A DNA stretch of 64,000 nucleotides, from NCBI RefSeq assembly GCF_004114935.1, contig NZ_CP022221.1:1757001-1821000 (forward strand), in the 5' to 3' direction. A model generated the notes under the pieces. The model was not told the DNA's origin. It ran no database searches and saw only the letters and a list, made by a program, of their open reading frames with translations. Origin of the DNA: Bradyrhizobium zhanjiangense (GTDB lineage: Bacteria > Pseudomonadota > Alphaproteobacteria > Rhizobiales > Xanthobacteraceae). The stretch's first letter is position 1, and every line of letters starts with the position of its first letter. Both the position numbers and the translations under genes were made by a program. This document shows positions 1 to 64,000 of this stretch, piece after piece.

Positions 1-1
1 A

Positions 2-106
2 GCCCGCAGCCTGCGCAAGCCGCTACTGATCGATGTGGTGGTCCCGCCCGATGCGAAGCCACCGATTGGCACGTTCGCTTCCGCGCCGGCCGACGCCCGC
101 CATTGA
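2..106 (+). CDS. C-terminal fragment of a TPP-dependent (acetolactate synthase-like) enzyme
   Basis: Only the last 34 codons lie in the window, ending at TGA 104-106. The tail contains KPLLIDVVVPP, which resembles the end of the C-terminal TPP-binding domain of acetolactate synthase and benzoylformate decarboxylase type enzymes (the 'KPxLIDVxVDP' ending). The assignment rests on this short motif alone. The downstream genes (DUF3303, FAD oxidoreductases, SDR) on the same strand suggest it is the promoter-proximal part of the same catabolic operon. The stop is followed by 45 bp to the next start. Confidence 0.45.
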   Translation, partial: ARSLRKPLLIDVVVPPDAKPPIGTFASAPADARH

Positions 107-151
107 GATCAAGGAAGCCGACCCGATAGGGTTCAAATGGAGGACACTCAT

Positions 152-496
152 ATGCTCTTTATGGTGGTCGAGCACTTCAAGAACGGCGACGGACTCGCAG
201 TTTACAGCCGCATGCGAGAGAAGCCGACGTCCGGCCCCGGCGGAGAACTCGTGCCGGGCAAGTGGAAGCCGTCGACTTGTCCCGAGGGCCTGAAGGTGCA
301 GGGTAGCTGGATCGAACCGAGCTTCAATCGCTGCTTCCAGTTGATGGAGTGCGACGATCTGGCGCTCTTCCAAAAGTGGATTCTCTCGGCCTCGAACGAC
401 TTGATCGACTTCGAAATCGTGCCGGTCAGAACGGCAGCCGAGACGCGCGAATTGATCGCTCCCTACGTCGATCGAGCCCAATTCAAGCGGCCCTGA
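152..496 (+). CDS. DUF3303 domain protein, copy 1
   Basis: A 114-residue small cytosolic protein of the DUF3303 type. It opens MLFMVVEHFKN and carries the family's conserved W-x-E...CFQLME block near residues 55-70 and DFEIVPVRT near residue 90. An upstream in-frame ATG at 137 exists, but GGAGG at 139-143 is spaced correctly for ATG 152 and the paralog at 3607 begins at the equivalent residue, so 152 is chosen. No enzymatic function is established for the family. It sits directly after the TPP-enzyme fragment and before an FAD oxidoreductase, so it is probably an accessory of this pathway. Confidence 0.85.
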   Translation: MLFMVVEHFKNGDGLAVYSRMREKPTSGPGGELVPGKWKPSTCPEGLKVQGSWIEPSFNRCFQLMECDDLALFQKWILSASNDLIDFEIVPVRTAAETRELIAPYVDRAQFKRP

Positions 497-555
497 GTGT
501 CCGATCGAGCGATCAGTCGCCGCTCGTCTTCCTTTCAATCTGCGGATGAGATCCG

Positions 556-2169
556 ATGGCAGTGGATGTTGATGTTCTGGTGATTGGTTCCGGATCGGCA
601 GCCATGTCGGCCGCCCTTCGGGCCCTCGTCGGTGGTTTGAAGGTTACCGTTATTGAGAAGTCCAATTATCTCGGCGGCACCAGTGCCATGTCCGGAGCCG
701 GCATATGGGTTCCAGCCAATCATTTGGCCCGCGCGCAGGGGATTCCGGATAGTCGTGAAGAAGCGTTGGAGTACGTCCGGGCGGCCTCTCCGCCGACTTG
801 GCACGAAGAAGAGGACCACCTGTGGCGCGCATTCATCGAACACGCCCCCGAGGCACTGGAGTTCATCGAAGAACATTCGCCGCTTGAACTGGAGCTCGTC
901 AGCGAGCCAGATGTCATGGCGGAGCTCCCCGGCGGCAAGGTCAAAGGGCGAATGGTTTCGACGAAGCCTCTTAGCCGCAAATTGCTGGGCAAGTTCGCGC
1001 GAAAGCTGCGCCCTTCCACGCTGCCAAACTGGTTCACTTATCAGGAGCAGCTTACCTACGATGCCTGGCACCATCCGCTCAGGATCGTGCTGAATATCTG
1101 GCCTCGCCTTCTCTATCGATTTCTAACCGGCAGCCGCGCGATGGGCGCCGCACTCATGACGGCGTTGATACGCGGATGCCAGGATCGCGATTGCGAATTT
1201 CTGCTCAACGCTCGAGCGCGAAAGCTTGTTTGCGACCAAAGCGGTCGCGTAACGGGAGCCCTCGTCGAGGTTGGCGGCGAAACACGCGAGATCAATGCGC
1301 GTCGCGGTGTTGTCATCGCCTCAGGGGGATTCGAGTGGGATCCCGAGCTGAGAGAGAGGCACTTTCCGGGGCCCATAGATCGCCTGGGGAGCCCTTGGTC
1401 TAATGAAGGGGACGGCCAGAAGATGGCTGCCGAAGTCGGCGCCAAACTCGATCGCATGGACCAGGCGAATATCTTCCCGTGCGTGCCGACGCGCTATGAA
1501 GGTAAGCCTCTTGGCCTGCCCAAGACATTCCAAGCCGAGCGGCACAGCGTGGTGATCGACGGAACAGGCCGCCGATTCGTGAGCGAGACGAACTTCAACA
1601 TCGGCGAGGTCATGGATGCGCGCGACCCTATGACGGGGCAGCCTTTGCACCAGCCGATATGGCTCATTGGCGATGCACGTTATTACCGCGCATCGCCGCT
1701 TTTTGCCTGGTACTCCCGCTATGAAAAGGACTGGGTCAAGTCCGCGAATACGATATCAGACTTGGCCAGAAAGATCGGGATTCCGGCAGATAGTCTCTCT
1801 GCAACGATCGACCGATTCAACAGCATGAGCAACAAAGGAAGGGACGATGATTTCCATCGCGGCCAAATAGCGTTCGAGAACTACAAGGCCCGTGGCGCCA
1901 AAAATCCGCTCGGGAGAATAGAACGTGCGCCATTCTACGCGGTCTCGTTCAACCGTTCCATCCTGGGGACGAAAGGTGGCGCGCGGACGAACGAACGCGG
2001 CCAGGTACTGCGTCCGGATGGCAGCATTATTGCCGGGTTGTATGCTGCCGGCCTCAGCATGGCCAACCCCATCGGAACACGTGCGATCGGTGCCGGAACG
2101 ACGATCGGGCCAAATCTCACCTGGGGCTATATTTGCGCCGAGGCAATTCTCAAGCAGAATAGAACATAG
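556..2169 (+). CDS. FAD-dependent oxidoreductase (fumarate reductase/3-ketosteroid dehydrogenase family)
   Basis: A 537-residue flavoprotein. The N-terminus has the dinucleotide-binding motif VLVIGSGSAAMSAALRA followed by an FAD-contacting stretch YLGGTSAMSGAGIWVP. The C-terminus has the second FAD-binding block GTRAIGAGTTIGPNLTWGY, typical of the FAD_binding_2 family that includes 3-ketosteroid delta-1-dehydrogenase and flavocytochrome c fumarate reductases. Length fits that family (500-570). Likely reaction: dehydrogenation or reduction of a C=C bond next to a carbonyl; the substrate cannot be read from sequence. The ribosome site is weak. It belongs to a same-strand cluster with a second FAD oxidase, two DUF3303 proteins and an SDR. 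Confidence 0.85.
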   Translation: MAVDVDVLVIGSGSAAMSAALRALVGGLKVTVIEKSNYLGGTSAMSGAGIWVPANHLARAQGIPDSREEALEYVRAASPPTWHEEEDHLWRAFIEHAPEALEFIEEHSPLELELVSEPDVMAELPGGKVKGRMVSTKPLSRKLLGKFARKLRPSTLPNWFTYQEQLTYDAWHHPLRIVLNIWPRLLYRFLTGSRAMGAALMTALIRGCQDRDCEFLLNARARKLVCDQSGRVTGALVEVGGETREINARRGVVIASGGFEWDPELRERHFPGPIDRLGSPWSNEGDGQKMAAEVGAKLDRMDQANIFPCVPTRYEGKPLGLPKTFQAERHSVVIDGTGRRFVSETNFNIGEVMDARDPMTGQPLHQPIWLIGDARYYRASPLFAWYSRYEKDWVKSANTISDLARKIGIPADSLSATIDRFNSMSNKGRDDDFHRGQIAFENYKARGAKNPLGRIERAPFYAVSFNRSILGTKGGARTNERGQVLRPDGSIIAGLYAAGLSMANPIGTRAIGAGTTIGPNLTWGYICAEAILKQNRT

Positions 2170-2286
2170 TGGTGATCGTTTTCTTTTCGTCGGCAAATGA
2201 AATCGGCGATCTCCAGGTACCGCCAACGCGCGAGCGCCGAAGCGTGCTCTCTTGCGGAACTCTATAGATAGGATGAAGCATATCTT

Positions 2287-3582
2287 ATGTATAGATATCA
2301 ACCGAACCACCACTGGCGGAAAATATCAAAAGAGCCAGAGCTTCCGCTTCAGGAGCTAGAAAACGAAGAGGAAGTTGACTTCACCGTCGTTGGGGGCGGG
2401 TTCACCGGCTTGTTTGCTGCCTATCGCTTGAGAGAAATCGGTGCCTCGGTGGCGGTCGTTGAGGCGCTTCCGCTAGGGCAGGCCGCTTCGGGCCGGTCAA
2501 ACGGTCAAGTTATTCCTCATCATGCCAAATCAACGCCCGCTGAGATCGAAGCCAAGCTCGGATCTCGGAAAGGTCAACTGTTCAATGCTCTCGTTGCGGA
2601 GGCGCCCAGGAAGCTGTTCGAGCTGATCCGGCAAGAGTCGATTCAATGCGATGCCGTAGAGCGGGGTTGGATTCACGCGAGCCATTCCCTGGAAATGGTC
2701 GATCGTCTGCATGACATTCAAAGCCAATGGAAGGCGTTCGGCGCGCACGTCGAATGGCTTGATAAGTCAAAGATGGGAGAATTGGTTGGTGGAGGACAGT
2801 TCCCGGCCGGTTGGAAGGCGCATGACGCCGGATACCTCAATCCGTACGCTTTGGTTCAAGGCCTCGCCCGAGTACTAACGCGGCGTGGCGCAAAGATTTA
2901 TCAGAAGTCTCCCGTAGAAGCGATCGAGCCGGTAAACGGCTCGTGGCGAGTCAAGACGTCACGGGGCTTGATCTCGTGCCGAAAGGTCCTCGTCGCGAGC
3001 AATGCTGCCGACGGAAGCTTCTGGCCTGGCTTGAACCGCGTTCGCATTCCAGTGCGTCTTTACCAGATCGCGACGGAGTCATTTCCCGACAGTTTGCAGG
3101 CGACAATATTGCCGGGACGAGAGGGTCTATCCGATACAAGCAATGCCATCCGCGCCTTCCGTTATGATGCTCGCGGAGGGTTGGCGATGGTTGGACGCCA
3201 TCTGTTTTGGCAGGATGGCGAAAGGCGTGGGAAAAATTATGTCATCAAGCGTTTGCGCGAGATTTTCCCGGACATTCCCGATCGACCCGCCGCCGAGTAT
3301 TGGGAAGGCGTCATCGCTGCGACGCCGGACAGGATGCCGCGTCTGATGAGGCTGACGCCGGGCATTCTGTTTTCCGGCATCTACTCTGGACGCGGTCTCG
3401 CGATGAGTTTGGCGTGGGGAAGACTCGCTGCAGATCTCATTTCGGAGACATGTGCGGACGGAGATTCGCCGTTGGCGGTGACGGAGAAGCGCGACATCGC
3501 CTGGCAGTCGATCGGTGTCTACGTCGCGAAGTACAATCTGGCGTGGCAGAGACTTCGCGACAGATTCCAGACAGTTCGTTGA
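2287..3582 (+). CDS. FAD-dependent amine/D-amino-acid oxidase family protein (PuuB-like)
   Basis: A 431-residue DAO-family flavoprotein. Residues about 32-60 form a Rossmann FAD site (FTVVGGGFTGLFAAYRLRE), followed by ASGRSNGQVIPH, the conserved region that carries the flavin-proximal segment in gamma-glutamylputrescine oxidase-type enzymes. The C-terminus has YSGRGLAMSLAWGRLAADLI, the closing FAD-binding helix. Length is normal for PuuB-like oxidases. It probably oxidises an amine or amino acid to an imine/aldehyde, but the substrate is unknown. It is preceded by a 117-bp gap and followed 24 bp later by DUF3303 copy 2. Confidence 0.82.
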   Translation: MYRYQPNHHWRKISKEPELPLQELENEEEVDFTVVGGGFTGLFAAYRLREIGASVAVVEALPLGQAASGRSNGQVIPHHAKSTPAEIEAKLGSRKGQLFNALVAEAPRKLFELIRQESIQCDAVERGWIHASHSLEMVDRLHDIQSQWKAFGAHVEWLDKSKMGELVGGGQFPAGWKAHDAGYLNPYALVQGLARVLTRRGAKIYQKSPVEAIEPVNGSWRVKTSRGLISCRKVLVASNAADGSFWPGLNRVRIPVRLYQIATESFPDSLQATILPGREGLSDTSNAIRAFRYDARGGLAMVGRHLFWQDGERRGKNYVIKRLREIFPDIPDRPAAEYWEGVIAATPDRMPRLMRLTPGILFSGIYSGRGLAMSLAWGRLAADLISETCADGDSPLAVTEKRDIAWQSIGVYVAKYNLAWQRLRDRFQTVR

Positions 3583-3606
3583 AGACCAGGTGTAGAGGAA
3601 TCAACC

Positions 3607-3936
3607 ATGCTTTTCATGGCGATCGAGCGCTTCAAGAACAGGGATGCGATGGCCGTCTACAGCCGGTATCGCGAGAAGCCAACGGGTGGGCCGGATGGCC
3701 AGATGGTGCCCGGTCTCTGGAAGCCGACGGCGCGTCCGGAAGGTTTGACGCTTGTCGGCAACTGGATCGAAGAAAATTTCGATCGATGCTTCCAGCTCAT
3801 GGAGGGTTCGGATCTCGCGCTGATGCAGCAATGGACGCTCGGGACTGCCTACGATCTGTTGGACTTGGAAATCGTGCCGGTGAGAACGTCTGCGGAGACC
3901 GGGGAATCGATCGCTCCTTACATAGGCTGCTCTTAG
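3607..3936 (+). CDS. DUF3303 domain protein, copy 2
   Basis: A 109-residue DUF3303 protein closely similar to the one at 152-496. Shared blocks include MLFMxxExFKN, AVYSRxREKPT, RCFQLME and EIVPVRT. Identity by eye is roughly two thirds over the full length, so the two are clear paralogs. Start is ATG 3607 after a purine-rich stretch (GTAGAGGAA). It directly follows the DAO-family oxidase and precedes the SDR. Having one copy on each side of the flavoenzyme pair suggests either a local duplication or two non-identical subunits; function is unknown. Confidence 0.85.
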   Translation: MLFMAIERFKNRDAMAVYSRYREKPTGGPDGQMVPGLWKPTARPEGLTLVGNWIEENFDRCFQLMEGSDLALMQQWTLGTAYDLLDLEIVPVRTSAETGESIAPYIGCS

Positions 3937-3991
3937 GTCATTAGACAAATAGGATTGGCTTCAACCTCCGCGACGCGGGAAAGGACATGCC

Positions 3992-4756
3992 GTGGGTGTC
4001 TTCAACGGCAAGATCGTGTGGGTTACGGGTGCCGGCACTGGGATCGGCAAGGCGGCGGCGACGATGTTCGCGGCGGAGGGCGCCAAAGTCGCGCTGATTG
4101 GTCGTCGGCTGGAGCCGCTCATGGAGGTGTACGGGGAGATCATGGCGGCCGGTGGAATGGCGACCGCGGAGCCGCTCGATGTTGCGGACCGAGCCGCTGT
4201 CGACGCCGCATCCACCCGGCTCATCGCCCAATTCGGTCGCGTAGATATCCTGGTCAATAACGCTGGAGTCAATGTGTCCAATCGGCGACTCGAGGAGCTT
4301 GCGCCCCAGGATTGGGACTTCGTCATCGACGTCAATCTGACAGGCACCTTCAATATGGTTCACGCGGTGTTTCCGACGATGAAGGATCAAGCGGAGGGCT
4401 TGATCATCAATGTCGCCTCCACCTCCGCGCAGCAGGTATCCGGCCTTTCGGGTGCCGCCTACTCTGCCTCGAAGTTTGGTGTCAGAGGATTGAGCTTGTC
4501 GTTGACGCAAGAGGCTTGGAAATTTGGAATCCGGACCTGCTGTTTGTGCCCAAATGAAGTCAACACGCCGATCATGACACGGCGGAAGGTGCAATATTCT
4601 CAGGAAGTATTGGATCAGTGCATCCAGCCCCGAGATCTTGCAGAGGCTATGCGCTTTGTGGCGTTGATGCCCCAGCGGACTTCGATTCCAGAAATGACGA
4701 TCTACCCGACCGTGATCAGAACGCGTACGCCGGCGGAAGTCGGTCTTCCCGATTAG
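3992..4756 (+). CDS. SDR family oxidoreductase
   Basis: A 254-residue classical short-chain dehydrogenase/reductase. The cofactor motif TGAGTGIG is at residues 12-19, NNAG near 89-92, the catalytic serine in VASTSAQ and YxxxK as YSASK near 156-160. Arg after the second beta-strand (GRRLE) suggests NADP preference. The start is GTG 3992, chosen because GGGAAAGGA lies just upstream; the ATG at 3987 is in another frame. It is the last gene of the first catabolic cluster and probably reduces or oxidises a keto/hydroxy intermediate produced by the flavoenzymes. Confidence 0.88.
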   Translation: MGVFNGKIVWVTGAGTGIGKAAATMFAAEGAKVALIGRRLEPLMEVYGEIMAAGGMATAEPLDVADRAAVDAASTRLIAQFGRVDILVNNAGVNVSNRRLEELAPQDWDFVIDVNLTGTFNMVHAVFPTMKDQAEGLIINVASTSAQQVSGLSGAAYSASKFGVRGLSLSLTQEAWKFGIRTCCLCPNEVNTPIMTRRKVQYSQEVLDQCIQPRDLAEAMRFVALMPQRTSIPEMTIYPTVIRTRTPAEVGLPD

Positions 4757-5333
4757 TCTTGAGAATGGGCCGCGCTCAGTAGGCCAATGATGTAGCAATT
4801 GTCATTTCCGGCGGTAGGTTAATCAGTGGGTTTGGTCTAGGAACGCTGCAAATGCTCAGTGGTCATAGTGCATCAATTCGTTTGGAAACTGCCGCCAACC
4901 TGTTGATATTGCTGACGTACAATTCTGTGCGTTTTTCCAAACGCGCGCTGAAATCGTTGAATAATCAAGCAGGTTTTGATTCCGCCATTCCCATCTCCGG
5001 CCGGTCCCCTCAGCCAAGACTGAAAGCATTGAGCTTGTTACGTAAAGACCAACGCATCGGGGCAGAGTTTCGAGCGCATTTGGAAGCCGCTACGGATGCT
5101 CCTCTTTCCGAGCGGAACTAGTGTTGTTGATTTCGATCTTGGTCAGGTTGCCTTGCCACGCTCACGTTCGATGTCTCAGCGAGCGCCGTTCTCGTTGCCA
5201 GAGGCCGCAATGAAATCGCAACGAATTGGGTGAAACGACCGTGAACAAAACGGGACGGAGAGGATCGCCACAACAAGAAAGATCAATAACTTAGAAGATG
5301 CTCACTGCGTTCGGGGCGCAGAGCATCCCTCAG

Positions 5334-5392
5334 TCGGATAGCAACTTGGACCGAACGTCCGTATCGGTGGTTGCGCCTCCGCGATTGAAGCC
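5334..5392. repeat. Diverged copy of the sequence interrupted by IS21 at 42.26 kb
   Basis: The stretch around CAACTTGGACCGAACG and GTATCGGTGGTTGCGCC is about 75-80% identical by eye to the sequence obtained by joining the left (42241-42259) and right (44569-44600) flanks of the IS21 element. It is therefore a dispersed, diverged repeat of at least 50 bp; coding potential is not evident. Confidence 0.55.
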
Positions 5393-5630
5393 GCGATCGC
5401 AGCTAGGCTGGCTCCCAAGGAAACGGTCCGCCCAATCCTGCGATCGCGGCACCGAATATCGCGCTCGCTTTCGATCTTCCACGACAGAAATCGCTTTCGC
5501 ACGACTGGTAGCGCAAGGTCTTTCAACATTCCGCGGTACAAGCGTAAAGCTCGCTGGCCCCAAGGCTCACGAACCGCCTATGCGTAAGATTGGATGAGAT
5601 ATCGCAGGTTTGGTTGGTGTGGGGAAAAGC

Positions 5631-5701
5631 GGTAGCGCTCCCCCGCTACCAATCTTGGGATTTTGTACGCCAAACTACGATTTTGCGCTCCTGATGCTAG
5701 C
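5631..5701. repeat. GCTACC/GCTAGC-bounded short repeat (copy B)
   Basis: A hairpin GGTAGCG-N6-CGCTACC at 5631-5650 leads into a block sharing GATTTTGTACGCCAAACTAC and CTCCTGATG with copy A at 20658-20737. Copy B lacks one internal CTACGATTTTGTAC unit. The ends resemble the 3' terminus of a tRNA (CCGCTACCA) read on the other strand, so it may be an old attachment-site scar; this is inference. Confidence 0.5.
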
Positions 5702-5875
5702 TGATCGAGTGCAGGGCCGGAATTATGTCAGGGAGAGATTTGCCAGCCCGTGATTGAGCTTCACCGAACTCACTCCGCGCCCAAAGCGCCGTGCTGCTAG
5801 GTGCTCGAGCTCGCTAAGAAGGGAGATCGCCAAGCATATCCTGCCTGAACCGGGGCTTGTGAAATCCGGTGACCT

Positions 5876-6484
5876 TCAGCTCTTCGTGCCAGAACCTCTT
5901 AGCGCATTCCAAGCCGCCTGATTGGCCTGATCGAAGGCTTTGCGAGACTCGGCGAGCGCTCCGCTCAGCACCGTCCATGACTCGCTGCCGGCCTGCTTCA
6001 GCTTCTGCAGACGCGCTTCCGCCTCCGACGCACCGGACTTCATTTGCTTGAGCGCGGCGTCGAAGTCTCCGGTATGTGCCGCGGCGACCTTGCCGGCAGC
6101 CTCACGGAACTTGTCGGCGGCCTCGCGCCAGGCCTTTGCCTGCGCGGCGGCGATGTCCTTGAAGGTGGCCTGCTGCTGCTCGAGCTGCTTGCCGGCGCCC
6201 TCGAAGTAGACCTTCATCTGCGCCTCGAATGCGTTCCACTGCTTCTCGAGCTCTGTCTTGCCCCTTGCCCAGGCCGCTTCGCCGGCTTCGGCTTGTGCCT
6301 TGAGCTGCACCTGGAATTCGTCGCGGCGCTTCTTCAGCTCGGCGATGATCTGCTCCGACTTGACCTTGGAGTCGGCCTTGGCCTCGCCCGCCTTGACCTC
6401 GAACGAGGCGAGCGCGGCATCCATCTCGTCGATGCGCTCCTTGGCCCAATTCAGGTAGAAATGCATGCTGCTCTGCTCTGACAT
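5876..6484 (-). CDS. Alanine/lysine/glutamate-rich coiled-coil protein
   Basis: A 202-residue highly charged protein with near-continuous heptad-like helix from about residue 20 to 180 (KVKSEQIIAELKKRRDEF, QLEQQQATFKDIAAAQAK). There is no signal peptide or membrane segment. The start ATG 6484 is preferred over 6514 because GGAGA lies six bases upstream and the conserved-looking sequence begins MSEQSSMHFYLNWAKERID. Such proteins often sit beside 3-hydroxybutyrate/PHB genes in rhizobia, as here, which makes a granule-associated (phasin-like) role conceivable, but no phasin motif is visible. Call it a conserved coiled-coil protein of unknown function. Confidence 0.7.
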   Translation of the reverse strand: MSEQSSMHFYLNWAKERIDEMDAALASFEVKAGEAKADSKVKSEQIIAELKKRRDEFQVQLKAQAEAGEAAWARGKTELEKQWNAFEAQMKVYFEGAGKQLEQQQATFKDIAAAQAKAWREAADKFREAAGKVAAAHTGDFDAALKQMKSGASEAEARLQKLKQAGSESWTVLSGALAESRKAFDQANQAAWNALRGSGTKS

Positions 6485-6580
6485 GACCGTCTCCATTGAC
6501 TGTTCGAATTGCATGATCCCCGAGCTTGGCTTTGCCCGTGTTGACTTGGGTCAACTGCTTCGCGGCTGATGCGATGTCCC

Positions 6581-6829
6581 TCAGGCCGCGAGATAGGGAA
6601 AATGCCTTGCCCTTTCAGCTCCGGTCCTTGGCCGCGTCCGCGACGGCCTGAAACACATTGCTGCATAGAACTCGCTCGGAGCCACCACCACGGTATCGCG
6701 CGGCAGGACATCCGCATTGTAGCTGGCCTCGCACAGGCGCAGGGCATTGAGCAGGCCGTTATCTTCCGCAACGTTGAGCTGGAAGGTCCCGGTCTGGTTG
6801 AAGCGGCTGGTTGCCTTGAGAGAAGACAT
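6581..6829 (-). CDS. Small hypothetical protein, possibly frameshifted at its 3' end
   Basis: An 82-residue frame starting at ATG 6829 with GGAG nine bases upstream and lying 27 bp after the hydroxybutyrate dehydrogenase stop. Residues 1-60 look protein-like (GTFQLNVAEDNGLLNALRL, VVVAPSEFYAAMCF). After MCF the frame becomes Arg/Pro-rich, while one base of shift would give a short natural-looking ending (QAVADAAKDRS, stop). A single-base deletion near 6650 is therefore possible. No domain recognised. Confidence 0.5.
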   Translation of the reverse strand: MSSLKATSRFNQTGTFQLNVAEDNGLLNALRLCEASYNADVLPRDTVVVAPSEFYAAMCFRPSRTRPRTGAERARHFPYLAA

Positions 6830-6856
6830 GATCGATTGCTCCGTGAAGTGAACGGG

Positions 6857-7645
6857 CTAGGCTGCCGTCCAGCCCCCATCCATCGAGAGGTTGGCGCCGG
6901 TGATCTGAGCGGCGTCGTCGCTGCACAGGAACAGCGCGAGCGAAGCAACCTGCTCGACGGTGACGAACTCCTTGGTCGGCTGCGCGGCGAGCAGGACGTC
7001 GCTGATCACCTCGTCTCGCCGCATGCGGCGGGCCGCCATCGTGTTCGGAATCTGCTTCTCGACCAGCGGCGTCCAGACGTAGCCGGGACTGATGCAATTG
7101 CAGGTGATCTTCGAGCGGGCGAGTTCCAGCGCCACAGTCTTGGTGAGGCCCGCGATGCCGTGCTTGGCCGCGACATAGGCCGACTTGAAGGGCGAGGCGA
7201 CAAGTGAATGCGCCGAAGCTGTAGTGATGATGCGCCCCCAACCACGCTTCTTCATGCCGGGCACGACCGCGCGGATGGCATGAAACGCGGCGGACAGGTT
7301 GATCGCGATGATCGCATCCCATTTCTCGGCGAGGAATTCCTCGACCGGCGCAACGTGCTGGATGCCGGCATTGTTGACCAGGATGTCAACGCTGCCGAAT
7401 GTCGCTTCGCCGAGAGCGATGAGCTCGGCGACCTCGTTCGGCTTTGTCATGTCCGCGGGCGAGTAGATCGCCCGAACCGCAAAAGCGCGCTCGATCGCAG
7501 TACGTTCATTCTCGATGTCGGCGGGCGCGCCCATGCCATTCATCACGACATTGGCGCCCGCCTTGGCGAAGGCCTGCGCGCAGGCGAGGCCAATGCCGCT
7601 GGTTGAGCCGGTGACGACAGCCGTCTTACCGTTCAGAATTCCCAT
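6857..7645 (-). CDS. bdhA: 3-hydroxybutyrate dehydrogenase (SDR)
   Basis: A 262-residue SDR. Motifs: TGSTSGIG at residues 9-16, NNAG near 92, the ASAHSLVASPFKSAYVAAKHG block with catalytic Ser and YxxxK, then SPGYVWTPLVEKQIP, which is characteristic of D-3-hydroxybutyrate dehydrogenases (the Q-I-P segment follows the substrate loop). It interconverts 3-hydroxybutyrate and acetoacetate with NAD. Start ATG 7645 has AAGGAAAG upstream; the longer frame to 7699 adds an unsupported leader. It is followed upstream by acetoacetate decarboxylase, the enzyme using its product, which supports the call. Confidence 0.88.
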   Translation of the reverse strand: MGILNGKTAVVTGSTSGIGLACAQAFAKAGANVVMNGMGAPADIENERTAIERAFAVRAIYSPADMTKPNEVAELIALGEATFGSVDILVNNAGIQHVAPVEEFLAEKWDAIIAINLSAAFHAIRAVVPGMKKRGWGRIITTASAHSLVASPFKSAYVAAKHGIAGLTKTVALELARSKITCNCISPGYVWTPLVEKQIPNTMAARRMRRDEVISDVLLAAQPTKEFVTVEQVASLALFLCSDDAAQITGANLSMDGGWTAA

Positions 7646-7705
7646 GTCGTACACTTTCCTTGTAAAATACCAATCAGAACCGAGCTGCGCGGCGCGCATT
7701 TTGAC

Positions 7706-8497
7706 TTAGAAGACCAGAGCTCTCTCGCCGGTTCGTATCGAGCCGCGAGCCGGCTGGTGCAGATAGTCGTGCACCACCGTCCCGAGACCGAGCGTAAGAT
7801 CGGCGCGGATGTGGACGGCTGAGACGATCTCCAGGACCGGCAGTTCGGCGACCGGCGCCAAGGCGTGTGGCGTCAGGGCCAGGGCCGCCGGTCCGGTCCA
7901 TGCACCTTTCAGCACGATGTCCTCGAGATGATATTGAACGAGCTCGCAGATGCGTGGGCTGCCGTCGACGTGCGGGATGATCTTGAGCAGGAAGTTCGGC
8001 TCGATAAGCGTGGCCTTGACCTTCGCCAGATCGGCCTCGCGGTGCTTGTAGCCCATCGTCCCCGTGGCGACGCGCACGGGGCCGTAATCCAGCGTGCCGA
8101 TCAGCGTATCGACCTCGGTTCGCAAGGTCGGTTGCGCAAGCTTCTTCGGAAAGCCCCAGAGCTCGCGTCCGCCCGCGATAGGTCCTTCGTCGTTGAGGAA
8201 CATGCAATGGGTGTAACCGCCCTTGCGTCCACGGAAGGAGACGGGGATGACCTGGCCGCTTTCCGTGTAGTCACCAAAGCCGTTGGAATCGGGCATGCGG
8301 ATGAACTCGTATTTGACGAGAGCTTCTCGCTCGTCGACCTCGAGCGGACCCGGAACCAGCGTCCGGAGCTTTGTCGGATCGGTCCGATAGGTGATGATCA
8401 GGTATTCGCGATCGACGAACCGGTATGGCCCGGGCGGATAGGCCGGGTTGGTCAGGGGCATGGCGAAGGCCCGTTGTTTCACATCAGTCTCGCGCAT
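7706..8497 (-). CDS. adc: Acetoacetate decarboxylase
   Basis: A 263-residue protein of the acetoacetate decarboxylase family. The Schiff-base lysine region is visible as [17 protein letters not shown] near residues 115-130, matching the Lys-Lys pair of the clostridial enzyme (Lys115/116). It converts acetoacetate to acetone and CO2. Start ATG 8497 has GGAG nine bases upstream; a second in-frame ATG lies at 8461. It is in the same direction as the hydroxybutyrate dehydrogenase 60 bp downstream and the patatin-like lipase 29 bp upstream, a likely operon for ketone-body or PHB-derived C4 metabolism. Confidence 0.9.
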
Positions 8498-8526
8498 TTG
8501 CGATATCTCCAGGCGATGAGGTTCGG

Positions 8527-9699
8527 TTACTCGCGGCCGTCGTGTTCGAGATCGAAGGTGAAGACTCCGTCAGGGCTCGAGGGCCGAGCGAGCACCTCGG
8601 GATGACGCAGGGTGCGCAGCGCGTCATGATAGCCGGCGCGCCAATGGTCCTGCATCGACAGCCGCGAGAACTCGTAGTCCTTGGAATGCCCTTCGTGATT
8701 GCGCGCGCGATAGATCAGATGAACGATGTTGTAGACGTTCCGCGAGACCGCCGTGCTGAGCAGTTTCACGTCGTCATGCTGGCTGAGATCGTCGGGCAGC
8801 CTCCCCAATAGATCGGTGAGTGCGCGCCGCAGGCGCTGCACATGCTTGAATTGGTCGGTGCTGGCGCGCGTGCGGCTCGAATACTGGATTTCCTTGTGCC
8901 GCGTGACGACCTCAGCCATGTTGCGCGGAAGTTGACCGCGCGCGCTCCAGAGGTCGACCTGGAACGCGAGCATGTCCTGCGGGGCATTCGATTCAATCAC
9001 CCATTGCAGCGGTGTGTTTGAGACGAGGCCGCCGTCCCAATAGTGCTCGCCCTCGATTTCGACGGCCGGAAAGCCCGGCGGCAACGCGCCGCTGGCCATG
9101 ATGTGCTCCGGCCCGATGGTATGGGTCGTGCTGTCGAAATAGACGAAATTACCGGTTCGGACGTTGACCGCGCCGGCGCTGAAGCGCGTCAGCCCGGCAT
9201 TGATACGATCGAAGTCAACCAGGCGCTCCAGCGTGGTCTTGAGCGCGCGCGTGTCATAGATGCTGGTCGCATCGCTGGCTCCGCCGGGCTGCAGCCAGGG
9301 CAGGACGGGACGGGCGGAGAAGAATCCGGTGGCGCCACATGTGGCCGCCAGACCGGCGCTCATCTGGTTGATGAGGTTGCGCGTATTGTCGATCCGCGTC
9401 CAATCGAGGAAAGGATTGCCGGACCAAACCCAGGGCGCGGTCGAGGTGACCTGGGTCCAAAAATCGCGCAGGCGGTCAACACGGGACTCGGGCGCGTTCC
9501 CGGCAATGATCGCGGCATTGATCGCTCCGATCGAAATGCCGGCGACCCAATCGGGGTGGATGCTGGCTTCGGCAAGGGCTTCGTAGACGCCCGCCTGGTA
9601 GGCGCCAAGCGCGCCGCCGCCTTGCAACAGCAATGCGATGCAATCGAAGGGGAGCTGCCGTTGCGCGGATGAGAGCTGCGGTCGAGGCTGGAAGTTCAT
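8527..9699 (-). CDS. Patatin-like phospholipase (DUF3734-type)
   Basis: A 390-residue patatin-family hydrolase. The glycine-rich oxyanion loop is [18 protein letters not shown] (residues about 24-41), the nucleophile elbow GISIG (GxSxG) near 55-59 and the catalytic Asp in YWDGGLVSN near 225. The C-terminal region resembles DUF3734, often fused to patatin in Proteobacteria. It has no clear signal peptide, so it is likely a cytosolic or peripheral membrane acyl hydrolase. It heads the minus-strand set with acetoacetate decarboxylase and hydroxybutyrate dehydrogenase, an association consistent with lipid or PHB mobilisation. Confidence 0.87.
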
Positions 9700-9737
9700 G
9701 GCGAGTGGGCTCTTTGACTGGTGATGGCGATGCCTTG

Positions 9738-10337
9738 TTAGTGACGGCTCGATTCCTGCTTTCCGACTTTGGGCGGCTCGAGCATCACTTCCTTCAAATG
9801 GTCCCCGGCGGCGACGACGATCACGAAGTTGAGCTTGCCGTCCTGTCGGATCACGCCACCGGCCAGCGCGCTGCCGGCCGCCGCTCTCTCAGCGACCTCT
9901 ACGGCATCCGACAACTCCTGCTTGATCCATCTCAGGGCGAGGACGTTGGCGAGGTCGTTGCGATCGAGCTCCTTCAGCGACGACGTCAGCTCCTTGCCGG
10001 TGATCCTGCCGGTATTGGCATCGACGACGTTCTCCCACACGTGTTCATTTTTGATCGTGCGGACGCGATAGACGGGCGGGCCGTCGATTTCGAAGCTGAT
10101 GTCGGCGGTCTTCGAGCCGTCATGCAGGTGTTCCGCAATCAGCATCGCTCGGCTGAGCGGGACGCGCGTGGTGCGGAATTCCGAGAGGACGCGGCGGATG
10201 GCGGCCTCTTCGGTATCGCTCTGCGCGGCCGCAGTTTGACTGTCGGCCGCTGGGGCATTTCTGACGTCCGCCACGGCGCAGGTGGCGGCCAGCGTGGCGG
10301 TCGACACGATCAGGGCAAGCAAATGCTGTTTCGACAT
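9738..10337 (-). CDS. Secreted PepSY-like protein
   Basis: A 199-residue protein with an N-terminal signal peptide (MSKQHLLALIVSTATLAATCAVA). The central part (FEIDGPPVYRVRTIKNEHVWENVVDANTGRI) matches the PepSY pattern of a beta-hairpin ending in V-D-A-x-T-G. PepSY proteins act in the periplasm, often as protease inhibitors or sensors. It is the last gene of a run of five small minus-strand genes whose promoter region carries the TetR-type motif at 11303-11325. Confidence 0.72.
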   Translation of the reverse strand: MSKQHLLALIVSTATLAATCAVADVRNAPAADSQTAAAQSDTEEAAIRRVLSEFRTTRVPLSRAMLIAEHLHDGSKTADISFEIDGPPVYRVRTIKNEHVWENVVDANTGRITGKELTSSLKELDRNDLANVLALRWIKQELSDAVEVAERAAAGSALAGGVIRQDGKLNFVIVVAAGDHLKEVMLEPPKVGKQESSRH

Positions 10338-10361
10338 CGGATCAATCTCGAATCTGGTTGA

Positions 10362-10661
10362 TTAGTCGCTCGCCGCGGGCGAATGCGCGACGACGATCTC
10401 CTTGTCGGAGGGCCCCGGCAGCGACTGATTCGTATCGATCACGACGCGCTCCGGTGGTTTCACGGCGGAGTGGATGCGGATTGGGGGAAGTGCAGGGTCC
10501 GGCTCGGCAGGATGAGCCGGCAGTTGCGTCGGCAGCACCCAGCTCGCCAGCAAGAGCAGGCAGACCAGCGCTCCACCCACCGACAGGAAATAGCCGCGCA
10601 AGGGTAGGGCGGAGTCGGTCGGCTGGCTCGCACGCATGAACATTGCGGATCGTCGGCTCAC
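10362..10661 (-). CDS. Small single-pass membrane protein
   Basis: A 99-residue protein with one hydrophobic segment (YFLSVGGALVCLLLLASWVLP, residues about 24-44) preceded by basic residues and followed by a Pro-rich periplasmic tail ending in SPAASD. No family recognised. It lies 24 bp before the PepSY protein in the small-gene operon. It could be a membrane anchor or leader of that set. Confidence 0.6.
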   Translation of the reverse strand: MSRRSAMFMRASQPTDSALPLRGYFLSVGGALVCLLLLASWVLPTQLPAHPAEPDPALPPIRIHSAVKPPERVVIDTNQSLPGPSDKEIVVAHSPAASD

Positions 10662-10701
10662 GGTAGGTCGTTCCTGACGAGCAAATCAGTCCGTCTCATC
10701 A

Positions 10702-10920
10702 TCAAATGCTCCAGGGGCGCGGGTGCCGGCGTGCGAGCTCGACATCGAGATAGCCTCGCTCGTCGAGCCAGTCCGTCGGACAATAGGCGCTGGCTTTCGG
10801 GTCGATCATGAATCCGTCGCGCTGGAGCGCCGTTCGTGTTCCGGTGCGACCGGTCCAGATGGCCTCCCCACTCGTCGGACTCACTTCCATCACGTCAAAC
10901 ACTTCGATGAAGTTCAGCAT
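10702..10920 (-). CDS. Small hypothetical protein
   Basis: A 72-residue frame with no signal peptide or membrane helix. It contains TSGEAIWTGRTGTRTALQRDG and an Asp/Arg-rich end. Ribosome site is weak. It is kept because it lies in the same-strand series of small genes (10362-11291), has little overlap with neighbours and reads as ordinary soluble protein. Function unknown. Confidence 0.5.
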   Translation of the reverse strand: MLNFIEVFDVMEVSPTSGEAIWTGRTGTRTALQRDGFMIDPKASAYCPTDWLDERGYLDVELARRHPRPWSI

Positions 10921-10941
10921 GTCAGGACACCGGGCGTCGTC

Positions 10942-11097
10942 TCACGCCGCCTGCGATAGACGGTCGAATTCCTCGGGCGCAACGCCTCTGCGCGCGAGTT
11001 CTGACTCGATCACGTCGAACACGCATTCGACGGGCGCGATCCAGACGTTGACCCAGTAGATGATGCAGTCGCGGGCGATCAGCAGGGCCGCTGTCAT
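10942..11097 (-). CDS. 51-residue small protein
   Basis: Starts at ATG 11097-11095, overlapping the stop of the upstream 65-residue membrane protein by four bases (ATGA), a sign of translational coupling. Sequence is amphipathic: a hydrophobic first half (CIIYWVNVWIAPVECVFDVI) and a charged end (ESELARRGVAPEEFDRL). It is too short for most gene finders, but the coupling supports it. No family recognised. Confidence 0.55.
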   Translation of the reverse strand: MTAALLIARDCIIYWVNVWIAPVECVFDVIESELARRGVAPEEFDRLSQAA

Positions 11098-11291
11098 GCG
11101 ACCGTCCTCGGCTCGAGCCGAACCGCCTCGGGCGCGCGCGCGGCGAGCGTATGGGCCCACGCGATGGCGATCGTGATGCCGAGCAACACGCTCAGGGCCA
11201 CGAGGCACAAGGCGACAATCACGTTCAGCGATGCGGCGCCGAGGCCGGGCAACGGATTTTCGCGCATCAACGCAAACAGCAGGGTTGACAT
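11094..11291 (-). CDS. 65-residue membrane protein heading the small-gene operon
   Basis: A single transmembrane helix (SLNVIVALCLVALSVLLGIT, residues about 21-40), short cytoplasmic or periplasmic tails. AGGAG lies seven bases before ATG 11291. The start is immediately downstream of the TATACGGT motif (11303-11325) and a plausible promoter (TTGACT, 17 bp, TTTATA on the minus strand). It is thus probably the first gene of a regulated transcript running through the coupled 51-residue gene toward the PepSY protein. Function unknown. Confidence 0.6.
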   Translation of the reverse strand: MSTLLFALMRENPLPGLGAASLNVIVALCLVALSVLLGITIAIAWAHTLAARAPEAVRLEPRTVA

Positions 11292-11302
11292 TCGGCGTCT
11301 CC

Positions 11303-11325
11303 TTAATAAAATACACCGTATAGTT
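11303..11325 (-). promoter_or_regulatory. Candidate TetR operator upstream of the small-gene operon
   Basis: Minus strand reads TATACGGTGTATTTTATTAA. It matches the sequence at 13610-13631 (TATACGGTTTAGTTTATTAA) at 18 of 20 positions. The core ATAC-GGT-GTAT is an inverted repeat. It overlaps the space between a predicted -10 and the ribosome site of the 11291 gene, a repressor-like position. The second copy lies between a divergent TetR gene and the efflux operon. Confidence 0.6.
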
Positions 11326-11447
11326 CATATAAATCACGCGCCACGGCCGAAGTCAAGACCAGTGCGTCACAAGCGCGTGTGCAGGATCAAAGGCGGCGAG
11401 GCTCCGCCAGGTTCAACTAGAAGCCTCGAGCAGAGAAGGGATCTGAC

Positions 11448-11702
11448 ATGATGAGATTAATGCCGGCGTTGTTCGCAGCAGCCGTAGTCGCGCTTGGCAG
11501 CGCAACAGCTTTTGCCGAGGAGAACCGAGGTACACCGGAGCAGCGGGCGGCCTGCACGCCTGACGCCTTTCGTCTATGCAGTGCCTACATTCCTGACCCG
11601 TCGGGAGTGGAAGCCTGTCTGCGGCTCAGGAAATCGGATCTGAGCGAAGGGTGTAAGGCGGTGTTCGAGCAGGCATCCGCCGGATCAAGCAAGGGCAGAT
11701 GA
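11448..11702 (+). CDS. Small secreted cysteine-containing protein
   Basis: An 84-residue protein with a clear signal peptide (MMRLMPALFAAAVVALGSATAFA) and a mature part with four Cys (RAACTPDAFRLCSAYIPD, VEACLRLRKSDLSEGCKAVF) that could form two disulfides. The C-x7-C...C-x10-C pattern is seen in many short periplasmic proteins of rhizobia; function unknown. It is transcribed divergently from the small-gene operon across a 156-bp gap. Confidence 0.7.
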   Translation: MMRLMPALFAAAVVALGSATAFAEENRGTPEQRAACTPDAFRLCSAYIPDPSGVEACLRLRKSDLSEGCKAVFEQASAGSSKGR

Positions 11703-11747
11703 ACAGCGAAGTTGATCTGCACTGCGACAGGAGAGAGGAGCGATTTT

Positions 11748-12185
11748 ATGAGCACGGTGTATATACCGGCCCTGGCTGCCTTCGGCGGCTCTGCGTTCGG
11801 CGCGCTCTCGACCATCATCAGTGGATGGTTTACCGGACGCCGAAGACGTCGTGAGCTTCATCATGCCCGCTCGTTCTCGAAGCGCGAGCAATTGTACCAT
11901 AGCTTCATCGAGGAGGCATCGCGCCTCTATGCCGACGCCCTGGTCAACGATCGGGCCGAAATCCCGCAACTGGTCAGCCTCTATACGCTGGTCGGACGCA
12001 TGCGGATCCTGTCGAGCAACGAGGTCGTTCAGGCCGCCGAGAGAGCTGGGCACCTGATCATCGAAACATATGTCTCGCCCAATCGCACATTCGTCGATCT
12101 CCCCAAATTCATCGAGGAAATGGATCCCTTGCGCGATTTCGGAGAGGCCTGCCGCCGGGAGCTGATGAACCCTTTGGCGCAGTGA
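11748..12185 (+). CDS. Small membrane-anchored protein of unknown function
   Basis: A 145-residue protein. Residues 5-24 are hydrophobic (IPALAAFGGSAFGALSTIIS) and are followed by a basic stretch (GRRRRRELHH), giving an N-terminal anchor with a cytoplasmic helical domain (FSKREQLYHSFIEEASRLYA). GGAG eight bases upstream supports ATG 11748. The stop overlaps the next gene's GTG start (GTGA), so it is translationally coupled to the TetR regulator. Confidence 0.68.
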   Translation: MSTVYIPALAAFGGSAFGALSTIISGWFTGRRRRRELHHARSFSKREQLYHSFIEEASRLYADALVNDRAEIPQLVSLYTLVGRMRILSSNEVVQAAERAGHLIIETYVSPNRTFVDLPKFIEEMDPLRDFGEACRRELMNPLAQ

Positions 12186-12838
12186 GTGACGCTATGCGCA
12201 AGCAGATTGACGATCGAGCGAGGAGTGCCCGCCGCAGGATCGTGCAGGCCGCCATCCATCTCTATGGCGAGATGGGACACAACAAGACCACCGTCGCCGA
12301 CATCGCGCGGAGTCTGGAGATGTCTTCGGCAAGCGTCTATCGATTCTTTCCCTCGAGGCGGGCGATCGAGGAGGCTGTGGTGGAGCAGGTGCTCGAGGAG
12401 GCGGTCAGTGTGGCGGCTGAGGCGGCTGGCAGCAGTGGACCAGCGTTACGGCGCCTGGCCGCAATCCTGAAGGCCATCGCCGACTGCAATGAAGCTCGAC
12501 CGGCGAAGCATCGAAGACTGCAAGACCTGATAACTCTGGCCGTTCGTGAAAACTGGACGGTCGTCCTCACCTACGACGACAGGATCCGAGGGCTGGTGCG
12601 ACCGGTCATCGGCGTGGGGCAAGCACGCGGTGAACTGCAGGGCGGCAGTCCGATGGCGCTGACCTGCTGCCTGCTGGAAGCCATGGACGTCCATCTCAAT
12701 CCGTCGCGGATCGGAGCCGCGACGCTGCGACCAAGCTTCGAGGAGATGTTGAGATTTTGTACGGGCGCTTTGCGTCGCGCGCCATTCCTGCAGCCGGCCG
12801 AGATGGCAGCTCACGTGCAGCTCAAGGCCGCCGGCTGA
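12182..12838 (+). CDS. TetR/AcrR family transcriptional regulator
   Basis: A 218-residue TetR-type repressor. The helix-turn-helix is near residues 30-55 (KTTVADIARSLEMSSASVYRFFPSRRAI), followed by an all-helical ligand-binding domain. It starts at GTG 12182, overlapping the upstream gene by four bases; ATG 12194 is an alternative. It is convergent with the second TetR gene (12876-13529). Its ligand is unknown; its own target may be the operon it belongs to. Confidence 0.87.
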   Translation: MSDAMRKQIDDRARSARRRIVQAAIHLYGEMGHNKTTVADIARSLEMSSASVYRFFPSRRAIEEAVVEQVLEEAVSVAAEAAGSSGPALRRLAAILKAIADCNEARPAKHRRLQDLITLAVRENWTVVLTYDDRIRGLVRPVIGVGQARGELQGGSPMALTCCLLEAMDVHLNPSRIGAATLRPSFEEMLRFCTGALRRAPFLQPAEMAAHVQLKAAG

Positions 12839-12875
12839 TGCGAAAGCTTCCAAGCCAACCGTGTAAAGGAGACAG

Positions 12876-13529
12876 CTAGTACGACCAGTCCGTCTCGCAG
12901 GCGGCCAGGAAGAAGCCCACGCGCTCGCGCACGAAACCGGGAAGCTCCTTCTTCAGGTCCTTCTGAGTTTCACCGACGAGCGACCGAAACAGCATCGGTA
13001 GCAGAATCAGGTCGAGAAAGATCTGCGCGGTAGCACGGCTTCGCTTGGCGCTGAAAGGGCCCTTCGGGGTGCGAGCGAGCTTCTGCGTGGCGTCGTCCAG
13101 CAACTGGGACACCGCGGCCAGGGAGCGATCGCGCGCAGCGTCGTGAACGTTGCGGCTCAGTTCGGGGAACCGCTGCGATTCCGCGATCGTCGCGCGCACC
13201 ATGCCGAGCGATTCCTCGACCACCCTTTCGACGATGGCGGTCCCGAGGCTCATCAGCTTGTCCTCGATGGTGCGGCCCTGGGGCGAAAAGCCCTCGAAGT
13301 CCGTCAAGCCGTCGATGGTGCGTGCCACGACCGCCGCGAACAGCGCTTCCTTGCCGGGGAAGTGGGCATAGATCGTCGGCTTGCTCGCAGGAGCAAGCTC
13401 GGAAATGTCGTCGATGCTAGCGCTGCGGTAGCCCTTCTCCAGAAACAGCTGCTGGGCCGCATCGAGAATGCGCGCTGGCGCGTCGCCGGCAAGATCCTTG
13501 GGCGGTCTGCCTCGCTTCGTCTTCTTCAT
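12876..13529 (-). CDS. TetR family repressor, divergent from the RND efflux operon
   Basis: A 217-residue TetR regulator with an N-terminal basic arm (MKKTKRGRPPK), HTH near residues 38-62 (SIDDISELAPASKPTIYAHFPGKEALF) and an AefR/TetR-C-like C-terminal domain. It is divergent from the kinase-like/RND operon over about 210 bp, the arrangement usual for local repression of efflux genes. The motif at 13610-13631 in that gap, repeated upstream of the small-gene operon, is the natural candidate for its binding site. Confidence 0.87.
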   Translation of the reverse strand: MKKTKRGRPPKDLAGDAPARILDAAQQLFLEKGYRSASIDDISELAPASKPTIYAHFPGKEALFAAVVARTIDGLTDFEGFSPQGRTIEDKLMSLGTAIVERVVEESLGMVRATIAESQRFPELSRNVHDAARDRSLAAVSQLLDDATQKLARTPKGPFSAKRSRATAQIFLDLILLPMLFRSLVGETQKDLKKELPGFVRERVGFFLAACETDWSY

Positions 13530-13609
13530 TCTTGGACCTCCGAAATCACGAGTCTGTGCGCGTCGCTTTCTCGCTTGACATGGTTCGCGAAGAAAGGCAA
13601 GAAAAAGAA

Positions 13610-13631
13610 AATATACGGTTTAGTTTATTAA
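13610..13631 (+). promoter_or_regulatory. Candidate TetR operator upstream of the efflux operon
   Basis: TATACGGTTTAGTTTATTAA lies in the divergent gap between the TetR gene (start 13529) and the efflux operon (start 13739). It agrees at 18 of 20 positions with the motif at 11303-11325. A TTGACA hexamer lies at 13575-13580. Assignment to the adjacent TetR is inference from position. Confidence 0.58.
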
Positions 13632-13738
13632 TGCTTTGATCTGCACGCGCGCGAGCTTTGGCGGGTGCTCCTGACGATCAGGGTCGCAAAGATGTGGGGC
13701 GTTCGACTCCGATCGCCCGAGGGAATGAGGAGAATGTC

Positions 13739-14608
13739 GTGTCTGTGTTGAGCCCAGCCTCGTCTGGCCTGCCGGAAGGCGTGCTGCTGCGCGAGCTGCA
13801 TTGCAGGGTCACCAACGGTGTCGCCTTCACCATCAATCTGGTCTCCGCCGCCGCAATCAGGGTGGAGGGGACCGAAGCCAAGAGCGCGCTCAGCGATGTC
13901 GTCGAGCTGTTGCATGGCTACGCTGACGTGCATCGTACGTTGGCCATGCCGGCGGGTGAAACGCTGACCCAGGCCGCGACCTACATCCGCAAGCTGGGTT
14001 GTGGCATGCGCCGGGCAGTCCTGGACCGGATGAACATTCAGCTGGCATTCGCAACCCAGTCGCTCGCGCTTCAGCCGCAGCGCTGCTGGCATCTGGGGCT
14101 GATCGTCCATGAGCTCGTGATGGACGCGGCAAGGCACGCTTGTTTCGATGCCCGGGCGGGGCAGATCAGGATCAAGCTGACCCGTACCGGTGCGCTCGTG
14201 AACTGCGTGATCCTGGACAACGGCTCACGTCCCGCGCGGGAGACTTCCGACCGCGAATTGCGCATTGGCAGGGATATCGCGCGGGCGCTCGGCGGTCGGA
14301 TCGAGCAGGGTTTCGGCGCCGAATTCACCTCGATTGTCCTTTCGTTCCCGCTGACCGAGCGCGAACGGGGCGCAAACTGGTCGATCGCAACGCGCCAGAT
14401 GAGGGCTCCGCGCCGCACGAGAGCCACCGCTTCAAATAAAGCAGTGCTCACGGCAAGCGCGGCGGCCGATCAACGCGGGCCCACCGTTGAGACCGATCCC
14501 TTGGCGGGACTACTGCGTCAGCAAGAACGCGGATTGTTCATCCCCCGCCAATCCGCCGATGCGCTTGGCGGGCTGTTGTCGCCTTCCCATCGTACGGACG
14601 CGTCATGA
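13739..14608 (+). CDS. Degenerate histidine-kinase-like protein (HWE/HisKA_2 type)
   Basis: A 289-residue protein from GTG 13739 (AGGAG six bases upstream); no signal or membrane helix. Residues 16-30 resemble the H-box of HWE/HisKA_2 kinases, but the usual N-H-R-V-K-N reads H-C-R-V-T-N (residues 21-26), so the phosphoacceptor position holds Cys. The N-box near residue 125 reads HELVMDAARHA, with Asp instead of the Mg-binding Asn. G1 (LDNGS) and G2 (GRDIARALGGRIEQ) are recognisable. It overlaps the RND adaptor by four bases. It is likely a pseudokinase or regulatory ATPase-fold protein of the efflux operon. Confidence 0.65.
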   Translation: MSVLSPASSGLPEGVLLRELHCRVTNGVAFTINLVSAAAIRVEGTEAKSALSDVVELLHGYADVHRTLAMPAGETLTQAATYIRKLGCGMRRAVLDRMNIQLAFATQSLALQPQRCWHLGLIVHELVMDAARHACFDARAGQIRIKLTRTGALVNCVILDNGSRPARETSDRELRIGRDIARALGGRIEQGFGAEFTSIVLSFPLTERERGANWSIATRQMRAPRRTRATASNKAVLTASAAADQRGPTVETDPLAGLLRQQERGLFIPRQSADALGGLLSPSHRTDAS

Positions 14609-15723
14609 CAAACCAATCCTCCGATCCGATTCATCACGTTCGAACGCCACGTGCAGCGAAGGCCCTCGCCGCAGCGACCGTGCTTGTCAGCATTGCGCTG
14701 ACCGGTTGCAATGATCACGCGGCGCAGACACGAGCAACGCTGGTCCGGACCACGATCGTGCAGCCGCGCGACCGGCAAGCCGCCATCACATTGACCGGAG
14801 AGGTCCAGGCGCGCTTCCGTGCCGATCTTTCGTTCCGCGTCAGCGGACGTGTGATCGCTCGCACCGTGGATGTTGGTGCTCACGTCAACGAGGGCGACGT
14901 CCTCGCCCGGCTCGATCCGGCCGAGCAACAGGCCGATGTCGATGCCGCGACCGCGGCAGTGGCCTCCGCCGAAGCCCAGCTGCGCGTGGCGAAGGCCACG
15001 TTCGAGCGGCAGAAAGCGCTGATCGCAAGCGGCTTCACTACCCGGACCGTTTACGACCAGGCCCAGGAAGGTCTGCGAACCGCAGAGGGAGTGCTGGAGG
15101 CGGCCAAGGCGCAGCTGGGCACCTCGCGCGAAGCGCTCGGGTATACCGTCCTGCGCGCTGAAGCGGACGGCGTCATTACCGCGCGCAATCTCGAGGTCGG
15201 GCAGATCGTTCCGGCAGCCCAACCCGTGTTCTCGCTTGCTCAAGACGGGGAGCGGGATGCCGTCTTCGAGGTCTACGAATCCGTCTTCCTTGGCCAGACC
15301 GACAGCCGCTGCGTGACGCTGGCGCTGGTCTCCGATCCCGGCGTGACAGCGACGGGAGAGATGAGAGAGATTTCACCGGCGATCGACGCGAAGAGCTCCA
15401 CGATCCGCGTCAAGGTGTCCATCGAGAACCCGGCGGCTGCGTTGACGCTGGGCAGCGCCGTCTCGGGAACGGTGAAGGCGAAAGCTCAGAAGGAAATCGC
15501 CTTGCCCTGGAGCGCGCTGATGGCCGCAGGCAGGAGGCCTGCCGTCTGGACCGTAGACCCGAAAACGCAGACAGCATCGCTGAAGCCCGTCACGGTCGGC
15601 GCCTACGAAGCCGGTCAGGTGCTGATCAAGGCAGGCCTCGAGCCTGGCGAGCGCGTCGTCGTCGACGGCGGCAAGCTCTTGAGCGTCGGTCAGTCGGTCA
15701 CTGAGGACGGGGGTCAGTCATGA
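14605..15723 (+). CDS. RND efflux periplasmic adaptor, lipoprotein (first copy)
   Basis: A 372-residue membrane fusion protein. The lipobox is LTGC near residue 35 after a hydrophobic stretch. The lipoyl-type halves are around RVSGRVIARTVDVGAHVNEGD and RAEADGVITARNLEVGQIV, with a helical hairpin between (Ala-rich, about 110-170), then beta-barrel and membrane-proximal domains. It links the inner-membrane RND pump to an outer-membrane channel. The start overlaps the kinase-like stop (ATGA) and its stop overlaps the next adaptor. The operon has no TolC-like gene, so the channel must be elsewhere. Confidence 0.88.
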   Translation: MTNQSSDPIHHVRTPRAAKALAAATVLVSIALTGCNDHAAQTRATLVRTTIVQPRDRQAAITLTGEVQARFRADLSFRVSGRVIARTVDVGAHVNEGDVLARLDPAEQQADVDAATAAVASAEAQLRVAKATFERQKALIASGFTTRTVYDQAQEGLRTAEGVLEAAKAQLGTSREALGYTVLRAEADGVITARNLEVGQIVPAAQPVFSLAQDGERDAVFEVYESVFLGQTDSRCVTLALVSDPGVTATGEMREISPAIDAKSSTIRVKVSIENPAAALTLGSAVSGTVKAKAQKEIALPWSALMAAGRRPAVWTVDPKTQTASLKPVTVGAYEAGQVLIKAGLEPGERVVVDGGKLLSVGQSVTEDGGQS

Positions 15724-16796
15724 AGCGACAGGTCATGATGATCGCTGGCACGCTCGCGGCGGCCTCGCTGCTCACCGGCTGTCAGCAGGAGACGAGCGCG
15801 CCGGAGCCCGTGCGCCCCGTGTTCTCAATGGTGGCCAAGCCGAACAGCGGTGACAGCACGATTGCGGTCGGCGTCGTCGAGCCGCGCTACAAGACCAACC
15901 TTGGCTTTCGCGTACTCGGGCGGCTGACTTCGCGTCCGGTCTACGTTGGCGACATCGTCAGCGAAGGACAGATCATCGGGACGATTGATCCCACCGCACT
16001 CGATCTCGCCGTTCGCGCGGCCAAAGCTCAGCTTGCCAAGGCCGAGGCGCAGCTTGCGACGGCCAGGGCCACGGAAGAGCGGCAACGCACGCTCATCACC
16101 AGCGATGCGACCACCAGGCAGACGCTTGATAATGCCGAGCAGGCCCGCGCTGGCGCCGAAGCGAGCGTCGCGCAGGAACAGGCGAACCTGACCAAAGCGA
16201 TCGAGCAACTCGGCTATGCCCAGATCAGAGCCGACTTCGGCGGCGTCGTCACCGCCGTCGGCGCGGAGGTTGGCCAGGTGGTCTCGCCCGGTCAAACCGT
16301 CGTGACGGTCGCGCGCCCGGACATTCGCGAGGCGGTGGTCGATATCGGGGAAGACCTGCCTGTGCCGCTCGAAGTCGGTCTTCCGTTCACCGTCAGCCTG
16401 CAGCTCCTCCCTACCGTTCAGGTCGAGGGCAGGATTCGCGAAATCGCGCCACAAGCCGACGCCGTGACGCGGCTGCGACGCGTCCGGATTGCGCTCGACA
16501 ACCCGCCCGAAAGCTACCGTCTCGGCGCGACGGTCACGGCAAAGTTCGGCAAGGATCAGAGCAAGGTCTTGCGCCTGCCCGCATCGGCGGTCCTCGCCAA
16601 GGACGGCGTCGATTTCGTCTGGGTGGTCGATCAGTCCGCCGGCACCGTCTCGCTGCAGAAGATCGATGGTGTCGCCGAACCGGCGGGCATCCGCGTCACC
16701 GGCGGGCTTGCCGCGGGCACCCGCGTCGTTACTGCCGGAATTCACAGCCTCAAGCCGGGACAGCACGTCCGCTTCGAACAGGATCAAGAGCCATGA
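15720..16796 (+). CDS. RND efflux periplasmic adaptor, lipoprotein (second copy)
   Basis: A 358-residue membrane fusion protein with lipobox LLTGC (Cys near residue 21). Lipoyl halves: RVLGRLTSRPVYVGDIVSEG and RADFGGVVTAVGAEVGQVV; the hairpin is Ala/Gln-rich. It overlaps both neighbours by four bases, so adaptor 1, adaptor 2 and pump are translationally linked. Two different adaptors for one pump point to a hetero-adaptor complex, as in MdtABC-like or TriABC systems (TriABC has two adaptors). Confidence 0.88.
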   Translation: MKRQVMMIAGTLAAASLLTGCQQETSAPEPVRPVFSMVAKPNSGDSTIAVGVVEPRYKTNLGFRVLGRLTSRPVYVGDIVSEGQIIGTIDPTALDLAVRAAKAQLAKAEAQLATARATEERQRTLITSDATTRQTLDNAEQARAGAEASVAQEQANLTKAIEQLGYAQIRADFGGVVTAVGAEVGQVVSPGQTVVTVARPDIREAVVDIGEDLPVPLEVGLPFTVSLQLLPTVQVEGRIREIAPQADAVTRLRRVRIALDNPPESYRLGATVTAKFGKDQSKVLRLPASAVLAKDGVDFVWVVDQSAGTVSLQKIDGVAEPAGIRVTGGLAAGTRVVTAGIHSLKPGQHVRFEQDQEP

Positions 16797-19700
16797 AGTC
16801 GTTCAACCTCTCCGACTGGGCGCTCGGCCATCGTTCGCTCGTCTGGTATTTCATGATCGCCTTCATGGCGGCCGGCCTGTTTGCCTATCTCCAGCTGGGA
16901 CGACAGGAGGATCCTGACTTTACCATCAAGACCATGGTGATACAGGCGCAGTGGCCGGGCGCCTCGCCCGAGGAGATGACGAGGCAGGTCACCGACCGGA
17001 TCGAGAAGAAGCTGGAGGAGCTGGAATCGCTCGACTACACCAAGAGCGTGACGGTCGCGGGTCAGACCACCGTCTTCGTCTACTTGCGCGATTCGACCAA
17101 GGCGGCAGACGTCAAGCCGACTTGGGTGCGCGTCCGCAATATGATCGCAGACATCAGGGGCGATTTTCCACGTGGCGTGATCGGACCCGGTTTCAACGAC
17201 CGCTTTGGTGACGTCTTCGGCAACGTCTATGCCTTCACCAGCGACGGCTTGAGCCAGCGACAGCTCCGCGACCAGGTCGAGGACATCCGGGCCAAGGCGC
17301 TGACGGTGCCCGATGTCGGCAAGGTCGACATTCTCGGCGCGCAGGACGAGGTGATCTATCTCGAATTCTCCACCCGCAAGATCGCGGCGCTCGGCCTCGA
17401 CGTCCACGCCATCATGAATTCGCTGCAGGGCCAAAACGCGGTGGCGCCCTCCGGCGTGTTCCAGGAGGGGCCGGAGCGGATCAGCGTCCGCGTCAACGGC
17501 CAGTTCACCTCGGAGGCGAGCCTGAAGGCGGTCAATCTGCGCATCAACGACCGCTTCTTCCCGCTGACGGATGTCGCGACCATCACGCGCGGCTACGCCG
17601 ATCCGCCGTCAACCCTGTTCCGATACAACGGTCAGCCCGCCATCGCGCTCGCGATCGGCATGAAATCCGGGGGCAATTTGCTCCAGTTCGGCGAGGCGCT
17701 GAAGGAGGTGATGACGAAGATCATCGCCGACCTGCCGATCGGCATCGGGGTCCACCTCGTGGCCGACCAGCCCGTCGTGGTCGAGCATGCCGTCTCGGGC
17801 TTCACCGAAGCGCTGTTCGAGGCCGTGATCATCGTGCTCGGCATCAGCTTCCTGAGCCTGGGCCTGCGTGCCGGTCTGGTGGTTGCCGTCGCCATTCCGC
17901 TCGTGCTTGCGATCACCTTCGTGGTGATGGCCTATTGCGGGATCTCGCTGCAGCGCATTTCGCTGGGCGCGCTGATCATCGCGCTCGGGCTCCTGGTCGA
18001 CGACGCCATGATCGCGGTCGAAATGATGGTGGCGCGGCTCGAGATCGGGGATCCGCTCGAAAACGCGGCAACCCACGTCTATACGTCGACCGCGTTCCCG
18101 ATGCTGACGGGAACGCTGGTCACCGTGGCCGGCTTCATCCCGATCGGGCTCAACAGCAGCAACGCCGGCGAGTTCACCTTCACCCTGTTCGTGGTGATCG
18201 CGGTGTCGCTGATCGTCTCATGGATCGTGGCGGTCTTGTTCACGCCGCTGCTTGGCGTCACTATTCTGCCTGCGAAAATGAAGGGACATCACGAGCAGAA
18301 GGGCCGCCTCGCGCAGATGTTCGGGCGCCTGCTGCTGTTCTGCATGCATCATCGCTGGAGCACCGTCGCGGTGACGGCCGGCGCCTTCCTGCTCGCCCTG
18401 TTCGGCTTGCAGTTCGTGCAGCAGCAGTTCTTCCCCTCGTCGGACCGCGCCGAGCTCGTGATTGACTGGAACCTGCCGCAGAATGCCTCGATCACCGAGA
18501 CCAACAACCAGATGGCGCGCTTCGAGCGCGAGCAATTGCAGGGCAACGGCTCGGTCGAGCACTGGTCGACTTACGTCGGAACCGGCGCGCCGCGCTTCGT
18601 GCTGTCGTTCGACGTGCAGACGGCCAACACCTGGTTCGGCCAGCAGGTGATCGTGACCAAGGGCGCTATCGCCGCGCGCGACAAGCTGAAGTCGCAATTC
18701 GAGGACTATTTGCGGAAGACGTTCCCCGGCACCGACACCTACGTCAAGCTGCTCGAGGTCGGTCCTCCCGTCGGCCGTCCGGTGCAATACCGCCTGAGCG
18801 GCCCCGACGTCGCTGAAGTCCGCGCTCTCTCGCAGAAGCTTGCCGGCGTCATTCGCAGCAGTCCTGACCTCGGCAACGTGGTGTTCGACTGGATGGAGCC
18901 GGCGCGCGTCGTCAAGGTCGACGTGCTCCAGGACAAGGCACGTCAGCTCGGTATCACCTCGGAAGATATCGCCACCACCCTGACCTCGGTGCTCCAGGGC
19001 ACGCCGATCACGCAGGTGCGCGACAGCATCTATCTCGTCAATGTCACGGGACGAGCGACCGCGCCGGAACGCGCTTCGATCGATACGCTGCGCGACCTGC
19101 AACTGACCGGGCTCGGCGGCCAGTCCGTGCCGCTCGGGGCCGTCGCCAATCTGCGCTACGAGCTGGAGCAGCCCACGATCTGGCGGCGCGGCAGGATTCC
19201 AACGATTACTCTCAAGGCCGCCGTCGTCAGCAACGTTCAGCCGAAGACGGTCGTCGACCAGCTCGCGCCGAAGGTGGCGGAGTTTGCCAAGCAGCTGCCC
19301 GCGGGCTACGCGATCAAGATCGGCGGCTCGGTGGAGGAGAGTGCCAAGAGCCAGGGACCGATCGTCGCGGTGGTGCCGCTGATGCTGTTCGTCATGGCCA
19401 CCGTGCTGATGGTGCAGCTGCAGAGCTTTTCGCGGCTGTTCCTGGTGTTCGCGGTCGCGCCGCTCGCGCTGATCGGCGTCGTCATCGCCATGCTCCCGAG
19501 CGGTGCGCCGCTGGGCTTCGTGGCTATTCTCGGCGTGCTGGCCCTCATCGGCATCCTGATCCGAAACTCCGTGATCCTGATCGTGCAGATCGAGGATCTC
19601 AAGAAGGAGGGCCGGCCGGCCTGGGATGCCGTGGTGGAAGCAACCGAGCACCGCATGCGTCCGATCCTGCTCACGGCCGCCGCAGCAAGTCTCGCGCTCA

Positions 19701-19942
19701 TTCCGATCGCGCGGGAAATTTTCTGGGGCCCGATGGCCTACGCCATGATGGGCGGCATCATCGTCGGTACGCTGCTGACGCTGCTGTTTCTGCCGGCGCT
19801 GTATGTGGCGTGGTTCCAGATCCGTCCGGATCATGCGGATGAAGCACCTTCACACGAGCCGGAAGCCGTTCCGAACGACGCGCCGGCTGAAGACAGGCCC
19901 GCTCACCACGCCGAGCAGCCTGTGCTCGAGCCCCAAATCTAG
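16793..19942 (+). CDS. RND family efflux permease (AcrB/TriC type)
   Basis: A 1049-residue inner-membrane pump, the usual size for hydrophobe/amphiphile RND transporters. TM1 is at residues about 17-35, a porter domain follows, TM2-6 at about 340-500 (including LGLLVDDAMIAVEMM, the TM4 Asp pair used for proton relay), a second porter domain, and TM8-12 at about 860-1020 with GVLALIGILIRNSVILI. Start ATG 16793 overlaps adaptor 2. The tail is rich in acidic residues and His. Substrate unknown; adjacent TetR control suggests a toxic small-molecule inducer. Confidence 0.92.
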   Translation: MKSFNLSDWALGHRSLVWYFMIAFMAAGLFAYLQLGRQEDPDFTIKTMVIQAQWPGASPEEMTRQVTDRIEKKLEELESLDYTKSVTVAGQTTVFVYLRDSTKAADVKPTWVRVRNMIADIRGDFPRGVIGPGFNDRFGDVFGNVYAFTSDGLSQRQLRDQVEDIRAKALTVPDVGKVDILGAQDEVIYLEFSTRKIAALGLDVHAIMNSLQGQNAVAPSGVFQEGPERISVRVNGQFTSEASLKAVNLRINDRFFPLTDVATITRGYADPPSTLFRYNGQPAIALAIGMKSGGNLLQFGEALKEVMTKIIADLPIGIGVHLVADQPVVVEHAVSGFTEALFEAVIIVLGISFLSLGLRAGLVVAVAIPLVLAITFVVMAYCGISLQRISLGALIIALGLLVDDAMIAVEMMVARLEIGDPLENAATHVYTSTAFPMLTGTLVTVAGFIPIGLNSSNAGEFTFTLFVVIAVSLIVSWIVAVLFTPLLGVTILPAKMKGHHEQKGRLAQMFGRLLLFCMHHRWSTVAVTAGAFLLALFGLQFVQQQFFPSSDRAELVIDWNLPQNASITETNNQMARFEREQLQGNGSVEHWSTYVGTGAPRFVLSFDVQTANTWFGQQVIVTKGAIAARDKLKSQFEDYLRKTFPGTDTYVKLLEVGPPVGRPVQYRLSGPDVAEVRALSQKLAGVIRSSPDLGNVVFDWMEPARVVKVDVLQDKARQLGITSEDIATTLTSVLQGTPITQVRDSIYLVNVTGRATAPERASIDTLRDLQLTGLGGQSVPLGAVANLRYELEQPTIWRRGRIPTITLKAAVVSNVQPKTVVDQLAPKVAEFAKQLPAGYAIKIGGSVEESAKSQGPIVAVVPLMLFVMATVLMVQLQSFSRLFLVFAVAPLALIGVVIAMLPSGAPLGFVAILGVLALIGILIRNSVILIVQIEDLKKEGRPAWDAVVEATEHRMRPILLTAAAASLALIPIAREIFWGPMAYAMMGGIIVGTLLTLLFLPALYVAWFQIRPDHADEAPSHEPEAVPNDAPAEDRPAHHAEQPVLEPQI

Positions 19943-19955
19943 AATGGAGACGACG

Positions 19956-20438
19956 ATGCTCTCGAAGACGCTATCAACCTTTGCTGTCGCTGTGACGGTC
20001 GCGGCGAGTTCGCTCGCCCCATCTGTTGCATTTGCGCAATTTCCGCCGCCGCCGCCGCCGATGGCGCCCGCCGGACCTCCGCCGATGGCGCCGGCAGGGC
20101 CCCCAGCCCTCGCAGCTCCCGGTCCCGCCGCCCCTGGTCCCAGCCCTCGCCTCGGTCCAGCGGCCGGGCCGCGCATTAATCTTGCCGCGCGAGGTGCCGG
20201 CGGTGGGCCGGCTGTGGTGGGCGCGCGGACGACGGCGGTTAACATCGGTGGCGCCGGCCATCGCTACGGCGGCGAGCATGGCTACGGATATGGGGCGCGC
20301 GCCGCGGCTTATGCCGGCGCATACGCAGCCGGGGCCTATGCCGGATACGGCTATGAGGGGACGCGCTCGAGCTACTACTCGAGTAGCGAGTGCCGTTACG
20401 TTTACAGCCGCCATCGCAGGTATCTCGTCTGCGATTAG
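19956..20438 (+). CDS. Secreted Pro-rich and Gly/Tyr-rich protein
   Basis: A 160-residue protein with a signal peptide (ends near ...SVAFAQ), a proline-rich repeat (PPPPPPMAPAGPPPMAPAGPP), an Ala/Gly middle, a Tyr/Gly/Ala stretch (YGYGARAAAYAGAYAAGAY) and a C-terminal CRYVYSRHRRYLVC pair of Cys. GGAG six bases upstream supports ATG 19956. It lies 13 bp after the RND pump, so probably co-transcribed. Low complexity suggests a cell-envelope structural protein; no defined function. Confidence 0.7.
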   Translation: MLSKTLSTFAVAVTVAASSLAPSVAFAQFPPPPPPMAPAGPPPMAPAGPPALAAPGPAAPGPSPRLGPAAGPRINLAARGAGGGPAVVGARTTAVNIGGAGHRYGGEHGYGYGARAAAYAGAYAAGAYAGYGYEGTRSSYYSSSECRYVYSRHRRYLVCD

Positions 20439-20757
20439 CCCATGAACACGCCGCATCTGAATAGAGCTGTTTCGCTGACGGCCGCCATACCAAGACTGAC
20501 CACAGCGGGAGACGCACACCACCGGACAGAGCATGTCGCGCCGGCTCTTCGACGCCGTCCGATAGAGCGCCGCCTCGTAACTCTTGCAGCGCCGGCCAAC
20601 CTCGTTTCGAGCGAACTTTGAACGCCCATCGGCCTCGGAAATAGTGGGTTTCGCGATGTAGCGGACCCCAGCTACCAAAGCTACGATTTTGTACACCAAA
20701 CTACGATTTCCTACGATTTTGTACTCCTGATGGTAGCGGCTCAGGCCCGCCAGTGCA
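20439..20757. other. Intergenic stretch at the border between efflux and metal-stress regions
   Basis: No gene is supported. The short frames here on either strand are low-complexity shadows. It holds the repeat element at 20658-20737. Confidence 0.5.
20658..20737. repeat. tRNA-end-like short repeat (copy A)
   Basis: TGTAGCGGACC (20658-20668) is shared exactly with 42169-42179. From GCTACC at 20671 to GGTAGC at 20737 the element is bounded by inverted GCTACC/GGTAGC ends and contains CTACGATTTTGTAC twice plus a third partial unit. Copy B (5631-5701) shares most of it with one unit missing. On the minus strand the end reads CCGCTACCATCAGGAG, like a tRNA 3' end, which suggests an old integration site. 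Confidence 0.5.
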
Positions 20758-21867
20758 TCACAATGGAAGCAGCAGGCGTCCGACCCTGCTCCCATAGTAC
20801 TCAGTGAACCACAGCGCGCCGTCCGGCCCAGTCGTGATACTGTGGGGGCCACTGCCGTCCGAGGGAACTGCGAATTCGGTGATCGAACCGGTGGTCGTGA
20901 TCCGGCCGATTTTGTTGCCAATGATACAGCGCGGACCTGGCTGGCGAATGCAACTGGCTTCGGTAAACCACAAGGCACCGTCTGGTCCCGTCGTGATGCC
21001 CCACGGCTGAGCATTGGGATCGGGAAGCGCGAATTCGGTGATCGCGCCGTCGGTGGTCATTCGTGCGATCTTGCCAGTAACCGACTCGGTGAACCACAGC
21101 GCACCGTCTGGCCCAGTCGTGATACCCCCCGGGCTACTATTCTCCGGGGGGATCGTGAACTCGGTGACTGCGCCCGTGGTCGTCACCCGCCCGACTTTGC
21201 CACGAGCATATGTGAACCACAACGCGCCGTCGGGTCCAGTCGTGATCGCAACACTCTTGGCGGTGGGGATCGTGAATTCGGTGATCACACCGGTCGTCGT
21301 GATCCGCCCGATTCTGTCTCCAACCGCTTCGGTGAACCACAAGGCACCATCCGGCCCGGTCGTGATGCCAAGCGGTCCAGCCGGCCCAGGGACTGTGAAC
21401 TCGGTCAGTTGCAAGTTTTCAGCCGTAGCGGTCGTCGGAATGCGCCCGATCTTCTTCGACGTGAACTCAGTGAACCACAGCGCGCCGTCAGGCCCCAGCG
21501 TGATGGAATGCAAAACGCCGCCCCCCTTGATCGTGAATTCGGTGATGTTGCCATCAGTGGTAATTCGCCCGATCCTGCCTGCGGCCTCGGTGAACCACAG
21601 CGCACCGTCGGGCCCAGTGGTGATTGCGGACGGATGGCTGCCGGGAGCCGACAGCGTGAATTCGGAGAACCTGGGGGCGGCAGCAGGGATAATTTCCGCG
21701 GCCGCGCCCCATCGGAGCGCCATTGCCAGGAGGAATGATGCGATGGCAAATCTATTAGCCGTCTCCAAGATGGCCACGCACCGAAACACGATCCGATGAA
21801 CTCCAAAGGAAAGCTGGTAGCTTTCTGCAACTACGTCGGGCGTCACGGCCCGGCGCGCAATCAACAT
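20758..21867 (-). CDS. Secreted seven-bladed beta-propeller protein (Vgb-like)
   Basis: Up to 369 residues. Seven repeats of the pattern I-T-T-G-P-D-G-A-L-W-F-T-E...G-R-I-x-T, each about 42-45 residues, form a virginiamycin-B-lyase-like propeller. The conserved residues are remarkably uniform between blades. A hydrophobic leader (FAIASFLLAMALRWGAAA) lies about 45 residues into the frame, so the true start is probably an alternative codon near 21750-21770 and the protein is exported. The Vgb catalytic set cannot be confirmed, so lyase activity is not claimed. It follows the peroxiredoxin-like gene in the same direction. Confidence 0.78.
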   Translation of the reverse strand: MLIARRAVTPDVVAESYQLSFGVHRIVFRCVAILETANRFAIASFLLAMALRWGAAAEIIPAAAPRFSEFTLSAPGSHPSAITTGPDGALWFTEAAGRIGRITTDGNITEFTIKGGGVLHSITLGPDGALWFTEFTSKKIGRIPTTATAENLQLTEFTVPGPAGPLGITTGPDGALWFTEAVGDRIGRITTTGVITEFTIPTAKSVAITTGPDGALWFTYARGKVGRVTTTGAVTEFTIPPENSSPGGITTGPDGALWFTESVTGKIARMTTDGAITEFALPDPNAQPWGITTGPDGALWFTEASCIRQPGPRCIIGNKIGRITTTGSITEFAVPSDGSGPHSITTGPDGALWFTEYYGSRVGRLLLPL

Positions 21868-21869
21868 TT

Positions 21870-22418
21870 CTACACGTCCGTTGCTTCACCGCGCGCCGGA
21901 TAGTTGTTCTTGAGCACATAGTCGATCGCAGCCAGAATGTCGGAGAAGTGCGGCCGCGCGAACGGCATGGTCTGGACGCTGCCGAAGTACAGCGTGCCGT
22001 CCGGCCGGATCAGATAGAGCGCGGGCTCGGAGAAGCGCGCGGGCTCTTCGACACCGGCCGACGTCATGCCGCGCCCTGATGAAACGAACAAGCCCCAGCG
22101 CCGCGCAACAGCGAGATCGAGTCCATAGCCGATGCGCAGCCGCGTCAATCCCCAGGCTTCCGTGGTCTGCAACGCTCGTTCTCTCGTGTCGGATGATATT
22201 GCCACCACGGCAACGCCGCGCTTGTCGAACTCGTCGAGCTTCGATTCCAATTCCTTCAGCTGGGTCTTGCAAATCGGGCAGTGAAGGCCTCGATAGAACA
22301 CGAGAAGCGTGAACTGCGCCGGCTTCTCGCTTGCGGGATCGAAGGAGCCGCCCGAGGCAAGGTCGACGTGGAGCGGCGGTACGGGCTGCCGTGGAAACAG
22401 TGGTGCGGGATTGGTCAT
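21870..22418 (-). CDS. Peroxiredoxin-like AhpC/TSA family protein
   Basis: A 182-residue thioredoxin-fold protein. The active region is VFYRGLHCPICKTQLKEL (CxxC near residues 48-51), followed by a typical AhpC/TSA body (VAVVAISSDTRERA) and LIRPDGTLYFGSVQTMPFARP. This 'R-G-x-x-C-P-x-C' group is annotated as peroxiredoxin-like and probably reduces peroxides or protein thiols in the cytosol. ATG 22418 has AAGGA upstream; ATG 22427 is too close to it. It lies about 120 bp after nrsF and may be a distal member of the bufferin/sigF transcript. Confidence 0.82.
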   Translation of the reverse strand: MTNPAPLFPRQPVPPLHVDLASGGSFDPASEKPAQFTLLVFYRGLHCPICKTQLKELESKLDEFDKRGVAVVAISSDTRERALQTTEAWGLTRLRIGYGLDLAVARRWGLFVSSGRGMTSAGVEEPARFSEPALYLIRPDGTLYFGSVQTMPFARPHFSDILAAIDYVLKNNYPARGEATDV

Positions 22419-22539
22419 TAAACTCATCCTTCATGGTTGAGAAGCGGGGCTTTTGGGCTTGTGATCCAGCCTGATCTCTTTGCCCAATGCTCTGTTCGGC
22501 GAAGGGATGCGTCGCGGAGCTGGCGCGATGCGGACGAGC

Positions 22540-23211
22540 TCAGTCCTTCGCATAAAGCGTTCGCGGCGCCACCCATCGGAACATTTTCCGGCCAAACACG
22601 CCCGCGAGCCCAACAAACAGGATCGCCGTGCCGAAGTTCCACATCAGGATCATCACGGTCGCATCGATGACGTGGAATAGCGACAGCGCCGTTGCCGTGA
22701 TCGCGGCGACGGCCAGGCTGCCCATGAAGGTCGCGGCGGTGGGACGGAGCGGCGCCGCGTAGCGCAGCATCACGAGCATCGCGAGCGACAATGGCAGGCT
22801 CGTGAGCACGAGCGTGGCGAAGCAACGCGCGGCCTCGCCAACGCTCATGCCGTCAGGTCCGATTGCGACCCATTGCGTGAGGCACTGATAGCCGACATTC
22901 GAAAGCCACAGGATCAGGGCGGGTATCGGCAGCAGAAGCCACAGGCGCGACCGATCGGGGAGGCTGACCAGGAAGGCCGCGATGGCCGCGAGCACGCCCG
23001 TCAGAGCTGCGGCCGCCATGCTGACGACAAAGGCTGGCTCCTGCAGCCGCTGCACCAGGTCGGGGCGAATCCCCTGGTTGACGGCCAGCAGCGTCAAGAC
23101 GACCGCTGCGAGCAGGAGCCAGCACGCCGCCCGCATGACTGGCGGTCGCAACCGCCGCACCGGCGTGGCGTTTGCCGCTAGGGAAGCAATGAGATCGGGT
23201 GTTTTGATCAC
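22540..23211 (-). CDS. nrsF: NrsF family anti-sigma factor (DUF1109)
   Basis: A 223-residue integral membrane protein with six predicted helices (the first ACWLLLAAVVLTLLAV at about 29-44, the last ILMWNFGTAILFVGLAGVF). This is the DUF1109/NrsF architecture of Caulobacter, the membrane anti-sigma that holds SigF until metal or oxidative stress. Two Cys are in periplasmic-side positions (GYQCLTQW and AARCFATL); conserved Cys are needed for sensing in Caulobacter NrsF. The start overlaps the sigma stop by four bases (ATGA), the standard sigma/anti-sigma coupling. Confidence 0.9.
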   Translation of the reverse strand: MIKTPDLIASLAANATPVRRLRPPVMRAACWLLLAAVVLTLLAVNQGIRPDLVQRLQEPAFVVSMAAAALTGVLAAIAAFLVSLPDRSRLWLLLPIPALILWLSNVGYQCLTQWVAIGPDGMSVGEAARCFATLVLTSLPLSLAMLVMLRYAAPLRPTAATFMGSLAVAAITATALSLFHVIDATVMILMWNFGTAILFVGLAGVFGRKMFRWVAPRTLYAKD

Positions 23212-23837
23212 GGTTCGCTCCGGTCGAGCAGCATTCTCCGCAGGCTCTTCAGCGCGCGATGGGCGTTCACCTTAAGAGACGTGACGGACATGCCGCTCAA
23301 TGCTGCCGCCTCCTTTAATGACAACTCCTTGAGCTTGAGCAACCGGATCGCACTCTGTTGGGCAGGAGGGAGGTTATTGACCATCCCCTCGAGCTCTCGC
23401 TGGTCCGGTCTCTCTTCTAGGTTCGCTGCAGGCTCGCAAAAGGTTTCATGCTCGGCGGTCAAAGGTATTTCACGGTCTCTGGTGCGACCCTGGCGGCGCA
23501 GCCGATCAATGAATCGCCGGTTGGCGATTGCGACCAGCCACGGCGCAAAGGGCCGGGCCGGATCGTAGGTCTGCCGGATTGAATGGACGGTCAGAAGAAC
23601 GTCCTGAACCGAATCCTCGACATCGCCGGGGTCACGGTGCCGCCGCGCCGCAAGGGAACGCAAATACGGCGTGATTTCCTGAAGCAGCCGGTGATAGGCG
23701 GCTCGATCCCCCTCCTGTGCGCGGGCCATCAGGATAGACCAGTCGACATCCCTGGCGACCGAGGTTGTCGGGTGCGCGCCGCCGCTGTCGTCCTTTCCGA
23801 CGAGTCTCAGTCCACGGCTGCGAGGGTCGTGCGTCAT
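23208..23837 (-). CDS. sigF: ECF RNA polymerase sigma factor of the SigF type
   Basis: A 209-residue ECF sigma factor. Region 2 spans about 35-100 (YHRLLQEITPYLRSLAARR, DVEDSVQDVLLTVHSIRQ, PFAPWLVAIANRRFIDRLRR); region 4 spans about 150-205 (LPPAQQSAIRLLKLKELSL, EAAALSGMSVTSLKVNAHRA). The start at ATG 23837 follows family length; the longer frame to 23966 adds an unrelated leader. Coupled to nrsF and preceded by doxX and bufCBA, matching the Caulobacter SigF locus. Five exact GTAACC-N16-CGAA sites nearby are its probable promoters, including one for its own operon. Confidence 0.9.
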   Translation of the reverse strand: MTHDPRSRGLRLVGKDDSGGAHPTTSVARDVDWSILMARAQEGDRAAYHRLLQEITPYLRSLAARRHRDPGDVEDSVQDVLLTVHSIRQTYDPARPFAPWLVAIANRRFIDRLRRQGRTRDREIPLTAEHETFCEPAANLEERPDQRELEGMVNNLPPAQQSAIRLLKLKELSLKEAAALSGMSVTSLKVNAHRALKSLRRMLLDRSEP

Positions 23838-23892
23838 GGGCGAGCGCTCCACAGGGCCCGACGCACATATAACGCGGAGCGGGACGCCGACA

Positions 23893-24396
23893 TCAGGCGC
23901 CTCCCTGTTTCCAGGGCCGCGGCAGCCGTTCAAACCAATGGTCGAGGGAGAGCGCCCCGGGACCAAGGGCGATGAGGGCCAGCGCCAGCCCCGCCCAGGG
24001 CAGGTGAAAATTCGCCCACCCCTCCGGCACCACGAGTTGAATGACTCCCGTCATGACCAGGAGGGCCAGCGCCGAAAAGCGGGTCGCGAGACCAAGGACA
24101 AGCAGAACGGGAAGCACGATCTCGGCAATGCTATCGAGGTACGCGACGGCGGTCGGAAGGGGGAAGTCGTAAGCCTGGCCAAAAATATGCAGCTTGAACT
24201 CGTCCTCGAACAGGAACTCGGCAGCCGGCGACAGCGAGAGAAAGCCATCCCACTTGGTCAACCCGGATTTGAAGAAGGGCACGGCGAGCGCGATCCGCAG
24301 CACCGGTGGAGCTACCATCCGAGCGACGCGGGCGAGCCAAGCCGCAAGCTCTCGAACGGCATTCTCGATCGCTGCGATGCTCACATGCGTGGTCAT
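23893..24396 (-). CDS. DoxX family membrane protein of the bufferin operon
   Basis: A 167-residue protein with four hydrophobic segments; VLRIALAVPFFKSGLTKWDG is the typical DoxX first helix and motif. It overlaps the bufC stop by four bases (ATGA), so it is coupled to it. DoxX proteins accompany bufferin loci (CC3257 in Caulobacter) and may be quinone- or thiol-linked membrane components; the role in bufferin maturation is not settled. A 55-bp gap separates it from sigF. Confidence 0.87.
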   Translation of the reverse strand: MTTHVSIAAIENAVRELAAWLARVARMVAPPVLRIALAVPFFKSGLTKWDGFLSLSPAAEFLFEDEFKLHIFGQAYDFPLPTAVAYLDSIAEIVLPVLLVLGLATRFSALALLVMTGVIQLVVPEGWANFHLPWAGLALALIALGPGALSLDHWFERLPRPWKQGGA

Positions 24397-25178
24397 GACC
24401 GCGTCGCCTCTCGCCCCAAGCTGAACCCGACGACGGCACCCGCGCGCAAGAGATCGCAAAGGTTGGCCGTGAGGTCGAACCGGGAATTCGCGGTCAACGC
24501 CGCTTCAAGCGCGGCGAGCACCGGCTTTCCGTCGCTCAGCGCCTGGATAAATTCCTGGCTGCCCTTGGTGATCAAGCGAACTTCAACGTCGGCCGCGGGG
24601 CGAACGATCAGCGCGTCCTCGCCGGCGGCCAGATCGACTGGGGCCGGGACGCCGCCGGCAATATTCATCTGCCAAATCGTCAGGGCCGGAAATTGCGACC
24701 GGAGCACGCGAAGCGAAGGGTGAAGCTCCAGCTCCATCGCGGGCAGCTGGTCGGGGGCAACGGCGCTGAATGCGCTTGGATCAATCGGCGAAGCCTCGGG
24801 TGCGTGATAGGCCTCGGTCCAGGCGCGCTCGATCCGTGCAACGTCTTCCAAGTAGGGGAGCCCGGCGGCCGGCTCGAAGCTCCGGATGAAATCCGGCAAT
24901 CCTGCGCCGTAATCCAGCATGATTGGCGAGCGCGGCGGCTGGACCCTGATATAGGCGCGCGCGATGGCGCGAAAGAAGTCGGCGCCGACGATGCGGTGCA
25001 CCGCTGGGAACGCATCTTCCAGGGCCTCAATGAGGCTGACCACGACATTGTTTCTGTAGACCGCGAATCGCTTCGGATCCGGTTCACCGTCCGGACCGAC
25101 AAGACCATCGGGCATCGGGAGCCCTGGATCCAGCAAAGCCGCCGCGAAGTCGCGTTGCCCTTCAGCGAGCTGCTGCAC
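24393..25178 (-). CDS. bufC: Bufferin maturation partner BufC (DUF2063/HvfC family)
   Basis: About 261 residues from GTG 25178 (GGAGG nine bases upstream); ATG 25205 is an alternative. It carries the DUF2063 pattern [16 protein letters not shown] ... [24 protein letters not shown] ... [13 protein letters not shown] ... [14 protein letters not shown]. The family provides the partner (precursor recognition) protein for DUF692 enzymes, analogous to MbnC. It overlaps bufB (17 bp from 25178) and doxX, so all three are coupled. Confidence 0.9.
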
Positions 25179-26049
25179 GACGCACGGCCTCCGATTGGGT
25201 TGCAAGCATGATCGCCTCGGCGCGTTCCGCTTCGTGCTGGAGCATGGGCCAGGCGGGCACGTCGGCGTCCCATTCGATCAACGTGGGAACGGGACCCGTA
25301 AGCCGGACCGTATGGGCGTAGAGATCCCAAACGACTTCGTCGACCGGGCGATTATGGGCGTCGATCAGGAGTGGCCGGCCCTTGCCGTCGAGGTCTGTTG
25401 TATGGCCGGCCAGATGAATTTCCTGGACGTGAGCGAGCGAGTAGGCATCGATGTAGGCGAACGGATCCCACTGCTGGTTGGTCGAGGCGACGTAGACGTT
25501 GTTGACGTCGAGCAGCAGGCCGCAACCTGTGCGGCGGACCACCTCGGCGATGAAGTCGATTTCCGAATATGTGCTTTCGGCGAAGGCGAGATAGGTCGAT
25601 GGATTCTCCAGCAACATCTGCCGTCGGAGGCAGCTCTGCACCTGATCCACATGTTCAACGACGCGCGCGAGCGTCTCGCCGGTATAGGGCACCGGCAGAA
25701 GGTCATTGAGAAACCCGGTGTCGTGGGATGACCACGCCAGATGCTCCGAAAACAAGCCCGGTCGGTAGCGAAGGATCAGCCGATCAAGGCGTTTGAGATG
25801 ATCCTTATCGAGCGGCCGATCGGCGCCGATCGACAGTCCAACACCGTGAAGCGAGAGCGGATATCGCTCGCGAATGGCCGACAAATAGCGGTGCGGCGGC
25901 CCGCCCGCGCCCATGTAGTTTTCCGCATGAACCTCGAAGAAGCCGACGTCCGGCTGCGAGTCGATAATGGTGCGGTAATGCTCGGCCTTCAGACCGACGC
26001 CCCCGCGCTCAGGAATGCAGTTTCGCGTGCAAGACGACGGAAGCGGCAT
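25162..26049 (-). CDS. bufB: Multinuclear iron bufferin-modifying enzyme BufB (DUF692)
   Basis: A 295-residue TIM-barrel DUF692 protein. Metal-ligand regions are visible in order: [75 protein letters not shown] and IEWD. These match the His/Asp/Glu set that binds two to three irons in MbnB-like enzymes. Bufferin BufB oxidises cysteines in the precursor to thiooxazole-type groups that bind copper. ATG 26049 has GGAGG five bases upstream. It follows the precursor gene after a 54-bp gap with a strong hairpin. Confidence 0.93.
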
Positions 26050-26067
26050 GGCAACCTCCAGGCGAGG

Positions 26068-26094
26068 GTGGGCGGGCAGAGGGGGCCCGCCCAC
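26068..26094 (-). promoter_or_regulatory. Intercistronic hairpin between bufA and bufB
   Basis: A perfect 10-bp inverted repeat (GTGGGCGGGC / GCCCGCCCAC) with a 7-base loop sits between the bufA stop (26104) and the bufB ribosome site. There is no T-tract, so it is more likely an mRNA stability or processing element, which would raise precursor levels over enzyme, than a full terminator. Confidence 0.65.
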
Positions 26095-26103
26095 GCCATC
26101 TCA

Positions 26104-26448
26104 TCAGGCCTTCTTTTCGGTCAGGCTTCCCGGCCCCTTCGGCGTCTGCATGGTCGTACAGGTGCCCTTGGCCTCGAGCTTGAATGCGTTGCCCTGGTAG
26201 TCGACCGTGCTGGTCCCGGCGCAGGTTGTACCCGGCCCCGCATAGCAGTCGTTTTGCCCTTTCAGGGCCACGCCGAAGCACTTCTCCATCTTGCCGGATT
26301 TCAGCGCCTTTGCTGTCTCGGCCTGCTTCTCCTTCATCATCTTTTCCATGTCCTTGCTCATCTGCGCCGTGGCCGGTGCAGCGGCGAAGGATCCCACGGC
26401 TGCGACAAAGGCGCCGGCGACCAGTGCGGATAGGGTGCGATTGGACAT
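26104..26448 (-). CDS. bufA: Bufferin precursor BufA (DUF2282), copper-binding RiPP
   Basis: A 114-residue exported peptide precursor. Signal peptide at about 1-29 (ending AAPATAQ), a charged Met/Lys linker, then the DUF2282 core with four Cys at 57, 68, 76 and 97 ([36 protein letters not shown]). This four-Cys core with [11 protein letters not shown] is diagnostic for bufferin precursors, where the inner cysteines are converted by BufBC. It is preceded by a consensus SigF promoter at 26531-26556. Start ATG 26448 has AGGA upstream; the longer frame is noncoding leader. Expected role: periplasmic copper sequestration. Confidence 0.92.
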
Positions 26449-26858
26449 GTCGATTCCTCCGAATGCGGGTTTGCTGCGCGAGTACGCGACTTGCTGTGCG
26501 GCGCGCCGAACCGGCCCACCAATAAGTAAATTCGCTCCACGAGAGCGAAAGGTTACATCGGTCGAAGCCCAGAGGCTTCCCAAGTGGGCCCGACCAAACT
26601 GCCGAACAGTCTTCGGGCGTTGACTACGATTGTGCAGCGCACTGTTTCGGGAGCGCACGACCCGTTGATCGGACCCTCGACGCCTATCAGCCGTCGGAGC
26701 GATGTCGAGTGTGCCCGATCACATCAAAACTGACCTCTGTGTCAGAGACTGACTCATTAGTCATTCGCTCGCTCCTCCGTTCATCGGAACAGGCCTTCAC
26801 ACCTCGCGTTCGCTTCTAAGAGCTGAGGTGCAGGGCTTGGCTGAAATGGAGATGATCT
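26449..26858. other. Intergenic region between bufA and the 26.86-kb gene
   Basis: 410 bp with no gene. It contains the bufA leader and promoter (26531-26556). No GTAACC site faces the plus-strand gene at 26859, so that gene is not predicted to be SigF-dependent. Confidence 0.5.
26531..26556 (-). promoter_or_regulatory. SigF-type promoter of the bufferin operon
   Basis: Minus strand: GTAACC, 16 bases, CGAA, exactly the consensus reported for Caulobacter SigF. The -10 element lies 83 bases before the bufA ATG. Because sigF and nrsF are downstream in the same direction with only short gaps, the promoter implies positive autoregulation. Confidence 0.82.
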
Positions 26859-27152
26859 ATGTGGAAGAGCTTGTTTGCTGTGACTGCAGCCGTTGGATTT
26901 TGCGTTGCGATAGCCGGTCCTGCTGATGCGCAGCGATCTGGGATGGGTATGAGTGGCCCTGGCATGGCCGGTGCGCACACTGGCTTTAGCACTACCAGTC
27001 GAATGTCGCCGATGGCCACGCGCGGACCGATGATGTCGAGAGCGCAAATGCGTGGTCCCGCGTTCAGGCCGCCTGGCTGGAGTCATGGAAGAAAGGTCGG
27101 GTGGCACTGCCGCGTTGGGACCCGAGGGTGCATCCCGCCCGGTCTGCGTTAA
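26859..27152 (+). CDS. Small secreted Met-rich protein
   Basis: A 97-residue protein with a signal peptide (MWKSLFAVTAAVGFCVAIAGPADAQ). The mature part is unusually rich in Met, Gly, Ser and Arg (SGMGMSGPGMAG, RMSPMATRGPMMSRAQM) and ends with two Cys and a His (KVGWHCRVGTRGC). Met-rich periplasmic segments often bind copper(I), and the bufferin locus next door fits that, but no family is recognised. No SigF site precedes it. Confidence 0.6.
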   Translation: MWKSLFAVTAAVGFCVAIAGPADAQRSGMGMSGPGMAGAHTGFSTTSRMSPMATRGPMMSRAQMRGPAFRPPGWSHGRKVGWHCRVGTRGCIPPGLR

Positions 27153-27167
27153 TGGAGTGACCATCCG

Positions 27168-27203
27168 CGGCCCTCACGTCTATCGTGGCCCTCACGTCTA
27201 TCG
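27168..27203 (+). repeat. 18-bp tandem duplication
   Basis: Two adjacent copies of a unit containing GGCCCTCACGTCTATCGT lie just beyond the stop of the 26859 gene. It is probably a replication-slippage duplication; no function seen. Confidence 0.6.
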
Positions 27204-27306
27204 TAGTGAGTTGAAGCGGGGAGCGCAGTGTCTTTTCGTGATCGTGCACGAGTCCTCTGCGTGCGTATTCTCTTTCGCTGTCGGCGCGTTCGGGCATCGA
27301 TGACGA

Positions 27307-28773
27307 TCACCCAGCGCAGCACGACAATTTGGCAATCTCCTTGGCAAACGACAGCGCCGCCAGCTTGAGGCCTTCGACGGTGGTCAGATAGGGAAAGATC
27401 GTCTCCGCGAGATCAGTGACGGTCAGGCCCTGCCGAATTGCCAACGTGGCGGTCTGAATGCTGTCCGCGCCTTCCGGTGCGAGGATGTGCGCGCCGAGCA
27501 GCCGGTCGCTCCGTGCATCCGACACCAGCTTGATCAGCCCACGGGTATCCCGAGCAGCCAGCGCGCGCGGCACCTGGTCGAGACCGATCGTGGAAACGCG
27601 CACGTCGTGCCCCGCGTTGCGTGCCGCGGCTTCCGTAAGGCCGACGCTTGCCACCTGCGGGTCGGTGAACACGACGACCGGCACGGCGCGGTCATCGTAG
27701 CGCTGGCTATCGCCATTCAAGGCATTGATCGCGGCGAGCCTGGCGCCATAGGCCGCCATGTAGACGAACTGGTCGCGACCAGTCACGTCACCGGCGGCGT
27801 AGATGCCGGTCCGGGTGGTCCGCATGTGCTCATCGACGACGATGCCGCCCTTTGGCGAGACGGCAATCCCGTGTTCGGTTAGCCCCAGGCCTTCGATGTT
27901 GGGTGTGCGCCCGGCAGCGATGAGCGTCTGGTCGGCTTCGATGGTCATGGTCCGTTCGCCGCGCGCGACTGTGAGCGCGATGCCTTCCGCCGTCTTCCGA
28001 ATTCCGCAGTAAGCAACACCCGCGACCACGCTGATGCCCTCGTCCGCGAAATACTGCGTGAGCGCCGCGCTGATCTCGGGCTCGGCCTCGGGGAGCAGGC
28101 GGGACCGGCACACCAGCGTCACCTTTACACCGGCGCGTGCGAACATCTGGGCAAGCTCAGCCCCGACATAGCCGCCGCCGATCACGAGCAGCGACCGCGG
28201 CAGCGTTTCGAGATCAAGCGCCGTCGTGCTGGTCAGATACGGCACGGTCCCGAAACCGGGAATCGCTGGAACCGCCGGACGCGCGCCGGTCGCGATGATG
28301 ATCTTCCTGGCTGGAATGTGCGCCCCGTCCACCTCGACCCCACCGTCGGCCAGGCGCACCAGCCCTTCTCGAAACGCGATACCGCCGTAAGTCGGCAGCA
28401 GCTCGATGTACTTGGCTTGACGGAGTTCGGCGACGAGCGCGTTCTTCTGGCGGACTGTTGCCCGCCAATCGGTGATCGTGGCCTCTGCCCTGATCCCAGC
28501 GAAGCGCGCGGCGACGCGCGCATTGTGAAGCTGCTCCGCGGCGCGGATCAATGTCTTCGATGGGACGCAGCCGACGTTGACGCAAGTGCCGCCCATGGTG
28601 CCGCTGCCGACGAGGGCCACGCGCGCACCTTGATCGGCGGCCGTGATTGCAGCCGAAAATCCAGCCGAGCCCGCGCCGACGACAACGAGGTCATAGGGGC
28701 CGTTGCTCGATCGGCGCCGACAATCCGATCGCATGGCGACATGCGCCGCACTTCCCGGGCCCCACTCGTCCAT
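27307..28773 (-). CDS. merA: Mercuric reductase MerA (without N-terminal HMA domain)
   Basis: About 488 residues of the pyridine nucleotide-disulfide oxidoreductase family. FAD motif LVVVGAGSAGFSAA, redox-active GGTCVNVGCVPSK, NAD motif LLVIGGGYVGAELAQMF, ATG/GD FAD segments (YAAGDVTG), and the vicinal C-terminal Cys pair LSCCAG that is diagnostic of MerA and absent from lipoamide dehydrogenase. It reduces Hg(II) to Hg(0) with NADPH. There is no HMA (NmerA) domain before the FAD motif. Start ATG 28773 has AAAGGCGG upstream. It lies directly after merP in the merTPA operon. Confidence 0.92.
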   Translation of the reverse strand: MDEWGPGSAAHVAMRSDCRRRSSNGPYDLVVVGAGSAGFSAAITAADQGARVALVGSGTMGGTCVNVGCVPSKTLIRAAEQLHNARVAARFAGIRAEATITDWRATVRQKNALVAELRQAKYIELLPTYGGIAFREGLVRLADGGVEVDGAHIPARKIIIATGARPAVPAIPGFGTVPYLTSTTALDLETLPRSLLVIGGGYVGAELAQMFARAGVKVTLVCRSRLLPEAEPEISAALTQYFADEGISVVAGVAYCGIRKTAEGIALTVARGERTMTIEADQTLIAAGRTPNIEGLGLTEHGIAVSPKGGIVVDEHMRTTRTGIYAAGDVTGRDQFVYMAAYGARLAAINALNGDSQRYDDRAVPVVVFTDPQVASVGLTEAAARNAGHDVRVSTIGLDQVPRALAARDTRGLIKLVSDARSDRLLGAHILAPEGADSIQTATLAIRQGLTVTDLAETIFPYLTTVEGLKLAALSFAKEIAKLSCCAG

Positions 28774-28774
28774 C

Positions 28775-29068
28775 TCAGCCGCCTTTCGGCTTTGCATGCG
28801 CAGGATAGCCTGCGTTCAAGCTCGCGGCCGCAATCGCGTCCGGATTCGTCTTTGCGTCATCGAAAGTCACGGTCGCGGTCTTGGCCGCGAATGAGATAGA
28901 GACCTTGGTGACGCCGCGCACTGCCGCCATCGAACTCTTCACAATGTAGGGGCAGGAGGCGCAGGTCATGTTATCGACGGCGAACGTGACCGTCCGCTCG
29001 CCGGCAACAGCTGCCGTGCCCGACATTGCGAGAACGAGCAGGGCGAAGACGCCAAAGCTCTTGTTCAT
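28775..29068 (-). CDS. merP: Periplasmic mercury-binding protein MerP
   Basis: A 97-residue protein with a signal peptide (MNKSFGVFALLVLAMSGTAAVAG) and one HMA domain with MTCASC near residues 34-39, the Hg-binding GMTCxxC motif. It passes Hg(II) to MerT. Length matches MerP (about 91). The stop is next to the merA start and merT lies 18 bp upstream, so the order merT-merP-merA is standard. Confidence 0.92.
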   Translation of the reverse strand: MNKSFGVFALLVLAMSGTAAVAGERTVTFAVDNMTCASCPYIVKSSMAAVRGVTKVSISFAAKTATVTFDDAKTNPDAIAAASLNAGYPAHAKPKGG

Positions 29069-29086
29069 GGGACGGCTCTCATCTTC

Positions 29087-29503
29087 TCAGGCCTCGAGCA
29101 GCAACGGAGCGACATAGTCGAAGGCAAAGGCGGCCAGCACGAGCAGCGTCGCAAGCCAGAGCGCTAGCTTAACGATACGGTTGGATATCGGACGGGCACA
29201 GACCGCGCCGTCGACGCAGGCCTGTCGTGGCTTCCAATAGACGAGGTAAAACCCATAGCCCAGTACCCCGGCCGTTCCGGCGACGAACAGCGGCTGGTAA
29301 GGCGCGAGCGCCGTGAGATTGCCGATCCACGCGCCGCCGATGCCAAGACCGAACAGGATGAGTGGCACGATGCAGCAGGAGGAAGCCACAAGCGCGCCCA
29401 GGATTCCGCCAACTGCAACCACGCGCTGCCGTTCGACCAGGTCGCGTTCCGGCGTGCCGGCGGGCGGCGCAATTCGTGCTGTTCCAGGTCGCCACTCCGT
29501 CAT
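29087..29503 (-). CDS. merT: Mercuric ion transporter MerT
   Basis: A 138-residue inner-membrane protein. Helix 1 contains LGALVASSCCIVPLILFGLG with the vicinal Cys pair of MerT, helix 2 follows at GAWIGNLTALAPYQPLF, and a loop CVDGAVCA carries the second Cys pair. A third helix closes the protein (LALWLATLLVLAAFAF). Takes Hg(II) from MerP into the cytosol for MerA. It is divergent from merR across the operator at 29545-29567. Confidence 0.92.
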   Translation of the reverse strand: MTEWRPGTARIAPPAGTPERDLVERQRVVAVGGILGALVASSCCIVPLILFGLGIGGAWIGNLTALAPYQPLFVAGTAGVLGYGFYLVYWKPRQACVDGAVCARPISNRIVKLALWLATLLVLAAFAFDYVAPLLLEA

Positions 29504-29544
29504 GTCTGGTCCTTGCTGGATTTTCAGCGGTGACGTAGCGTCCG

Positions 29545-29567
29545 ACCTGTAGCGACTACAGGGTCAA
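29545..29567 (-). promoter_or_regulatory. MerR-type operator/promoter of merTPA
   Basis: A dyad CCTGTAG-CGA-CTACAGG (29546-29562) is followed on the minus strand by its own -35 (TTGACC, 29562-29567 read in reverse). The dyad within a long spacer downstream of TTGACC is the MerR-family promoter design. It lies between merT and merR. Confidence 0.75.
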
Positions 29568-29580
29568 GCGAGACTTTCCA

Positions 29581-30009
29581 ATGAGTGATCACGCCGTCGT
29601 GAAGAGCATGCGGCGCGCCGAGCTCGCCCAGCGCACGGGCTGCAACCTGGAGACAGTGCGTTATTATGAGAAGGTCGGTCTTCTGTCCGAACCGCCGCGT
29701 ACGCCGGGCGGCTATCGCAGCTACGACGCGGCGCACGAACAACGCGTTCGCTTCATCTTGCGAGCCCGCGAGCTCGGCTTCTCGCTTCGCGAAATCCGTG
29801 AGCTATTGCATCTCGTCGATGAACGCGACCAGCCTTGCGCCGATGTGCGCGCGGTCGCTGCGGCGCACCTCGATGACGTCAGGGCGAAGATCGCAGACCT
29901 GAAGCGGATGGAGCGGGTGCTCAAGGACGTGGTTGCCCGATGCGCCGACGGTACCCAGCCAGAGTGCCCGCTGATCAAGACGCTGTTCCGGGGCCGAGCG
30001 GTTACCTGA
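29581..30009 (+). CDS. merR: Mercury-responsive regulator MerR
   Basis: A 142-residue MerR-family protein. The winged HTH is at about 10-50 (AELAQRTGCNLETVRYYEKVGLL), followed by a long dimerisation helix (AHLDDVRAKIADLKRMERVL). The three cysteines needed for trigonal Hg(II) binding are present: DQPCADV, ARCADG and PECPLI. It represses and, with Hg, activates merTPA by twisting the operator between the divergent genes. ATG 29608 is an alternative start. Confidence 0.92.
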   Translation: MSDHAVVKSMRRAELAQRTGCNLETVRYYEKVGLLSEPPRTPGGYRSYDAAHEQRVRFILRARELGFSLREIRELLHLVDERDQPCADVRAVAAAHLDDVRAKIADLKRMERVLKDVVARCADGTQPECPLIKTLFRGRAVT

Positions 30010-30121
30010 TCGAAAATGCGCACGCGGCGCGATTGGCCCGCGGCCGATTCCGACACGTTCTCCGCATGAAATGAGCCTTCCTGTGGCTGCAGCGATCCTG
30101 GCTGCGGAATGGTGCGGACAA

Positions 30122-30147
30122 GTAACCTTGTTGGGTGATCGAGCGAA
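30122..30147 (+). promoter_or_regulatory. SigF-type promoter upstream of DUF3179 gene
   Basis: GTAACC, 16 bases, CGAA. It lies inside the longest open frame of the DUF3179 gene, which argues for a downstream translation start (30212 or 30239). A GCGAAC extended -10 is shared with other copies. Confidence 0.75.
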
Positions 30148-30211
30148 CAGCTTGGAATCGACGCAGATCGCGAATTGGAGGCGCTGGGGCACGATCCTCG
30201 GCGGCGAGCCA

Positions 30212-31273
30212 TTGAGATCTGGATCTGGAACTTGCCTCCGAGTGACTGTGCTGGCGGTGGTGGCGCTTGTCGCCCAGGCCATCATGGCTGTGGGCAGAGG
30301 CGTGGCTGAGCCCGCCAGCTGGCGCGCAGAATGGCCTCACACCGATTTTTCGCAGCACACTGTCCCGCTGCAGGAGATTAAATCGGGCGGGCCGCGCAGG
30401 GACGGTATTCCGTCGATCGACAAGCCTCGGTTCGAGCGGCTCAACGACGGCGCTGCATCCGGATGGGCCACCCGTGTCGGCAACGCGGAGCCGGTCATCT
30501 CGCTCGTCATCCGCGACGACGCGCGAGCGTATCCCCTAAGTATTTTGATCTGGCATGAGATCGTGAACGATGTTGTCGGGGGGACTCCAGTAACCGTCAC
30601 CTATTGTCCGCTCTGCAATGCCTCGCTCGTTTTCGAAAGCACGGTGGAAGATCGTATTCTCGATTTCGGCACGACGGGCAAACTCCGGAACTCGGATCTT
30701 GTGATGTACGACCGTCAAACAGAGAGCTGGTGGCAGCAGTTCGGGGGCGACGCCATCGTCGGCGTCATGAGCGGGAAGCATCTTCGCCTGGTTCCGTCAC
30801 GCCTGGAATCCTTTGGTCGTTTCCGTCAGCGTTTCCCACAAGGGCAGGTGCTGATCCCCAACGATCCGGCCGTGCGAAGGTACGGCACGAATCCCTACGC
30901 CGGATATGACGCCGGCGGGCGACAGCCGTTCCTGTATGATGGCTCCTTGCCCCACGGCATCGATCCGATGGAACGGGTGATCGCGGTCGAAACCCGGCCG
31001 AGCCATTACGAGGCCTGGTCGCTGCCGCTGCTGAGAGAACGCGGCACGATCGAGGCTGGCGACATCGTCATCAAATGGGAAGCAGGGCAAACCTCGGCGC
31101 TCGACAAGGGGACCATCGGAGGTGGCCGCGACATCGGCAACGTGGTGGTGCAGCGTCAGCAAGACGGACGACTGTCCGATATTCCGTATGACCTCCCATT
31201 TGCATTTGCATTCCACGCGTTCAGGCCGGGCAGCCCTATTCACAAGAGAACTCCGGCGGGTTCTGAAAATTGA
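30212..31273 (+). CDS. Secreted DUF3179 domain protein
   Basis: About 353 residues from TTG 30212 (alternatives GTG 30239, ATG 30071). The signal-like segment is RVTVLAVVALVAQAIMAVG. The DUF3179 core contains ARAYPLSILIWHEIVND followed by VTVTYCPLCNASLVF with a CxxC, then GKLRNSDLVMYDRQTESWWQ. DUF3179 proteins are extracytoplasmic and of unknown function. The frame to 30071 is disfavoured because a SigF-type promoter lies within it. It follows merR but has its own promoter, so is likely an independent stress gene. Confidence 0.85.
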   Translation: MRSGSGTCLRVTVLAVVALVAQAIMAVGRGVAEPASWRAEWPHTDFSQHTVPLQEIKSGGPRRDGIPSIDKPRFERLNDGAASGWATRVGNAEPVISLVIRDDARAYPLSILIWHEIVNDVVGGTPVTVTYCPLCNASLVFESTVEDRILDFGTTGKLRNSDLVMYDRQTESWWQQFGGDAIVGVMSGKHLRLVPSRLESFGRFRQRFPQGQVLIPNDPAVRRYGTNPYAGYDAGGRQPFLYDGSLPHGIDPMERVIAVETRPSHYEAWSLPLLRERGTIEAGDIVIKWEAGQTSALDKGTIGGGRDIGNVVVQRQQDGRLSDIPYDLPFAFAFHAFRPGSPIHKRTPAGSEN

Positions 31274-31742
31274 AACGAACCTTCCCCAGGACAAATCCGT
31301 CTCTGAGGCTTACGCCGGGCCGATCGAAAGTGTCCTGTTGGCCGCTGCCTCACGTCAACAGCATTCTGATCGAAACGGCGCTCCAACGGCCATGACGCCG
31401 ACGTATCGCGCTAGCTCGCGGCAGCAGTTGCCCGCCGGACTGGCTGCCAGCGGGACGATTATGTCTCGTACCTCGCGGGCGTGGCAGTCGGCTGCGGCTG
31501 TTACATGGTAAGAAATGTCGACGTGAAAGCGTAACCTCCGCAGCGATAGCTCCGAATTAATCACTAGAAGTGCACATCACGCGCTCCAACATCTAGTGAT
31601 CTCGACTTGCGCGCAGCCAGACTTCTTGAGCGGTGAGATACGCAAAGAGGAGAGCCCTCGCATTTCTAGGATCGAATGAATCTGTGTGCGCATGCTGGTT
31701 TTCGAGGAGTTACCAAACCTCACCTTGACATGGAGGAAACCG
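31274..31742. other. Intergenic stretch with a SigF-type promoter
   Basis: 469 bp with no supported gene; short frames lack ribosome sites. The promoter-like site at 31531-31556 lies here, implying an untranslated leader of roughly 180 bases for the small secreted protein at 31743, or an unrecognised small transcript. Confidence 0.5.
31531..31556 (+). promoter_or_regulatory. SigF-type promoter upstream of small secreted protein
   Basis: GTAACC, 16 bases, CGAA. The distance to ATG 31743 is about 187 bases, longer than at the other sites. Confidence 0.68.
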
Positions 31743-31973
31743 ATGACCAAACTCACAATTCTCAGCGCCGCGACTATTCTGTCGATGATGGCGGCAACGC
31801 CAGTGTTCGCGCAGGCGGCCTTTCAGGCGCAGGAGCCGGCTGCGGTCGCATCTTATTGGCGCCCTAATGCAAATATCCCGAACGTAAGCGTGCACAGCTC
31901 TGCGCGCGGCATGGGTGCGTTGGCATACTTGTCGCCTGGCAGGAGCCACGCGAAGCGGCACGTTGCGCGCTAG
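31743..31973 (+). CDS. Small secreted protein of the SigF-type regulon
   Basis: A 76-residue protein with a signal peptide (ILSAATILSMMAATPVFAQ) and a mature part of about 52 residues with Trp, His and Arg but no Cys (YWRPNANIPNVSVHSSARG, RSHAKRHVAR). GGAGG seven bases upstream fixes ATG 31743. No family recognised. Two hairpins follow the stop. Confidence 0.65.
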   Translation: MTKLTILSAATILSMMAATPVFAQAAFQAQEPAAVASYWRPNANIPNVSVHSSARGMGALAYLSPGRSHAKRHVAR

Positions 31974-31977
31974 ATCG

Positions 31978-31997
31978 CTTCACCGGCAGCGGTGAAG
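31978..31997 (+). terminator. Hairpin after the small secreted protein gene
   Basis: CTTCACCG, four-base loop, CGGTGAAG: a perfect 8-bp stem five bases after the stop at 31973. No T-tract. Confidence 0.5.
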
Positions 31998-32030
31998 GTG
32001 GCGCGGTGCAAGATGAACCACGCCGAAGTC

Positions 32031-32064
32031 CGCTGCCGGGTGTCGGCCCGGCAGCGCATTTTTT
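32031..32064 (+). terminator. Intrinsic terminator
   Basis: A 10-bp perfect stem CGCTGCCGGG / CCCGGCAGCG with a 6-base loop is followed by CATTTTTT. It ends transcription from the 31.5-kb promoter before the VKOR operon promoter at 32089. Confidence 0.85.
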
Positions 32065-32088
32065 GCCGCAGACGTTGCTCTGGCCCAG

Positions 32089-32113
32089 GTAACCTTCCGC
32101 GCGCATCAGCGAA
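32089..32113 (+). promoter_or_regulatory. SigF-like promoter (N15 spacer) of the VKOR/radical SAM/methyltransferase operon
   Basis: GTAACC, 15 bases, CGAA followed by C-C-T. It shares the GTAACCTT and GCGAAC extensions of the exact copies but has a spacer shorter by one. It lies 25 bases after an intrinsic terminator and about 103 bases before the VKOR start, a natural operon promoter position. Confidence 0.55.
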
Positions 32114-32215
32114 CCTCTACTTGCGGGTCGAGCGTCCGTGACTAGCAGGCTGACGCACGTCCCCGGCGTCCCGATCCGAGCAGGAGCCCGCCCGAATATC
32201 ACCTGGTCCCAAGCC

Positions 32216-32611
32216 ATGAACATTTATCGGCTCATTGCGTTTGGTGTGGCGGCTGTCAGTGCGGCAGCCATGATCTACGTTGGGCTTTATCAGAGCCGGC
32301 TCGTGGGACGATTGCTATGTCCGATCTTCGGCGACGGATGCGAAGGAGTCGCCGACGCCCCCTTTGCACGGCCGTTCGGCATTCCCGATGGCTATATCGG
32401 CGCCGTTCTTTACGCTGTCGTCCTCGGCTTGTTGCTCGCGCCGCCCGTCCGTTGGGTCTGGATCGCGCTGTTCGTGCTTTCGACTGCTGCGACGTTCGCG
32501 AATATTCTTGGCGTGCGCGACATGATGAATTTTGGGAGTTACTGCTTCTACTGCCTGACCACGACGGTCCTGTCCCCTGTGCTGCTCTGGTCGGTATGGC
32601 AGTTGAGATGA
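32216..32611 (+). CDS. VKOR-family disulfide-generating membrane protein
   Basis: A 131-residue protein with four hydrophobic helices. It has the VKOR Cys pattern: loop pair Cys35 and Cys42 (CPIFGDGC), a conserved G-I-P-D-G-Y-I-G-A stretch at about 55-63, and the active CxxC at 110-113 (YCFYC). VKOR proteins use quinones to re-oxidise periplasmic thiol oxidoreductases. Start ATG 32216 follows family length. It is followed 30 bp later by the radical SAM gene in the same direction, so it is probably the first gene of that operon. Confidence 0.82.
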   Translation: MNIYRLIAFGVAAVSAAAMIYVGLYQSRLVGRLLCPIFGDGCEGVADAPFARPFGIPDGYIGAVLYAVVLGLLLAPPVRWVWIALFVLSTAATFANILGVRDMMNFGSYCFYCLTTTVLSPVLLWSVWQLR

Positions 32612-32641
32612 CGATTCGGGTGCCCGTAGGCGGGGTTTGGC

Positions 32642-34168
32642 ATGGACACTGATCTGACCATTGGCGCCAATCGTCCAATCGCGGACCATCTCCGCGCGGA
32701 CGCGGATTACGTGTTCTACGAGTTGACGCGAAGCATCTGCCCCGATTGCCGGCGTGTCATCGACGCCAAGATCCTTCTGCGTGACAACAAGGTCTATATG
32801 AGCAAGCGTTGCCCCCAATGCGGGCCATTCGTGTCGCTCGTGTACGGCAATGCCGAGGCCTACGTTTCGTTCGCGCGATACAACAAGCCCGGGACGATTC
32901 CGCTGGCACATGGCACGAGCGTCGACCGCGGCTGTCCGCACGATTGCGGCCTTTGTCCGGACCACGAGCAGCATGCGTGTCTCGGCATCATAGAGGTCAA
33001 CAGCGCCTGCGACATGGATTGTCCGCTTTGCTTTGCCGACGCGGGACCAGGGTTCAGCCTGACGCTCGAAGAAGTGGAGCAGGTGCTCGACGACTATGTG
33101 CGAACCGAAGGCCGGCCCGAGGTTGTGCAGTTTTCCGGTGGCGAGCCGACGATACATCCGCAGATCATCGACTTCATTCAGGCCGCCAAGGCTCGCGATA
33201 TCCGGTTTGTCATGCTCAATACCAACGGCAAGCGCATCGCCCGTGACGATCGCTTCCTTGAAAAGCTCAGCGAGGCGCGGCCCACCCTGTATTTCCAATT
33301 CGATGGTTTTGAACGGGAAACCTATCGGATCATACGCGGCGAGCCGGATATTCTGGGGGAGAAGCTCCGGGCGCTGGACCGGCTTGCGCAGATCGGGCTG
33401 GACGTCACCATCGTCCCCGCCATTGAGCGGGGAGTCAATGAGCACGAAATCGGCAGGATTGTCGAATTCGCAATCGGGCATCCCGCAATCCGGGGGATCA
33501 CGTTCCAGCCGGCATTCCACGCCGGCCGATACATGGCGCACGATCCGCTGCGCCGGATGACAATCCCCGACATTGTGCAACTGATCGAGGTGCAGACCGC
33601 GGGCAAGTTCGTCGCCAGCGACTTCGTGCCGGTGCCGTGCTGCTTTCCGACGTGCAATTCAGTCACCTATGCCTTTGTCGAAGGTGACGCAGTGACGCCG
33701 CTGCCCCGCATTCTCAATGTTAACGACTATCTCGACTATATTACCAACCGCATCGTTCCAGATTTCAGCCACGAAGTCAGGACGGCGCTCGAGGGCCTTT
33801 GGTCGTCCTCTTCCGTTGCCGGTTCGGCGAAGTCTCTTCAGCAGGTCGCAACCTCGTGTCAGGCTTGCGAGCTTCCCGACGGTCTGGCGATCCACGCTAT
33901 CGCGAAAAGCATGATCATGATCATGCTCCAGGACTTCATGGATCCCTGGACCTTCAATCAGAAGAACCTCATGAAGTGCTGCAAGGAGTTTCTGCTTCCC
34001 GGCGGCAAGCAGATTCCGTTCTGCGCGTACAATACCATCGGCTATCGCGAGCAGGTGCGGCGGCAGTTGAACGCCATGGAGCCCGAGCGGCGGCGGGCGC
34101 GGCGCGAAGGGCGTCCCTATGAGCCGAGGCCGATCGTGTTTGATTTTGCGGGCGGGAGCTCCAAGTGA
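32642..34168 (+). CDS. Radical SAM enzyme similar to tetraether lipid synthase (Tes/MJ0619 family)
   Basis: A 508-residue radical SAM protein. The N-terminus has a rubredoxin-like pair of CxxC (Cys33/36 and Cys57/60: SICPDC ... RCPQC), then Cys98/102/105/113 and the radical SAM cluster Cys123-x3-Cys127-x2-Cys130 (CDMDCPLC). SAM-binding GGEP follows near residue 166. More Cys near the C-terminus (VPCCFPTC, SCQAC, KCCKEF, FCAYN) imply additional Fe-S clusters. This layout, and the 'LTRSICPDCRRVIDAKI' opening, match the archaeal Tes family that couples lipid chains by C-C bonds. The bacterial substrate is unknown. Coupled to the methyltransferase by a GTGA overlap. Confidence 0.82.
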   Translation: MDTDLTIGANRPIADHLRADADYVFYELTRSICPDCRRVIDAKILLRDNKVYMSKRCPQCGPFVSLVYGNAEAYVSFARYNKPGTIPLAHGTSVDRGCPHDCGLCPDHEQHACLGIIEVNSACDMDCPLCFADAGPGFSLTLEEVEQVLDDYVRTEGRPEVVQFSGGEPTIHPQIIDFIQAAKARDIRFVMLNTNGKRIARDDRFLEKLSEARPTLYFQFDGFERETYRIIRGEPDILGEKLRALDRLAQIGLDVTIVPAIERGVNEHEIGRIVEFAIGHPAIRGITFQPAFHAGRYMAHDPLRRMTIPDIVQLIEVQTAGKFVASDFVPVPCCFPTCNSVTYAFVEGDAVTPLPRILNVNDYLDYITNRIVPDFSHEVRTALEGLWSSSSVAGSAKSLQQVATSCQACELPDGLAIHAIAKSMIMIMLQDFMDPWTFNQKNLMKCCKEFLLPGGKQIPFCAYNTIGYREQVRRQLNAMEPERRRARREGRPYEPRPIVFDFAGGSSK

Positions 34169-35004
34169 GCGACGAGTCGACCGGCCACGGCAATTCAAAG
34201 ACCTCGGCTCGCGACCTCTCGCCTCCGGACATAAAGCAATGCTGTGCGGCTGTTTACGATAGCGATGCTGCGAAGCTGTTGCTTGGCGGCTCGTTTCATC
34301 CGGGCGGTGTCAAGCTTACGGAGCGGCTTGGTCAGCTGCTGGACTTGAAGCCTCAGACCCGCGTCCTGGACGTCGCGGCGGGCAGGGGAACAAGCGGGAT
34401 TTTCCTCGCCAAGCGATTCGGCTGTGAGGTGGTCGGCGTTGACTTTAGCCAGAAGAACGTTGAGGACGCCAATTGCACCGCGCAGGAGATGGGTTTGGCC
34501 GAACGAGCGTCGTTTCGGTGGGCCGATGCGGAGCGGCTGTCGTTTGCCGACAGCTCGTTCGACGCAGTCATCTGCGAGTGCTCCTTCTGCCTCTTCCCGG
34601 ACAAGCAGGTTGCCGCCAGCGAGTTCGCGCGGGTGCTCGCAGCCGGTGGTCAGGTCGGATTGAGCGATCTGACGCGAATGGAAACGTTGTCGCGAGACCT
34701 CGATGGCCTGATGTCCTGGATCGCGTGCATCGCCGATGCGCGACCGCTCACGGCTTATGTCGCACATCTCTCCGCCGCCAATCTGGCGGTACGGATCGTC
34801 GAAGAACACAACCAGTTACTCGCTGAATTCGTGAATGGGATACGCACGCGGCTTCTCGCCGCCGAGATCGCGGCAGGATTAGGGAAGCTTGTCCTGCCGG
34901 GCTTCGATCTCGATGCGGCCAAGAAGCTCGTCAGGTCTGCTCAGGAGGCGATTGCGCAAGGCAAACTTGGCTACGCAATCGTAACGGCAATCAAGCCTGC
35001 GTAG
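34165..35004 (+). CDS. Class I SAM-dependent methyltransferase coupled to the radical SAM enzyme
   Basis: A 279-residue protein; start GTG 34165 overlaps the upstream stop by four bases. Motif I is VLDVAAGRGTSG (about 68-79), with VGVDFS following and a motif-IV region (FDAVICECSFCLFP). An N-terminal segment with a vicinal Cys pair, KQCCAAVYDSDAAKLLLG, is typical of a group found beside Tes-like radical SAM genes and loosely resembles ArsM/UbiE. Acceptor unknown. Tight coupling argues the two proteins work on one substrate. Confidence 0.82.
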   Translation: MSDESTGHGNSKTSARDLSPPDIKQCCAAVYDSDAAKLLLGGSFHPGGVKLTERLGQLLDLKPQTRVLDVAAGRGTSGIFLAKRFGCEVVGVDFSQKNVEDANCTAQEMGLAERASFRWADAERLSFADSSFDAVICECSFCLFPDKQVAASEFARVLAAGGQVGLSDLTRMETLSRDLDGLMSWIACIADARPLTAYVAHLSAANLAVRIVEEHNQLLAEFVNGIRTRLLAAEIAAGLGKLVLPGFDLDAAKKLVRSAQEAIAQGKLGYAIVTAIKPA

Positions 35005-35156
35005 TGACAAGGGTGGCGGGAAGGGTGCAGTAGCGCGGAACACCCTTAGGCTCAATACCACCCCGCATCATAACGAAAGGTCCTGTGCAACGACGATTCT
35101 GATGAAGCTGGCTGCCAGAATCCGTTTCTGACATCTATAGAGCGACGAAGAATCCG

Positions 35157-35909
35157 ATGCGTAACACACTGGCAAAGATCGGCAGGGGTCTCGCGAGTTT
35201 TCTGAGCAGGGAACGGCATGTCCATGGAGCAACTCCGCCCACTCCGCCGGATCGGCTACTCTCCTATCTGGAGCCCGCCGACGTGTTGCTGGTCGACGGC
35301 AATTCGCAGATCAGCACGGCAATCAAATATTTGACGCAATCGACCTGGTCGCACGCCGCCCTCTATGTCGGCGCCTTCGGCGAAGGACGCCTTGCTCGAT
35401 CGACGCACCGCTTCATCGAAGCGGATCTCATGGAGGGCGTTCGCAGCGTCGGCGTCGAGGCGTTCGCGGGCATGCCATCTCGAATCTGCCGGCCGGTGGG
35501 ACTGACCGAGGCAGAACGCCGCGCCGTCACCGGCTTTGCGATCGCCCACCTCGGACATCGCTATGATCTCAAGAACGTCATTGATCTCGCGCGCTATCTG
35601 TTGCCGACCCCGCCGGTCCCCGTGCAAATTCGCCGCCGCATGATCGCGTTCGGAAGCGGCGATCCAACCCGGGCCATTTGCTCCACGCTGATCGCCCAGG
35701 CCTTCCAAGCGCTACAATACCCCGTGCTTCCCTTCGTCGAGTATCGCGCCGCGGCAACGGAGGACTGTCCCGAGTGCATTGACGAGATCATGCACATCCG
35801 CCACCACTCCCTGTTCGTTCCACGCGATTTCGATGTCTCGCCTTACTTTCGTATCGTCAAACCGACGATAGAAGGCGAATTCGATTTCAGGACATTGAAA
35901 TGGAGCTGA
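35157..35909 (+). CDS. YiiX/YebB-like permuted NlpC/P60 hydrolase
   Basis: A 250-residue protein of the permuted papain-fold (YiiX/C92) family. The catalytic His is in STWSHAALYVG (about 63-73) and the catalytic Cys in RAICSTLIAQAFQ (about 179-191), the reverse order seen in permuted members. Such proteins cleave amide or thioester bonds of envelope components. No clear signal peptide. It is 152 bp after the methyltransferase and may be separately expressed. Confidence 0.78.
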   Translation: MRNTLAKIGRGLASFLSRERHVHGATPPTPPDRLLSYLEPADVLLVDGNSQISTAIKYLTQSTWSHAALYVGAFGEGRLARSTHRFIEADLMEGVRSVGVEAFAGMPSRICRPVGLTEAERRAVTGFAIAHLGHRYDLKNVIDLARYLLPTPPVPVQIRRRMIAFGSGDPTRAICSTLIAQAFQALQYPVLPFVEYRAAATEDCPECIDEIMHIRHHSLFVPRDFDVSPYFRIVKPTIEGEFDFRTLKWS

Positions 35910-35974
35910 AGGAGAGTCGGACGGCGGACCGATTTTCCGGTTCACGACAGAGTCTGTGGCAGCTCGCCGTCGAA

Positions 35975-36453
35975 CTATTTTTCTCTCGCTGCCTGCTCGG
36001 CGATCTTCGCAAATATTTCGTCAAGCTCGGCCGCAACTCCCTTGAGTGCATCCTTGCCCTCATCGGCGTACGGTGCAAACACGGTCGTTGGCTTCTTGTA
36101 CGACAGAGTGGCCGTGCCGTCCGGATTTTCGGTCACATAGAAGCGAATTGGCGCCTCGATGCCGGCCGACACACTTGCATCCAGCATGCGCCTCGCGAAA
36201 TCGTTTCGAAAAACACCCACAACCCGTTGCCCGGAATGTGGATGCTGGTCGCCTTGGCTCCCTCCGACGCGCTCGCCGACGTGACGAGGCCCATGTGTTG
36301 ACCTTTTACGGTACTCTCAAGTCTCTCACCGAGAGTGGAGAACGGGTAACGCGTATCGATCACGACCCATCCGCTTTGTGGCCTGATCGTGCCTGCAGTC
36401 GCCGGGGATATTGCTATCGATAAAGCAGTGACGGTCACGAAGATCCGATACAT
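35975..36453 (-). pseudogene. DUF302 protein gene with a frameshift
   Basis: Two frames together make one DUF302 protein. The first (36453 to about 36226) gives a signal peptide (TALSIAISPATA) and the DUF302 N-half ending at HIPGN; the second (from about 36225 to 35975) continues VVGVFRNDFARRMLDASVSAG, IEAPIRFYVTENPDGTATLSYKKP. One added base after GGCAAC would restore it. DUF302 occurs in periplasmic stress proteins. It is either a recent inactivation or a sequencing error. The downstream minus-strand region contains no other gene. Confidence 0.7.
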
Positions 36454-36486
36454 GACCAGCTCCTTTCGGCATCACCATCGCGAAAC

Positions 36487-36984
36487 CTACTGAACTAGCT
36501 CACCCTCAAGAACGAACCGGCGCTCCGTCGGGCCCGTTGCCATTATATGGAAGGTCCCGGCGCCCTTGAGCTTGTCCAGCTTTCCGGTGCCGCTCACGAC
36601 CTGCCACACGCCATTGTCCAGAAGCTTCGGTTTGCCGTCCGGCCCAGGAACGAAGATCGCCTGGATCGTCCACTTGATGTAGGCCTTGTCTCCATCCGCC
36701 TTGGTGAATTCGAGATAGCCGCGGGGCTCGCCGCCCACGCCTGGTACGATGTCGTGGGCGCCGTACTCCTCAACCGTCGCGCCGGCGAGAACGCCCTGAC
36801 CTTCGGATTTGCCTTCGCGATGAACGAGCAAAAAGAAATGTTTGCTGCCGTCGGCGAAGTCGAGGCGAAGCGCCTCCTTCTGGGCAACAAGTGCTTCGAA
36901 TTTGACCGTCTCCGCTTTTGCGGTGGACACCGCAACCGCGATCAGTCCGACGATGAGTGCATATTTGATCGCAAGGTGTTTCAT
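36487..36984 (-). CDS. Secreted protein of unknown function
   Basis: A 165-residue protein with a signal peptide (KYALIVGLIAVAVSTAKA). The mature part is beta-rich (FADGSKHFFLLVHREGKSEG, GAGTFHIMATGPTERRFVLEGELV), a one-domain barrel-like pattern similar to secreted DUF proteins. The start ATG 36984 has AGGA nine bases upstream; the frame extends to 37332 by shadow only. It follows the CcdA-like gene by 33 bp and is probably the last gene of the thioredoxin-CcdA transcript. Confidence 0.68.
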   Translation of the reverse strand: MKHLAIKYALIVGLIAVAVSTAKAETVKFEALVAQKEALRLDFADGSKHFFLLVHREGKSEGQGVLAGATVEEYGAHDIVPGVGGEPRGYLEFTKADGDKAYIKWTIQAIFVPGPDGKPKLLDNGVWQVVSGTGKLDKLKGAGTFHIMATGPTERRFVLEGELVQ

Positions 36985-37016
36985 GGCTCTGTTCCTCATT
37001 GAAACAATCGACCGCT

Positions 37017-37742
37017 TCATAACCGCGTCGTCACGGTTACCAGCCAGTCTGGCATGGCGCGGGTCAGGGAGGCCTCGATGATCTTGTCGAGGCCTGTGAG
37101 GACAAAGGTGCCGATGCCGACCAAGGCCGCACCCATTAAAGGCTTGCCAATATGCGACACTCGCGCCAGCCAATCGCGCCGCGCAAAGACGGCTTGTCTC
37201 GAGCCGTAGGCGAGTGCGAGGATCGGCGTTGCCGCACCCAAACCGAAACTGATCATGATTGCCGCAGCCGTAGAGACGCTGTCGCCTTCGGCCGCGAGCC
37301 CGACTGCCGCCCCAAGCGTCGGACCTGAGCAAGGAGACCAGATAACCCCAAGGAGGGCGCCAAGAACGAATTGGCCAGCGATTCCCGACGGCTGGAGTCG
37401 GTCAAGCACCATCTGGCCCCTAGTCGCGACGGGCGTCGCAATCGTTGTCAATCCTTCTTGAAGCGCGGGAACGAGAAGGACAATGCCCATGCCGGTTATC
37501 AGAGCCGCGATCGCGAGGCGCAACATCGACGGATCGAGCCCGATGCTGAATCCGACCGATGCGATGGCAACTCCCATCGCCGCAAAGGAAGTCGATAGGC
37601 CCGCGGCCAGCGCCAGCGGTCCCCATGCATTTTGCTCGATCACTCCAAAAAGAACGATCGGCAATATCGGCAACACGCACGGGGACAACGTCGATAGCGC
37701 TCCGGCTGCGTAGCCGAGACCCAAACTGCCGAGACCAACCAT
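37017..37742 (-). CDS. CcdA/DsbD-type thiol electron transporter
   Basis: A 241-residue membrane protein with six helices. Two conserved Cys occur in the CcdA motifs LSPCVLPILP (residue 22) and IWSPCSGPTLG (near 140). CcdA moves electrons from cytosolic thioredoxin to periplasmic thiol proteins. It ends 3 bp after the thioredoxin-like gene stop, a clear partnership. A SigF-type promoter precedes the pair. Confidence 0.88.
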   Translation of the reverse strand: MVGLGSLGLGYAAGALSTLSPCVLPILPIVLFGVIEQNAWGPLALAAGLSTSFAAMGVAIASVGFSIGLDPSMLRLAIAALITGMGIVLLVPALQEGLTTIATPVATRGQMVLDRLQPSGIAGQFVLGALLGVIWSPCSGPTLGAAVGLAAEGDSVSTAAAIMISFGLGAATPILALAYGSRQAVFARRDWLARVSHIGKPLMGAALVGIGTFVLTGLDKIIEASLTRAMPDWLVTVTTRL

Positions 37743-37744
37743 CG

Positions 37745-38125
37745 TCAGAACGCCTTCGCGATCATCGCGCGGATGAGCGCGGGGTTGGTTTCGGCCGTCG
37801 AGCGCGTGACCTCCTTGTCGCCCCGAAAGATGATAAGCGTGCTCTGGTACTGGACGCGGAACCGCTTCAACACGTCTTTAGCGGTGTCAAAGTCGACCTC
37901 GTAGACAACCAGATCCGGCTTTTCCTTTTCGATCTCTTGGACAATCGGACGCTGTTGCCTGCAGGTTGGACACCAGGAGGCGGTAACGTCGACGAGAATG
38001 GCTTTGTTCGCAGCTTGGGTGGATCTAAATGCATTGGCGTCGAACGGCTGTCCCGCCTCGGCGATGAGTGACGATGCAAGGAGCGCCGCCGCGATCAGCA
38101 AGACTTTATAGGTTTTCAAGAGCAT
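37745..38125 (-). CDS. Exported thioredoxin-like protein
   Basis: A 126-residue thioredoxin-fold protein with a signal peptide (VLLIAAALLASSLIAEAG) and active site WCPTC at residues 51-55. The C-half (YQSTLIIFRGDKEVTRSTAE) holds the cis-Pro region replaced by a Ser/Thr stretch. It should act in the periplasm as the partner of the CcdA-like protein directly downstream. A consensus SigF site lies 43 bases upstream of its ATG. Confidence 0.86.
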   Translation of the reverse strand: MLLKTYKVLLIAAALLASSLIAEAGQPFDANAFRSTQAANKAILVDVTASWCPTCRQQRPIVQEIEKEKPDLVVYEVDFDTAKDVLKRFRVQYQSTLIIFRGDKEVTRSTAETNPALIRAMIAKAF

Positions 38126-38167
38126 GATCTGTCAGTCTCCGTCGGATAGCGCGAACCTCAGGGTAGT

Positions 38168-38193
38168 TCGCTCGGAGGACAGAAAAGGTTACT
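38168..38193 (-). promoter_or_regulatory. SigF-type promoter of the thioredoxin/CcdA operon
   Basis: Minus strand GTAACC, 16 bases, CGAA, ending 43 bases before the thioredoxin start. GTAACCTTTT and GAGCGAAC match the bufA site in the extended positions. Confidence 0.8.
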
Positions 38194-38286
38194 AGGTCGC
38201 GTGAAAAAAAGTCGGCTCGTCCGAAAATTGACGCGGCGGACGAAGACGAAGGCCGCGGCGTCACCTCCGATGACCCTTCGCTTGCA

Positions 38287-38973
38287 CTAAGCGTTGCGGA
38301 GGTATTCGATGAGGTCGTTCGCAGCAGCCGACGACCAATCCGCTGCGCCCGGCATGTATCCGATGATCAGTCCGGAACTTGCGATGAGATAGGTAATCGG
38401 CATCCCGTAAAGCACGAACGGAGCATTCCTCTCATTGCTGCTATCCGGAGATGCGACGTAGCCGTTGGGATCCAAATAGATCGGGAGGGTCCGCAGCTCG
38501 AGCGTCGTGACGAAGCGCTCAACCGCCGCTCGACCATCTCTATCCTCCGAAACCGCAGCGACGTACAGGCTCCCGCGCCAGGCGTTTCTGTATTGTCGCT
38601 CCAGACGCGGCAGTTCAGTACGGCAGGCGGCGCACCACGATGCCCAGAAATTCAAGAGGACCGGCTTGCCGCGAAGGGACGACAGATCGACCGTGCCGCC
38701 TTCAAGCCGAAACAGCCTGGTTGATGGCAGCTCTCGCTGCGGGCGAACGATCGTAAATTGATATCTGCCGGGTTCGAAGTTGGGAATGTTTCGAGCTTGC
38801 GGCGCCGCAATCGCAGGGGTTGCGAGGGACGTAACCGCCCCGATCAGTCCAGAGACGACGATATCCCGCCGCGACGGAACATTGACCCCGGTGCGCATCG
38901 GAGCTGGGCCGGATCGGCGCGTGACCACTGGAAGGAGCCTCCATTTCGTGCGGGCTTCAACCGGCAATCTCAT
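38287..38973 (-). CDS. TlpA-like periplasmic thioredoxin
   Basis: A 228-residue redoxin. A twin-Arg-type leader (PSRRDIVVSGLIGAVTSLATPAIA) precedes the domain. The active site is WCAAC at about 113-117 (NFWASWCAACRTELPRLE), followed by a cis-Pro region YGMPITYLIA. The start 38973 overlaps the DUF427 stop by about 17 bp; ATG 38898 is an alternative that starts just before the twin-Arg segment. Likely role: reduction of periplasmic thiols such as apocytochrome or copper-protein cysteines. Confidence 0.82.
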   Translation of the reverse strand: MRLPVEARTKWRLLPVVTRRSGPAPMRTGVNVPSRRDIVVSGLIGAVTSLATPAIAAPQARNIPNFEPGRYQFTIVRPQRELPSTRLFRLEGGTVDLSSLRGKPVLLNFWASWCAACRTELPRLERQYRNAWRGSLYVAAVSEDRDGRAAVERFVTTLELRTLPIYLDPNGYVASPDSSNERNAPFVLYGMPITYLIASSGLIIGYMPGAADWSSAAANDLIEYLRNA

Positions 38974-39298
38974 CGACCTTTAGCACTGGCGACAAGCGAG
39001 GAACGGCCGGCCGAAACGCAATGAACGGCAACAGCGGGTTCGGCAGCCAATACATCCATCCGACAAACGGCTCCCTTGTTCCGTCGGGGAGGTGCAGATC
39101 GAGCCAAACGTACAGAAATTTATAGATGCAGAGTCCGGGCACCCAATTTGGCCGCAGGTAGTTCGTCTTTAGACACTTTCGGCTGATGTAGAGGTTTTCT
39201 TCAAAGGGCAAAATCCCCCAAAATCGGAGCGGGCCCTCGGCGATGACCTCGCCGCTTGATCGATGGGTGACGCGGATAGAGGGAGCCATGGTTCGCAT
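38957..39298 (-). CDS. DUF427-like protein
   Basis: About 113 residues from ATG 39298 (alternative 39289). Features of DUF427: SSGEVIAEGPLRFW, ENLYISRKCLK and a C-terminal aromatic/Pro block PFVGWMYWLPNPLLPFIAFRP. The frame continues upstream to 39520, but the SigF-type promoter at 39333-39358 lies inside it and sets the start downstream. Translationally overlaps the TlpA-like gene. Function unknown. Confidence 0.68.
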   Translation of the reverse strand: MRTMAPSIRVTHRSSGEVIAEGPLRFWGILPFEENLYISRKCLKTNYLRPNWVPGLCIYKFLYVWLDLHLPDGTREPFVGWMYWLPNPLLPFIAFRPAVPRLSPVLKVDEIAG

Positions 39299-39674
39299 AT
39301 CGCCCGTTACGTAAAATTGCGCTCCTGTAGAGTTCGTACCCCAGGCAGGAAAGGTTACCCAATGAAGCGGCTGAATCTGGTCAACTTGAAAGGGAGATCG
39401 ACACCAAAAGCGAATTATTGAGCAACCTTCGGTCGGGTGGGGACGAACGGGGCACGATGGCAGAATCGTTATCGGAAGAGCTGAGTGGGCCGCGCACGTC
39501 AAAAGATGACCGCTCGGCACGCAATTCGATGTATGCTGGACTGGCGCTCTTTGCCTTTCGTCGCGTGCAGAGGCTCAAACTTTGCTGTCGGTCGAACCGC
39601 TGTTCAGTAAGGCTCGGAGGTCAATTTGCTCTTTTTGTGCGCAGGACACGATAGTCCACTGATGGAGGTAGACC
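39299..39674. other. Intergenic region upstream of the DUF427 gene
   Basis: 376 bp. It holds the SigF-type promoter at 39333-39358. The remaining part toward the dehalogenase shows no gene; short frames are shadows. Confidence 0.5.
39333..39358 (-). promoter_or_regulatory. SigF-type promoter of the DUF427-TlpA operon
   Basis: Minus strand GTAACC, 16 bases, CGAA, ending 35 bases before the ATG at 39298. GTAACCTTTC matches the bufA site in the first ten bases. Confidence 0.75.
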
Positions 39675-40364
39675 ATGGCCGCCAACTTGTCGCTTGCCGC
39701 GCGGGCCTATGTCTTCGATGCGTACGGAACGCTATTCGATTTTGTGTCAGCAACGCGGCGTTGCCGCGACGTGCTTGGCGACGGCTTCGATAAGCTAACT
39801 GCCCTTTGGCGCGAAAAGCAGCTCCAATATACCTGGCTCCGCGCCGCACAAGGACGGCATGCGGATTTCTGGCAGGTGACGGGTGATGCATTGGACGTTT
39901 CTTTGGAGACCTTGATGCTCGATCAACCCGGGCTTCGCGATCGATTGATGGGGCTCTATTTGACGCTCGATACCTTCCCTGAGGTGCCCGAGGTACTCCA
40001 GCAGTTGAAGGCCGCCGGATTAAAAACCGCGATCCTGTCGAATGGAACGCCTGAAATGCTCGACTCGGCAGTAAAGCATGCTGGCATCGACGGTTTGCTT
40101 GATGCCGTATTTTCGGTCGAGGAGGTTGGGGCCTATAAGCCGGATCCACGCGTTTATCAGCTCGCGGTTGATCGGCTGGGCATTCCGGCCTCGCAAATTT
40201 CCTTTCAGTCCTCAAACGCCTGGGACGCTTACGCTGCATCCGCCTTTGGAATGAAGGTCGTCTGGTGCAATCGGTATCGTCAGCGCAAAGAGCGTCTGCC
40301 AGGTCACCCCGACCATGAAATCGAAACGCTTGCCGAACTGCCAAGGATCGTCGGAGCAGTTTGA
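39675..40364 (+). CDS. L-2-haloacid dehalogenase (HAD family, type II)
   Basis: A 229-residue HAD hydrolase. The nucleophile Asp is in YVFDAYGTLFD, the Ser/Asn in LSNGTPEML, Lys in KPDPRVYQLA and the acidic/Asn site in FQSSNAWDAYAAS. This set (SNG, KPDP, SSNAWD) is specific to L-2-haloacid dehalogenases, which replace halogen by OH with inversion. GGAGG nearby supports ATG 39675. It precedes nrtS and is unrelated to the SigF group. Confidence 0.88.
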   Translation: MAANLSLAARAYVFDAYGTLFDFVSATRRCRDVLGDGFDKLTALWREKQLQYTWLRAAQGRHADFWQVTGDALDVSLETLMLDQPGLRDRLMGLYLTLDTFPEVPEVLQQLKAAGLKTAILSNGTPEMLDSAVKHAGIDGLLDAVFSVEEVGAYKPDPRVYQLAVDRLGIPASQISFQSSNAWDAYAASAFGMKVVWCNRYRQRKERLPGHPDHEIETLAELPRIVGAV

Positions 40365-40386
40365 TGCATGCAGGGCTGGGAGACGG

Positions 40387-40617
40387 ATGGTGACGTTGAG
40401 GCTCGCATGCCGTTATGCATTCTCTGATGGCGTGCCTCGCCGTTCGCTTGTTGTTGCCCTTGTTGTGGGGACGGTGCTGAACCTCATTAATCAGGGCGAC
40501 GCATTATTTGGCGCAATGCCAATCAATTGGTTCAAGATTACTCTTACCTACTTCGTGCCGTATGCTGTTTGCACCTATGGTGCAGTTTCCTTCCGAATTC
40601 GCAAAATGCGTGCCTAG
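40387..40617 (+). CDS. Small membrane protein, NrtS-like nitrate/nitrite transporter
   Basis: A 76-residue protein with two hydrophobic helices; RRSLVVALVVGTVLNLINQGDALFG and WFKITLTYFVPYAVCTYGAVS match the NrtS family of small nitrate/nitrite transporters. ATG 40387 is in frame with the family start; the longer frame is shadow. It lies 22 bp after the dehalogenase. Confidence 0.75.
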   Translation: MVTLRLACRYAFSDGVPRRSLVVALVVGTVLNLINQGDALFGAMPINWFKITLTYFVPYAVCTYGAVSFRIRKMRA

Positions 40618-40681
40618 CTGCGACGGAGCGGCCTTGGATCGGCGGACACGCTCAAATTCCGGGTTGACTGGTTGGCAGAAT

Positions 40682-40696
40682 GTTCCTATTTTGTTC
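40682..40696 (+). promoter_or_regulatory. LexA (SOS) box upstream of dinB
   Basis: GTTC-N7-GTTC (GTTCCTATTTTGTTC), the alphaproteobacterial LexA site, lies 69 bases before the dinB ATG. It predicts DNA-damage induction of the polymerase. Confidence 0.85.
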
Positions 40697-40764
40697 CCAT
40701 GCAGTCGATGTGCTGTCGAGGACAGCATCAAACTCCAATCAGAAGTCGCGGGTGAACGATCGGG

Positions 40765-42012
40765 ATGGCAACGACAGCCACGATCCTTCATGCAGACCTG
40801 GACGCTTTTTATGCCTCGGTTGAGCAGATGCTCGACGCTTCGCTACGCGGCAAACCCATCGCCGTTGGTGGCGGGGTTGTGCTTGCCGCTTCTTACGAAG
40901 CCAAGGCCTTCGGGGTCCGTAGCGGAATGCCGGGACGCCAGGCACGTGAGCTATGCCCACAACTCACCTTTGTCACCGGCCATTTCAAAGACTACCAACG
41001 GCTAGGCGATGCCGCCATCAAGGTGATCGGCGATTTCACACCCCTCGTCGAGCGGATTTCCATCGACGAGGCCTTTGCCGACGTCGCGGGCTGCACCCAT
41101 CTCTTCGGCACGCCTGCCGAAATTGCAATGGCAATCCGCCAGCGGGTGCGCACCGAGCTTGGCCTTCCGATCTCAGTGGGTGTCGCGCGAACCAAGCATC
41201 TGGCGAAAATTGCCTCGCAAGTGGCCAAGCCCGACGGGCTCGTGGTTGTCGATCCCGACACCGAGCTGGAATTCCTTCACCCACTCACCGTCGACCTGAT
41301 GTGGGGAGTGGGTCCGGTCACGAAGGCGCGGCTGGCCGAGATCGGCGTGCTGACTATCGGACAGCTGGCAAAGACACCGGGATGGTCGCTCGAGCGGTTG
41401 CTCGGTCCCGCGGCAGGGGAGAAACTCGCAGCGCTGGCGTGGAATCGCGATCCGCGGGAAATCAAGTCTCACCGCCGGGCCAGATCGGCAGGAGCGCAGT
41501 CAGCGATTGGCAGGAAACCGGCCGTGGAGCGGGTTTTTCGACCCACCCTGGTTCACCTTGCGGATCGAGTCGCCACGCGACTCCGCGCCAAGTCCAGGCC
41601 TGGCCGAACGGTGACGGTCCGCGTTCGCTTCGCCGACCTGAGCTCGGTCACGCGCTCGATAACGCTCGATGCGCCGATCTTCGCGACCATGATCCTCGCT
41701 GAGCTGGCCGAGGATCTGGTGCGCGCGATCCTTGCAAATCACCCGGACGAGAAGATCATCTCGCTATTGGCGATCTCGGTGTCGCATATCGAGGAGCACT
41801 GGGATCCTGAGCTGGAACTCCCGTTCGGACTTGAAGAGGAAGGGCGCCGCCCCGGCAGCAGGCTAGGCATGGCGCGTTGGGCGGCAGACTGTGCCATCGA
41901 CAAGATCCGCGATCGCTTCGGATGGGACGCGATCGGATATGGCTCAGCAGCCTTGGGTATTTCTCGTTTCGTGCCCGACGAGTTTCGCAAACTCGCCGAA
42001 AAGGACCTGTAA
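40765..42012 (+). CDS. dinB: DNA polymerase IV (Y-family)
   Basis: A 415-residue Y-family polymerase. N-terminal catalytic Asp in ILHADLDAFYASVEQ, the second acidic pair in VERISIDEAFADVAG (SIDEA), an HhH thumb (VGPVTKARLAEIGVLTIGQL) and a little-finger domain with VRVRFADLSSVTRS. Translesion synthesis. It has a LexA box upstream. The C-terminus lacks an obvious beta-clamp-binding motif by eye. Intact length. Confidence 0.92.
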   Translation: MATTATILHADLDAFYASVEQMLDASLRGKPIAVGGGVVLAASYEAKAFGVRSGMPGRQARELCPQLTFVTGHFKDYQRLGDAAIKVIGDFTPLVERISIDEAFADVAGCTHLFGTPAEIAMAIRQRVRTELGLPISVGVARTKHLAKIASQVAKPDGLVVVDPDTELEFLHPLTVDLMWGVGPVTKARLAEIGVLTIGQLAKTPGWSLERLLGPAAGEKLAALAWNRDPREIKSHRRARSAGAQSAIGRKPAVERVFRPTLVHLADRVATRLRAKSRPGRTVTVRVRFADLSSVTRSITLDAPIFATMILAELAEDLVRAILANHPDEKIISLLAISVSHIEEHWDPELELPFGLEEEGRRPGSRLGMARWAADCAIDKIRDRFGWDAIGYGSAALGISRFVPDEFRKLAEKDL

Positions 42013-42168
42013 CCACCGCCAGTCATGGGTTGTTGTGCCTCCGTGATTTGAGCCTAGTCCGAGACCATTTAAGGCAGCGACGGATCGCGCACGAACGGCG
42101 GTTTTTGGCGGACTATCGAGGCGCCTCTTCTCCAGTTAGGCTGCTCGCCGATAAGAAAATAGCGCTCC

Positions 42169-42210
42169 TGTAGCGGACCACTGACTCGAGCCCCCGACAC
42201 GCCGGGGAAA
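42169..42210. repeat. Degenerate tRNA 3'-end-like sequence (copy C)
   Basis: TGTAGCGGACC is identical to 20658-20668. It is followed by ACTCGAGCCCCCGACACG, which read on the minus strand is a T-loop-like GGGGGCTCGAGTC ending in a TCCGCTACA 3' end. The 3' T-stem does not pair, so it is not a working tRNA; more likely an attachment-site remnant. It lies 90 bp left of the IS21 element. Confidence 0.5.
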
Positions 42211-42336
42211 GCGGCAGTGCAGCTGCCGGGCCCTCGATTGGATCACAACTTGAGCCGAATGTCGCGCGCCATGGAAAACTGCCCCCTCAGCGTCACGAGG
42301 AATTGCCCCCTCCTCGGATAGCTGAGGAGAGAGTGA

Positions 42337-43641
42337 ATGAAGCAGGAACGAATCACTGAAGGCTCGACGTGGAGTGATCCACGGGGGCAGGTGATGAAGA
42401 CGCCGGATGACGTGGCGGAGATGTTGCGCCTGAGGGCGTGCGGGTGGGGTGTGAAGCGGATTGCGCGGCAGCTGGGCTGCAGCCATCACACGGTGAAGGA
42501 CTACGTGGCGGCGGGCGGGGTGAAGCCGTTCAAGTCGCCTGAGCGGCCGAAGCGTCTCGACGGCCTTGAGGGTTGGCTGCGCGAGAGGCTCATTCGGCAT
42601 CGCGGCAATGCCGACGTGGTGCGCCAGGACCTGTTGGCCGAGAAAGGCGTGATCGTCAGCCGGCGGACGCTGCAACGCGCCGTGCAGCCCTATCGCCAGG
42701 CGCTGAAGGCGGAGGCGCTGGCGACGACGCGGTTTGAGACGCCGCCGGGCCGGCAGCTGCAGATCGACTTCGGGGAGCGCCTGGTCGAGATCGGAGGGGC
42801 GAAAGTCAAGGCATTCGTGTTCGTGGCAACGCTCGGGCATTCGCGACGGCTCCATGTGCGTGCGTTCCGGGCCGAGAGGCAGGAGCATTGGTTCGCCGGG
42901 CTCGAGAGTGCATTCACGACCTTCAGCGGTGTGCCGGAGGAAGTGCTGATGGACAATCCTCGGGCGCTTGTCGTGCGCCACGACGCGGTGAGCCGGTCGG
43001 TTCAGTTTAACGACAAGCTGATAGCCTTCGCAAAACATTGGGGCTTCCGTCCTCGCGCTTGCGCGCCATATCGGGCGCGCACGAAGGGCAAGACGGAGAA
43101 CGGCGTCGGCTACGTGAAGAAGAACGCGATCGCCGGTCATTCCTTCCCAAGCTGGGAAGCATTCGAGGCGCATCTCGACAGGTGGGAGCGTGAGGTTGCG
43201 AACGTTCGTATCCACGGCACGACCGGCGAGGCGCCGATCATTCGCTTCGCGCGTGACGAGATACATCGGTTGAAGCCGCTCGGCGGGCAGCCATCGTTCG
43301 GATCCTTGCGTGAACTGACCCGCGTCGTCGGCAATGATTGCGCCGTCGAGATCGACACGAACAGCTACTCAGTGCCGTGGCGCCTGATTGGCGAGCGCGT
43401 GGCGGTGACGATCGCGGCCGGCGAAGTGCGGATCCGCCATGGATTGCACCAGGTTGCGCTCCACAAGCAATCGGAGGGACGCCGGCTGCGGATCGTCGAC
43501 TCCGCTCATCTCGATGGTGTTGCTGGTTGCGATGGCGCGGTCCGCCGGGCGGAGATCGCGGCGGTGCTGGCGCCGTCTCCACCACCGTCGTTGTTACGCC
43601 CTCTTGCCGAATACGAAGCCGTGGTCGGAGGAAGCTTCTGA
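42337..43641 (+). CDS. istA: IS21-family transposase IstA
   Basis: A 434-residue transposase. HTH near residues 30-60 (LRLRACGWGVKRIARQLGCS), then a DDE catalytic core: first Asp in QLQIDFGE, second in VLMDNPRAL, Glu in KGKTENGVGYVK, as in retroviral-type integrases of IS21. The C-terminal domain is basic. Its stop overlaps the istB start by one base (TGATG). Confidence 0.93.
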   Translation: MKQERITEGSTWSDPRGQVMKTPDDVAEMLRLRACGWGVKRIARQLGCSHHTVKDYVAAGGVKPFKSPERPKRLDGLEGWLRERLIRHRGNADVVRQDLLAEKGVIVSRRTLQRAVQPYRQALKAEALATTRFETPPGRQLQIDFGERLVEIGGAKVKAFVFVATLGHSRRLHVRAFRAERQEHWFAGLESAFTTFSGVPEEVLMDNPRALVVRHDAVSRSVQFNDKLIAFAKHWGFRPRACAPYRARTKGKTENGVGYVKKNAIAGHSFPSWEAFEAHLDRWEREVANVRIHGTTGEAPIIRFARDEIHRLKPLGGQPSFGSLRELTRVVGNDCAVEIDTNSYSVPWRLIGERVAVTIAAGEVRIRHGLHQVALHKQSEGRRLRIVDSAHLDGVAGCDGAVRRAEIAAVLAPSPPPSLLRPLAEYEAVVGGSF

Positions 43642-44501
43642 TGGCGCGGGCAAAGAAGATAATGGAAGCAACGGCCGATCCGCTCGATGCCATGCTGGCG
43701 CGATTGCAGCTCTCCGGCATCCGCGATCAGCTCGACAGCCTGCTCGACGAGGCGGCGCGCGCAAACCTGTCGGCGCGTGAGACGCTGATCCTGCTGTGCG
43801 AGCGCGAGATCGCTCGCAAGGATCATCGCCGCATCGAGATGGCGCTGAAGCTCGCACACTTCCCTGCCGTGAAGGAACTGGCGGGCTTCGACTTCGAGGC
43901 GCAGCAGTCGATCGATCCGAAGCAGATCCGCGACCTGGCCGCGTCACGTTGGATCGCCAACGGCGAGAACGTGCTGCTGCTCGGACCGCCGGGCGTCGGT
44001 AAGACGCATCTGTCGATCGCGCTCGGGCGAGAGGCGATCCTGGCCGGGTACACGGTGCAGTTCACCACGGCGACGACGCTGGTCGCGGGCCTTGCCAAGG
44101 CGCATGGCGAACGGCGTCTGGACGAGAAACTGCTCGCGCTGTCGAAGCCAAAGCTACTGATCGTCGACGAGCTCGGCTACCTGCCGCTGGAACCTGACGC
44201 GGCACATCTGTTCTTCCAACTTGTCAGCCGGCGCTACGAAACTGGCGCCATGCTGATTACCTCGAACCGCAGTGTTGCCGAATGGGGCACCGTGTTCGCC
44301 GATCCCGTGGTCGCCACCGCGATCCTCGACCGGCTCTTGCACCACAGCCACGTGCTGACGATCCGCGGCGACAGTTACCGGCTCCGCGCCAAGCGCAAGA
44401 GCGGCCTCATCCAGCCGCCGCCCGCCGGTGACGGCCCTCCGGTCGGCTCCGCCTCCCTCCGGCCCGTCACCGTCGGAAACAACCTTCAACCGAGATCATA
44501 A
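43641..44501 (+). CDS. istB: IS21-family ATP-binding helper IstB
   Basis: A 286-residue AAA+ protein related to DnaC. Walker A is LLLGPPGVGKTHLSIA, Walker B LLIVDELGYLPL, sensor 1 MLITSNRSVAEWG. It selects the target and stimulates IstA. Start ATG 43641 overlaps the istA stop by one base; the frame upstream is shadow. Confidence 0.93.
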   Translation: MARAKKIMEATADPLDAMLARLQLSGIRDQLDSLLDEAARANLSARETLILLCEREIARKDHRRIEMALKLAHFPAVKELAGFDFEAQQSIDPKQIRDLAASRWIANGENVLLLGPPGVGKTHLSIALGREAILAGYTVQFTTATTLVAGLAKAHGERRLDEKLLALSKPKLLIVDELGYLPLEPDAAHLFFQLVSRRYETGAMLITSNRSVAEWGTVFADPVVATAILDRLLHHSHVLTIRGDSYRLRAKRKSGLIQPPPAGDGPPVGSASLRPVTVGNNLQPRS

Positions 44502-44568
44502 CCCAGACGGTGGGGGCAGTTCTTCATGACGCAAAGGGGGCAGTTCCGGATGGCGTTTGACACCGAAT

Positions 44569-44880
44569 GCCGGTATCGGTGGTGGCGCCTTCCGATTTGA
44601 CCTCCGAACGGGATCCTATCACCGGCAAACGAACGGCAGTTGCGGCGGCCGGGGCGAAACGCACTCTTTTTCAACTCCGCGACATACCCTGTGGCGGCGT
44701 GATCTCGGGTGAGTGGATGGCGTACTCGCGCCCCTCTACCCGAGCGGGCTAGGCAAACGTTTCACTTGATGGAATTTGGGGGCTGATGGTGCTCGTGGGC
44801 GGGATAAACTGGCCGCGATCACGTGCCTGCCGGGAATACTAGGCTGCACCGGCATTCCCAATAGGACATAGGTGGAGCAA
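44569..44880. other. Intergenic region right of IS21
   Basis: 312 bp. The first 32 bases continue the repeat related to 5334-5392. No gene is supported in the rest; the frame at 44567-44752 lacks motifs and a ribosome site. Confidence 0.45.
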
Positions 44881-46071
44881 ATGACCAAAGCTTTCGGAGG
44901 CATCCGAATTGTCGATTCGACGCACGTTCTAGCTGGTCCGTTTGCGAGCTATCAGCTCGGCGTCCTCGGTGCAGAAGTCATCAAGCTCGAATCTCCGCAC
45001 AGTCCCGACCAGGCCCGCCTGCAGGGCAGCGACAGGGGCATGAACGACCGGAGAATGGGAACCTCGTTCATGGCTCAAGCATCCAACAAGAAGGCGATCG
45101 CGCTCGACCTGAAATCCGAAGGCGGCCGGAAAGCGCTGCTGCGGCTGCTCGAAACCGCGGATGTCTTCGTGCAGAACTTCCGTCCCGGCGCCTTCGACCG
45201 GCTCGGACTGTCCTACGACGAGGTGCGAGCGCTTAATCCGCGCCTGATCTACTGCTCGATCTCGGCCTTTGGCGCGACCGGGCCGAGACGCGAGGAGACC
45301 GGCTACGATAACGTGATCCAGGCTTCCTCCGGAATGATGGCGATGACCGGCTATGGCGACGGCCAGCCGTTGAAGAGCGGGGCCCAGCTCGTCGACTACG
45401 GCACCGGCTTCGCCGCCGCCTTTGCGATCTCAGCCGCGCTTTTCCAGCGTGAGAGGACGGGCGTCGGACAGCATATCGATGTATCCATGTTCGACGTGGC
45501 GCTCATGCTGTGCTCCTCGCACATTGCTGGCCTGACATGGAACGGCTCTCATCCTAAGGCGAAAGCGAATCGGTTTCCTTTTGCCACGATCGGCTGTTAC
45601 CGCGCATCCGACACCGATATGATGATCGCCGCATCGAACGTGGCGCAGCAGCGCCGGCTGTGGACGGCATTGGGCCGGGAAGATCTGATCAAGTCCAACA
45701 ACAACCAGCGCCTCGACGCCCACGCCGAAGAGGAGGCGGCACTCAGCGCGATCATCGCCACGCGGCCCGCGGCGGAGTGGGAAGCATTGCTGCGCAAGCA
45801 TCGCGTTCCGGCCTCGCGCGTTCGTACGCTCGCGGAGGCGATCGCCGATCCCCAGGCCGTTGCGCGAGGCGTCGTTCAGAATGCCGGACTGCGCGGCTCG
45901 GGGCAGCAAGAGCTTGGTGTCGCCCTAGCTGGCTTCAAGATGTCGGCAAGTCCGGCTGAACTGACGTCGCCCCCGCAGCCGGTCGGATCTCACACGGTCG
46001 AGGTCCTTGAATCCTTGGGCTATGGTGAGGCCGACATCGCCGCGCTGAAGGCGCAAGGTTCGATCGGCTAG
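44881..46071 (+). CDS. CaiB/BaiF family CoA-transferase
   Basis: A 396-residue type III CoA-transferase. Characteristic segments: GIRIVDSTHVLAGPFASYQLG with catalytic Asp region near residue 170 downstream (GQPLKSGAQLVDYGTGFAA), VQNFRPGAFDRLGL, and RTGVGQHIDVSMFDVALML. It moves CoA between an acyl-CoA and a free acid. Start ATG 44881 has AGGTGGAG five bases upstream; the ORF begins at GTG 44872. First gene of the organic-acid block, followed by MmgE/PrpD. Confidence 0.9.
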   Translation: MTKAFGGIRIVDSTHVLAGPFASYQLGVLGAEVIKLESPHSPDQARLQGSDRGMNDRRMGTSFMAQASNKKAIALDLKSEGGRKALLRLLETADVFVQNFRPGAFDRLGLSYDEVRALNPRLIYCSISAFGATGPRREETGYDNVIQASSGMMAMTGYGDGQPLKSGAQLVDYGTGFAAAFAISAALFQRERTGVGQHIDVSMFDVALMLCSSHIAGLTWNGSHPKAKANRFPFATIGCYRASDTDMMIAASNVAQQRRLWTALGREDLIKSNNNQRLDAHAEEEAALSAIIATRPAAEWEALLRKHRVPASRVRTLAEAIADPQAVARGVVQNAGLRGSGQQELGVALAGFKMSASPAELTSPPQPVGSHTVEVLESLGYGEADIAALKAQGSIG

Positions 46072-46086
46072 AGGGAGGTTTTTGCT

Positions 46087-47475
46087 TTGCGCAATCCGTT
46101 GATCGCGCTTGCGGAGGCTGCGGCAGCTTGGCGTGAAGCGGAGCTTGCTCCGGAGATCGAATGGGCGGCTCGGCGTGCGGTGCTTGACTGGTTTGCAACG
46201 ATGCTTCCGGGGCGCCGGGAGAAGCCTGCGGCACTGGTCGTCGACGCTTTAGCGGAGGAGAAAACCTCGGGGCGCGCGATCTGCTATGTCGATGGATCAC
46301 TCCGGTCTCCGCGCCAAGCCGCCATGCTCAACGCAGTTGCCAGCCATATCGTCGAGTTCGACGACATCTTCCGGGACGGGGGCTATCATCCGGGTAGCTC
46401 GACTGTTTCAGCCGCTCTCGCAATCGCTCAGCATCAGGGCCTTTCTGCCAGGGCGTTTCACCGGGCCGTCATCGCCGGCTATGAAGTCGGATGCCGGGTG
46501 TCTCTCGCTGTCCAGCCCAGCCATTATGCATTCTGGCATACGACCTCGACGGTGGGCACCATCGGCTCCGCCGTCGCGGGCGCCGTTCTGCTGGACTGCG
46601 ATGCCGAGGCAATCGCCCATGCCATGGCGCTGGCGAGCAGCTTCGCGGGCGGACATCAGCAGAATCTGCAGGATGAGGGGATGGCAAAGGCGATGCATCC
46701 CGGTCACGCGGCCGAGGCCGGCCTGCTGGCGGCGGTCTGTGCAAGGCAGGGCATCACCGGATCGATGGCGAGTTTCCACGGATCGAAAGGCTTTGCCGCC
46801 GCAACCAGCCATTCCGCGGGGGATTGGGACAAGGCACTGCATGGTCTCGGTGAGTGGACGCCAATCGCGCGCATGACGGTGAAAGCGCACGGCTGCTGTG
46901 GCCACATCTTCCCGGCGATCGATGGGTTGAAGGCGATGCAGCGGGCGTCAGGCTTTGCAGCCGAGGACGTTGCTGCGATCCACGTCGAAGGCTACGGGGC
47001 GACCTACCAGATGTGCAATCGGCCTGATGCGATCACGGCCCAGGACGCGCGCTTCAGTTTGCAATATTGCCTCGCGGCTCAACTGGTGCTGGCAGCGGTG
47101 CGGCTCGAAGCGTTTCGGCCGGCTGCGCTCGCCGATGCTCGCATCCGGCGCCTGATGCCGCGTATCACCGTCAGCGAGGCGGCCGATCTTGCCGCTGCCT
47201 ATCCAGGCCGGCGCATGGCCCGGCTCGCGGTCACGTTGCGCGACGGCCGACGGATCGACCATTTTCAGAGGACGCGGAAGGGAGATCCAGAGGATCCCCT
47301 CAGCGATGACGAGCTCGTCGGCAAATTCACGGAGCTCGCCGGCTCCGTCGTCGAACGCGACGGCGCCGAAAGATTGATGAATTCGGTGTTGTATGGGAGT
47401 GACTTGCCCGGAACGGTTCGGCTCAGGCCGCGACCTCTGGCCAGTGGGAATGATCGGAGGCTTACTCCATTCTGA
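46087..47475 (+). CDS. MmgE/PrpD family dehydratase-like protein
   Basis: A 462-residue protein of the MmgE/PrpD family (2-methylcitrate dehydratase and cis-aconitate decarboxylase relatives). Typical: HIVEFDDIFRDGGYHPGS, ALASSFAGGHQQN, KAMHPGHAAEAGLLAA and KAHGCCGHIFPAIDG. Start is TTG 46087 with GGGAGG upstream. It pairs with the CoA-transferase. It converges with the Bug protein gene, the two 3' ends overlapping by 14 bp. Confidence 0.86.
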   Translation: MRNPLIALAEAAAAWREAELAPEIEWAARRAVLDWFATMLPGRREKPAALVVDALAEEKTSGRAICYVDGSLRSPRQAAMLNAVASHIVEFDDIFRDGGYHPGSSTVSAALAIAQHQGLSARAFHRAVIAGYEVGCRVSLAVQPSHYAFWHTTSTVGTIGSAVAGAVLLDCDAEAIAHAMALASSFAGGHQQNLQDEGMAKAMHPGHAAEAGLLAAVCARQGITGSMASFHGSKGFAAATSHSAGDWDKALHGLGEWTPIARMTVKAHGCCGHIFPAIDGLKAMQRASGFAAEDVAAIHVEGYGATYQMCNRPDAITAQDARFSLQYCLAAQLVLAAVRLEAFRPAALADARIRRLMPRITVSEAADLAAAYPGRRMARLAVTLRDGRRIDHFQRTRKGDPEDPLSDDELVGKFTELAGSVVERDGAERLMNSVLYGSDLPGTVRLRPRPLASGNDRRLTPF

Positions 47476-48448
47476 TATCTGCAGCCTTGATGACCTCTCC
47501 CCATTTCTTCGTTTCCGACGCAAGAAAGCTTCCGAAAGCGGAGGGCGACATGGCAACGGGCGATATTCCCAAGGCGTCGAGTTTGGAGATGGCGTCGGTC
47601 TCGCCCAGTGCAGCGTTCAGTTCCTGGCTCAAGCGCGCGACGATGGTTTCAGCCGTACCTTTCGGTGCCACGAGCCCGTAGAAGTTCGTTGCTTCGTATC
47701 CGCCGATATGCTCGCCGATCGCTGGAATGTCCGGCAATGTCGGCAGGCGGTGGGCGGACGTCACGCCAAGCGCACGCAGGGTCCCCGATTTGATGCTTGC
47801 CGTCGATGAGACCGAAGACGCGAATCCAGCCTGGACGTGCCCGCCGATGAGGTCCTTCAGAACGGGCCCGCCGCCCTGATACTGCACGAATAGACAATCG
47901 GTCTTCGACATCTGCGAGAACAGCGCAGCAGCCAGATGCTGCGGGCTACCATTGCCTGGCAGTCCCATGCTTGTTGCACCCGGGTTCTTGCGAGCCAGCT
48001 CGATGAATTCGGGGAGAGTCTTTGCGGGAACGTCCGGGTGCACAACCAGGATGTTGGGTACGAGACCAATGCTTCCGACCGGCGTCGAGTCCGCGAGGAA
48101 ATTGAACCGCAGCTTTGGATAGAGTGTCGCGTTCGCCGCATTGGCGGTGCTCGCGAGCAGCAGCGTATAGCCGTCGGCCGGCGATCTTAACGCGGCCTCC
48201 GTGCCGATATTCGCGCCGCCGCCGGCACGGTTCTCCGTGATGAAGGGCGCCTTGAGCTGCTCGGACAGCCGCTGTCCGATCAACCGGGCGATGATGTCCG
48301 TCGCCCCGCCCGGAGCATAGGGCGAGATGAGCTTGACAGGCTTGGATGGGTAATCCGACGTCGCGGCGAGGCCCGGCCTGCTGCCGGATGCGGCAGTGGC
48401 GATCAAGGATAGCGCGGCCAGCACCTCGCGCCGGTTGAACTGCATCAT
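47462..48448 (-). CDS. Bug-family tripartite tricarboxylate transporter binding protein (1 of 3)
   Basis: A 328-residue periplasmic binding protein of the Bug/TctC family. A twin-Arg-like leader (NRREVLAALSLIATAASG) precedes the mature sequence (YPSKPVKLISPYAPGGATDI). The substrate loop is IGTEAALRSPADGYTLLLAS; YQGGGPVLKDLIGG is the second domain landmark. It is encoded directly after tctA in the same direction, so it is the likely cognate binding protein. Confidence 0.9.
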   Translation of the reverse strand: MMQFNRREVLAALSLIATAASGSRPGLAATSDYPSKPVKLISPYAPGGATDIIARLIGQRLSEQLKAPFITENRAGGGANIGTEAALRSPADGYTLLLASTANAANATLYPKLRFNFLADSTPVGSIGLVPNILVVHPDVPAKTLPEFIELARKNPGATSMGLPGNGSPQHLAAALFSQMSKTDCLFVQYQGGGPVLKDLIGGHVQAGFASSVSSTASIKSGTLRALGVTSAHRLPTLPDIPAIGEHIGGYEATNFYGLVAPKGTAETIVARLSQELNAALGETDAISKLDALGISPVAMSPSAFGSFLASETKKWGEVIKAADIRME

Positions 48449-48486
48449 GACGTATTCCTTCCTTTCTGAAGGGGCAGAGCTTGCGC

Positions 48487-49989
48487 TTACTCTTCCTGGA
48501 AGGCTTCCTCGCGCGTGACCGAGAATGAAGGCAGCAGCACGAGCGCGAGCAAGATGAGGGCGAGCGCCAGCATGCCCGCACTGATTGGACGGGTCAGCAG
48601 CACCAGCGGATCACCCTTGGACAGCAGGAGCGCACGGCGCAGAAACTCCTCCATCATCGGGCCAAGGATGAATCCCAGCAGAAGCGGAGCCGGCTCGCAG
48701 TCCAGCTTCTTGAAGACGTAGCCGATGACCCCGAACAGTGCCATCAGGTACACGTCGAAATGCGCGTTGTTGAGGCTGAAGACGCCGATCGCGCAGAACA
48801 CGATGATCATCGGGAAGAGGTATCGATAGGGGATCGTGATCATCTTCACCCACATCCCGATCAGGGGCAGGTTCAAGACCAGCAGCATCAGATTGCCGAT
48901 CCACATAGATGCAATCAGGCCCCAGAACAGCGCGGGCTGCTCGGTCATCACGGATGGCCCGGGCTGAATGCCCTGGATGATCATTGCTCCGATCATGAGC
49001 GCCATCACCGGGTTCGCCGGGATACCAAGTGTCAGCATCGGGATGAACGACATTTGCGCGCCCGCATTGTTCGCGGATTCGGGCGCCGCGACGCCCTCGA
49101 TAGCGCCCTTGCCGAACTCGTGCCTGTTTCTCGACACCTTCTTCTCGAGCGCGTAGGCGCCGAAAGAGGCGAGCGCGGCGCCGCCGCCGGGCAGGATACC
49201 GAGGATCGAGCCGAGCGCAGTCCCACGCAGGGTAGGCGCAACCATCCGCCGGAAATCCTGTTTGGTCGGCCACAATCCTTTCACTTCATTGATTGAGACG
49301 TCGCGGCTGGCTTCCTGCTGCAGATTGGCGACGATCTCGCCGATGCCGAACATGCCCATTGCTACGATGACGAAACCGATGCCGTCGGACAATTCAGGCA
49401 GGTCGAATGTGTAGCGCTGCAGGCCTGAGTTCACGTCCGTTCCGATCAGGCCGAGCAGCAATCCGAGCACGATCATGCCGAGCGCATGCAGGATAGAGCC
49501 GTGCGCGAGGACGATGGAGGCGATCAGGCCGAGCACCATCAGCGAGAAATATTCGGCGGGGCCGAATTTCAGGGCGACCTCGGCAAGCGGCGGAGCGAAC
49601 AGCGCGATCAGCAGCGTGCAGACGGTGCCGGCAAAAAATGAGGCAAGCGCGGCGGTGGCGAGCGCGCGTCCAGCCTTGCCTTGGCGTGCCATCTGGTGGC
49701 CGTCGAGTGCCGTGACCACCGAGGACGTCTCCCCGGGCAAATTGACTAGAATGGCGGTCGTGGAGCCGCCGTATTGCGCGCCGTAGAAAATGCCGGCGAG
49801 CATGATCAATGCGGTGACCGGCGGCATGGCAAAGGTCGCCGGCAGCAGCATGGCGATGGTTGCGGCCGGCCCAAGCCCGGGCAGAACGCCGATCGCGGTT
49901 CCCAGAAAGCACCCGATCAGGGCGTACAGCAGATTGACGGGCGTCATCGAGGTCTGAAGCCCGAGCAGAAGGTTGGCGAAGATGTCCAT
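48487..49989 (-). CDS. TctA family tricarboxylate transporter, large membrane subunit
   Basis: A 500-residue membrane protein with about 12 helices. Family landmarks: GTAIGVLPGLGPAATIAMLLP, FYGAQYGGSTTAILVNLPGE, GILPGGGAALASFGAY and TLGIPANPVMALMIGA. Start ATG 49989 has GGAG nine bases upstream; the longer frame to 50463 runs through tctB as shadow. Encoded between tctB and the Bug protein; together they form a TTT transporter. Confidence 0.92.
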   Translation of the reverse strand: MDIFANLLLGLQTSMTPVNLLYALIGCFLGTAIGVLPGLGPAATIAMLLPATFAMPPVTALIMLAGIFYGAQYGGSTTAILVNLPGETSSVVTALDGHQMARQGKAGRALATAALASFFAGTVCTLLIALFAPPLAEVALKFGPAEYFSLMVLGLIASIVLAHGSILHALGMIVLGLLLGLIGTDVNSGLQRYTFDLPELSDGIGFVIVAMGMFGIGEIVANLQQEASRDVSINEVKGLWPTKQDFRRMVAPTLRGTALGSILGILPGGGAALASFGAYALEKKVSRNRHEFGKGAIEGVAAPESANNAGAQMSFIPMLTLGIPANPVMALMIGAMIIQGIQPGPSVMTEQPALFWGLIASMWIGNLMLLVLNLPLIGMWVKMITIPYRYLFPMIIVFCAIGVFSLNNAHFDVYLMALFGVIGYVFKKLDCEPAPLLLGFILGPMMEEFLRRALLLSKGDPLVLLTRPISAGMLALALILLALVLLPSFSVTREEAFQEE

Positions 49990-50006
49990 GGTAAGGCTCT
50001 CCGGAC

Positions 50007-50492
50007 TCAGCGTTGTGGAGCGATGACGGCGGCGTGCTCGAACCACGAACCGAGGATCGGCATCGGCACGCCGAGACCTTTTACGAAAACAAGGATGCAG
50101 AAGACGGTCAGGCCCACGAGAACCAAAAGGCTCTTGAAGTCGTAGACGGATTGTTGCGAAGCCAGCGCCGAGATGATGACGAGGGCGGGCAGGGCGAACA
50201 CCAGCCCGGCGGTATCGATCAGGAAACCGAACGCCATGACGGCAGCGGTGATCAGCCCGAGTTGTTTCCATGCGATCCGGCCGACGGGGGACCCTTGGGC
50301 AACGAATGAGCGAACGATGGAAATGACGCCAAAGGCGCCCAGGATCCAGCTTAGGGTCAGCGGAAAGTAACCTGGCCCCATCCGAGAGGCGGCGCCCATC
50401 TTCAGGTCGCGCCCAAGCCAAAGGAATGCGGCAGCCAGCAGAACGTAGAGAAGGCCTGCCCAAAAGTCCTTTTCAGCCCTTACCCTGATCAA
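50007..50492 (-). CDS. TctB family tricarboxylate transporter, small membrane subunit
   Basis: A 161-residue protein with four helices (AGLLYVLLAAAFLWLGRDL, LTLSWILGAFGVISIV, LGLITAAVMAFGFLI, SLLVLVGLTVFCILVFV). The start is TTG 50492, chosen because GGAGG lies eight bases upstream; the longer frame reads through the promoter region. It starts the tctB-tctA-bug operon and is divergent from iclR. Confidence 0.85.
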   Translation of the reverse strand: MIRVRAEKDFWAGLLYVLLAAAFLWLGRDLKMGAASRMGPGYFPLTLSWILGAFGVISIVRSFVAQGSPVGRIAWKQLGLITAAVMAFGFLIDTAGLVFALPALVIISALASQQSVYDFKSLLVLVGLTVFCILVFVKGLGVPMPILGSWFEHAAVIAPQR

Positions 50493-50669
50493 GGTGGTAT
50501 CCTCCCATGTTCTCTTGATTGTGCCGGTCGCTCTCCCGCCGGTTGGGGCGGGTACAGCTCCGATTGTCGCCGCGACCAAAGCGCGCCGATTGCACTATTT
50601 CGATGAACCTATATCGACAAATCTGACGGATTAGGCTGTGCTAATTCCACTAGGTGAAACGGTGGCTCC

Positions 50670-51455
50670 ATGACGGACCGGCACGACAGGGATGGAATGA
50701 ACCGCTCGCTGGAGCGCGGCATAGCGATCATGCGCGCGTTCAAGCCAGGCCTCAGCGAGCTCGGCAACGCCGAGATCGCGGAGCGGACCCGTCTGCCGAA
50801 GGCGACCGTGAGCCGTCTGACGCGCACCCTGGTGTCCGCGGGCATGCTGGAGAGGGATGCCGCCCAACGGGTCTACCGCCTTGCGCCTGCGGTGCTGAGC
50901 TTCGCCCATGCAATGCGCTTGAGTTCGCCGATTTTGTCGGTAATCGCGCCGCTGATGCGGGCGGAAGCAACCCGAAGACACGTGAACGTCGGATTGGCGG
51001 CGGCCGACGGCGATATGATGGTCTATCTGGAATCATTCCGCTACAGCCCCCGCGCAAGCTTCCGGACGGTTGTCTCGGGGCAGCGCGTGCCGGTGGAACT
51101 AACGTCACTTGGGCGGGCCTATCTCTGGGCGATACCACGCGAGGATCGGGACCGTGAACTGGCAGCAATCGCAAAGCGCCGCCCAAAGGGATCTCGTCAG
51201 TTTCGCCACGACATCGAACGATCGTTCGCCGAACTCGACGAACTCGGCTATTGCGCAGTCCGATGGCAGCCGGGCGTGATGGCGGTCGCGACGCCACTCC
51301 GGTTCGATGAGTTGGAGCCGCACTCGCTAAACATGAGCCTTGCGAGCGATGAGCCCTTGGCTGACGCCAGGCGGCGGCTGGGACCGTGGTTGCTCGACCT
51401 GAAGCGAAGATGTCTCGAAAAGCTCGAGTCGAACGCCGTGCGTGACACCTATTGA
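50670..51455 (+). CDS. IclR family transcriptional regulator
   Basis: A 261-residue IclR regulator: N-terminal winged HTH (LERGIAIMRAFKPGLSEL, IAERTRLPKATVSRLTRTLV) and C-terminal effector domain (SGQRVPVELTSLGRAYLWAI, LDELGYCAVRWQPGVMAVATPL). It is divergent from tctB over 177 bp and precedes the second catabolic operon, so it likely controls both. Confidence 0.9.
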   Translation: MTDRHDRDGMNRSLERGIAIMRAFKPGLSELGNAEIAERTRLPKATVSRLTRTLVSAGMLERDAAQRVYRLAPAVLSFAHAMRLSSPILSVIAPLMRAEATRRHVNVGLAAADGDMMVYLESFRYSPRASFRTVVSGQRVPVELTSLGRAYLWAIPREDRDRELAAIAKRRPKGSRQFRHDIERSFAELDELGYCAVRWQPGVMAVATPLRFDELEPHSLNMSLASDEPLADARRRLGPWLLDLKRRCLEKLESNAVRDTY

Positions 51456-51599
51456 GGTGACGGCGCCCTCGGCCGCCGACTGGCTGCGGCAGCGATCCCG
51501 ATTCCAGCAGGTGGAATTGACCGAGCATCAAGCGGCGCCGGAAGTCCTATAATCTCCCTCAAATCAACAGCCCGTGCACGCACGGATTGGGAGGATGCC

Positions 51600-52586
51600 G
51601 TGTGCATAGAACGCCGGAAGGCCATCAGCTTCTTCCGAATAGCCCTTGTGGCGGCGGCGCTACCGATTTCCCTCTCAGTAGCAGCACACGCTGAATTTCC
51701 AGAAAAGCCGATGCGCCTGATCGTGCCTTTTGCGCCCGGCGGCGGCACCGACACAATCGCAAGAAGCCTCGGCTCTCTTCTGGCCAAATCACTGGGGCAG
51801 CCCGTCATCATTGAGAACAAGCCGGGCGGCAGCACCATGATCGGCTCGGAAACCGTGGCGAACAGCCCTCCGGATGGCTACACGCTGCTGGTCGCGACAT
51901 TGGCCCATGCCGTCAATCCCAGCATGCAGCCGAAGATGCCCTACAACACCGAGAAGGCGTTTTCCGCGGTCACCCTGATCGGCAGCTCGCACAACGTGCT
52001 GGTGGTCAAACCGGACAGTCCGTTCAAGACGGTCGGCGATATCATCGAGGCGGCGAAGAAGTCGCCCGGCAAATACACGTTCGCGTCCCAGGGTAGCGGC
52101 ACGTCGGCCCATCTCGCCGGCGAGCTGTTGAAGAACCTGGCGCAGATCGATTTGCTTCACATTCCCTATCGCGGCGCCGGTCCCGCCCTGACGGACCTGC
52201 TCGGTGGCCAGGTCGACATGATGTTTGCCACCAACGCCGCCGTAGCCGGCTTCATCGCGAACAAGCGATTGCGGCCAATTGCCGTGACGGCGCCTGCCGG
52301 AAAGTCGAAGCTGGCGGGGGTGCCGACGGTTGAGGAGACCGTACCCGGCTATGTGGTCGACAGCTGGTACGCGTTGTATGCGCCTGCGGGGACGCCCCAG
52401 CCGATCATCGACAAGATCGGTGCGGCCGTCAAACGAGCCGCGCAGGATCCCGACTTCATCAAGCGGGCGGAAGGGGAAGGTGTCATGCTCCATTCGAGTT
52501 CGCCAGCGGAGCTGGACGCGTTCGTACGTGCCGATACGCAGCGCTGGCACAAGATCGTCACCGAGAACAAGATCACCGCGGATTAG
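51600..52586 (+). CDS. Bug-family binding protein (2 of 3)
   Basis: A 328-residue Bug-type protein with a signal peptide (FFRIALVAAALPISLSVAAHA) and mature start EFPEKPMRLIVPFAPGGGTD. Landmarks: ETVANSPPDGYTLLVAT, YRGAGPALTDLLGGQVDMMF. Start GTG 51600. It is followed 4 bp later by the enoyl-CoA hydratase, so it belongs to the plus-strand operon and serves import of its substrate, presumably through the TctAB subunits encoded 2 kb away. Confidence 0.9.
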   Translation: MCIERRKAISFFRIALVAAALPISLSVAAHAEFPEKPMRLIVPFAPGGGTDTIARSLGSLLAKSLGQPVIIENKPGGSTMIGSETVANSPPDGYTLLVATLAHAVNPSMQPKMPYNTEKAFSAVTLIGSSHNVLVVKPDSPFKTVGDIIEAAKKSPGKYTFASQGSGTSAHLAGELLKNLAQIDLLHIPYRGAGPALTDLLGGQVDMMFATNAAVAGFIANKRLRPIAVTAPAGKSKLAGVPTVEETVPGYVVDSWYALYAPAGTPQPIIDKIGAAVKRAAQDPDFIKRAEGEGVMLHSSSPAELDAFVRADTQRWHKIVTENKITAD

Positions 52587-52590
52587 GAAC

Positions 52591-53373
52591 ATGGCTGAGA
52601 CACTTCTGAAATCTGTCACCGATGGCGTGGCAACCATCACGCTCAATCGGCCCGACAAGCGAAATGCGATGAGCGACGAGATGCGAACCGCGTTCATCGA
52701 GGCTCTCGAGGAGATGACCGCTGACAAATCCGTGCGCGCGCTGGTTCTCACGGGCGCCGGCAGGGGCTTTTGCGCTGGCGGCGACATCGCAGGCATGAAG
52801 CGTCGCATGGAGGCTCCAGCAGGCGAGGTGGCCTTCAACGGATGGGCCCGCCAGCAGCGCGTGCACCACTCCATATCGCTGCTTCACACCATGCCAAAGC
52901 CGACGATCGCGGCCGTGAATGGCGCCGCCGCCGGTCTCGGTGCCGATATCGCCCTGGCATGCGATTTCATCGTGGCGAGCCCGGTTGCCAGCTTCACCTG
53001 GTCGTACGTGTTACGGGGGCTGATCCCCGATGGCGGCGGGATGTACTTTCTTCCGAGGCGCGTTGGTTTGGCGCGGGCGAAGGAGCTCATCTTCACCGGT
53101 CGGCGAGTCGATGCCGACGAAGCGCTGACGCTCGGCATCATCGACAGGGTCAGCAGTCCTGAAACACTGGTCCCCGACACTCAGCAATGGGCACGCTCGC
53201 TCTCGGCGGGATCTGCCACTGCGATCGCCCTGGGCAAGTCGATCCTCAATCAGTCCTTCGAGAGCAAGGCGGAGTCGGTCTTTGCCTCCGGAAGCCAGGC
53301 GCAGGGCATTTGCTACACGAGCACCGAACATCGTGAGTCGGTCCTGGCGTTCCTCGCCAAGGCCGCCAGCTGA
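52591..53373 (+). CDS. Enoyl-CoA hydratase/isomerase family protein
   Basis: A 260-residue crotonase. Oxyanion-hole regions are LTGAGRGFCAGGDIAGM and AVNGAAAGLGADIALACD; the segment SYVLRGLIPDGGGMYFLPRR replaces the usual acidic catalytic residues by a Leu/Asp-Gly-rich loop, so the exact chemistry (hydration, isomerisation or other) is uncertain. Start ATG 52591 has AGGA just upstream; the longer frame is shadow of the Bug gene. Confidence 0.87.
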   Translation: MAETLLKSVTDGVATITLNRPDKRNAMSDEMRTAFIEALEEMTADKSVRALVLTGAGRGFCAGGDIAGMKRRMEAPAGEVAFNGWARQQRVHHSISLLHTMPKPTIAAVNGAAAGLGADIALACDFIVASPVASFTWSYVLRGLIPDGGGMYFLPRRVGLARAKELIFTGRRVDADEALTLGIIDRVSSPETLVPDTQQWARSLSAGSATAIALGKSILNQSFESKAESVFASGSQAQGICYTSTEHRESVLAFLAKAAS

Positions 53374-53384
53374 GGGGGTGGATA

Positions 53385-55478
53385 ATGTCGCTGGGCGTGC
53401 TGTTCAACCCCCGGAGCGTCGCCATTGTCGGCGCTTCGGCCGATCCCTCGAAGACGTCGGGACTGCCCGTCAAATTCTTGCGTCAGCAGAACTTTAACGG
53501 TGAGATCTACCCGGTGAACCCGCGCGTCGATGTGATCGACGGCTTGCGCTCCTATGCGACGATTGAGGAACTGCCGGCGGCGCCGGATGTGGCGATGATC
53601 GTTCTCGGTGCTGACCGAACCGTAGATGCTGTGCGTGCACTGGCGCGGAAGGGGACCAGGCACGCCATCGTTCTCGCCAGCGGGTTCGGCGAAAGCGGGG
53701 AGGAAGGCAAGCGCCGTCAACGTCAGCTGCGCGAAGTTGCCGGCTCGATGCGCATCCTGGGGCCGAATACGATCGGGCTGGTCAACGTCTCTGATGGCGT
53801 TCCGCTCTCCGCGAGTGGCGCGTTGGCAGCAGGGTCGTTCATCAAGGGGCCCGTCGGCGTGGTCTCCCAAAGCGGAGGCATTCTCGGTGCACTGCTCTCG
53901 CGCGCGTCGGCGCAAGGGATCGGACTGTCGAAACTGGTCGCAACCAGCAACGAGGCCGACCTCGAAATCTCCGATTTCATCGACTATCTGGCGGACGACC
54001 CGCATACATCGGTCATTGCGCTCTACATCGAGTCCATCCGTCATTCCGATCGCTTCCGCAACGCTGCACTGAAGGCCAGAGCCGCGGGCAAGTCCATCGT
54101 CGCCCTGAAGATCGGGCGCTCCGCCGCCGGCGCCCGCGCAGCGGCGTCGCACACCGGCGCCATGGCGGGAAGCGATCGCGTCTACGACGCTTATTTCCGC
54201 GATCTCGGCATCGTTCGCGCTCAGAGCTTTGGCGATTTGATCGACATCCCGGCCGCGCTTGCCACGCAGCCGGTGCTGACCGGCAGGCGGATTGCCATTT
54301 TGACGTCGACGGGCGGAGCTGGCACGCTGGTCACCGACAGTCTGGGCCTCTGCGGATTCGATTCTCCCGCCCCCGATAGATCGACCGTCGATCACCTGCT
54401 GCAGGCCATGCCGGGTGGAAACGCCGCTCTTGATACCAATCCGATCGACGTGACCTTGGCGGGACTACAGCCGGATATCCTCAAGGGATGCATCAAGGCT
54501 CTGCTCAACAGCCCGTCCTACGACGCACTGACGGTGGTCGTCGGCTCGTCGAGCGTCGGAAATCCGGAACTGGTCAGCAACGCGATCCGCGATGCTGGAT
54601 CGGCAACTGCAGCAAAGCCCGTGCTGGCGTACGTCAGTCCGCACGCGCCGGAAGCGGCCGCCAGACTGACCCGGCAGGGCGTACCGGCCTTCAACACGCC
54701 GGAAGCGGTTGCCTCGGCGTTCTCGGCACTCTGGACAGCGGGACAGCCGCTCGTCCGGATGCAGCCGGCAAACCGATCAGCGGTGGATATCCCGGCAGAC
54801 TGGCAAGGTTCGCTCGATGAGCACAGGGCCAAATCGCTGTTCAGCCGGTTCGGCCTGCCTGTCGTCCGCGAGCGCGTCGTTGTGAACGCTGACGAGGCCC
54901 GGCAAGCCGCGAGCGCACTCGGCGGCAAGGTCGTGCTCAAGATGCTGTCGTCCGCCGTCACACACAAGAGCGACGTCGGCGGCGTCGCGGTGGGGCTCGA
55001 TGCGGACACGATCGGAGAACAGCTCGAAGAGATGCGCGCGACCGTCAAGCTCCGGGCCGGCATCGATCTGGATGGCTTCCTTGTGCAGGAAATGGTCCGC
55101 CCCGGAGGGCTCGAGCTCATTCTTGGTTACAGTCGCGATCCCCTCGGCGCGGTGTTGCTGATCGGTATCGGCGGCGTGACGGCCGAACTGATGAAGGATA
55201 CGGTTCTCCGATTGCTGGCGCCCGGTTGCGCAATGAGCAGGGATGATGCGGTCTCTGCCTTGCAAGAATTGCGATCCTGGCCGCTGCTGGACGGCTATCG
55301 CGGCCGTCCGAAGCTTGACGTCGAGGCTCTCGCGGCGGCCATCGTCGATTTCTCGGTCATGGTGGCCCAGTTGGGCGACCGGCTGATCGAGGCCGAGATC
55401 AATCCGATCTTCGTTCTGCCGGAGGGATCCGGGGTCAAGGCCGCTGACGCCGTGGCCGTCCTCGCGGCGGGTTTGTGA
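53385..55478 (+). CDS. ADP-forming acyl-CoA synthetase (acetyl-CoA ligase family)
   Basis: A 697-residue fused-subunit NDP-forming acyl-CoA synthetase. The CoA-binding domain begins LFNPRSVAIVGASADPSKT, the phospho-His domain includes GPVGVVSQSGGILGALLSRA and SHTGAMAGSD with the catalytic His, and the C-terminal ATP-grasp domain has GKVVLKMLSSAVTHKSDVGGVAVGL and IEAEINPIFVLPEGSG. It activates a carboxylic acid with ATP and CoA. It is next to the hydratase and CoA-transferase of the same pathway. Confidence 0.88.
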   Translation: MSLGVLFNPRSVAIVGASADPSKTSGLPVKFLRQQNFNGEIYPVNPRVDVIDGLRSYATIEELPAAPDVAMIVLGADRTVDAVRALARKGTRHAIVLASGFGESGEEGKRRQRQLREVAGSMRILGPNTIGLVNVSDGVPLSASGALAAGSFIKGPVGVVSQSGGILGALLSRASAQGIGLSKLVATSNEADLEISDFIDYLADDPHTSVIALYIESIRHSDRFRNAALKARAAGKSIVALKIGRSAAGARAAASHTGAMAGSDRVYDAYFRDLGIVRAQSFGDLIDIPAALATQPVLTGRRIAILTSTGGAGTLVTDSLGLCGFDSPAPDRSTVDHLLQAMPGGNAALDTNPIDVTLAGLQPDILKGCIKALLNSPSYDALTVVVGSSSVGNPELVSNAIRDAGSATAAKPVLAYVSPHAPEAAARLTRQGVPAFNTPEAVASAFSALWTAGQPLVRMQPANRSAVDIPADWQGSLDEHRAKSLFSRFGLPVVRERVVVNADEARQAASALGGKVVLKMLSSAVTHKSDVGGVAVGLDADTIGEQLEEMRATVKLRAGIDLDGFLVQEMVRPGGLELILGYSRDPLGAVLLIGIGGVTAELMKDTVLRLLAPGCAMSRDDAVSALQELRSWPLLDGYRGRPKLDVEALAAAIVDFSVMVAQLGDRLIEAEINPIFVLPEGSGVKAADAVAVLAAGL

Positions 55479-55479
55479 C

Positions 55480-56319
55480 ATGAGCATCAAGCTTCCCGCG
55501 CTATCCTGCAATTCCCACTGTCATGTGTTCGGGCCCGCCGAGCTGTTCCCGTTCGATCCGCAAAGCCCGCCGCCGCTGGCGGAGGCGCCGAAGCAGGCTC
55601 TGTTCGCGCTGAACGACGCATGTGGCCTGGAGCGTTGCGTGGTCGTGCAGTCGAAGGTTCACGGCTACGACAATCGGGCAGCTGAGGACGCGATTGCGGC
55701 TCGGCCTCGAACCTATCGCGGCGTCGCGTTGGTACCTACCGATGTCTCCGACGACGAATTGAAGCGACTGGACAGGGCCGGGTTTCGCGGCGTCCGCTTC
55801 AACTACATGCACCATCTCGGGGCTGGAGAGAATGTCGAGGCTGTGCTCAAGCTCGCACGTCGCCTAGCTCCGCTCGGATGGCACGTCCAAGTCCATGGCG
55901 ATCCTGCGGCGGTGCTCGGCGAAATCGTGCCGCGACTTCTCGGCGGTCCCGTTCCCGTGGTGATCGATCATATCGGCCGCATCGACGCGGCGCTCGGATT
56001 GGAGCAGCCGCACTTCACTGCGCTGCGCCGGTTGATGGAGCACTCGGCATGCTGGGTGAAGGTCTCGGGGATCGACCGCATCACGCGAAAGGGACCGCCT
56101 TATGACGATGCCGTGCCATTCGCCCGGTTGCTCGCATCCGAATTCACCGATCGTGTCGTCTGGGGCAACGACTGGCCGCATCCGAACCATCACGGACCGA
56201 TTCCCAGCGATCAAGAGCTGGTGGGCCGCATCGCCGACATTGCGCCGGACTTTATGGTGCGCAGGTCACTCATGGTGACAAACCCGGCGCGACTTTACCA
56301 TTTTGGAGAGACGGAATGA
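55480..56319 (+). CDS. Amidohydrolase (2-pyrone-4,6-dicarboxylate lactonase-like)
   Basis: A 279-residue TIM-barrel metal hydrolase. CNSHCHVFG (His13 and His15) gives the HxH; later landmarks are RGVRFNYMHHLGAG, WHVQVHGDP, PVVIDHIGRID and VVWGNDWPHPNHHG with the catalytic Asp. This set matches the PDC lactonase (LigI) branch. It probably opens a lactone or related ring in the pathway. It overlaps the next SDR start by four bases. Confidence 0.85.
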   Translation: MSIKLPALSCNSHCHVFGPAELFPFDPQSPPPLAEAPKQALFALNDACGLERCVVVQSKVHGYDNRAAEDAIAARPRTYRGVALVPTDVSDDELKRLDRAGFRGVRFNYMHHLGAGENVEAVLKLARRLAPLGWHVQVHGDPAAVLGEIVPRLLGGPVPVVIDHIGRIDAALGLEQPHFTALRRLMEHSACWVKVSGIDRITRKGPPYDDAVPFARLLASEFTDRVVWGNDWPHPNHHGPIPSDQELVGRIADIAPDFMVRRSLMVTNPARLYHFGETE

Positions 56320-57116
56320 GCCAGCGCTTCAAGGAGAAGGTCGCGATTGTCACCGGTGCGGGATGTGTGGGTCCTGGTTGGGGCAACGGACGAGCGATCG
56401 CGGTACGCCTCGCCGAGGAGGGGGCCATGGTCTTCGCCTGCGACCGCGACCTGTCCCGTGTCGAGGAAACGGTCGAGCGGGCGGGCGCCGTCGGCGCGGC
56501 GATCGTCCCACATGCCTGCGACGTGACTTCCAGTGCCGACCTCGCGGCAACCGTAGAGGCGTGTCTCGCGCGCTTCGGCAAGATCGACGTTCTCGTGAAC
56601 AATGTCGGCGGTTCGGCGGCTGGCGGTCCTGTCGAGCTCACGGAGGACGCCTGGAATACACAGGTGGATGTCAACCTGAAGAGTGTTTTCCTGGCCTGCA
56701 AGCACGTCCTGCCGCATATGGTTGCAAGAAAGTCGGGAGCTGTCGTCAATTTAGCGTCGACGTCGGGTCTGCGATGGACCGGATCGGCCCAGGTCGCCTA
56801 CGCGGCCACCAAGGCCGGCGTGATCCAGATGTCGCGCGTCATAGCCGTGCAGCACGCACCTGACGGCATCCGGGTCAATACCGTGGTGCCCGGACAGCTC
56901 CATACACCCATGGTCGAGGCACGCCTCGCCGGACAGCGAACCGGGGGCAACGTCGATGCACTGTTGGCCTCGCGCGTCCGCCGGATTCCCCTTGGTTTCA
57001 TGGGAGACGGCCGCGACACGGCTGCCGCGGTCGCCTATCTCGCATCGGACGAAGCGCGCTTCGTGACGGGGACCGAGATCGTGGTCGACGGCGGAATGAT
57101 CGCACGCTGCGACTGA
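56316..57116 (+). CDS. SDR family oxidoreductase
   Basis: A 266-residue SDR. The cofactor motif is an expanded TGAGCVGPGWGNGRAIA near 12-28; NNVG near 92-95; YAATK near 166-170. It overlaps the amidohydrolase stop (ATGA). Likely dehydrogenase of a hydroxy-acid or diol intermediate of the same pathway. Confidence 0.87.
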   Translation: MSQRFKEKVAIVTGAGCVGPGWGNGRAIAVRLAEEGAMVFACDRDLSRVEETVERAGAVGAAIVPHACDVTSSADLAATVEACLARFGKIDVLVNNVGGSAAGGPVELTEDAWNTQVDVNLKSVFLACKHVLPHMVARKSGAVVNLASTSGLRWTGSAQVAYAATKAGVIQMSRVIAVQHAPDGIRVNTVVPGQLHTPMVEARLAGQRTGGNVDALLASRVRRIPLGFMGDGRDTAAAVAYLASDEARFVTGTEIVVDGGMIARCD

Positions 57117-57140
57117 GACGAATTTTCAGGAGAGCATCAG

Positions 57141-58094
57141 ATGTTGAGACGCACATTCCTGGCCGCCATCGGCTGCCTGGCGCTGGCAGGGCCGGCATTC
57201 GCCCAGACGAAACCGATGCGCATCATCGTCGGCTTCGCCCCCGGAGGGCCCGTCGACAGCGTCGCGCGGATCCTGGCCGACCAGCTTGGAAAAGAGCTCG
57301 GTCGGACCGTGATCGTCGAAAACAAGTCGGGAGCAAATGGGGCGATCGCTGCCCAGGAGGTCATCAGATCGGCTCCGGATGGCGGTACGATCTGGATCAC
57401 GTCGGTTGGCGCTGCTGCGATCAATCAGTCACTTTACGACAAGCTCGTCTACGATATGGCCCGGGATTTTGCGCCGGTCTCGCTGGTTGTGAACAACGTC
57501 GAAGTCCTCGTGATCAATCCGAATGACAGCGCAAAGGATGCTGCCGATTTCGTCGCCAGCGCCAAGCGGGCCAAGGAGACAGCAATGGCCTCGTCGGGTG
57601 TGGGATCAATCCCCCATCTCGCGATCGAGCAGCTCGCGGGTTCGACCGGCGCGGCGTTCCTGCACGTGCCCTACAAGGGCGCTGCTCCCGCGATTTCGGA
57701 TGTCATGGGAGGTCAGGTCGCGGGCTTCTTTGGAGATGTGCCTGGTCTCATCGGTCACGTCAGAGGAGGCAAACTGCGGGCCATCGGTGTGGCGGCACCG
57801 AAGCGGCACCCGGCGTTGCCCGACGTTAAGACGTTCGAAGAGCAGGGCTTCAAAGGCATCGATACCAACAACTGGTACGCGATATTCGTATCATCGAAGA
57901 CTCCTCCCGCCGTGGTGGAAACACTGAACAAGGCCGTGCGGGCAAGCCTGAGCGCACCGGACGTGAACGCCAAGCTGACCGCGCTGGGCGCCGAGCCGGC
58001 TCCCTCGACCCCGGAAGAATTGGCCGCTCTGCTCAAGACGGATACTGAGAAGTGGGCGGCCTTGATCAAGGCGAAAAATATCAGAGGTGAATAA
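57141..58094 (+). CDS. Bug-family binding protein (3 of 3)
   Basis: A 317-residue Bug protein with a short signal peptide (FLAAIGCLALAGPAFAQ), then PMRIIVGFAPGGPVDSVAR, EVIRSAPDGGTIWITSVG and YKGAAPAISDVMGG. Start ATG 57141 has AGGAG upstream. It lies between the SDR and the CMD gene in the same operon. It is the third binding protein next to only one TctAB pair. Confidence 0.9.
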   Translation: MLRRTFLAAIGCLALAGPAFAQTKPMRIIVGFAPGGPVDSVARILADQLGKELGRTVIVENKSGANGAIAAQEVIRSAPDGGTIWITSVGAAAINQSLYDKLVYDMARDFAPVSLVVNNVEVLVINPNDSAKDAADFVASAKRAKETAMASSGVGSIPHLAIEQLAGSTGAAFLHVPYKGAAPAISDVMGGQVAGFFGDVPGLIGHVRGGKLRAIGVAAPKRHPALPDVKTFEEQGFKGIDTNNWYAIFVSSKTPPAVVETLNKAVRASLSAPDVNAKLTALGAEPAPSTPEELAALLKTDTEKWAALIKAKNIRGE

Positions 58095-58095
58095 G

Positions 58096-58620
58096 ATGGC
58101 TGACGGAATCCGGGTCACGCCGGTCGTCCCTGGTACGCGACCCGAGCTTGCCGATATCGAGGGCCGGATCCTGGCTGAACGCGGACGCATCTCGTTGCTC
58201 TACCAGGTCTTGCTGAACTCTGGGCCGATCGCCGCCGGCTGGGAACGGATGTTGACGGCGGTGCGCAACGAGACGACCCTCCCTGCGAACCTGCGTGAGC
58301 TCGTCATTTTGCGCGTCGCGGTGCTCAATGGGGCCAGTTTCGAATTCGAAGCCCACGCGCCGATCGCCAAGCGCGTCGGTCTTAGCGACGAGAAGATCGA
58401 GTCTTTGAAACAGGATGGCATCGCGGCCGCGTTCGATTCCCGCGAAGCGCTGATGCTCGAGCTTACCGACGCCATGACGCGCGACGTCATCGTGTCGGAC
58501 GGGCTCTTTGGGAGGCTTCGGGAAACGTTCGACGACGGCGGGATCGTGGAAGTCGTAGCGACCATCGCTGCATACAACATGGTCTCACGCTTTCTCGTGG
58601 CGCTCAACGTTTCGCATTGA
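58096..58620 (+). CDS. Carboxymuconolactone decarboxylase family protein
   Basis: A 174-residue CMD-domain protein. The CMD motif region is LRELVILRVAVLNGASFEFEAHAPIAKRVGL, with Glu/His residues but no CxxC, so it is closer to carboxymuconolactone decarboxylase-like hydrolases than to AhpD. Start ATG 58096 has AGGTG upstream. It ends the long plus-strand operon and probably acts on a lactone or ring-cleavage product. Confidence 0.85.
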   Translation: MADGIRVTPVVPGTRPELADIEGRILAERGRISLLYQVLLNSGPIAAGWERMLTAVRNETTLPANLRELVILRVAVLNGASFEFEAHAPIAKRVGLSDEKIESLKQDGIAAAFDSREALMLELTDAMTRDVIVSDGLFGRLRETFDDGGIVEVVATIAAYNMVSRFLVALNVSH

Positions 58621-58754
58621 TCTTCCGCGGAACAGGGCTTCCAAGCATCGGCTTGCGTCAAGCTCGGTATCGATGACAGGGGCTCGCCCTGCTTTGGCAA
58701 ACTATTGATCTTGCGAACATCGGCTCATCGCTTGCCGAGTTGAAGGAAACATTG

Positions 58755-59519
58755 GTGACGACGACTTTTTGGCTCGCCGTCGGCAAGATCATTTGGATCA
58801 ACGTGCTGCTGTCGGGCGACAATGCGTTGGTGATCGCTCTCGCCTGCCGCGGGCTCGCGCCTAAGCAAAGACTGTGGGGCATGCTCTTCGGCGCCGGTGC
58901 CGCAGTGGTGCTGCGGATCATGTTTACCGCAGTGATCGCGACCCTGATGGGACTGCCTTATCTCAAGCTGGCCGGCGGCCTTGCCCTGCTTGTTATTGCA
59001 GCCAAGCTGCTGGTTCCAGAGGAAGTGGAAGATGATGTTGAGGCGGCCGCGCATCTTTGGGCAGCGATTCAAATCGTTTTGGTCGCGGATATCGTGATGA
59101 GCCTGGACAACGTGATCGCGGTTGCCGCTGCGGCCAGCGGCAGTGTGCCGCTCCTGATCCTCGGCCTCGCCATCAGCATCCCCCTCATTGTGGCCGGTGC
59201 TGCGCTGATCATGACGCTGCTCGTCCGCCTGCCAATCCTGGTTTGGGCGGGCGCGGCTCTTCTGGGCTGGATCGCGGGCGAGGTGATCGCGACGGATCCG
59301 GCGATTGCGCCGAAGCTGGCCCTGCTCTTTGGTGGTGCATACGGTGCACAATTTGACGCGCTGGTTGCCTCATTTGGACTCCCGCCGAGATTTGCCAGCC
59401 ACGGCAATGGCCCGGACTTCGTGGTAGCGATGATTGGGGTCATCATCGTGATCGTGGCTGGCACGATCTGGCGGAAGGGCGCGCTTCAAAGAATCGAACA
59501 TTCTGAAGGAGTGACCTGA
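58755..59519 (+). CDS. TerC family integral membrane protein
   Basis: A 254-residue membrane protein with seven helices. TerC landmarks: INVLLSGDNALVIALACR and VADIVMSLDNVIAVAAAA, with the two conserved Asp in membrane segments. These proteins export Mn(II) or other metals. Start is GTG 58755 with AAGGAA six bases upstream; the longer TTG frame begins at 58740. It has no obvious partner nearby. Confidence 0.85.
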   Translation: MTTTFWLAVGKIIWINVLLSGDNALVIALACRGLAPKQRLWGMLFGAGAAVVLRIMFTAVIATLMGLPYLKLAGGLALLVIAAKLLVPEEVEDDVEAAAHLWAAIQIVLVADIVMSLDNVIAVAAAASGSVPLLILGLAISIPLIVAGAALIMTLLVRLPILVWAGAALLGWIAGEVIATDPAIAPKLALLFGGAYGAQFDALVASFGLPPRFASHGNGPDFVVAMIGVIIVIVAGTIWRKGALQRIEHSEGVT

Positions 59520-59636
59520 GGCAAAGCTGCACGTCTGTTGCGCGGCCCGAGGCACACCGCCAAGCGCGAAAAGGTGGCTGTACTCGCGCCTGATGAAGCG
59601 CGCGCGCTGATCGATGTCATGCCTATATCGACAGCA

Positions 59637-60794
59637 TTATCCGAAAGTGCGCTTTGAGGTCTCGAACATCTGGTCGATGAGCTGATGCTGGCGAACGGCG
59701 TCGGCGAAGTTGGCCGCCTGTGAGGTGCCATCGCGGCGATCCTGCGCGTAGGCGCGATAGAGAAAGGCAACGTCCTGCTGACTGACAGCCAGCCCCACAT
59801 TGGCAAGCGACTGGTATTCGGCCGGCACGGGCATCGGGGAAAAGGACTGATCCTTGCCCCTCATGCCTTCGATGGCGTTGTCTTCCTTGTTCAGGAAGGC
59901 GAGCACATTGGTGACGCGCAAGACGCCTTCGGTCCCGGTAATGTCGATCTGCAGCCCGGTGCGCTGATGCTGCGCGCCTTCGATCTGCACCGAGAAGAGC
60001 GCGCCGTTTTCTAGGGTGCCGATCATCATGGCGGCATCCGGCCTGGTCGTCGGCACTTTCTCTCCCGTTTCGATGACGTCGATCAGGGGAAACTGATTCC
60101 GGACTATCGCGGTGAGCTGGTTGGGAAAGCCTACCGCGTTGAACAGCAGGTCCTGAAAGTGGCCCCCATAAATTGAGAGCGTGTGGGCAAAATTGGCGAT
60201 GTCGAAGCTCCACGAATGGGCCTGGGACATCGGATTTTCAAACGCATCGACACTGACGGTCATGCGCGCCGAGCGCATCTGGCCGACATAGTTCTGCTTG
60301 ATGAGATCCTGCAGGTATTGCGAGCTGGGACCGAAGCGGCGTTGCAGCCCAACCACGTGCCGCACGCCCTTGGCTTTCGCCAGGGCCAGCAGCTCCTTGG
60401 ATTCGGCCGTGGTAGTCGATAGCGGCCACTCGCTATAGACATCTTTGCCGGCGGCAATCACGAGGCGCGCAAGGCGAGCATGATCCAGGGCGGGCGTTAC
60501 AACCGCCACCAGCTCGACCTCGGGGTGATTGATAAGAGCTAGATCGTCCGCAAACGCGTGCGGAATATCAAAGCGCTTGGCCACAGCATCGGCCGTTTCC
60601 TGCTTGCGGCTGCCGATCGCGATGATCTTGAACTCATCGAGCGTTTGCAGAGCGGCGATGTGGCCATATTTCGCCCATCCCCCGGTGCCGATGATGCCGA
60701 CTCCGATTGCCTTTTTGGTGGTTTCTGAGGCTGGCAGTTTCGTTGCCGCCGGCAGGCAGAGCGGGCTTTTGGCATCAGCGATCGGAAAAGACAT
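59637..60794 (-). CDS. Gfo/Idh/MocA family oxidoreductase with captured N-terminus
   Basis: A 385-residue protein. NAD(P) motif IGVGIIGTGGWAKYGHIAAL is near residues 30-50, the sugar-dehydrogenase E-K-P motif region reads DVYSEWPLSTTTAE, and SVDAFENPMSQAHSWSFD belongs to the C-terminal barrel. The first 28 residues (MSFPIADAKSPLCLPAATKL...) are read from the strand opposite the HTH of the broken LysR gene, so this leader is probably not ancestral. The ribosome site is weak. Substrate unknown, likely a sugar or polyol. Confidence 0.82.
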   Translation of the reverse strand: MSFPIADAKSPLCLPAATKLPASETTKKAIGVGIIGTGGWAKYGHIAALQTLDEFKIIAIGSRKQETADAVAKRFDIPHAFADDLALINHPEVELVAVVTPALDHARLARLVIAAGKDVYSEWPLSTTTAESKELLALAKAKGVRHVVGLQRRFGPSSQYLQDLIKQNYVGQMRSARMTVSVDAFENPMSQAHSWSFDIANFAHTLSIYGGHFQDLLFNAVGFPNQLTAIVRNQFPLIDVIETGEKVPTTRPDAAMMIGTLENGALFSVQIEGAQHQRTGLQIDITGTEGVLRVTNVLAFLNKEDNAIEGMRGKDQSFSPMPVPAEYQSLANVGLAVSQQDVAFLYRAYAQDRRDGTSQAANFADAVRQHQLIDQMFETSKRTFG

Positions 60795-61575
60795 ATCGCG
60801 CCTAGAGCACCGCCTTGGCGTGCGTCTATTTCATCGGAACACGCGCAGCATGACACCGACCGAAGAGGGCCCGGCTGTTCCTCGATCGATGCCGGCGAAT
60901 CTTCGAAGAGATTGAAGCGGCCGAGATGGAATTGACGCAAAACGCGGCGACGCCGAGCGGCCGGCTTCGCGTCAGCCTGCCCCTGATCGGCATGCTCTTA
61001 ATGCCCGTCATTGCGGACTTCATGCGGGCCCATCCAGCGATCGTACTCGATCTCGACTTTACCGATCGCCTAGTGGACGTGATCGAAGGGGGTTTGACGT
61101 TGTAGTTCGCATGGGGCCGGCAACTGACAGCGCTTTAATGCGTCGAAGCCTAGGCCGCTTTCGGGGGCTGATCGTTGCATCCCCTGCCTATCTTAAGCGG
61201 CGTGGCAGGCCGTCCACGCCGGCCGATCTAGTTCACCATGACTGCCTTCGCCAGCGGTCACCATCAAGCGGGAAGCTTCTAAACTGGCCATTGGATCGTG
61301 ACGCCACCACGGAACGGCTAATCCTTCCCGAAAGCATGAGCGCCACCACGATCGAGCCTCTGGTGCACCTTGCCGAACACGGATTTGGAATTGCCGTCTT
61401 GCCCCCATTTGCAGTCGCTCGGCAGATCAAAAGCGGCACCTTGATTCCGCTTCTAGACGGCTACGTTCGTCAGACCGGAGAGATCGCCGCTTTGTGGCCG
61501 ACAAGTCGGCAGCTATCGCCAAAAATCCGCGCTTTCGTGAGCTTCCTTGGAGAGCATCTAAAGATCGAAAGTTGA
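60718..61575 (+). pseudogene. LysR family regulator, truncated and frameshifted
   Basis: The HTH region is visible without its first residues (VVSEAGSFVAAGRQSGLL, ISRLEHRLGVRLFHRNTRSM). An extra C near 60869-60871 shifts the frame at TEEG; the next part continues in a second frame (RIFEEIEAAEMELTQNAATP, LRVSLPLIGMLL). A missing T near 61098 breaks it again, and the effector domain finishes in a third frame (RMGPATDSALMRRSLGRFRG to residues near 61575). With two frameshifts and no N-terminus it is nonfunctional. Its 5' part overlaps the Gfo/Idh/MocA start on the other strand. Confidence 0.82.
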
Positions 61576-61894
61576 CCTTGCGTTGTCAGATTCGAGAATC
61601 TCTGGCTGCTTGATGAGCGAGTGATGATTTACCAGAACGGCCTGTGCGCGATGGATTCCGCTGAATGACGCTTCATGCGCAGCCGCAGCTCATACCGCCG
61701 GTCATTCGTGCTCACGCCGCTGCTTCGCCCTTCCGGAGGAAACTTGCTGTTGCCTCTGCGCGCTGTGTTCAAAATCTTCGCGAGCCATCTGCCGATCGAT
61801 GAGCCGGGCCAGGCGCAGGGCAGATTCATCGATGAGGTTCTTTCCGGCCTACGAATTGAGCCGGGCCGCGCAAAACGGCAAGCTCCGGTTGGCG
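61576..61894. other. Intergenic region with no supported gene
   Basis: 319 bp between the broken LysR and the MarR gene. Frames on both strands (for example 61629-61898 minus) are Arg/Pro-rich and without motifs. It may be the rest of a decayed gene. Confidence 0.4.
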
Positions 61895-62503
61895 TCATCG
61901 ACCGTTCCGGCGCGTGGCGCGCCGCTTCTTGCGGGAATCCGGCGGACTCGCTGCGGAGGCCCGCCGATCCTCCTCCTGAAGCTTGAGCGTAGCCTGCACA
62001 TGTACGGCCAACTTCAACGCGCTATCAGCGTTTGACGCGAGCCTGGACAGCAGCTGGGCCAGCATTTTGAACTCCTCGCTCGTCAGCATTCCAAACAACG
62101 CGTCGTTGACCGGTCGCTGCAAGGCGGCAAGGCGGATCAACAGGCTCATTCCGCGCTGGGTGAGGGCAAGTTGCACCCGCCGTCCGTCTTCGGGATGGGG
62201 GCTTTTCTCGAGCAGGCCGTCCGACACCAGTTTGTTGACCTCGTTGGTGACGAAGGCGCCGCTCAGGTACAGCCGTTCGGCGACCTGATTGACGCCCATC
62301 GGTTCTTCCGCAGTCGAATTCTTGATGGCGATCAGGATCAGATATTGGGTCGCCGACAGGTCGACGAAGCCCGCGAATATTTCCCGGCAGGCTTCCAGGC
62401 TGCGTCCAAACGCGAAATAGTCGTAGAGCAGGCCGCGAAGCGTGCGGTCTCCTTCCTTGTCGAGCAGCTCGGGTTTCGAGGCCGTCAAGAGCGCATCGGT
62501 CAC
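61895..62503 (-). CDS. MarR family transcriptional regulator
   Basis: A 202-residue MarR protein. Winged-helix region at about 55-125 (SATQYLILIAIKNSTAEEPM, VAERLYLSGAFVTNEVNKLVSDGLLEK split by wing residues HPEDGRRVQLALTQRG). The C-terminal tail is unusually basic (DSRKKRRATRRNGR). It is divergent from the flavin reductase/monooxygenase genes by about 150 bp, so it probably regulates them. Confidence 0.87.
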   Translation of the reverse strand: MTDALLTASKPELLDKEGDRTLRGLLYDYFAFGRSLEACREIFAGFVDLSATQYLILIAIKNSTAEEPMGVNQVAERLYLSGAFVTNEVNKLVSDGLLEKSPHPEDGRRVQLALTQRGMSLLIRLAALQRPVNDALFGMLTSEEFKMLAQLLSRLASNADSALKLAVHVQATLKLQEEDRRASAASPPDSRKKRRATRRNGR

Positions 62504-62657
62504 GCGGTCAATCTCCTCACCAAATCATAGCATTGCGGCTTGCCTAAGAAGCACGCATGCGCCCGCCCAGCAAGTGGGCTTGACATTCCCAAATAGCTTT
62601 GTAAGAAAGCTAGTTGAGAATTATAAATCAGGTGCCAGGCAACAAGGCGGGTGTTCC

Positions 62658-63176
62658 ATGGAGGACCGTGCATTCAGGCGTGCCCTCGGCGAATTCGCCA
62701 CCGGCGTTGCGGTGGTGACCGCACGCGGGAGGGGGGAAGAGCTCATCGGCATGACCATGAGCTCGTTCAATTCGGTCTCGCTCGATCCGCCACTGGTTCT
62801 GTTCAGCGTCGACCGCAAGGCTCGCAGCTTGCCCGCGATGCTCGAGGCCAAGGGATTTGCCGTGAACATTCTGGCGCGCGACCAGCAAGACATTTCCAAC
62901 CAGTTCGCGCGCGCCCTCTCCAACAAATGGGACCAGGTGAGGACGTCGGTTGGTCATGCCGAGGCGCCGCTGATCTCGGGCGCGATGGCGCATTTCGAAT
63001 GCGCGCCTTACGCGGTCTACGAGGGCGGCGACCACGTGATCTTCGTCGTCCGTGTCATCAGGCACGCGAGCCGCTCCGAGGCGGCCGCTCCCCTGATCTT
63101 CTTTCGCGGTCAATACCGCGATCTGATCGATGAAACCCAGCGCGAGCCGACCTGGCCGCTTCCCATTCACTACTAG
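62658..63176 (+). CDS. Flavin reductase (HpaC-like)
   Basis: A 172-residue flavin reductase domain protein. Landmarks: FRRALGEFATGVAVVTARG, MTMSSFNSVSLDPPLVLFSV and FAVNILARDQQDISNQFA, all from the FMN-binding split barrel. It supplies reduced flavin to the monooxygenase encoded 20 bp downstream. ATG 62658 has AAGGCGG upstream; the frame to 62442 is shadow. Confidence 0.88.
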   Translation: MEDRAFRRALGEFATGVAVVTARGRGEELIGMTMSSFNSVSLDPPLVLFSVDRKARSLPAMLEAKGFAVNILARDQQDISNQFARALSNKWDQVRTSVGHAEAPLISGAMAHFECAPYAVYEGGDHVIFVVRVIRHASRSEAAAPLIFFRGQYRDLIDETQREPTWPLPIHY

Positions 63177-63196
63177 TTTCGAACCGGAGACCTGCG

Positions 63197-64000
63197 ATGC
63201 GTAGCGCAAAAGAATATCTGTCGGGCCTCAAGGATGGCCGGACCATCTACATCAACGGCGCCTCGGTTGGCGATGTCACGACGCACCATGCCTTCCGCAA
63301 TCTCGCCACCTCCATGGCCGGCTTGTTCGATTTCGCGAGCGCGCCCGCGAACGCGGAGCTGATGACATTCGACACGGGTGCAGGTCGCGCCAACCGCATC
63401 TGGCAGCTTCCGACCTCCTATGCCGAGCTCGTGACGCGGCGAAAGGCGCTGGAGGCGTGGACCTCGCTGCATGCCGGCTTCATGGGCCGGGCGCCGGACC
63501 ACGTGGCGTCCTGCATTTCCGGGCTCTACATGGGGCTCGACGTCTTCAAGTCGTATGATCCCGCCCGGGCCGGCGTGCTCGAGAGTTACTACCGCTACGC
63601 CCGCGATAAGGATCTTTATCTCACCTACGTCATCATCAATCCGCAGGCCGACCGCTCCAAGGGCGCTGCCGAACAGGCCGATCCGTTCCTCACCGCCGGC
63701 GTCGTCGACCGTGACGCGGAGGGGATCACGATCCGCGGCGCCAAGATGCTCGCCACCGGCGGCGTGGTGGCCGACGAGGTTTTCGTCACGACCATCCAGC
63801 CGATGCGTCCCGGCGAAGAGCGTTATGCGATGTCCTTCGCGATTCCGATGAACACGAAGGGCCTCAAGATGCTGTCGCGGAAGTCCTACGAGGATGCCGC
63901 CGGTGCAGTGTTCGACAATCCCTTGTCGAGCCGTTTCGACGAGAACGACTCGGTTCTCTATTTCGACGACGTGAAGGTGCCGTGGGACCGCGTCTTCATC
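63197..64000 (+). CDS. HpaB-like FADH2-dependent monooxygenase (5' part, cut by window end)
   Basis: The first 268 residues of a 4-hydroxyphenylacetate 3-hydroxylase (HpaB/PvcC) family enzyme. Starts MRSAKEYLSGLKDGRTIYING, continues with TSYAELVTRRKALEAWTSLH, and with LYLTYVIINPQADRSKGAAE and GITIRGAKMLATGGVVADEV, the standard N-domain and beta-barrel motifs. It hydroxylates an aromatic or related substrate with reduced flavin from the adjacent reductase. CGGAG upstream supports ATG 63197. No stop before base 64000. Confidence 0.88.
   Translation, partial: MRSAKEYLSGLKDGRTIYINGASVGDVTTHHAFRNLATSMAGLFDFASAPANAELMTFDTGAGRANRIWQLPTSYAELVTRRKALEAWTSLHAGFMGRAPDHVASCISGLYMGLDVFKSYDPARAGVLESYYRYARDKDLYLTYVIINPQADRSKGAAEQADPFLTAGVVDRDAEGITIRGAKMLATGGVVADEVFVTTIQPMRPGEERYAMSFAIPMNTKGLKMLSRKSYEDAAGAVFDNPLSSRFDENDSVLYFDDVKVPWDRVFI

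Follow-up and report, generated by a model that had tools for sequence, protein, structure and literature searches.

The window, meaning the whole 64-kb stretch of soil-bacterium DNA that was analysed, contains within 17 kb an alternative sigma factor together with six predicted promoters that fit this sigma factor. Its features are as follows (the exact N16 motif is GTAACC-N16-CGAA; fractions give the relatives in which a site was found).

21870..22418, minus strand: AhpC/TSA-type redoxin gene downstream of nrsF (PF00578), with no site of its own
22540..23211, minus strand: nrsF-like anti-sigma gene, six TM, C110/C130/H180 type (PF06532, 114 bits; Cys pattern)
23208..23837, minus strand: sigF, ECF16-like sigma factor (Sigma70_r2 PF04542, r4_2 PF08281)
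23422..23447, minus strand: near-consensus element GAAACCTTT...GCGAA within sigF (one mismatch; codon-level conservation)
23892..24399, minus strand: doxX (PF07681, 58 bits)
24396..25205, minus strand: bufC (DUF2063; PF09836, 98 bits)
25180..26049, minus strand: bufB, MNIO bufferin maturase (NF050167, 387 bits, cut-off 310)
26104..26448, minus strand: bufA, bufferin precursor (DUF2282; PF10048, 82 bits, cut-off 22.4)
26531..26556, minus strand: predicted SigF-type promoter of bufA-bufB-bufC-doxX-sigF-nrsF (exact N16 motif; 21/21)
27307..30009: mer operon (merA, merP, merT, merR), between bufA and the DUF3179 gene
30122..30147, plus strand: predicted SigF-type promoter of the DUF3179 gene (exact N16 motif; GTAACC in 3/4)
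30242..31273, plus strand: DUF3179 protein with invariant CPLC and His (PF11376; start as in P0121)
31531..31556, plus strand: predicted SigF-type promoter of the small secreted protein (exact N16 motif; 2/2)
31743..31973, plus strand: small secreted protein, 76 aa, no Cys, no family
32031..32056, plus strand: terminator-like hairpin between the small secreted protein and the VKOR operon (11 pairs, T tract)
32089..32113, plus strand: predicted SigF-type promoter of the VKOR-radical SAM-methyltransferase operon (N15 motif; 7/9)
32216..32611, plus strand: VKOR-type thiol oxidoreductase (PF07884; four Cys in 8–9 of 9)
32642..34168, plus strand: radical SAM protein, TrsS/Tes-like (NF045646, 319.6 bits; PDB 7tol, E 2.7e-80)
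34165..35004, plus strand: SAM methyltransferase related to the DVU_1556 and ArsM families (NF045667, 138.3 bits)
36487..36984, minus strand: secreted protein downstream of ccdA (32-bp gap)
37017..37742, minus strand: CcdA/DsbD-type membrane protein (PF02683)
37745..38125, minus strand: exported thioredoxin-like protein (PF00085)
38167..38192, minus strand: predicted SigF-type promoter of thioredoxin-ccdA (exact N16 motif; GTAACC in 12/19)
38287..38937, minus strand: TlpA-like thioredoxin (PF00578; best NCBIfam match TlpA, under cut-off)
38957..39289, minus strand: 110-aa protein p38957, DUF427-like below threshold (PF04248, 14.5 bits, cut-off 22.1)
39333..39358, minus strand: predicted SigF-type promoter of p38957-tlpA (exact N16 motif; GTAACC in 7/10)

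The bufferin cluster has its complete gene set (DUF2282 precursor, MNIO maturase, DUF2063 partner and DoxX) and is followed, after a 53-bp gap from doxX, by sigF, which overlaps nrsF by 4 bp; both genes lie at 22.5–23.8 kb, where the initial annotation had placed them. The pair shows the hallmarks of ECF16 systems, namely sigma regions 2 and 4, an adjacent six-TM NrsF/DUF1109 protein and GTAACC-N16-CGAA promoters, and because sigF and nrsF end the bufA operon they are probably autoregulated. ECF16 sigma factors are known activators of copper-binding bufferins and of oxidant repair. A site was found before the AhpC/TSA-type redoxin gene in none of ten relatives, and the secreted protein downstream of ccdA probably belongs to the ccdA operon. 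The mer operon had gone unmentioned in the initial annotation. Scans of the window for sigma-70-type promoters and terminators gave results that were overall not above chance, and an ARAGORN search of the window for tRNA genes was negative.

Five of the six sites match the N16 motif exactly and one carries an N15 spacer, at the positions first reported save for a single site that had been placed 1 bp away (38168–38193). The T directly after GTAACC that had been pointed out is indeed present in all six, and a scan confirmed that the window holds no further exact site. The gene labels behind the sites also stood, with the exception of ‘DUF427’ for p38957; a true DUF427 gene (99.5 bits) lies downstream of a SigF-type site in one relative (G161). 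The start codon follows the -10 element at a distance of 83 bp for bufA, 95 bp for the DUF3179 gene, 187 bp for the small secreted protein, 103 bp for VKOR, 42 bp for thioredoxin and 44 bp for the gene before tlpA. As had been claimed, the sites exceed chance: shuffling gave an expectation of 0.04 exact N16 sites in 64 kb, with none of 100 shuffles yielding five, and of 0.02 for the single N15 site.

Scanning the 9.34-Mb genome for the motif, a check proposed in the initial annotation, returned 11 exact N16 sites, of which five fall within the same 13 kb of the window. The six elsewhere are no more than the reversed-pattern control yields (16 N16 sites genome-wide), and with four of them inside open frames of at least 150 aa they were not accepted as further regulon members. 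N15 and N16 combined gave 12 sites, N15 thus occurring only once, against 53 for the reversed control. The site at 3103663 was found again, identical or with one change, in three genomes (G116, G080 and G059) outside the 29 that carry a window-type NrsF.

These 29 genomes, identified at E 1e-40 or better, are drawn from 265 of the genus. In the 31 neighbourhoods of window-type NrsF genes, taken from other genomes of the genus and used for spacer counts (1,049,799 bases), the motif peaks at N15 (22 sites) and N16 (43), with 0–4 sites for each other spacer from 10 to 23 and 0–5 for the reversed control, so that N15 is, judged from these counts, a normal spacer of the SigF-type promoter here. Orthologues were defined as tblastn hits of at least 40% identity with the N-terminus aligned. 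Gene-by-gene counts rest on the 31 neighbourhoods plus five extra ones, and lean towards the motif because those five were picked for motif clusters or a radical SAM gene; the same 36 neighbourhoods plus the window served for the logo and the -35 variants. Surveys of the class and the order covered loci for the best 30 and best 30 matches at most.

Gene order is rearranged in the relatives, yet the motif, for which the initial annotation had proposed a scan of related genomes, still precedes the same genes; three neighbourhoods have the order site-thioredoxin-ccdA-sigF-nrsF. GTAACT and GTAACA sites are enriched as well (12 and 10 versus 0.3 and 0.7) and fill most of the gaps where orthologues are without GTAACC: the remaining relative for the DUF3179 gene has GTAACT, six of the seven for thioredoxin have GTAACT/A, and two further relatives have GTAACT before p38957. 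The motif is upstream of the mer genes of the relatives in 0/29 cases, versus the window-gene orthologues at Fisher p 1.7e-14 (a value that treats relatives as independent though they are not). The nested mer operon, which has no SigF-type site in the window either, is on this evidence outside the regulon and was discarded as a member. GTAACC sites are absent from five of the 31 neighbourhoods, those with distant NrsF, and 27 of the 82 sites in the 36 neighbourhoods are not upstream of a window-gene orthologue, only some of these being accounted for. Three sites lie on one 5.6-kb contig (G074), where the ORFs tested, among them phasin, histidine kinase and outer-membrane efflux genes, gave no match to window genes. 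Shuffling, genome-wide clustering and conservation before the target genes together rule out a chance origin of the sites.

Since relatives with a different gene order retain the sites in front of the corresponding genes, and since the sites cluster in this genome, we infer that they are very probably promoters of the local ECF16-type (SigF-like) sigma factor at 23208–23837, feedback included. The earlier proposal that one sigma factor serves bufferin, thiol-redox and radical SAM genes is borne out by the conserved sites; that it drives them ‘as a unit’ is too strong, because relatives hold differing subsets of these target genes. In the proposed scheme, periplasmic metal or thiol stress would inactivate the membrane anti-sigma and free the sigma factor, which would transcribe from GTAACCT(T)-N15/16-CGAA promoters (i) the putative copper-binding bufferin operon ending in sigF-nrsF, giving positive feedback, (ii) the CxxC DUF3179 protein, (iii) the small secreted protein, (iv) VKOR with the TrsS/Tes-like radical SAM protein and the methyltransferase, (v) thioredoxin-CcdA and (vi) the 110-aa protein with TlpA. 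The weaker site within sigF would supply extra anti-sigma and shut the response off.

The nearest solved structure of the radical SAM protein in target (iv) is the tetraether synthase 7tol, and a paralogue elsewhere in the genome adjoins an LGT-family gene. VKOR lies immediately upstream of the radical SAM gene in 12 loci, four of which (L126, L129, L132 and L139) have no GTAACC site, L129 even though it has a sigF-nrsF pair; the position of VKOR directly upstream is taken by a MerA-like flavoprotein gene in 11 of 80 loci. For the MerA-like proteins of other phyla, an identity as true mercuric reductases is not supported by score (358–372 bits in the five tested, cut-off 454). Other phyla also carry the radical SAM/methyltransferase pair, in most cases without SigF, and seven Cys of the methyltransferase are kept in 9/9 sequences, the window’s included. 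That the pair makes a membrane lipid (Tes-like) or a thiol/metal-binding metabolite, and joined the regulon late, has about an even chance of being right: the structural match, the LGT neighbour and the MerA-like replacement speak for it, whereas the radical SAM protein scores below the NCBIfam cut-offs of TrsS (NF045646, cut-off 490) and Tes, the tetraether lipid synthase (NF045702, 316.1 bits, cut-off 450), and three acidobacterial-type loci (L149, L165 and L167) carry a sigma gene of 32–40% identity with GTAACC sites within the locus, so that the link to an ECF sigma may be older. Sharing the promoter code would make envelope metal or thiol stress a condition under which this pathway can be tested.

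The putative sensor differs from described ones. The AF2 model of the anti-sigma (pLDDT 87) has six long helices. Of the Caulobacter-type Cys pair (131/181; 129/179 in OsrA) it retains the first (C130); of 35 sequences, 31 have His and four Tyr at the second position, and an extra Cys, C110, is present in 35/35, the window’s included in both counts. The NCBI NrsF model NF042994 gave 36 bits against a cut-off of 300, a cut-off under which two OsrA-type controls also fell (102 and 119 bits). By its residues, then, the anti-sigma is not of the Caulobacter/OsrA sensor type. The His is invariant in the model alignment (A1, 41 sequences), which is no independent evidence because A1 was selected from the C110/C130/His type. 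Searches for solved relatives by sequence were not convincing for either NrsF or DUF3179, and Foldseek with the NrsF model yielded nothing at an E value of 0.001 or below. The idea that the Cys type of NrsF is strictly linked to base six of the -35 box was rejected, since Caulobacter pairs C131/C181 with GTAACC (PMC3511200). DUF3179 is found naturally fused to window-type NrsF, and part of it may be Rieske-like in the model (residues 91–194 of the 343-aa form were compared with Rieske/NirD).

The element within sigF reads GAAACC-N16-CGAA and lies 211 bp upstream of the nrsF start. The residues it encodes are conserved (as ETF-x5-AN) in 48 of 80 sigF genes, the coding motif being missing from the other 32, and 42 of those 48 genes match the element with at most one mismatch, versus a mean of 4.8 and a maximum of 13 in 2000 runs of synonymous resampling. 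Codon choice is skewed accordingly: Phe is TTT in 35/41 (background 22%), Glu GAA in 42/43 (background 42%) and Val GTA in 4/4 (background 4%), which restores GTAAC. GAAACC shows no enrichment outside sigF (3 of 25 hits, control 9.3) and was dropped as a general -35 form. This last result, like the residue conservation, would suit an element kept only for its protein segment, for example for anti-sigma binding, a reading that we regard as unlikely given that the codon fit to the DNA motif far exceeds synonymous chance. The element is thus a likely feedback promoter for the anti-sigma; if so, a promoter in sigma-gene codons would form a small and conserved feedback circuit that ordinary annotation overlooks.

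Taken jointly, and tentatively, these observations suggest a distinct NrsF branch with a Cys-Cys-His triad sensor, a DUF3179 partner and a sigma-dependent nrsF promoter within sigF. C110, C130 and H180 would sit where TM3, TM4 and TM5 end on the periplasmic side and would sense soft metals or thiol oxidants, the Rieske-like CxxC DUF3179 protein would be dedicated to the NrsF type with which it occurs fused, and the promoter would overlap sigF codons and be retained across Alphaproteobacteria; we think this combination somewhat less probable than its failure in some part. With its differing Cys/His set, and with a fusion of NrsF to DUF3179 occurring in nature, this anti-sigma allows stress sensing at the membrane to be tested directly by point mutation.

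The genome encodes a second NrsF, of OsrA type, whose sigma gene (near 6.588 Mb) has its own GTAACA-N15-CGAA site, and because of this similar upstream sequence the two ECF16-type systems may crosstalk. It is improbable that this other, EcfF/OsrA-type sigma mainly reads the window’s sites, leaving the local one minor or redundant. Its upstream sequence, the closeness of GTAAC(g,a)-N14-15-(c,t)CG(t,a), the EcfF consensus in B. japonicum, to the window motif and one of the strongest EcfF targets, bll1027, annotated as a ‘putative cytochrome c biogenesis protein’ and perhaps CcdA-like, would agree with it; the sixth base of that consensus is not C, however, most EcfF targets in the consulted part of the paper (peptide methionine sulfoxide reductases, hypothetical proteins and ecfF-osrA) are unlike the window gene set (PMC3420878), and GTAACC sites are found around sigF-nrsF pairs of the window type, where they can stand at the start of the operon to which the pair belongs. 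Less credible still is a motif that travelled as shared DNA along with a mobile cluster for metal resistance and is not regulatory at every target: the patchiness of window-type NrsF, the nested mer operon and the varying gene subsets and orders would fit, but mer genes travel along without sites, and the sites diverge beyond the core boxes and the T/C tract beside the -35 (other spacer columns are mostly below 0.5 bit, only the flanks of the logo being informative because the core boxes were fixed at collection) while spacing stays at 15–16.

The proposed regulon of the local sigma factor can be set beside the closest known systems, for which we draw on parts of the cited papers. TrsS/Tes systems with a DVU_1556-type methyltransferase resemble the window pair in the sequence of both proteins, whereas the window pair scores under the curated cut-offs (155 for the methyltransferase model NF045667) and follows a SigF-type promoter and VKOR. 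Bradyrhizobium japonicum EcfF-OsrA is likewise an ECF16-group pair, autoregulated, with a studied conserved Cys pair and the cytochrome c biogenesis target mentioned above; it differs in that pair (C129/C179), in its promoter and in its methionine sulfoxide reductase targets (PMC3420878). Sinorhizobium meliloti RpoE7-EcfR7 lies beside four genes orthologous to CC3254-CC3257 and differs in having two predicted promoters, a divergent layout and the classical Cys pair conserved (PMC6180224), and Brucella BcrS-AbcS shares the GTAAC/CGAA promoters of an ECF16 pair, with a C129/C179 anti-sigma and hypochlorite and methionine sulfoxide targets unlike those of the window (PMC8315932). Caulobacter crescentus SigF-NrsF is an ECF sigma with a six-TM DUF1109/NrsF protein; its GTAACC-N16-CGAA motif, defined by 5' RACE and promoter fusions, is the one found here, as the initial annotation had recognised, and its targets include DUF2282/DUF692/DUF2063/DoxX (bufferin-type) operons (PMC3511200). 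It differs in its C131/C181 anti-sigma, against C110/C130 here, where His replaces the second Cys of the pair, in a sigF-nrsF pair reported as not strongly autoregulated, unlike our proposal, and in a ten-gene table without thioredoxin-CcdA, TlpA, VKOR, radical SAM or DUF3179 genes (PMC3511200). In the window, the same promoter code would thus extend to thiol reduction in the periplasm and to the pathway of the radical SAM protein and the methyltransferase.

A pattern scan of the window bears out the five exact GTAACC-N16-CGAA sites and the single N15 site described in the initial annotation, against chance expectations from shuffles of 0.04 matches for N16 and 0.02 for N15; all coordinates agree except for one site, which lies one base away, at 38167-38192 (-). 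In the source genome, a single contig of 9,342,022 bases, the exact N16 pattern occurs 11 times, including five times in this interval, against 16 times for a backward-read control, so that the other six are at chance level; four of these six fall inside open frames of at least 150 aa. From 11 scattered sites, about 1e-8 clusters of this kind would be expected. The VKOR operon has the genome's only N15 site. The clustered sites are real, and their initial interpretation is mostly right.

On the minus strand the genes run bufA (a DUF2282 protein), bufB, bufC, doxX, sigF and nrsF, with successive gaps of 54, -44, -7, 53 and -4 bases, and BufB passes the NCBIfam bufferin maturase cut-off (387 bits, cut-off 310). 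Because these genes are so closely packed, the bufA promoter can also serve sigF and nrsF, and in driving the sigma and anti-sigma genes it would form a positive loop. The other site-headed units are the DUF3179 gene, the gene for a 76-aa secreted protein, VKOR-radical SAM-methyltransferase (gaps of 30 and -4 bases), thioredoxin-ccdA (gap of 2) and the gene for a 110-aa protein (p38957) with tlpA. Further features of the window are as follows.

23422-23447 (-): GAAACC-N16-CGAA, one mismatch to the motif, within sigF in its coding direction, 211 bp upstream of nrsF
27307-30009: mer operon between bufA and DUF3179, with merA, merP and merT on the minus strand and merR divergent
32031-32056: terminator-like hairpin between the small secreted gene and the VKOR promoter

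Of 265 genomes in the genus, 29 encode a window-type NrsF (E-value 1e-40 or better), which marks the system as accessory. Each of the 31 copies in other genomes was extracted with as much flanking sequence as its contig offered (1,049,799 bases in total). When the spacer of GTAACC-Nn-CGAA was varied from 10 to 23, these neighbourhoods yielded 22 matches for N15, 43 for N16 and between 0 and 4 for each remaining length (reversed control, 0 to 5). Spacers of 15 and 16 are therefore both real, and the N15 site at VKOR is a normal form of the promoter rather than the variant it had been called. GTAACC sites were absent from five of the 31 neighbourhoods, whose NrsF proteins belong to the more divergent ones (52-64% identity). 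A T/C tract is common after the -35 box and mostly C follows CGAA; much of the spacer is free.

Adding five neighbourhoods, selected because they contain motif clusters or the radical SAM gene, gave a set of 36, in which a site lies upstream of bufA in 21/21 cases, VKOR in 7/9, thioredoxin in 12/19, p38957 in 7/10, DUF3179 in 3/4, the small secreted gene in 2/2 and HAD in 1/5; none was seen before merA, merP, merT or merR (0/29), nrsF (0/32) or AhpC/TSA genes (0/10). Several relatives likewise carry mer genes close to the cluster. GTAACT and GTAACA at the same spacing are enriched as well (12 and 10, versus 0.3 and 0.7 in controls) and cover most GTAACC gaps (six of seven thioredoxin, two of three p38957 and the one DUF3179 gene). 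Gene order and strand vary among these genomes, and the scan of related genomes sides with the initial annotation: sites precede the same genes in rearranged neighbourhoods. No window-gene target could be assigned to 27 of the 82 sites; some of these 27 precede other exported or redox genes, such as a true DUF427 protein.

Several further genes accompany such sites in relatives. In five of them (G034, G175, G151, G161 and G245) SigF-type sites stand before the gene of a 220-aa exported protein that belongs to no Pfam family. An exported small peptide with four NPCAP repeats, possibly metal-binding, follows DUF3179 and a SigF-type site in two; at its position the window encodes a Cys-free exported protein, and the window has no convincing match to the peptide. 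A 5.6-kb contig (L052, G074 contig 412) carries three exact sites; its genes include those for a phasin, a histidine kinase and efflux proteins, and none matches a window gene.

L050 14351-14376; L080 929-954; others: sites before the 220-aa exported protein
L046 9180-9600; L045 4112-4500: loci of the NPCAP-repeat peptide

An element equivalent to that inside sigF lies at the same place in 24 of 35 sigF genes, the window's included, and recurs in additional families of this class. Residues overlapping its -35 box are encoded by 48 of 80 distinct sigF genes, and 42 of these 48 have at most one mismatch to the motif, versus a mean of 4.8 and a maximum of 13 when synonymous codons of the same gene were redrawn (2,000 runs). 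Selection on the element at the DNA level is well supported by this sequence comparison, and the element is probably a promoter for nrsF. All four OsrA-type loci show three to five mismatches at this place, and GAAACC was not seen as a promoter form outside sigF in the relatives' neighbourhoods. An acidobacterial SigF/NrsF pair (L149, 4504-5087), about 5 kb from a radical SAM pair, has full GTAACC sites both within sigF and pointing outward from that gene.

The radical SAM protein (32642-34168) is closest to TrsS and the tetraether synthase Tes, below both cut-offs. Its query matches in 63 of 146 genus genomes, nearly all at about 37% identity; close orthologues (at least 82%) are rare, being present, besides this genome, in G043 and G125 and, among 198 genomes at family level, in two more genera. 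In each of these four a window-type nrsF lies no more than about 16 kb away, and neighbourhoods chosen by nrsF add the radical SAM genes of G245, G161, G244 and G251. When named genomes were scanned, 80 of 100 loci were retained, at 60-89% identity, from Acidobacteria, Chloroflexi, Proteobacteria and other phyla. The methyltransferase, seven cysteines of which are kept in 9/9, directly follows in 75 of the 80; 12 loci have VKOR directly upstream, and 11 have a MerA-like flavoprotein there. Among the 12 VKOR loci, seven have a GTAACC site before VKOR (L117-L123), one has the genes inside a site-headed bufA operon (L124) and four have no GTAACC site (L126, L129, L132, L139). A sigma gene at least 30% identical to the window's is present in 11 of the 80, eight proteobacterial (L117, L119-L124, L129) and three acidobacterial-type with GTAACC sites within the locus (L149, L165, L167); the gene set therefore reaches well beyond its link with SigF. 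DUF3179 is nearby in four (L142, L169, L190, L192), with relatives of ccdA, thioredoxin and tlpA also in L169. This genome has a second Tes/TrsS-like radical SAM gene, adjoining an LGT-family (prolipoprotein diacylglyceryl transferase) gene (L116, 8912-11054).

In the published anti-sigma factors two cysteines are conserved: C131/C181 in Caulobacter NrsF (PMC3511200) and C129/C179 in OsrA, where C179 is required for release on peroxide (PMC3420878). The window NrsF keeps the first (C130), but has His at the second position, which is His in 31 and Tyr in four of 35 NrsF sequences, window included; all 35 have an extra Cys, C110. Among 45 loci, drawn from surveys of the class and order and including this genome's second NrsF, 37 have C110, C130 and His, four (that second NrsF included) are of OsrA type and four are other mixtures. 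Against the NCBI NrsF model the window protein scores 36 bits and two OsrA types 102 and 119, all below the cut-off of 300. In an AlphaFold2 model (mean pLDDT 87) of six long helices, C110 lies close to where helix 3 ends, C130 close to where helix 4 begins and H180 immediately after helix 5; given a cytoplasmic N-terminus, these residues would all face the periplasm, and they may form a metal or redox triad. One 569-aa protein (P0218) is a natural fusion of NrsF to DUF3179.

The ECF16 papers found concern Caulobacter, Bradyrhizobium EcfF, Sinorhizobium RpoE7 and Brucella, alongside a 2025 survey of MNIO clusters. The passages covered name neither TlpA nor VKOR, DUF3179 or this radical SAM protein among ECF16 targets, and describe neither the C110/C130/His type of NrsF nor a promoter within the sigma gene. 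The novelty of a CcdA-like target is doubtful, since the cytochrome c biogenesis protein bll1027 is already a reported EcfF target (PMC3420878). The system is best read as a SigF-like regulon that takes in more genes than the known ones and has another type of sensor.
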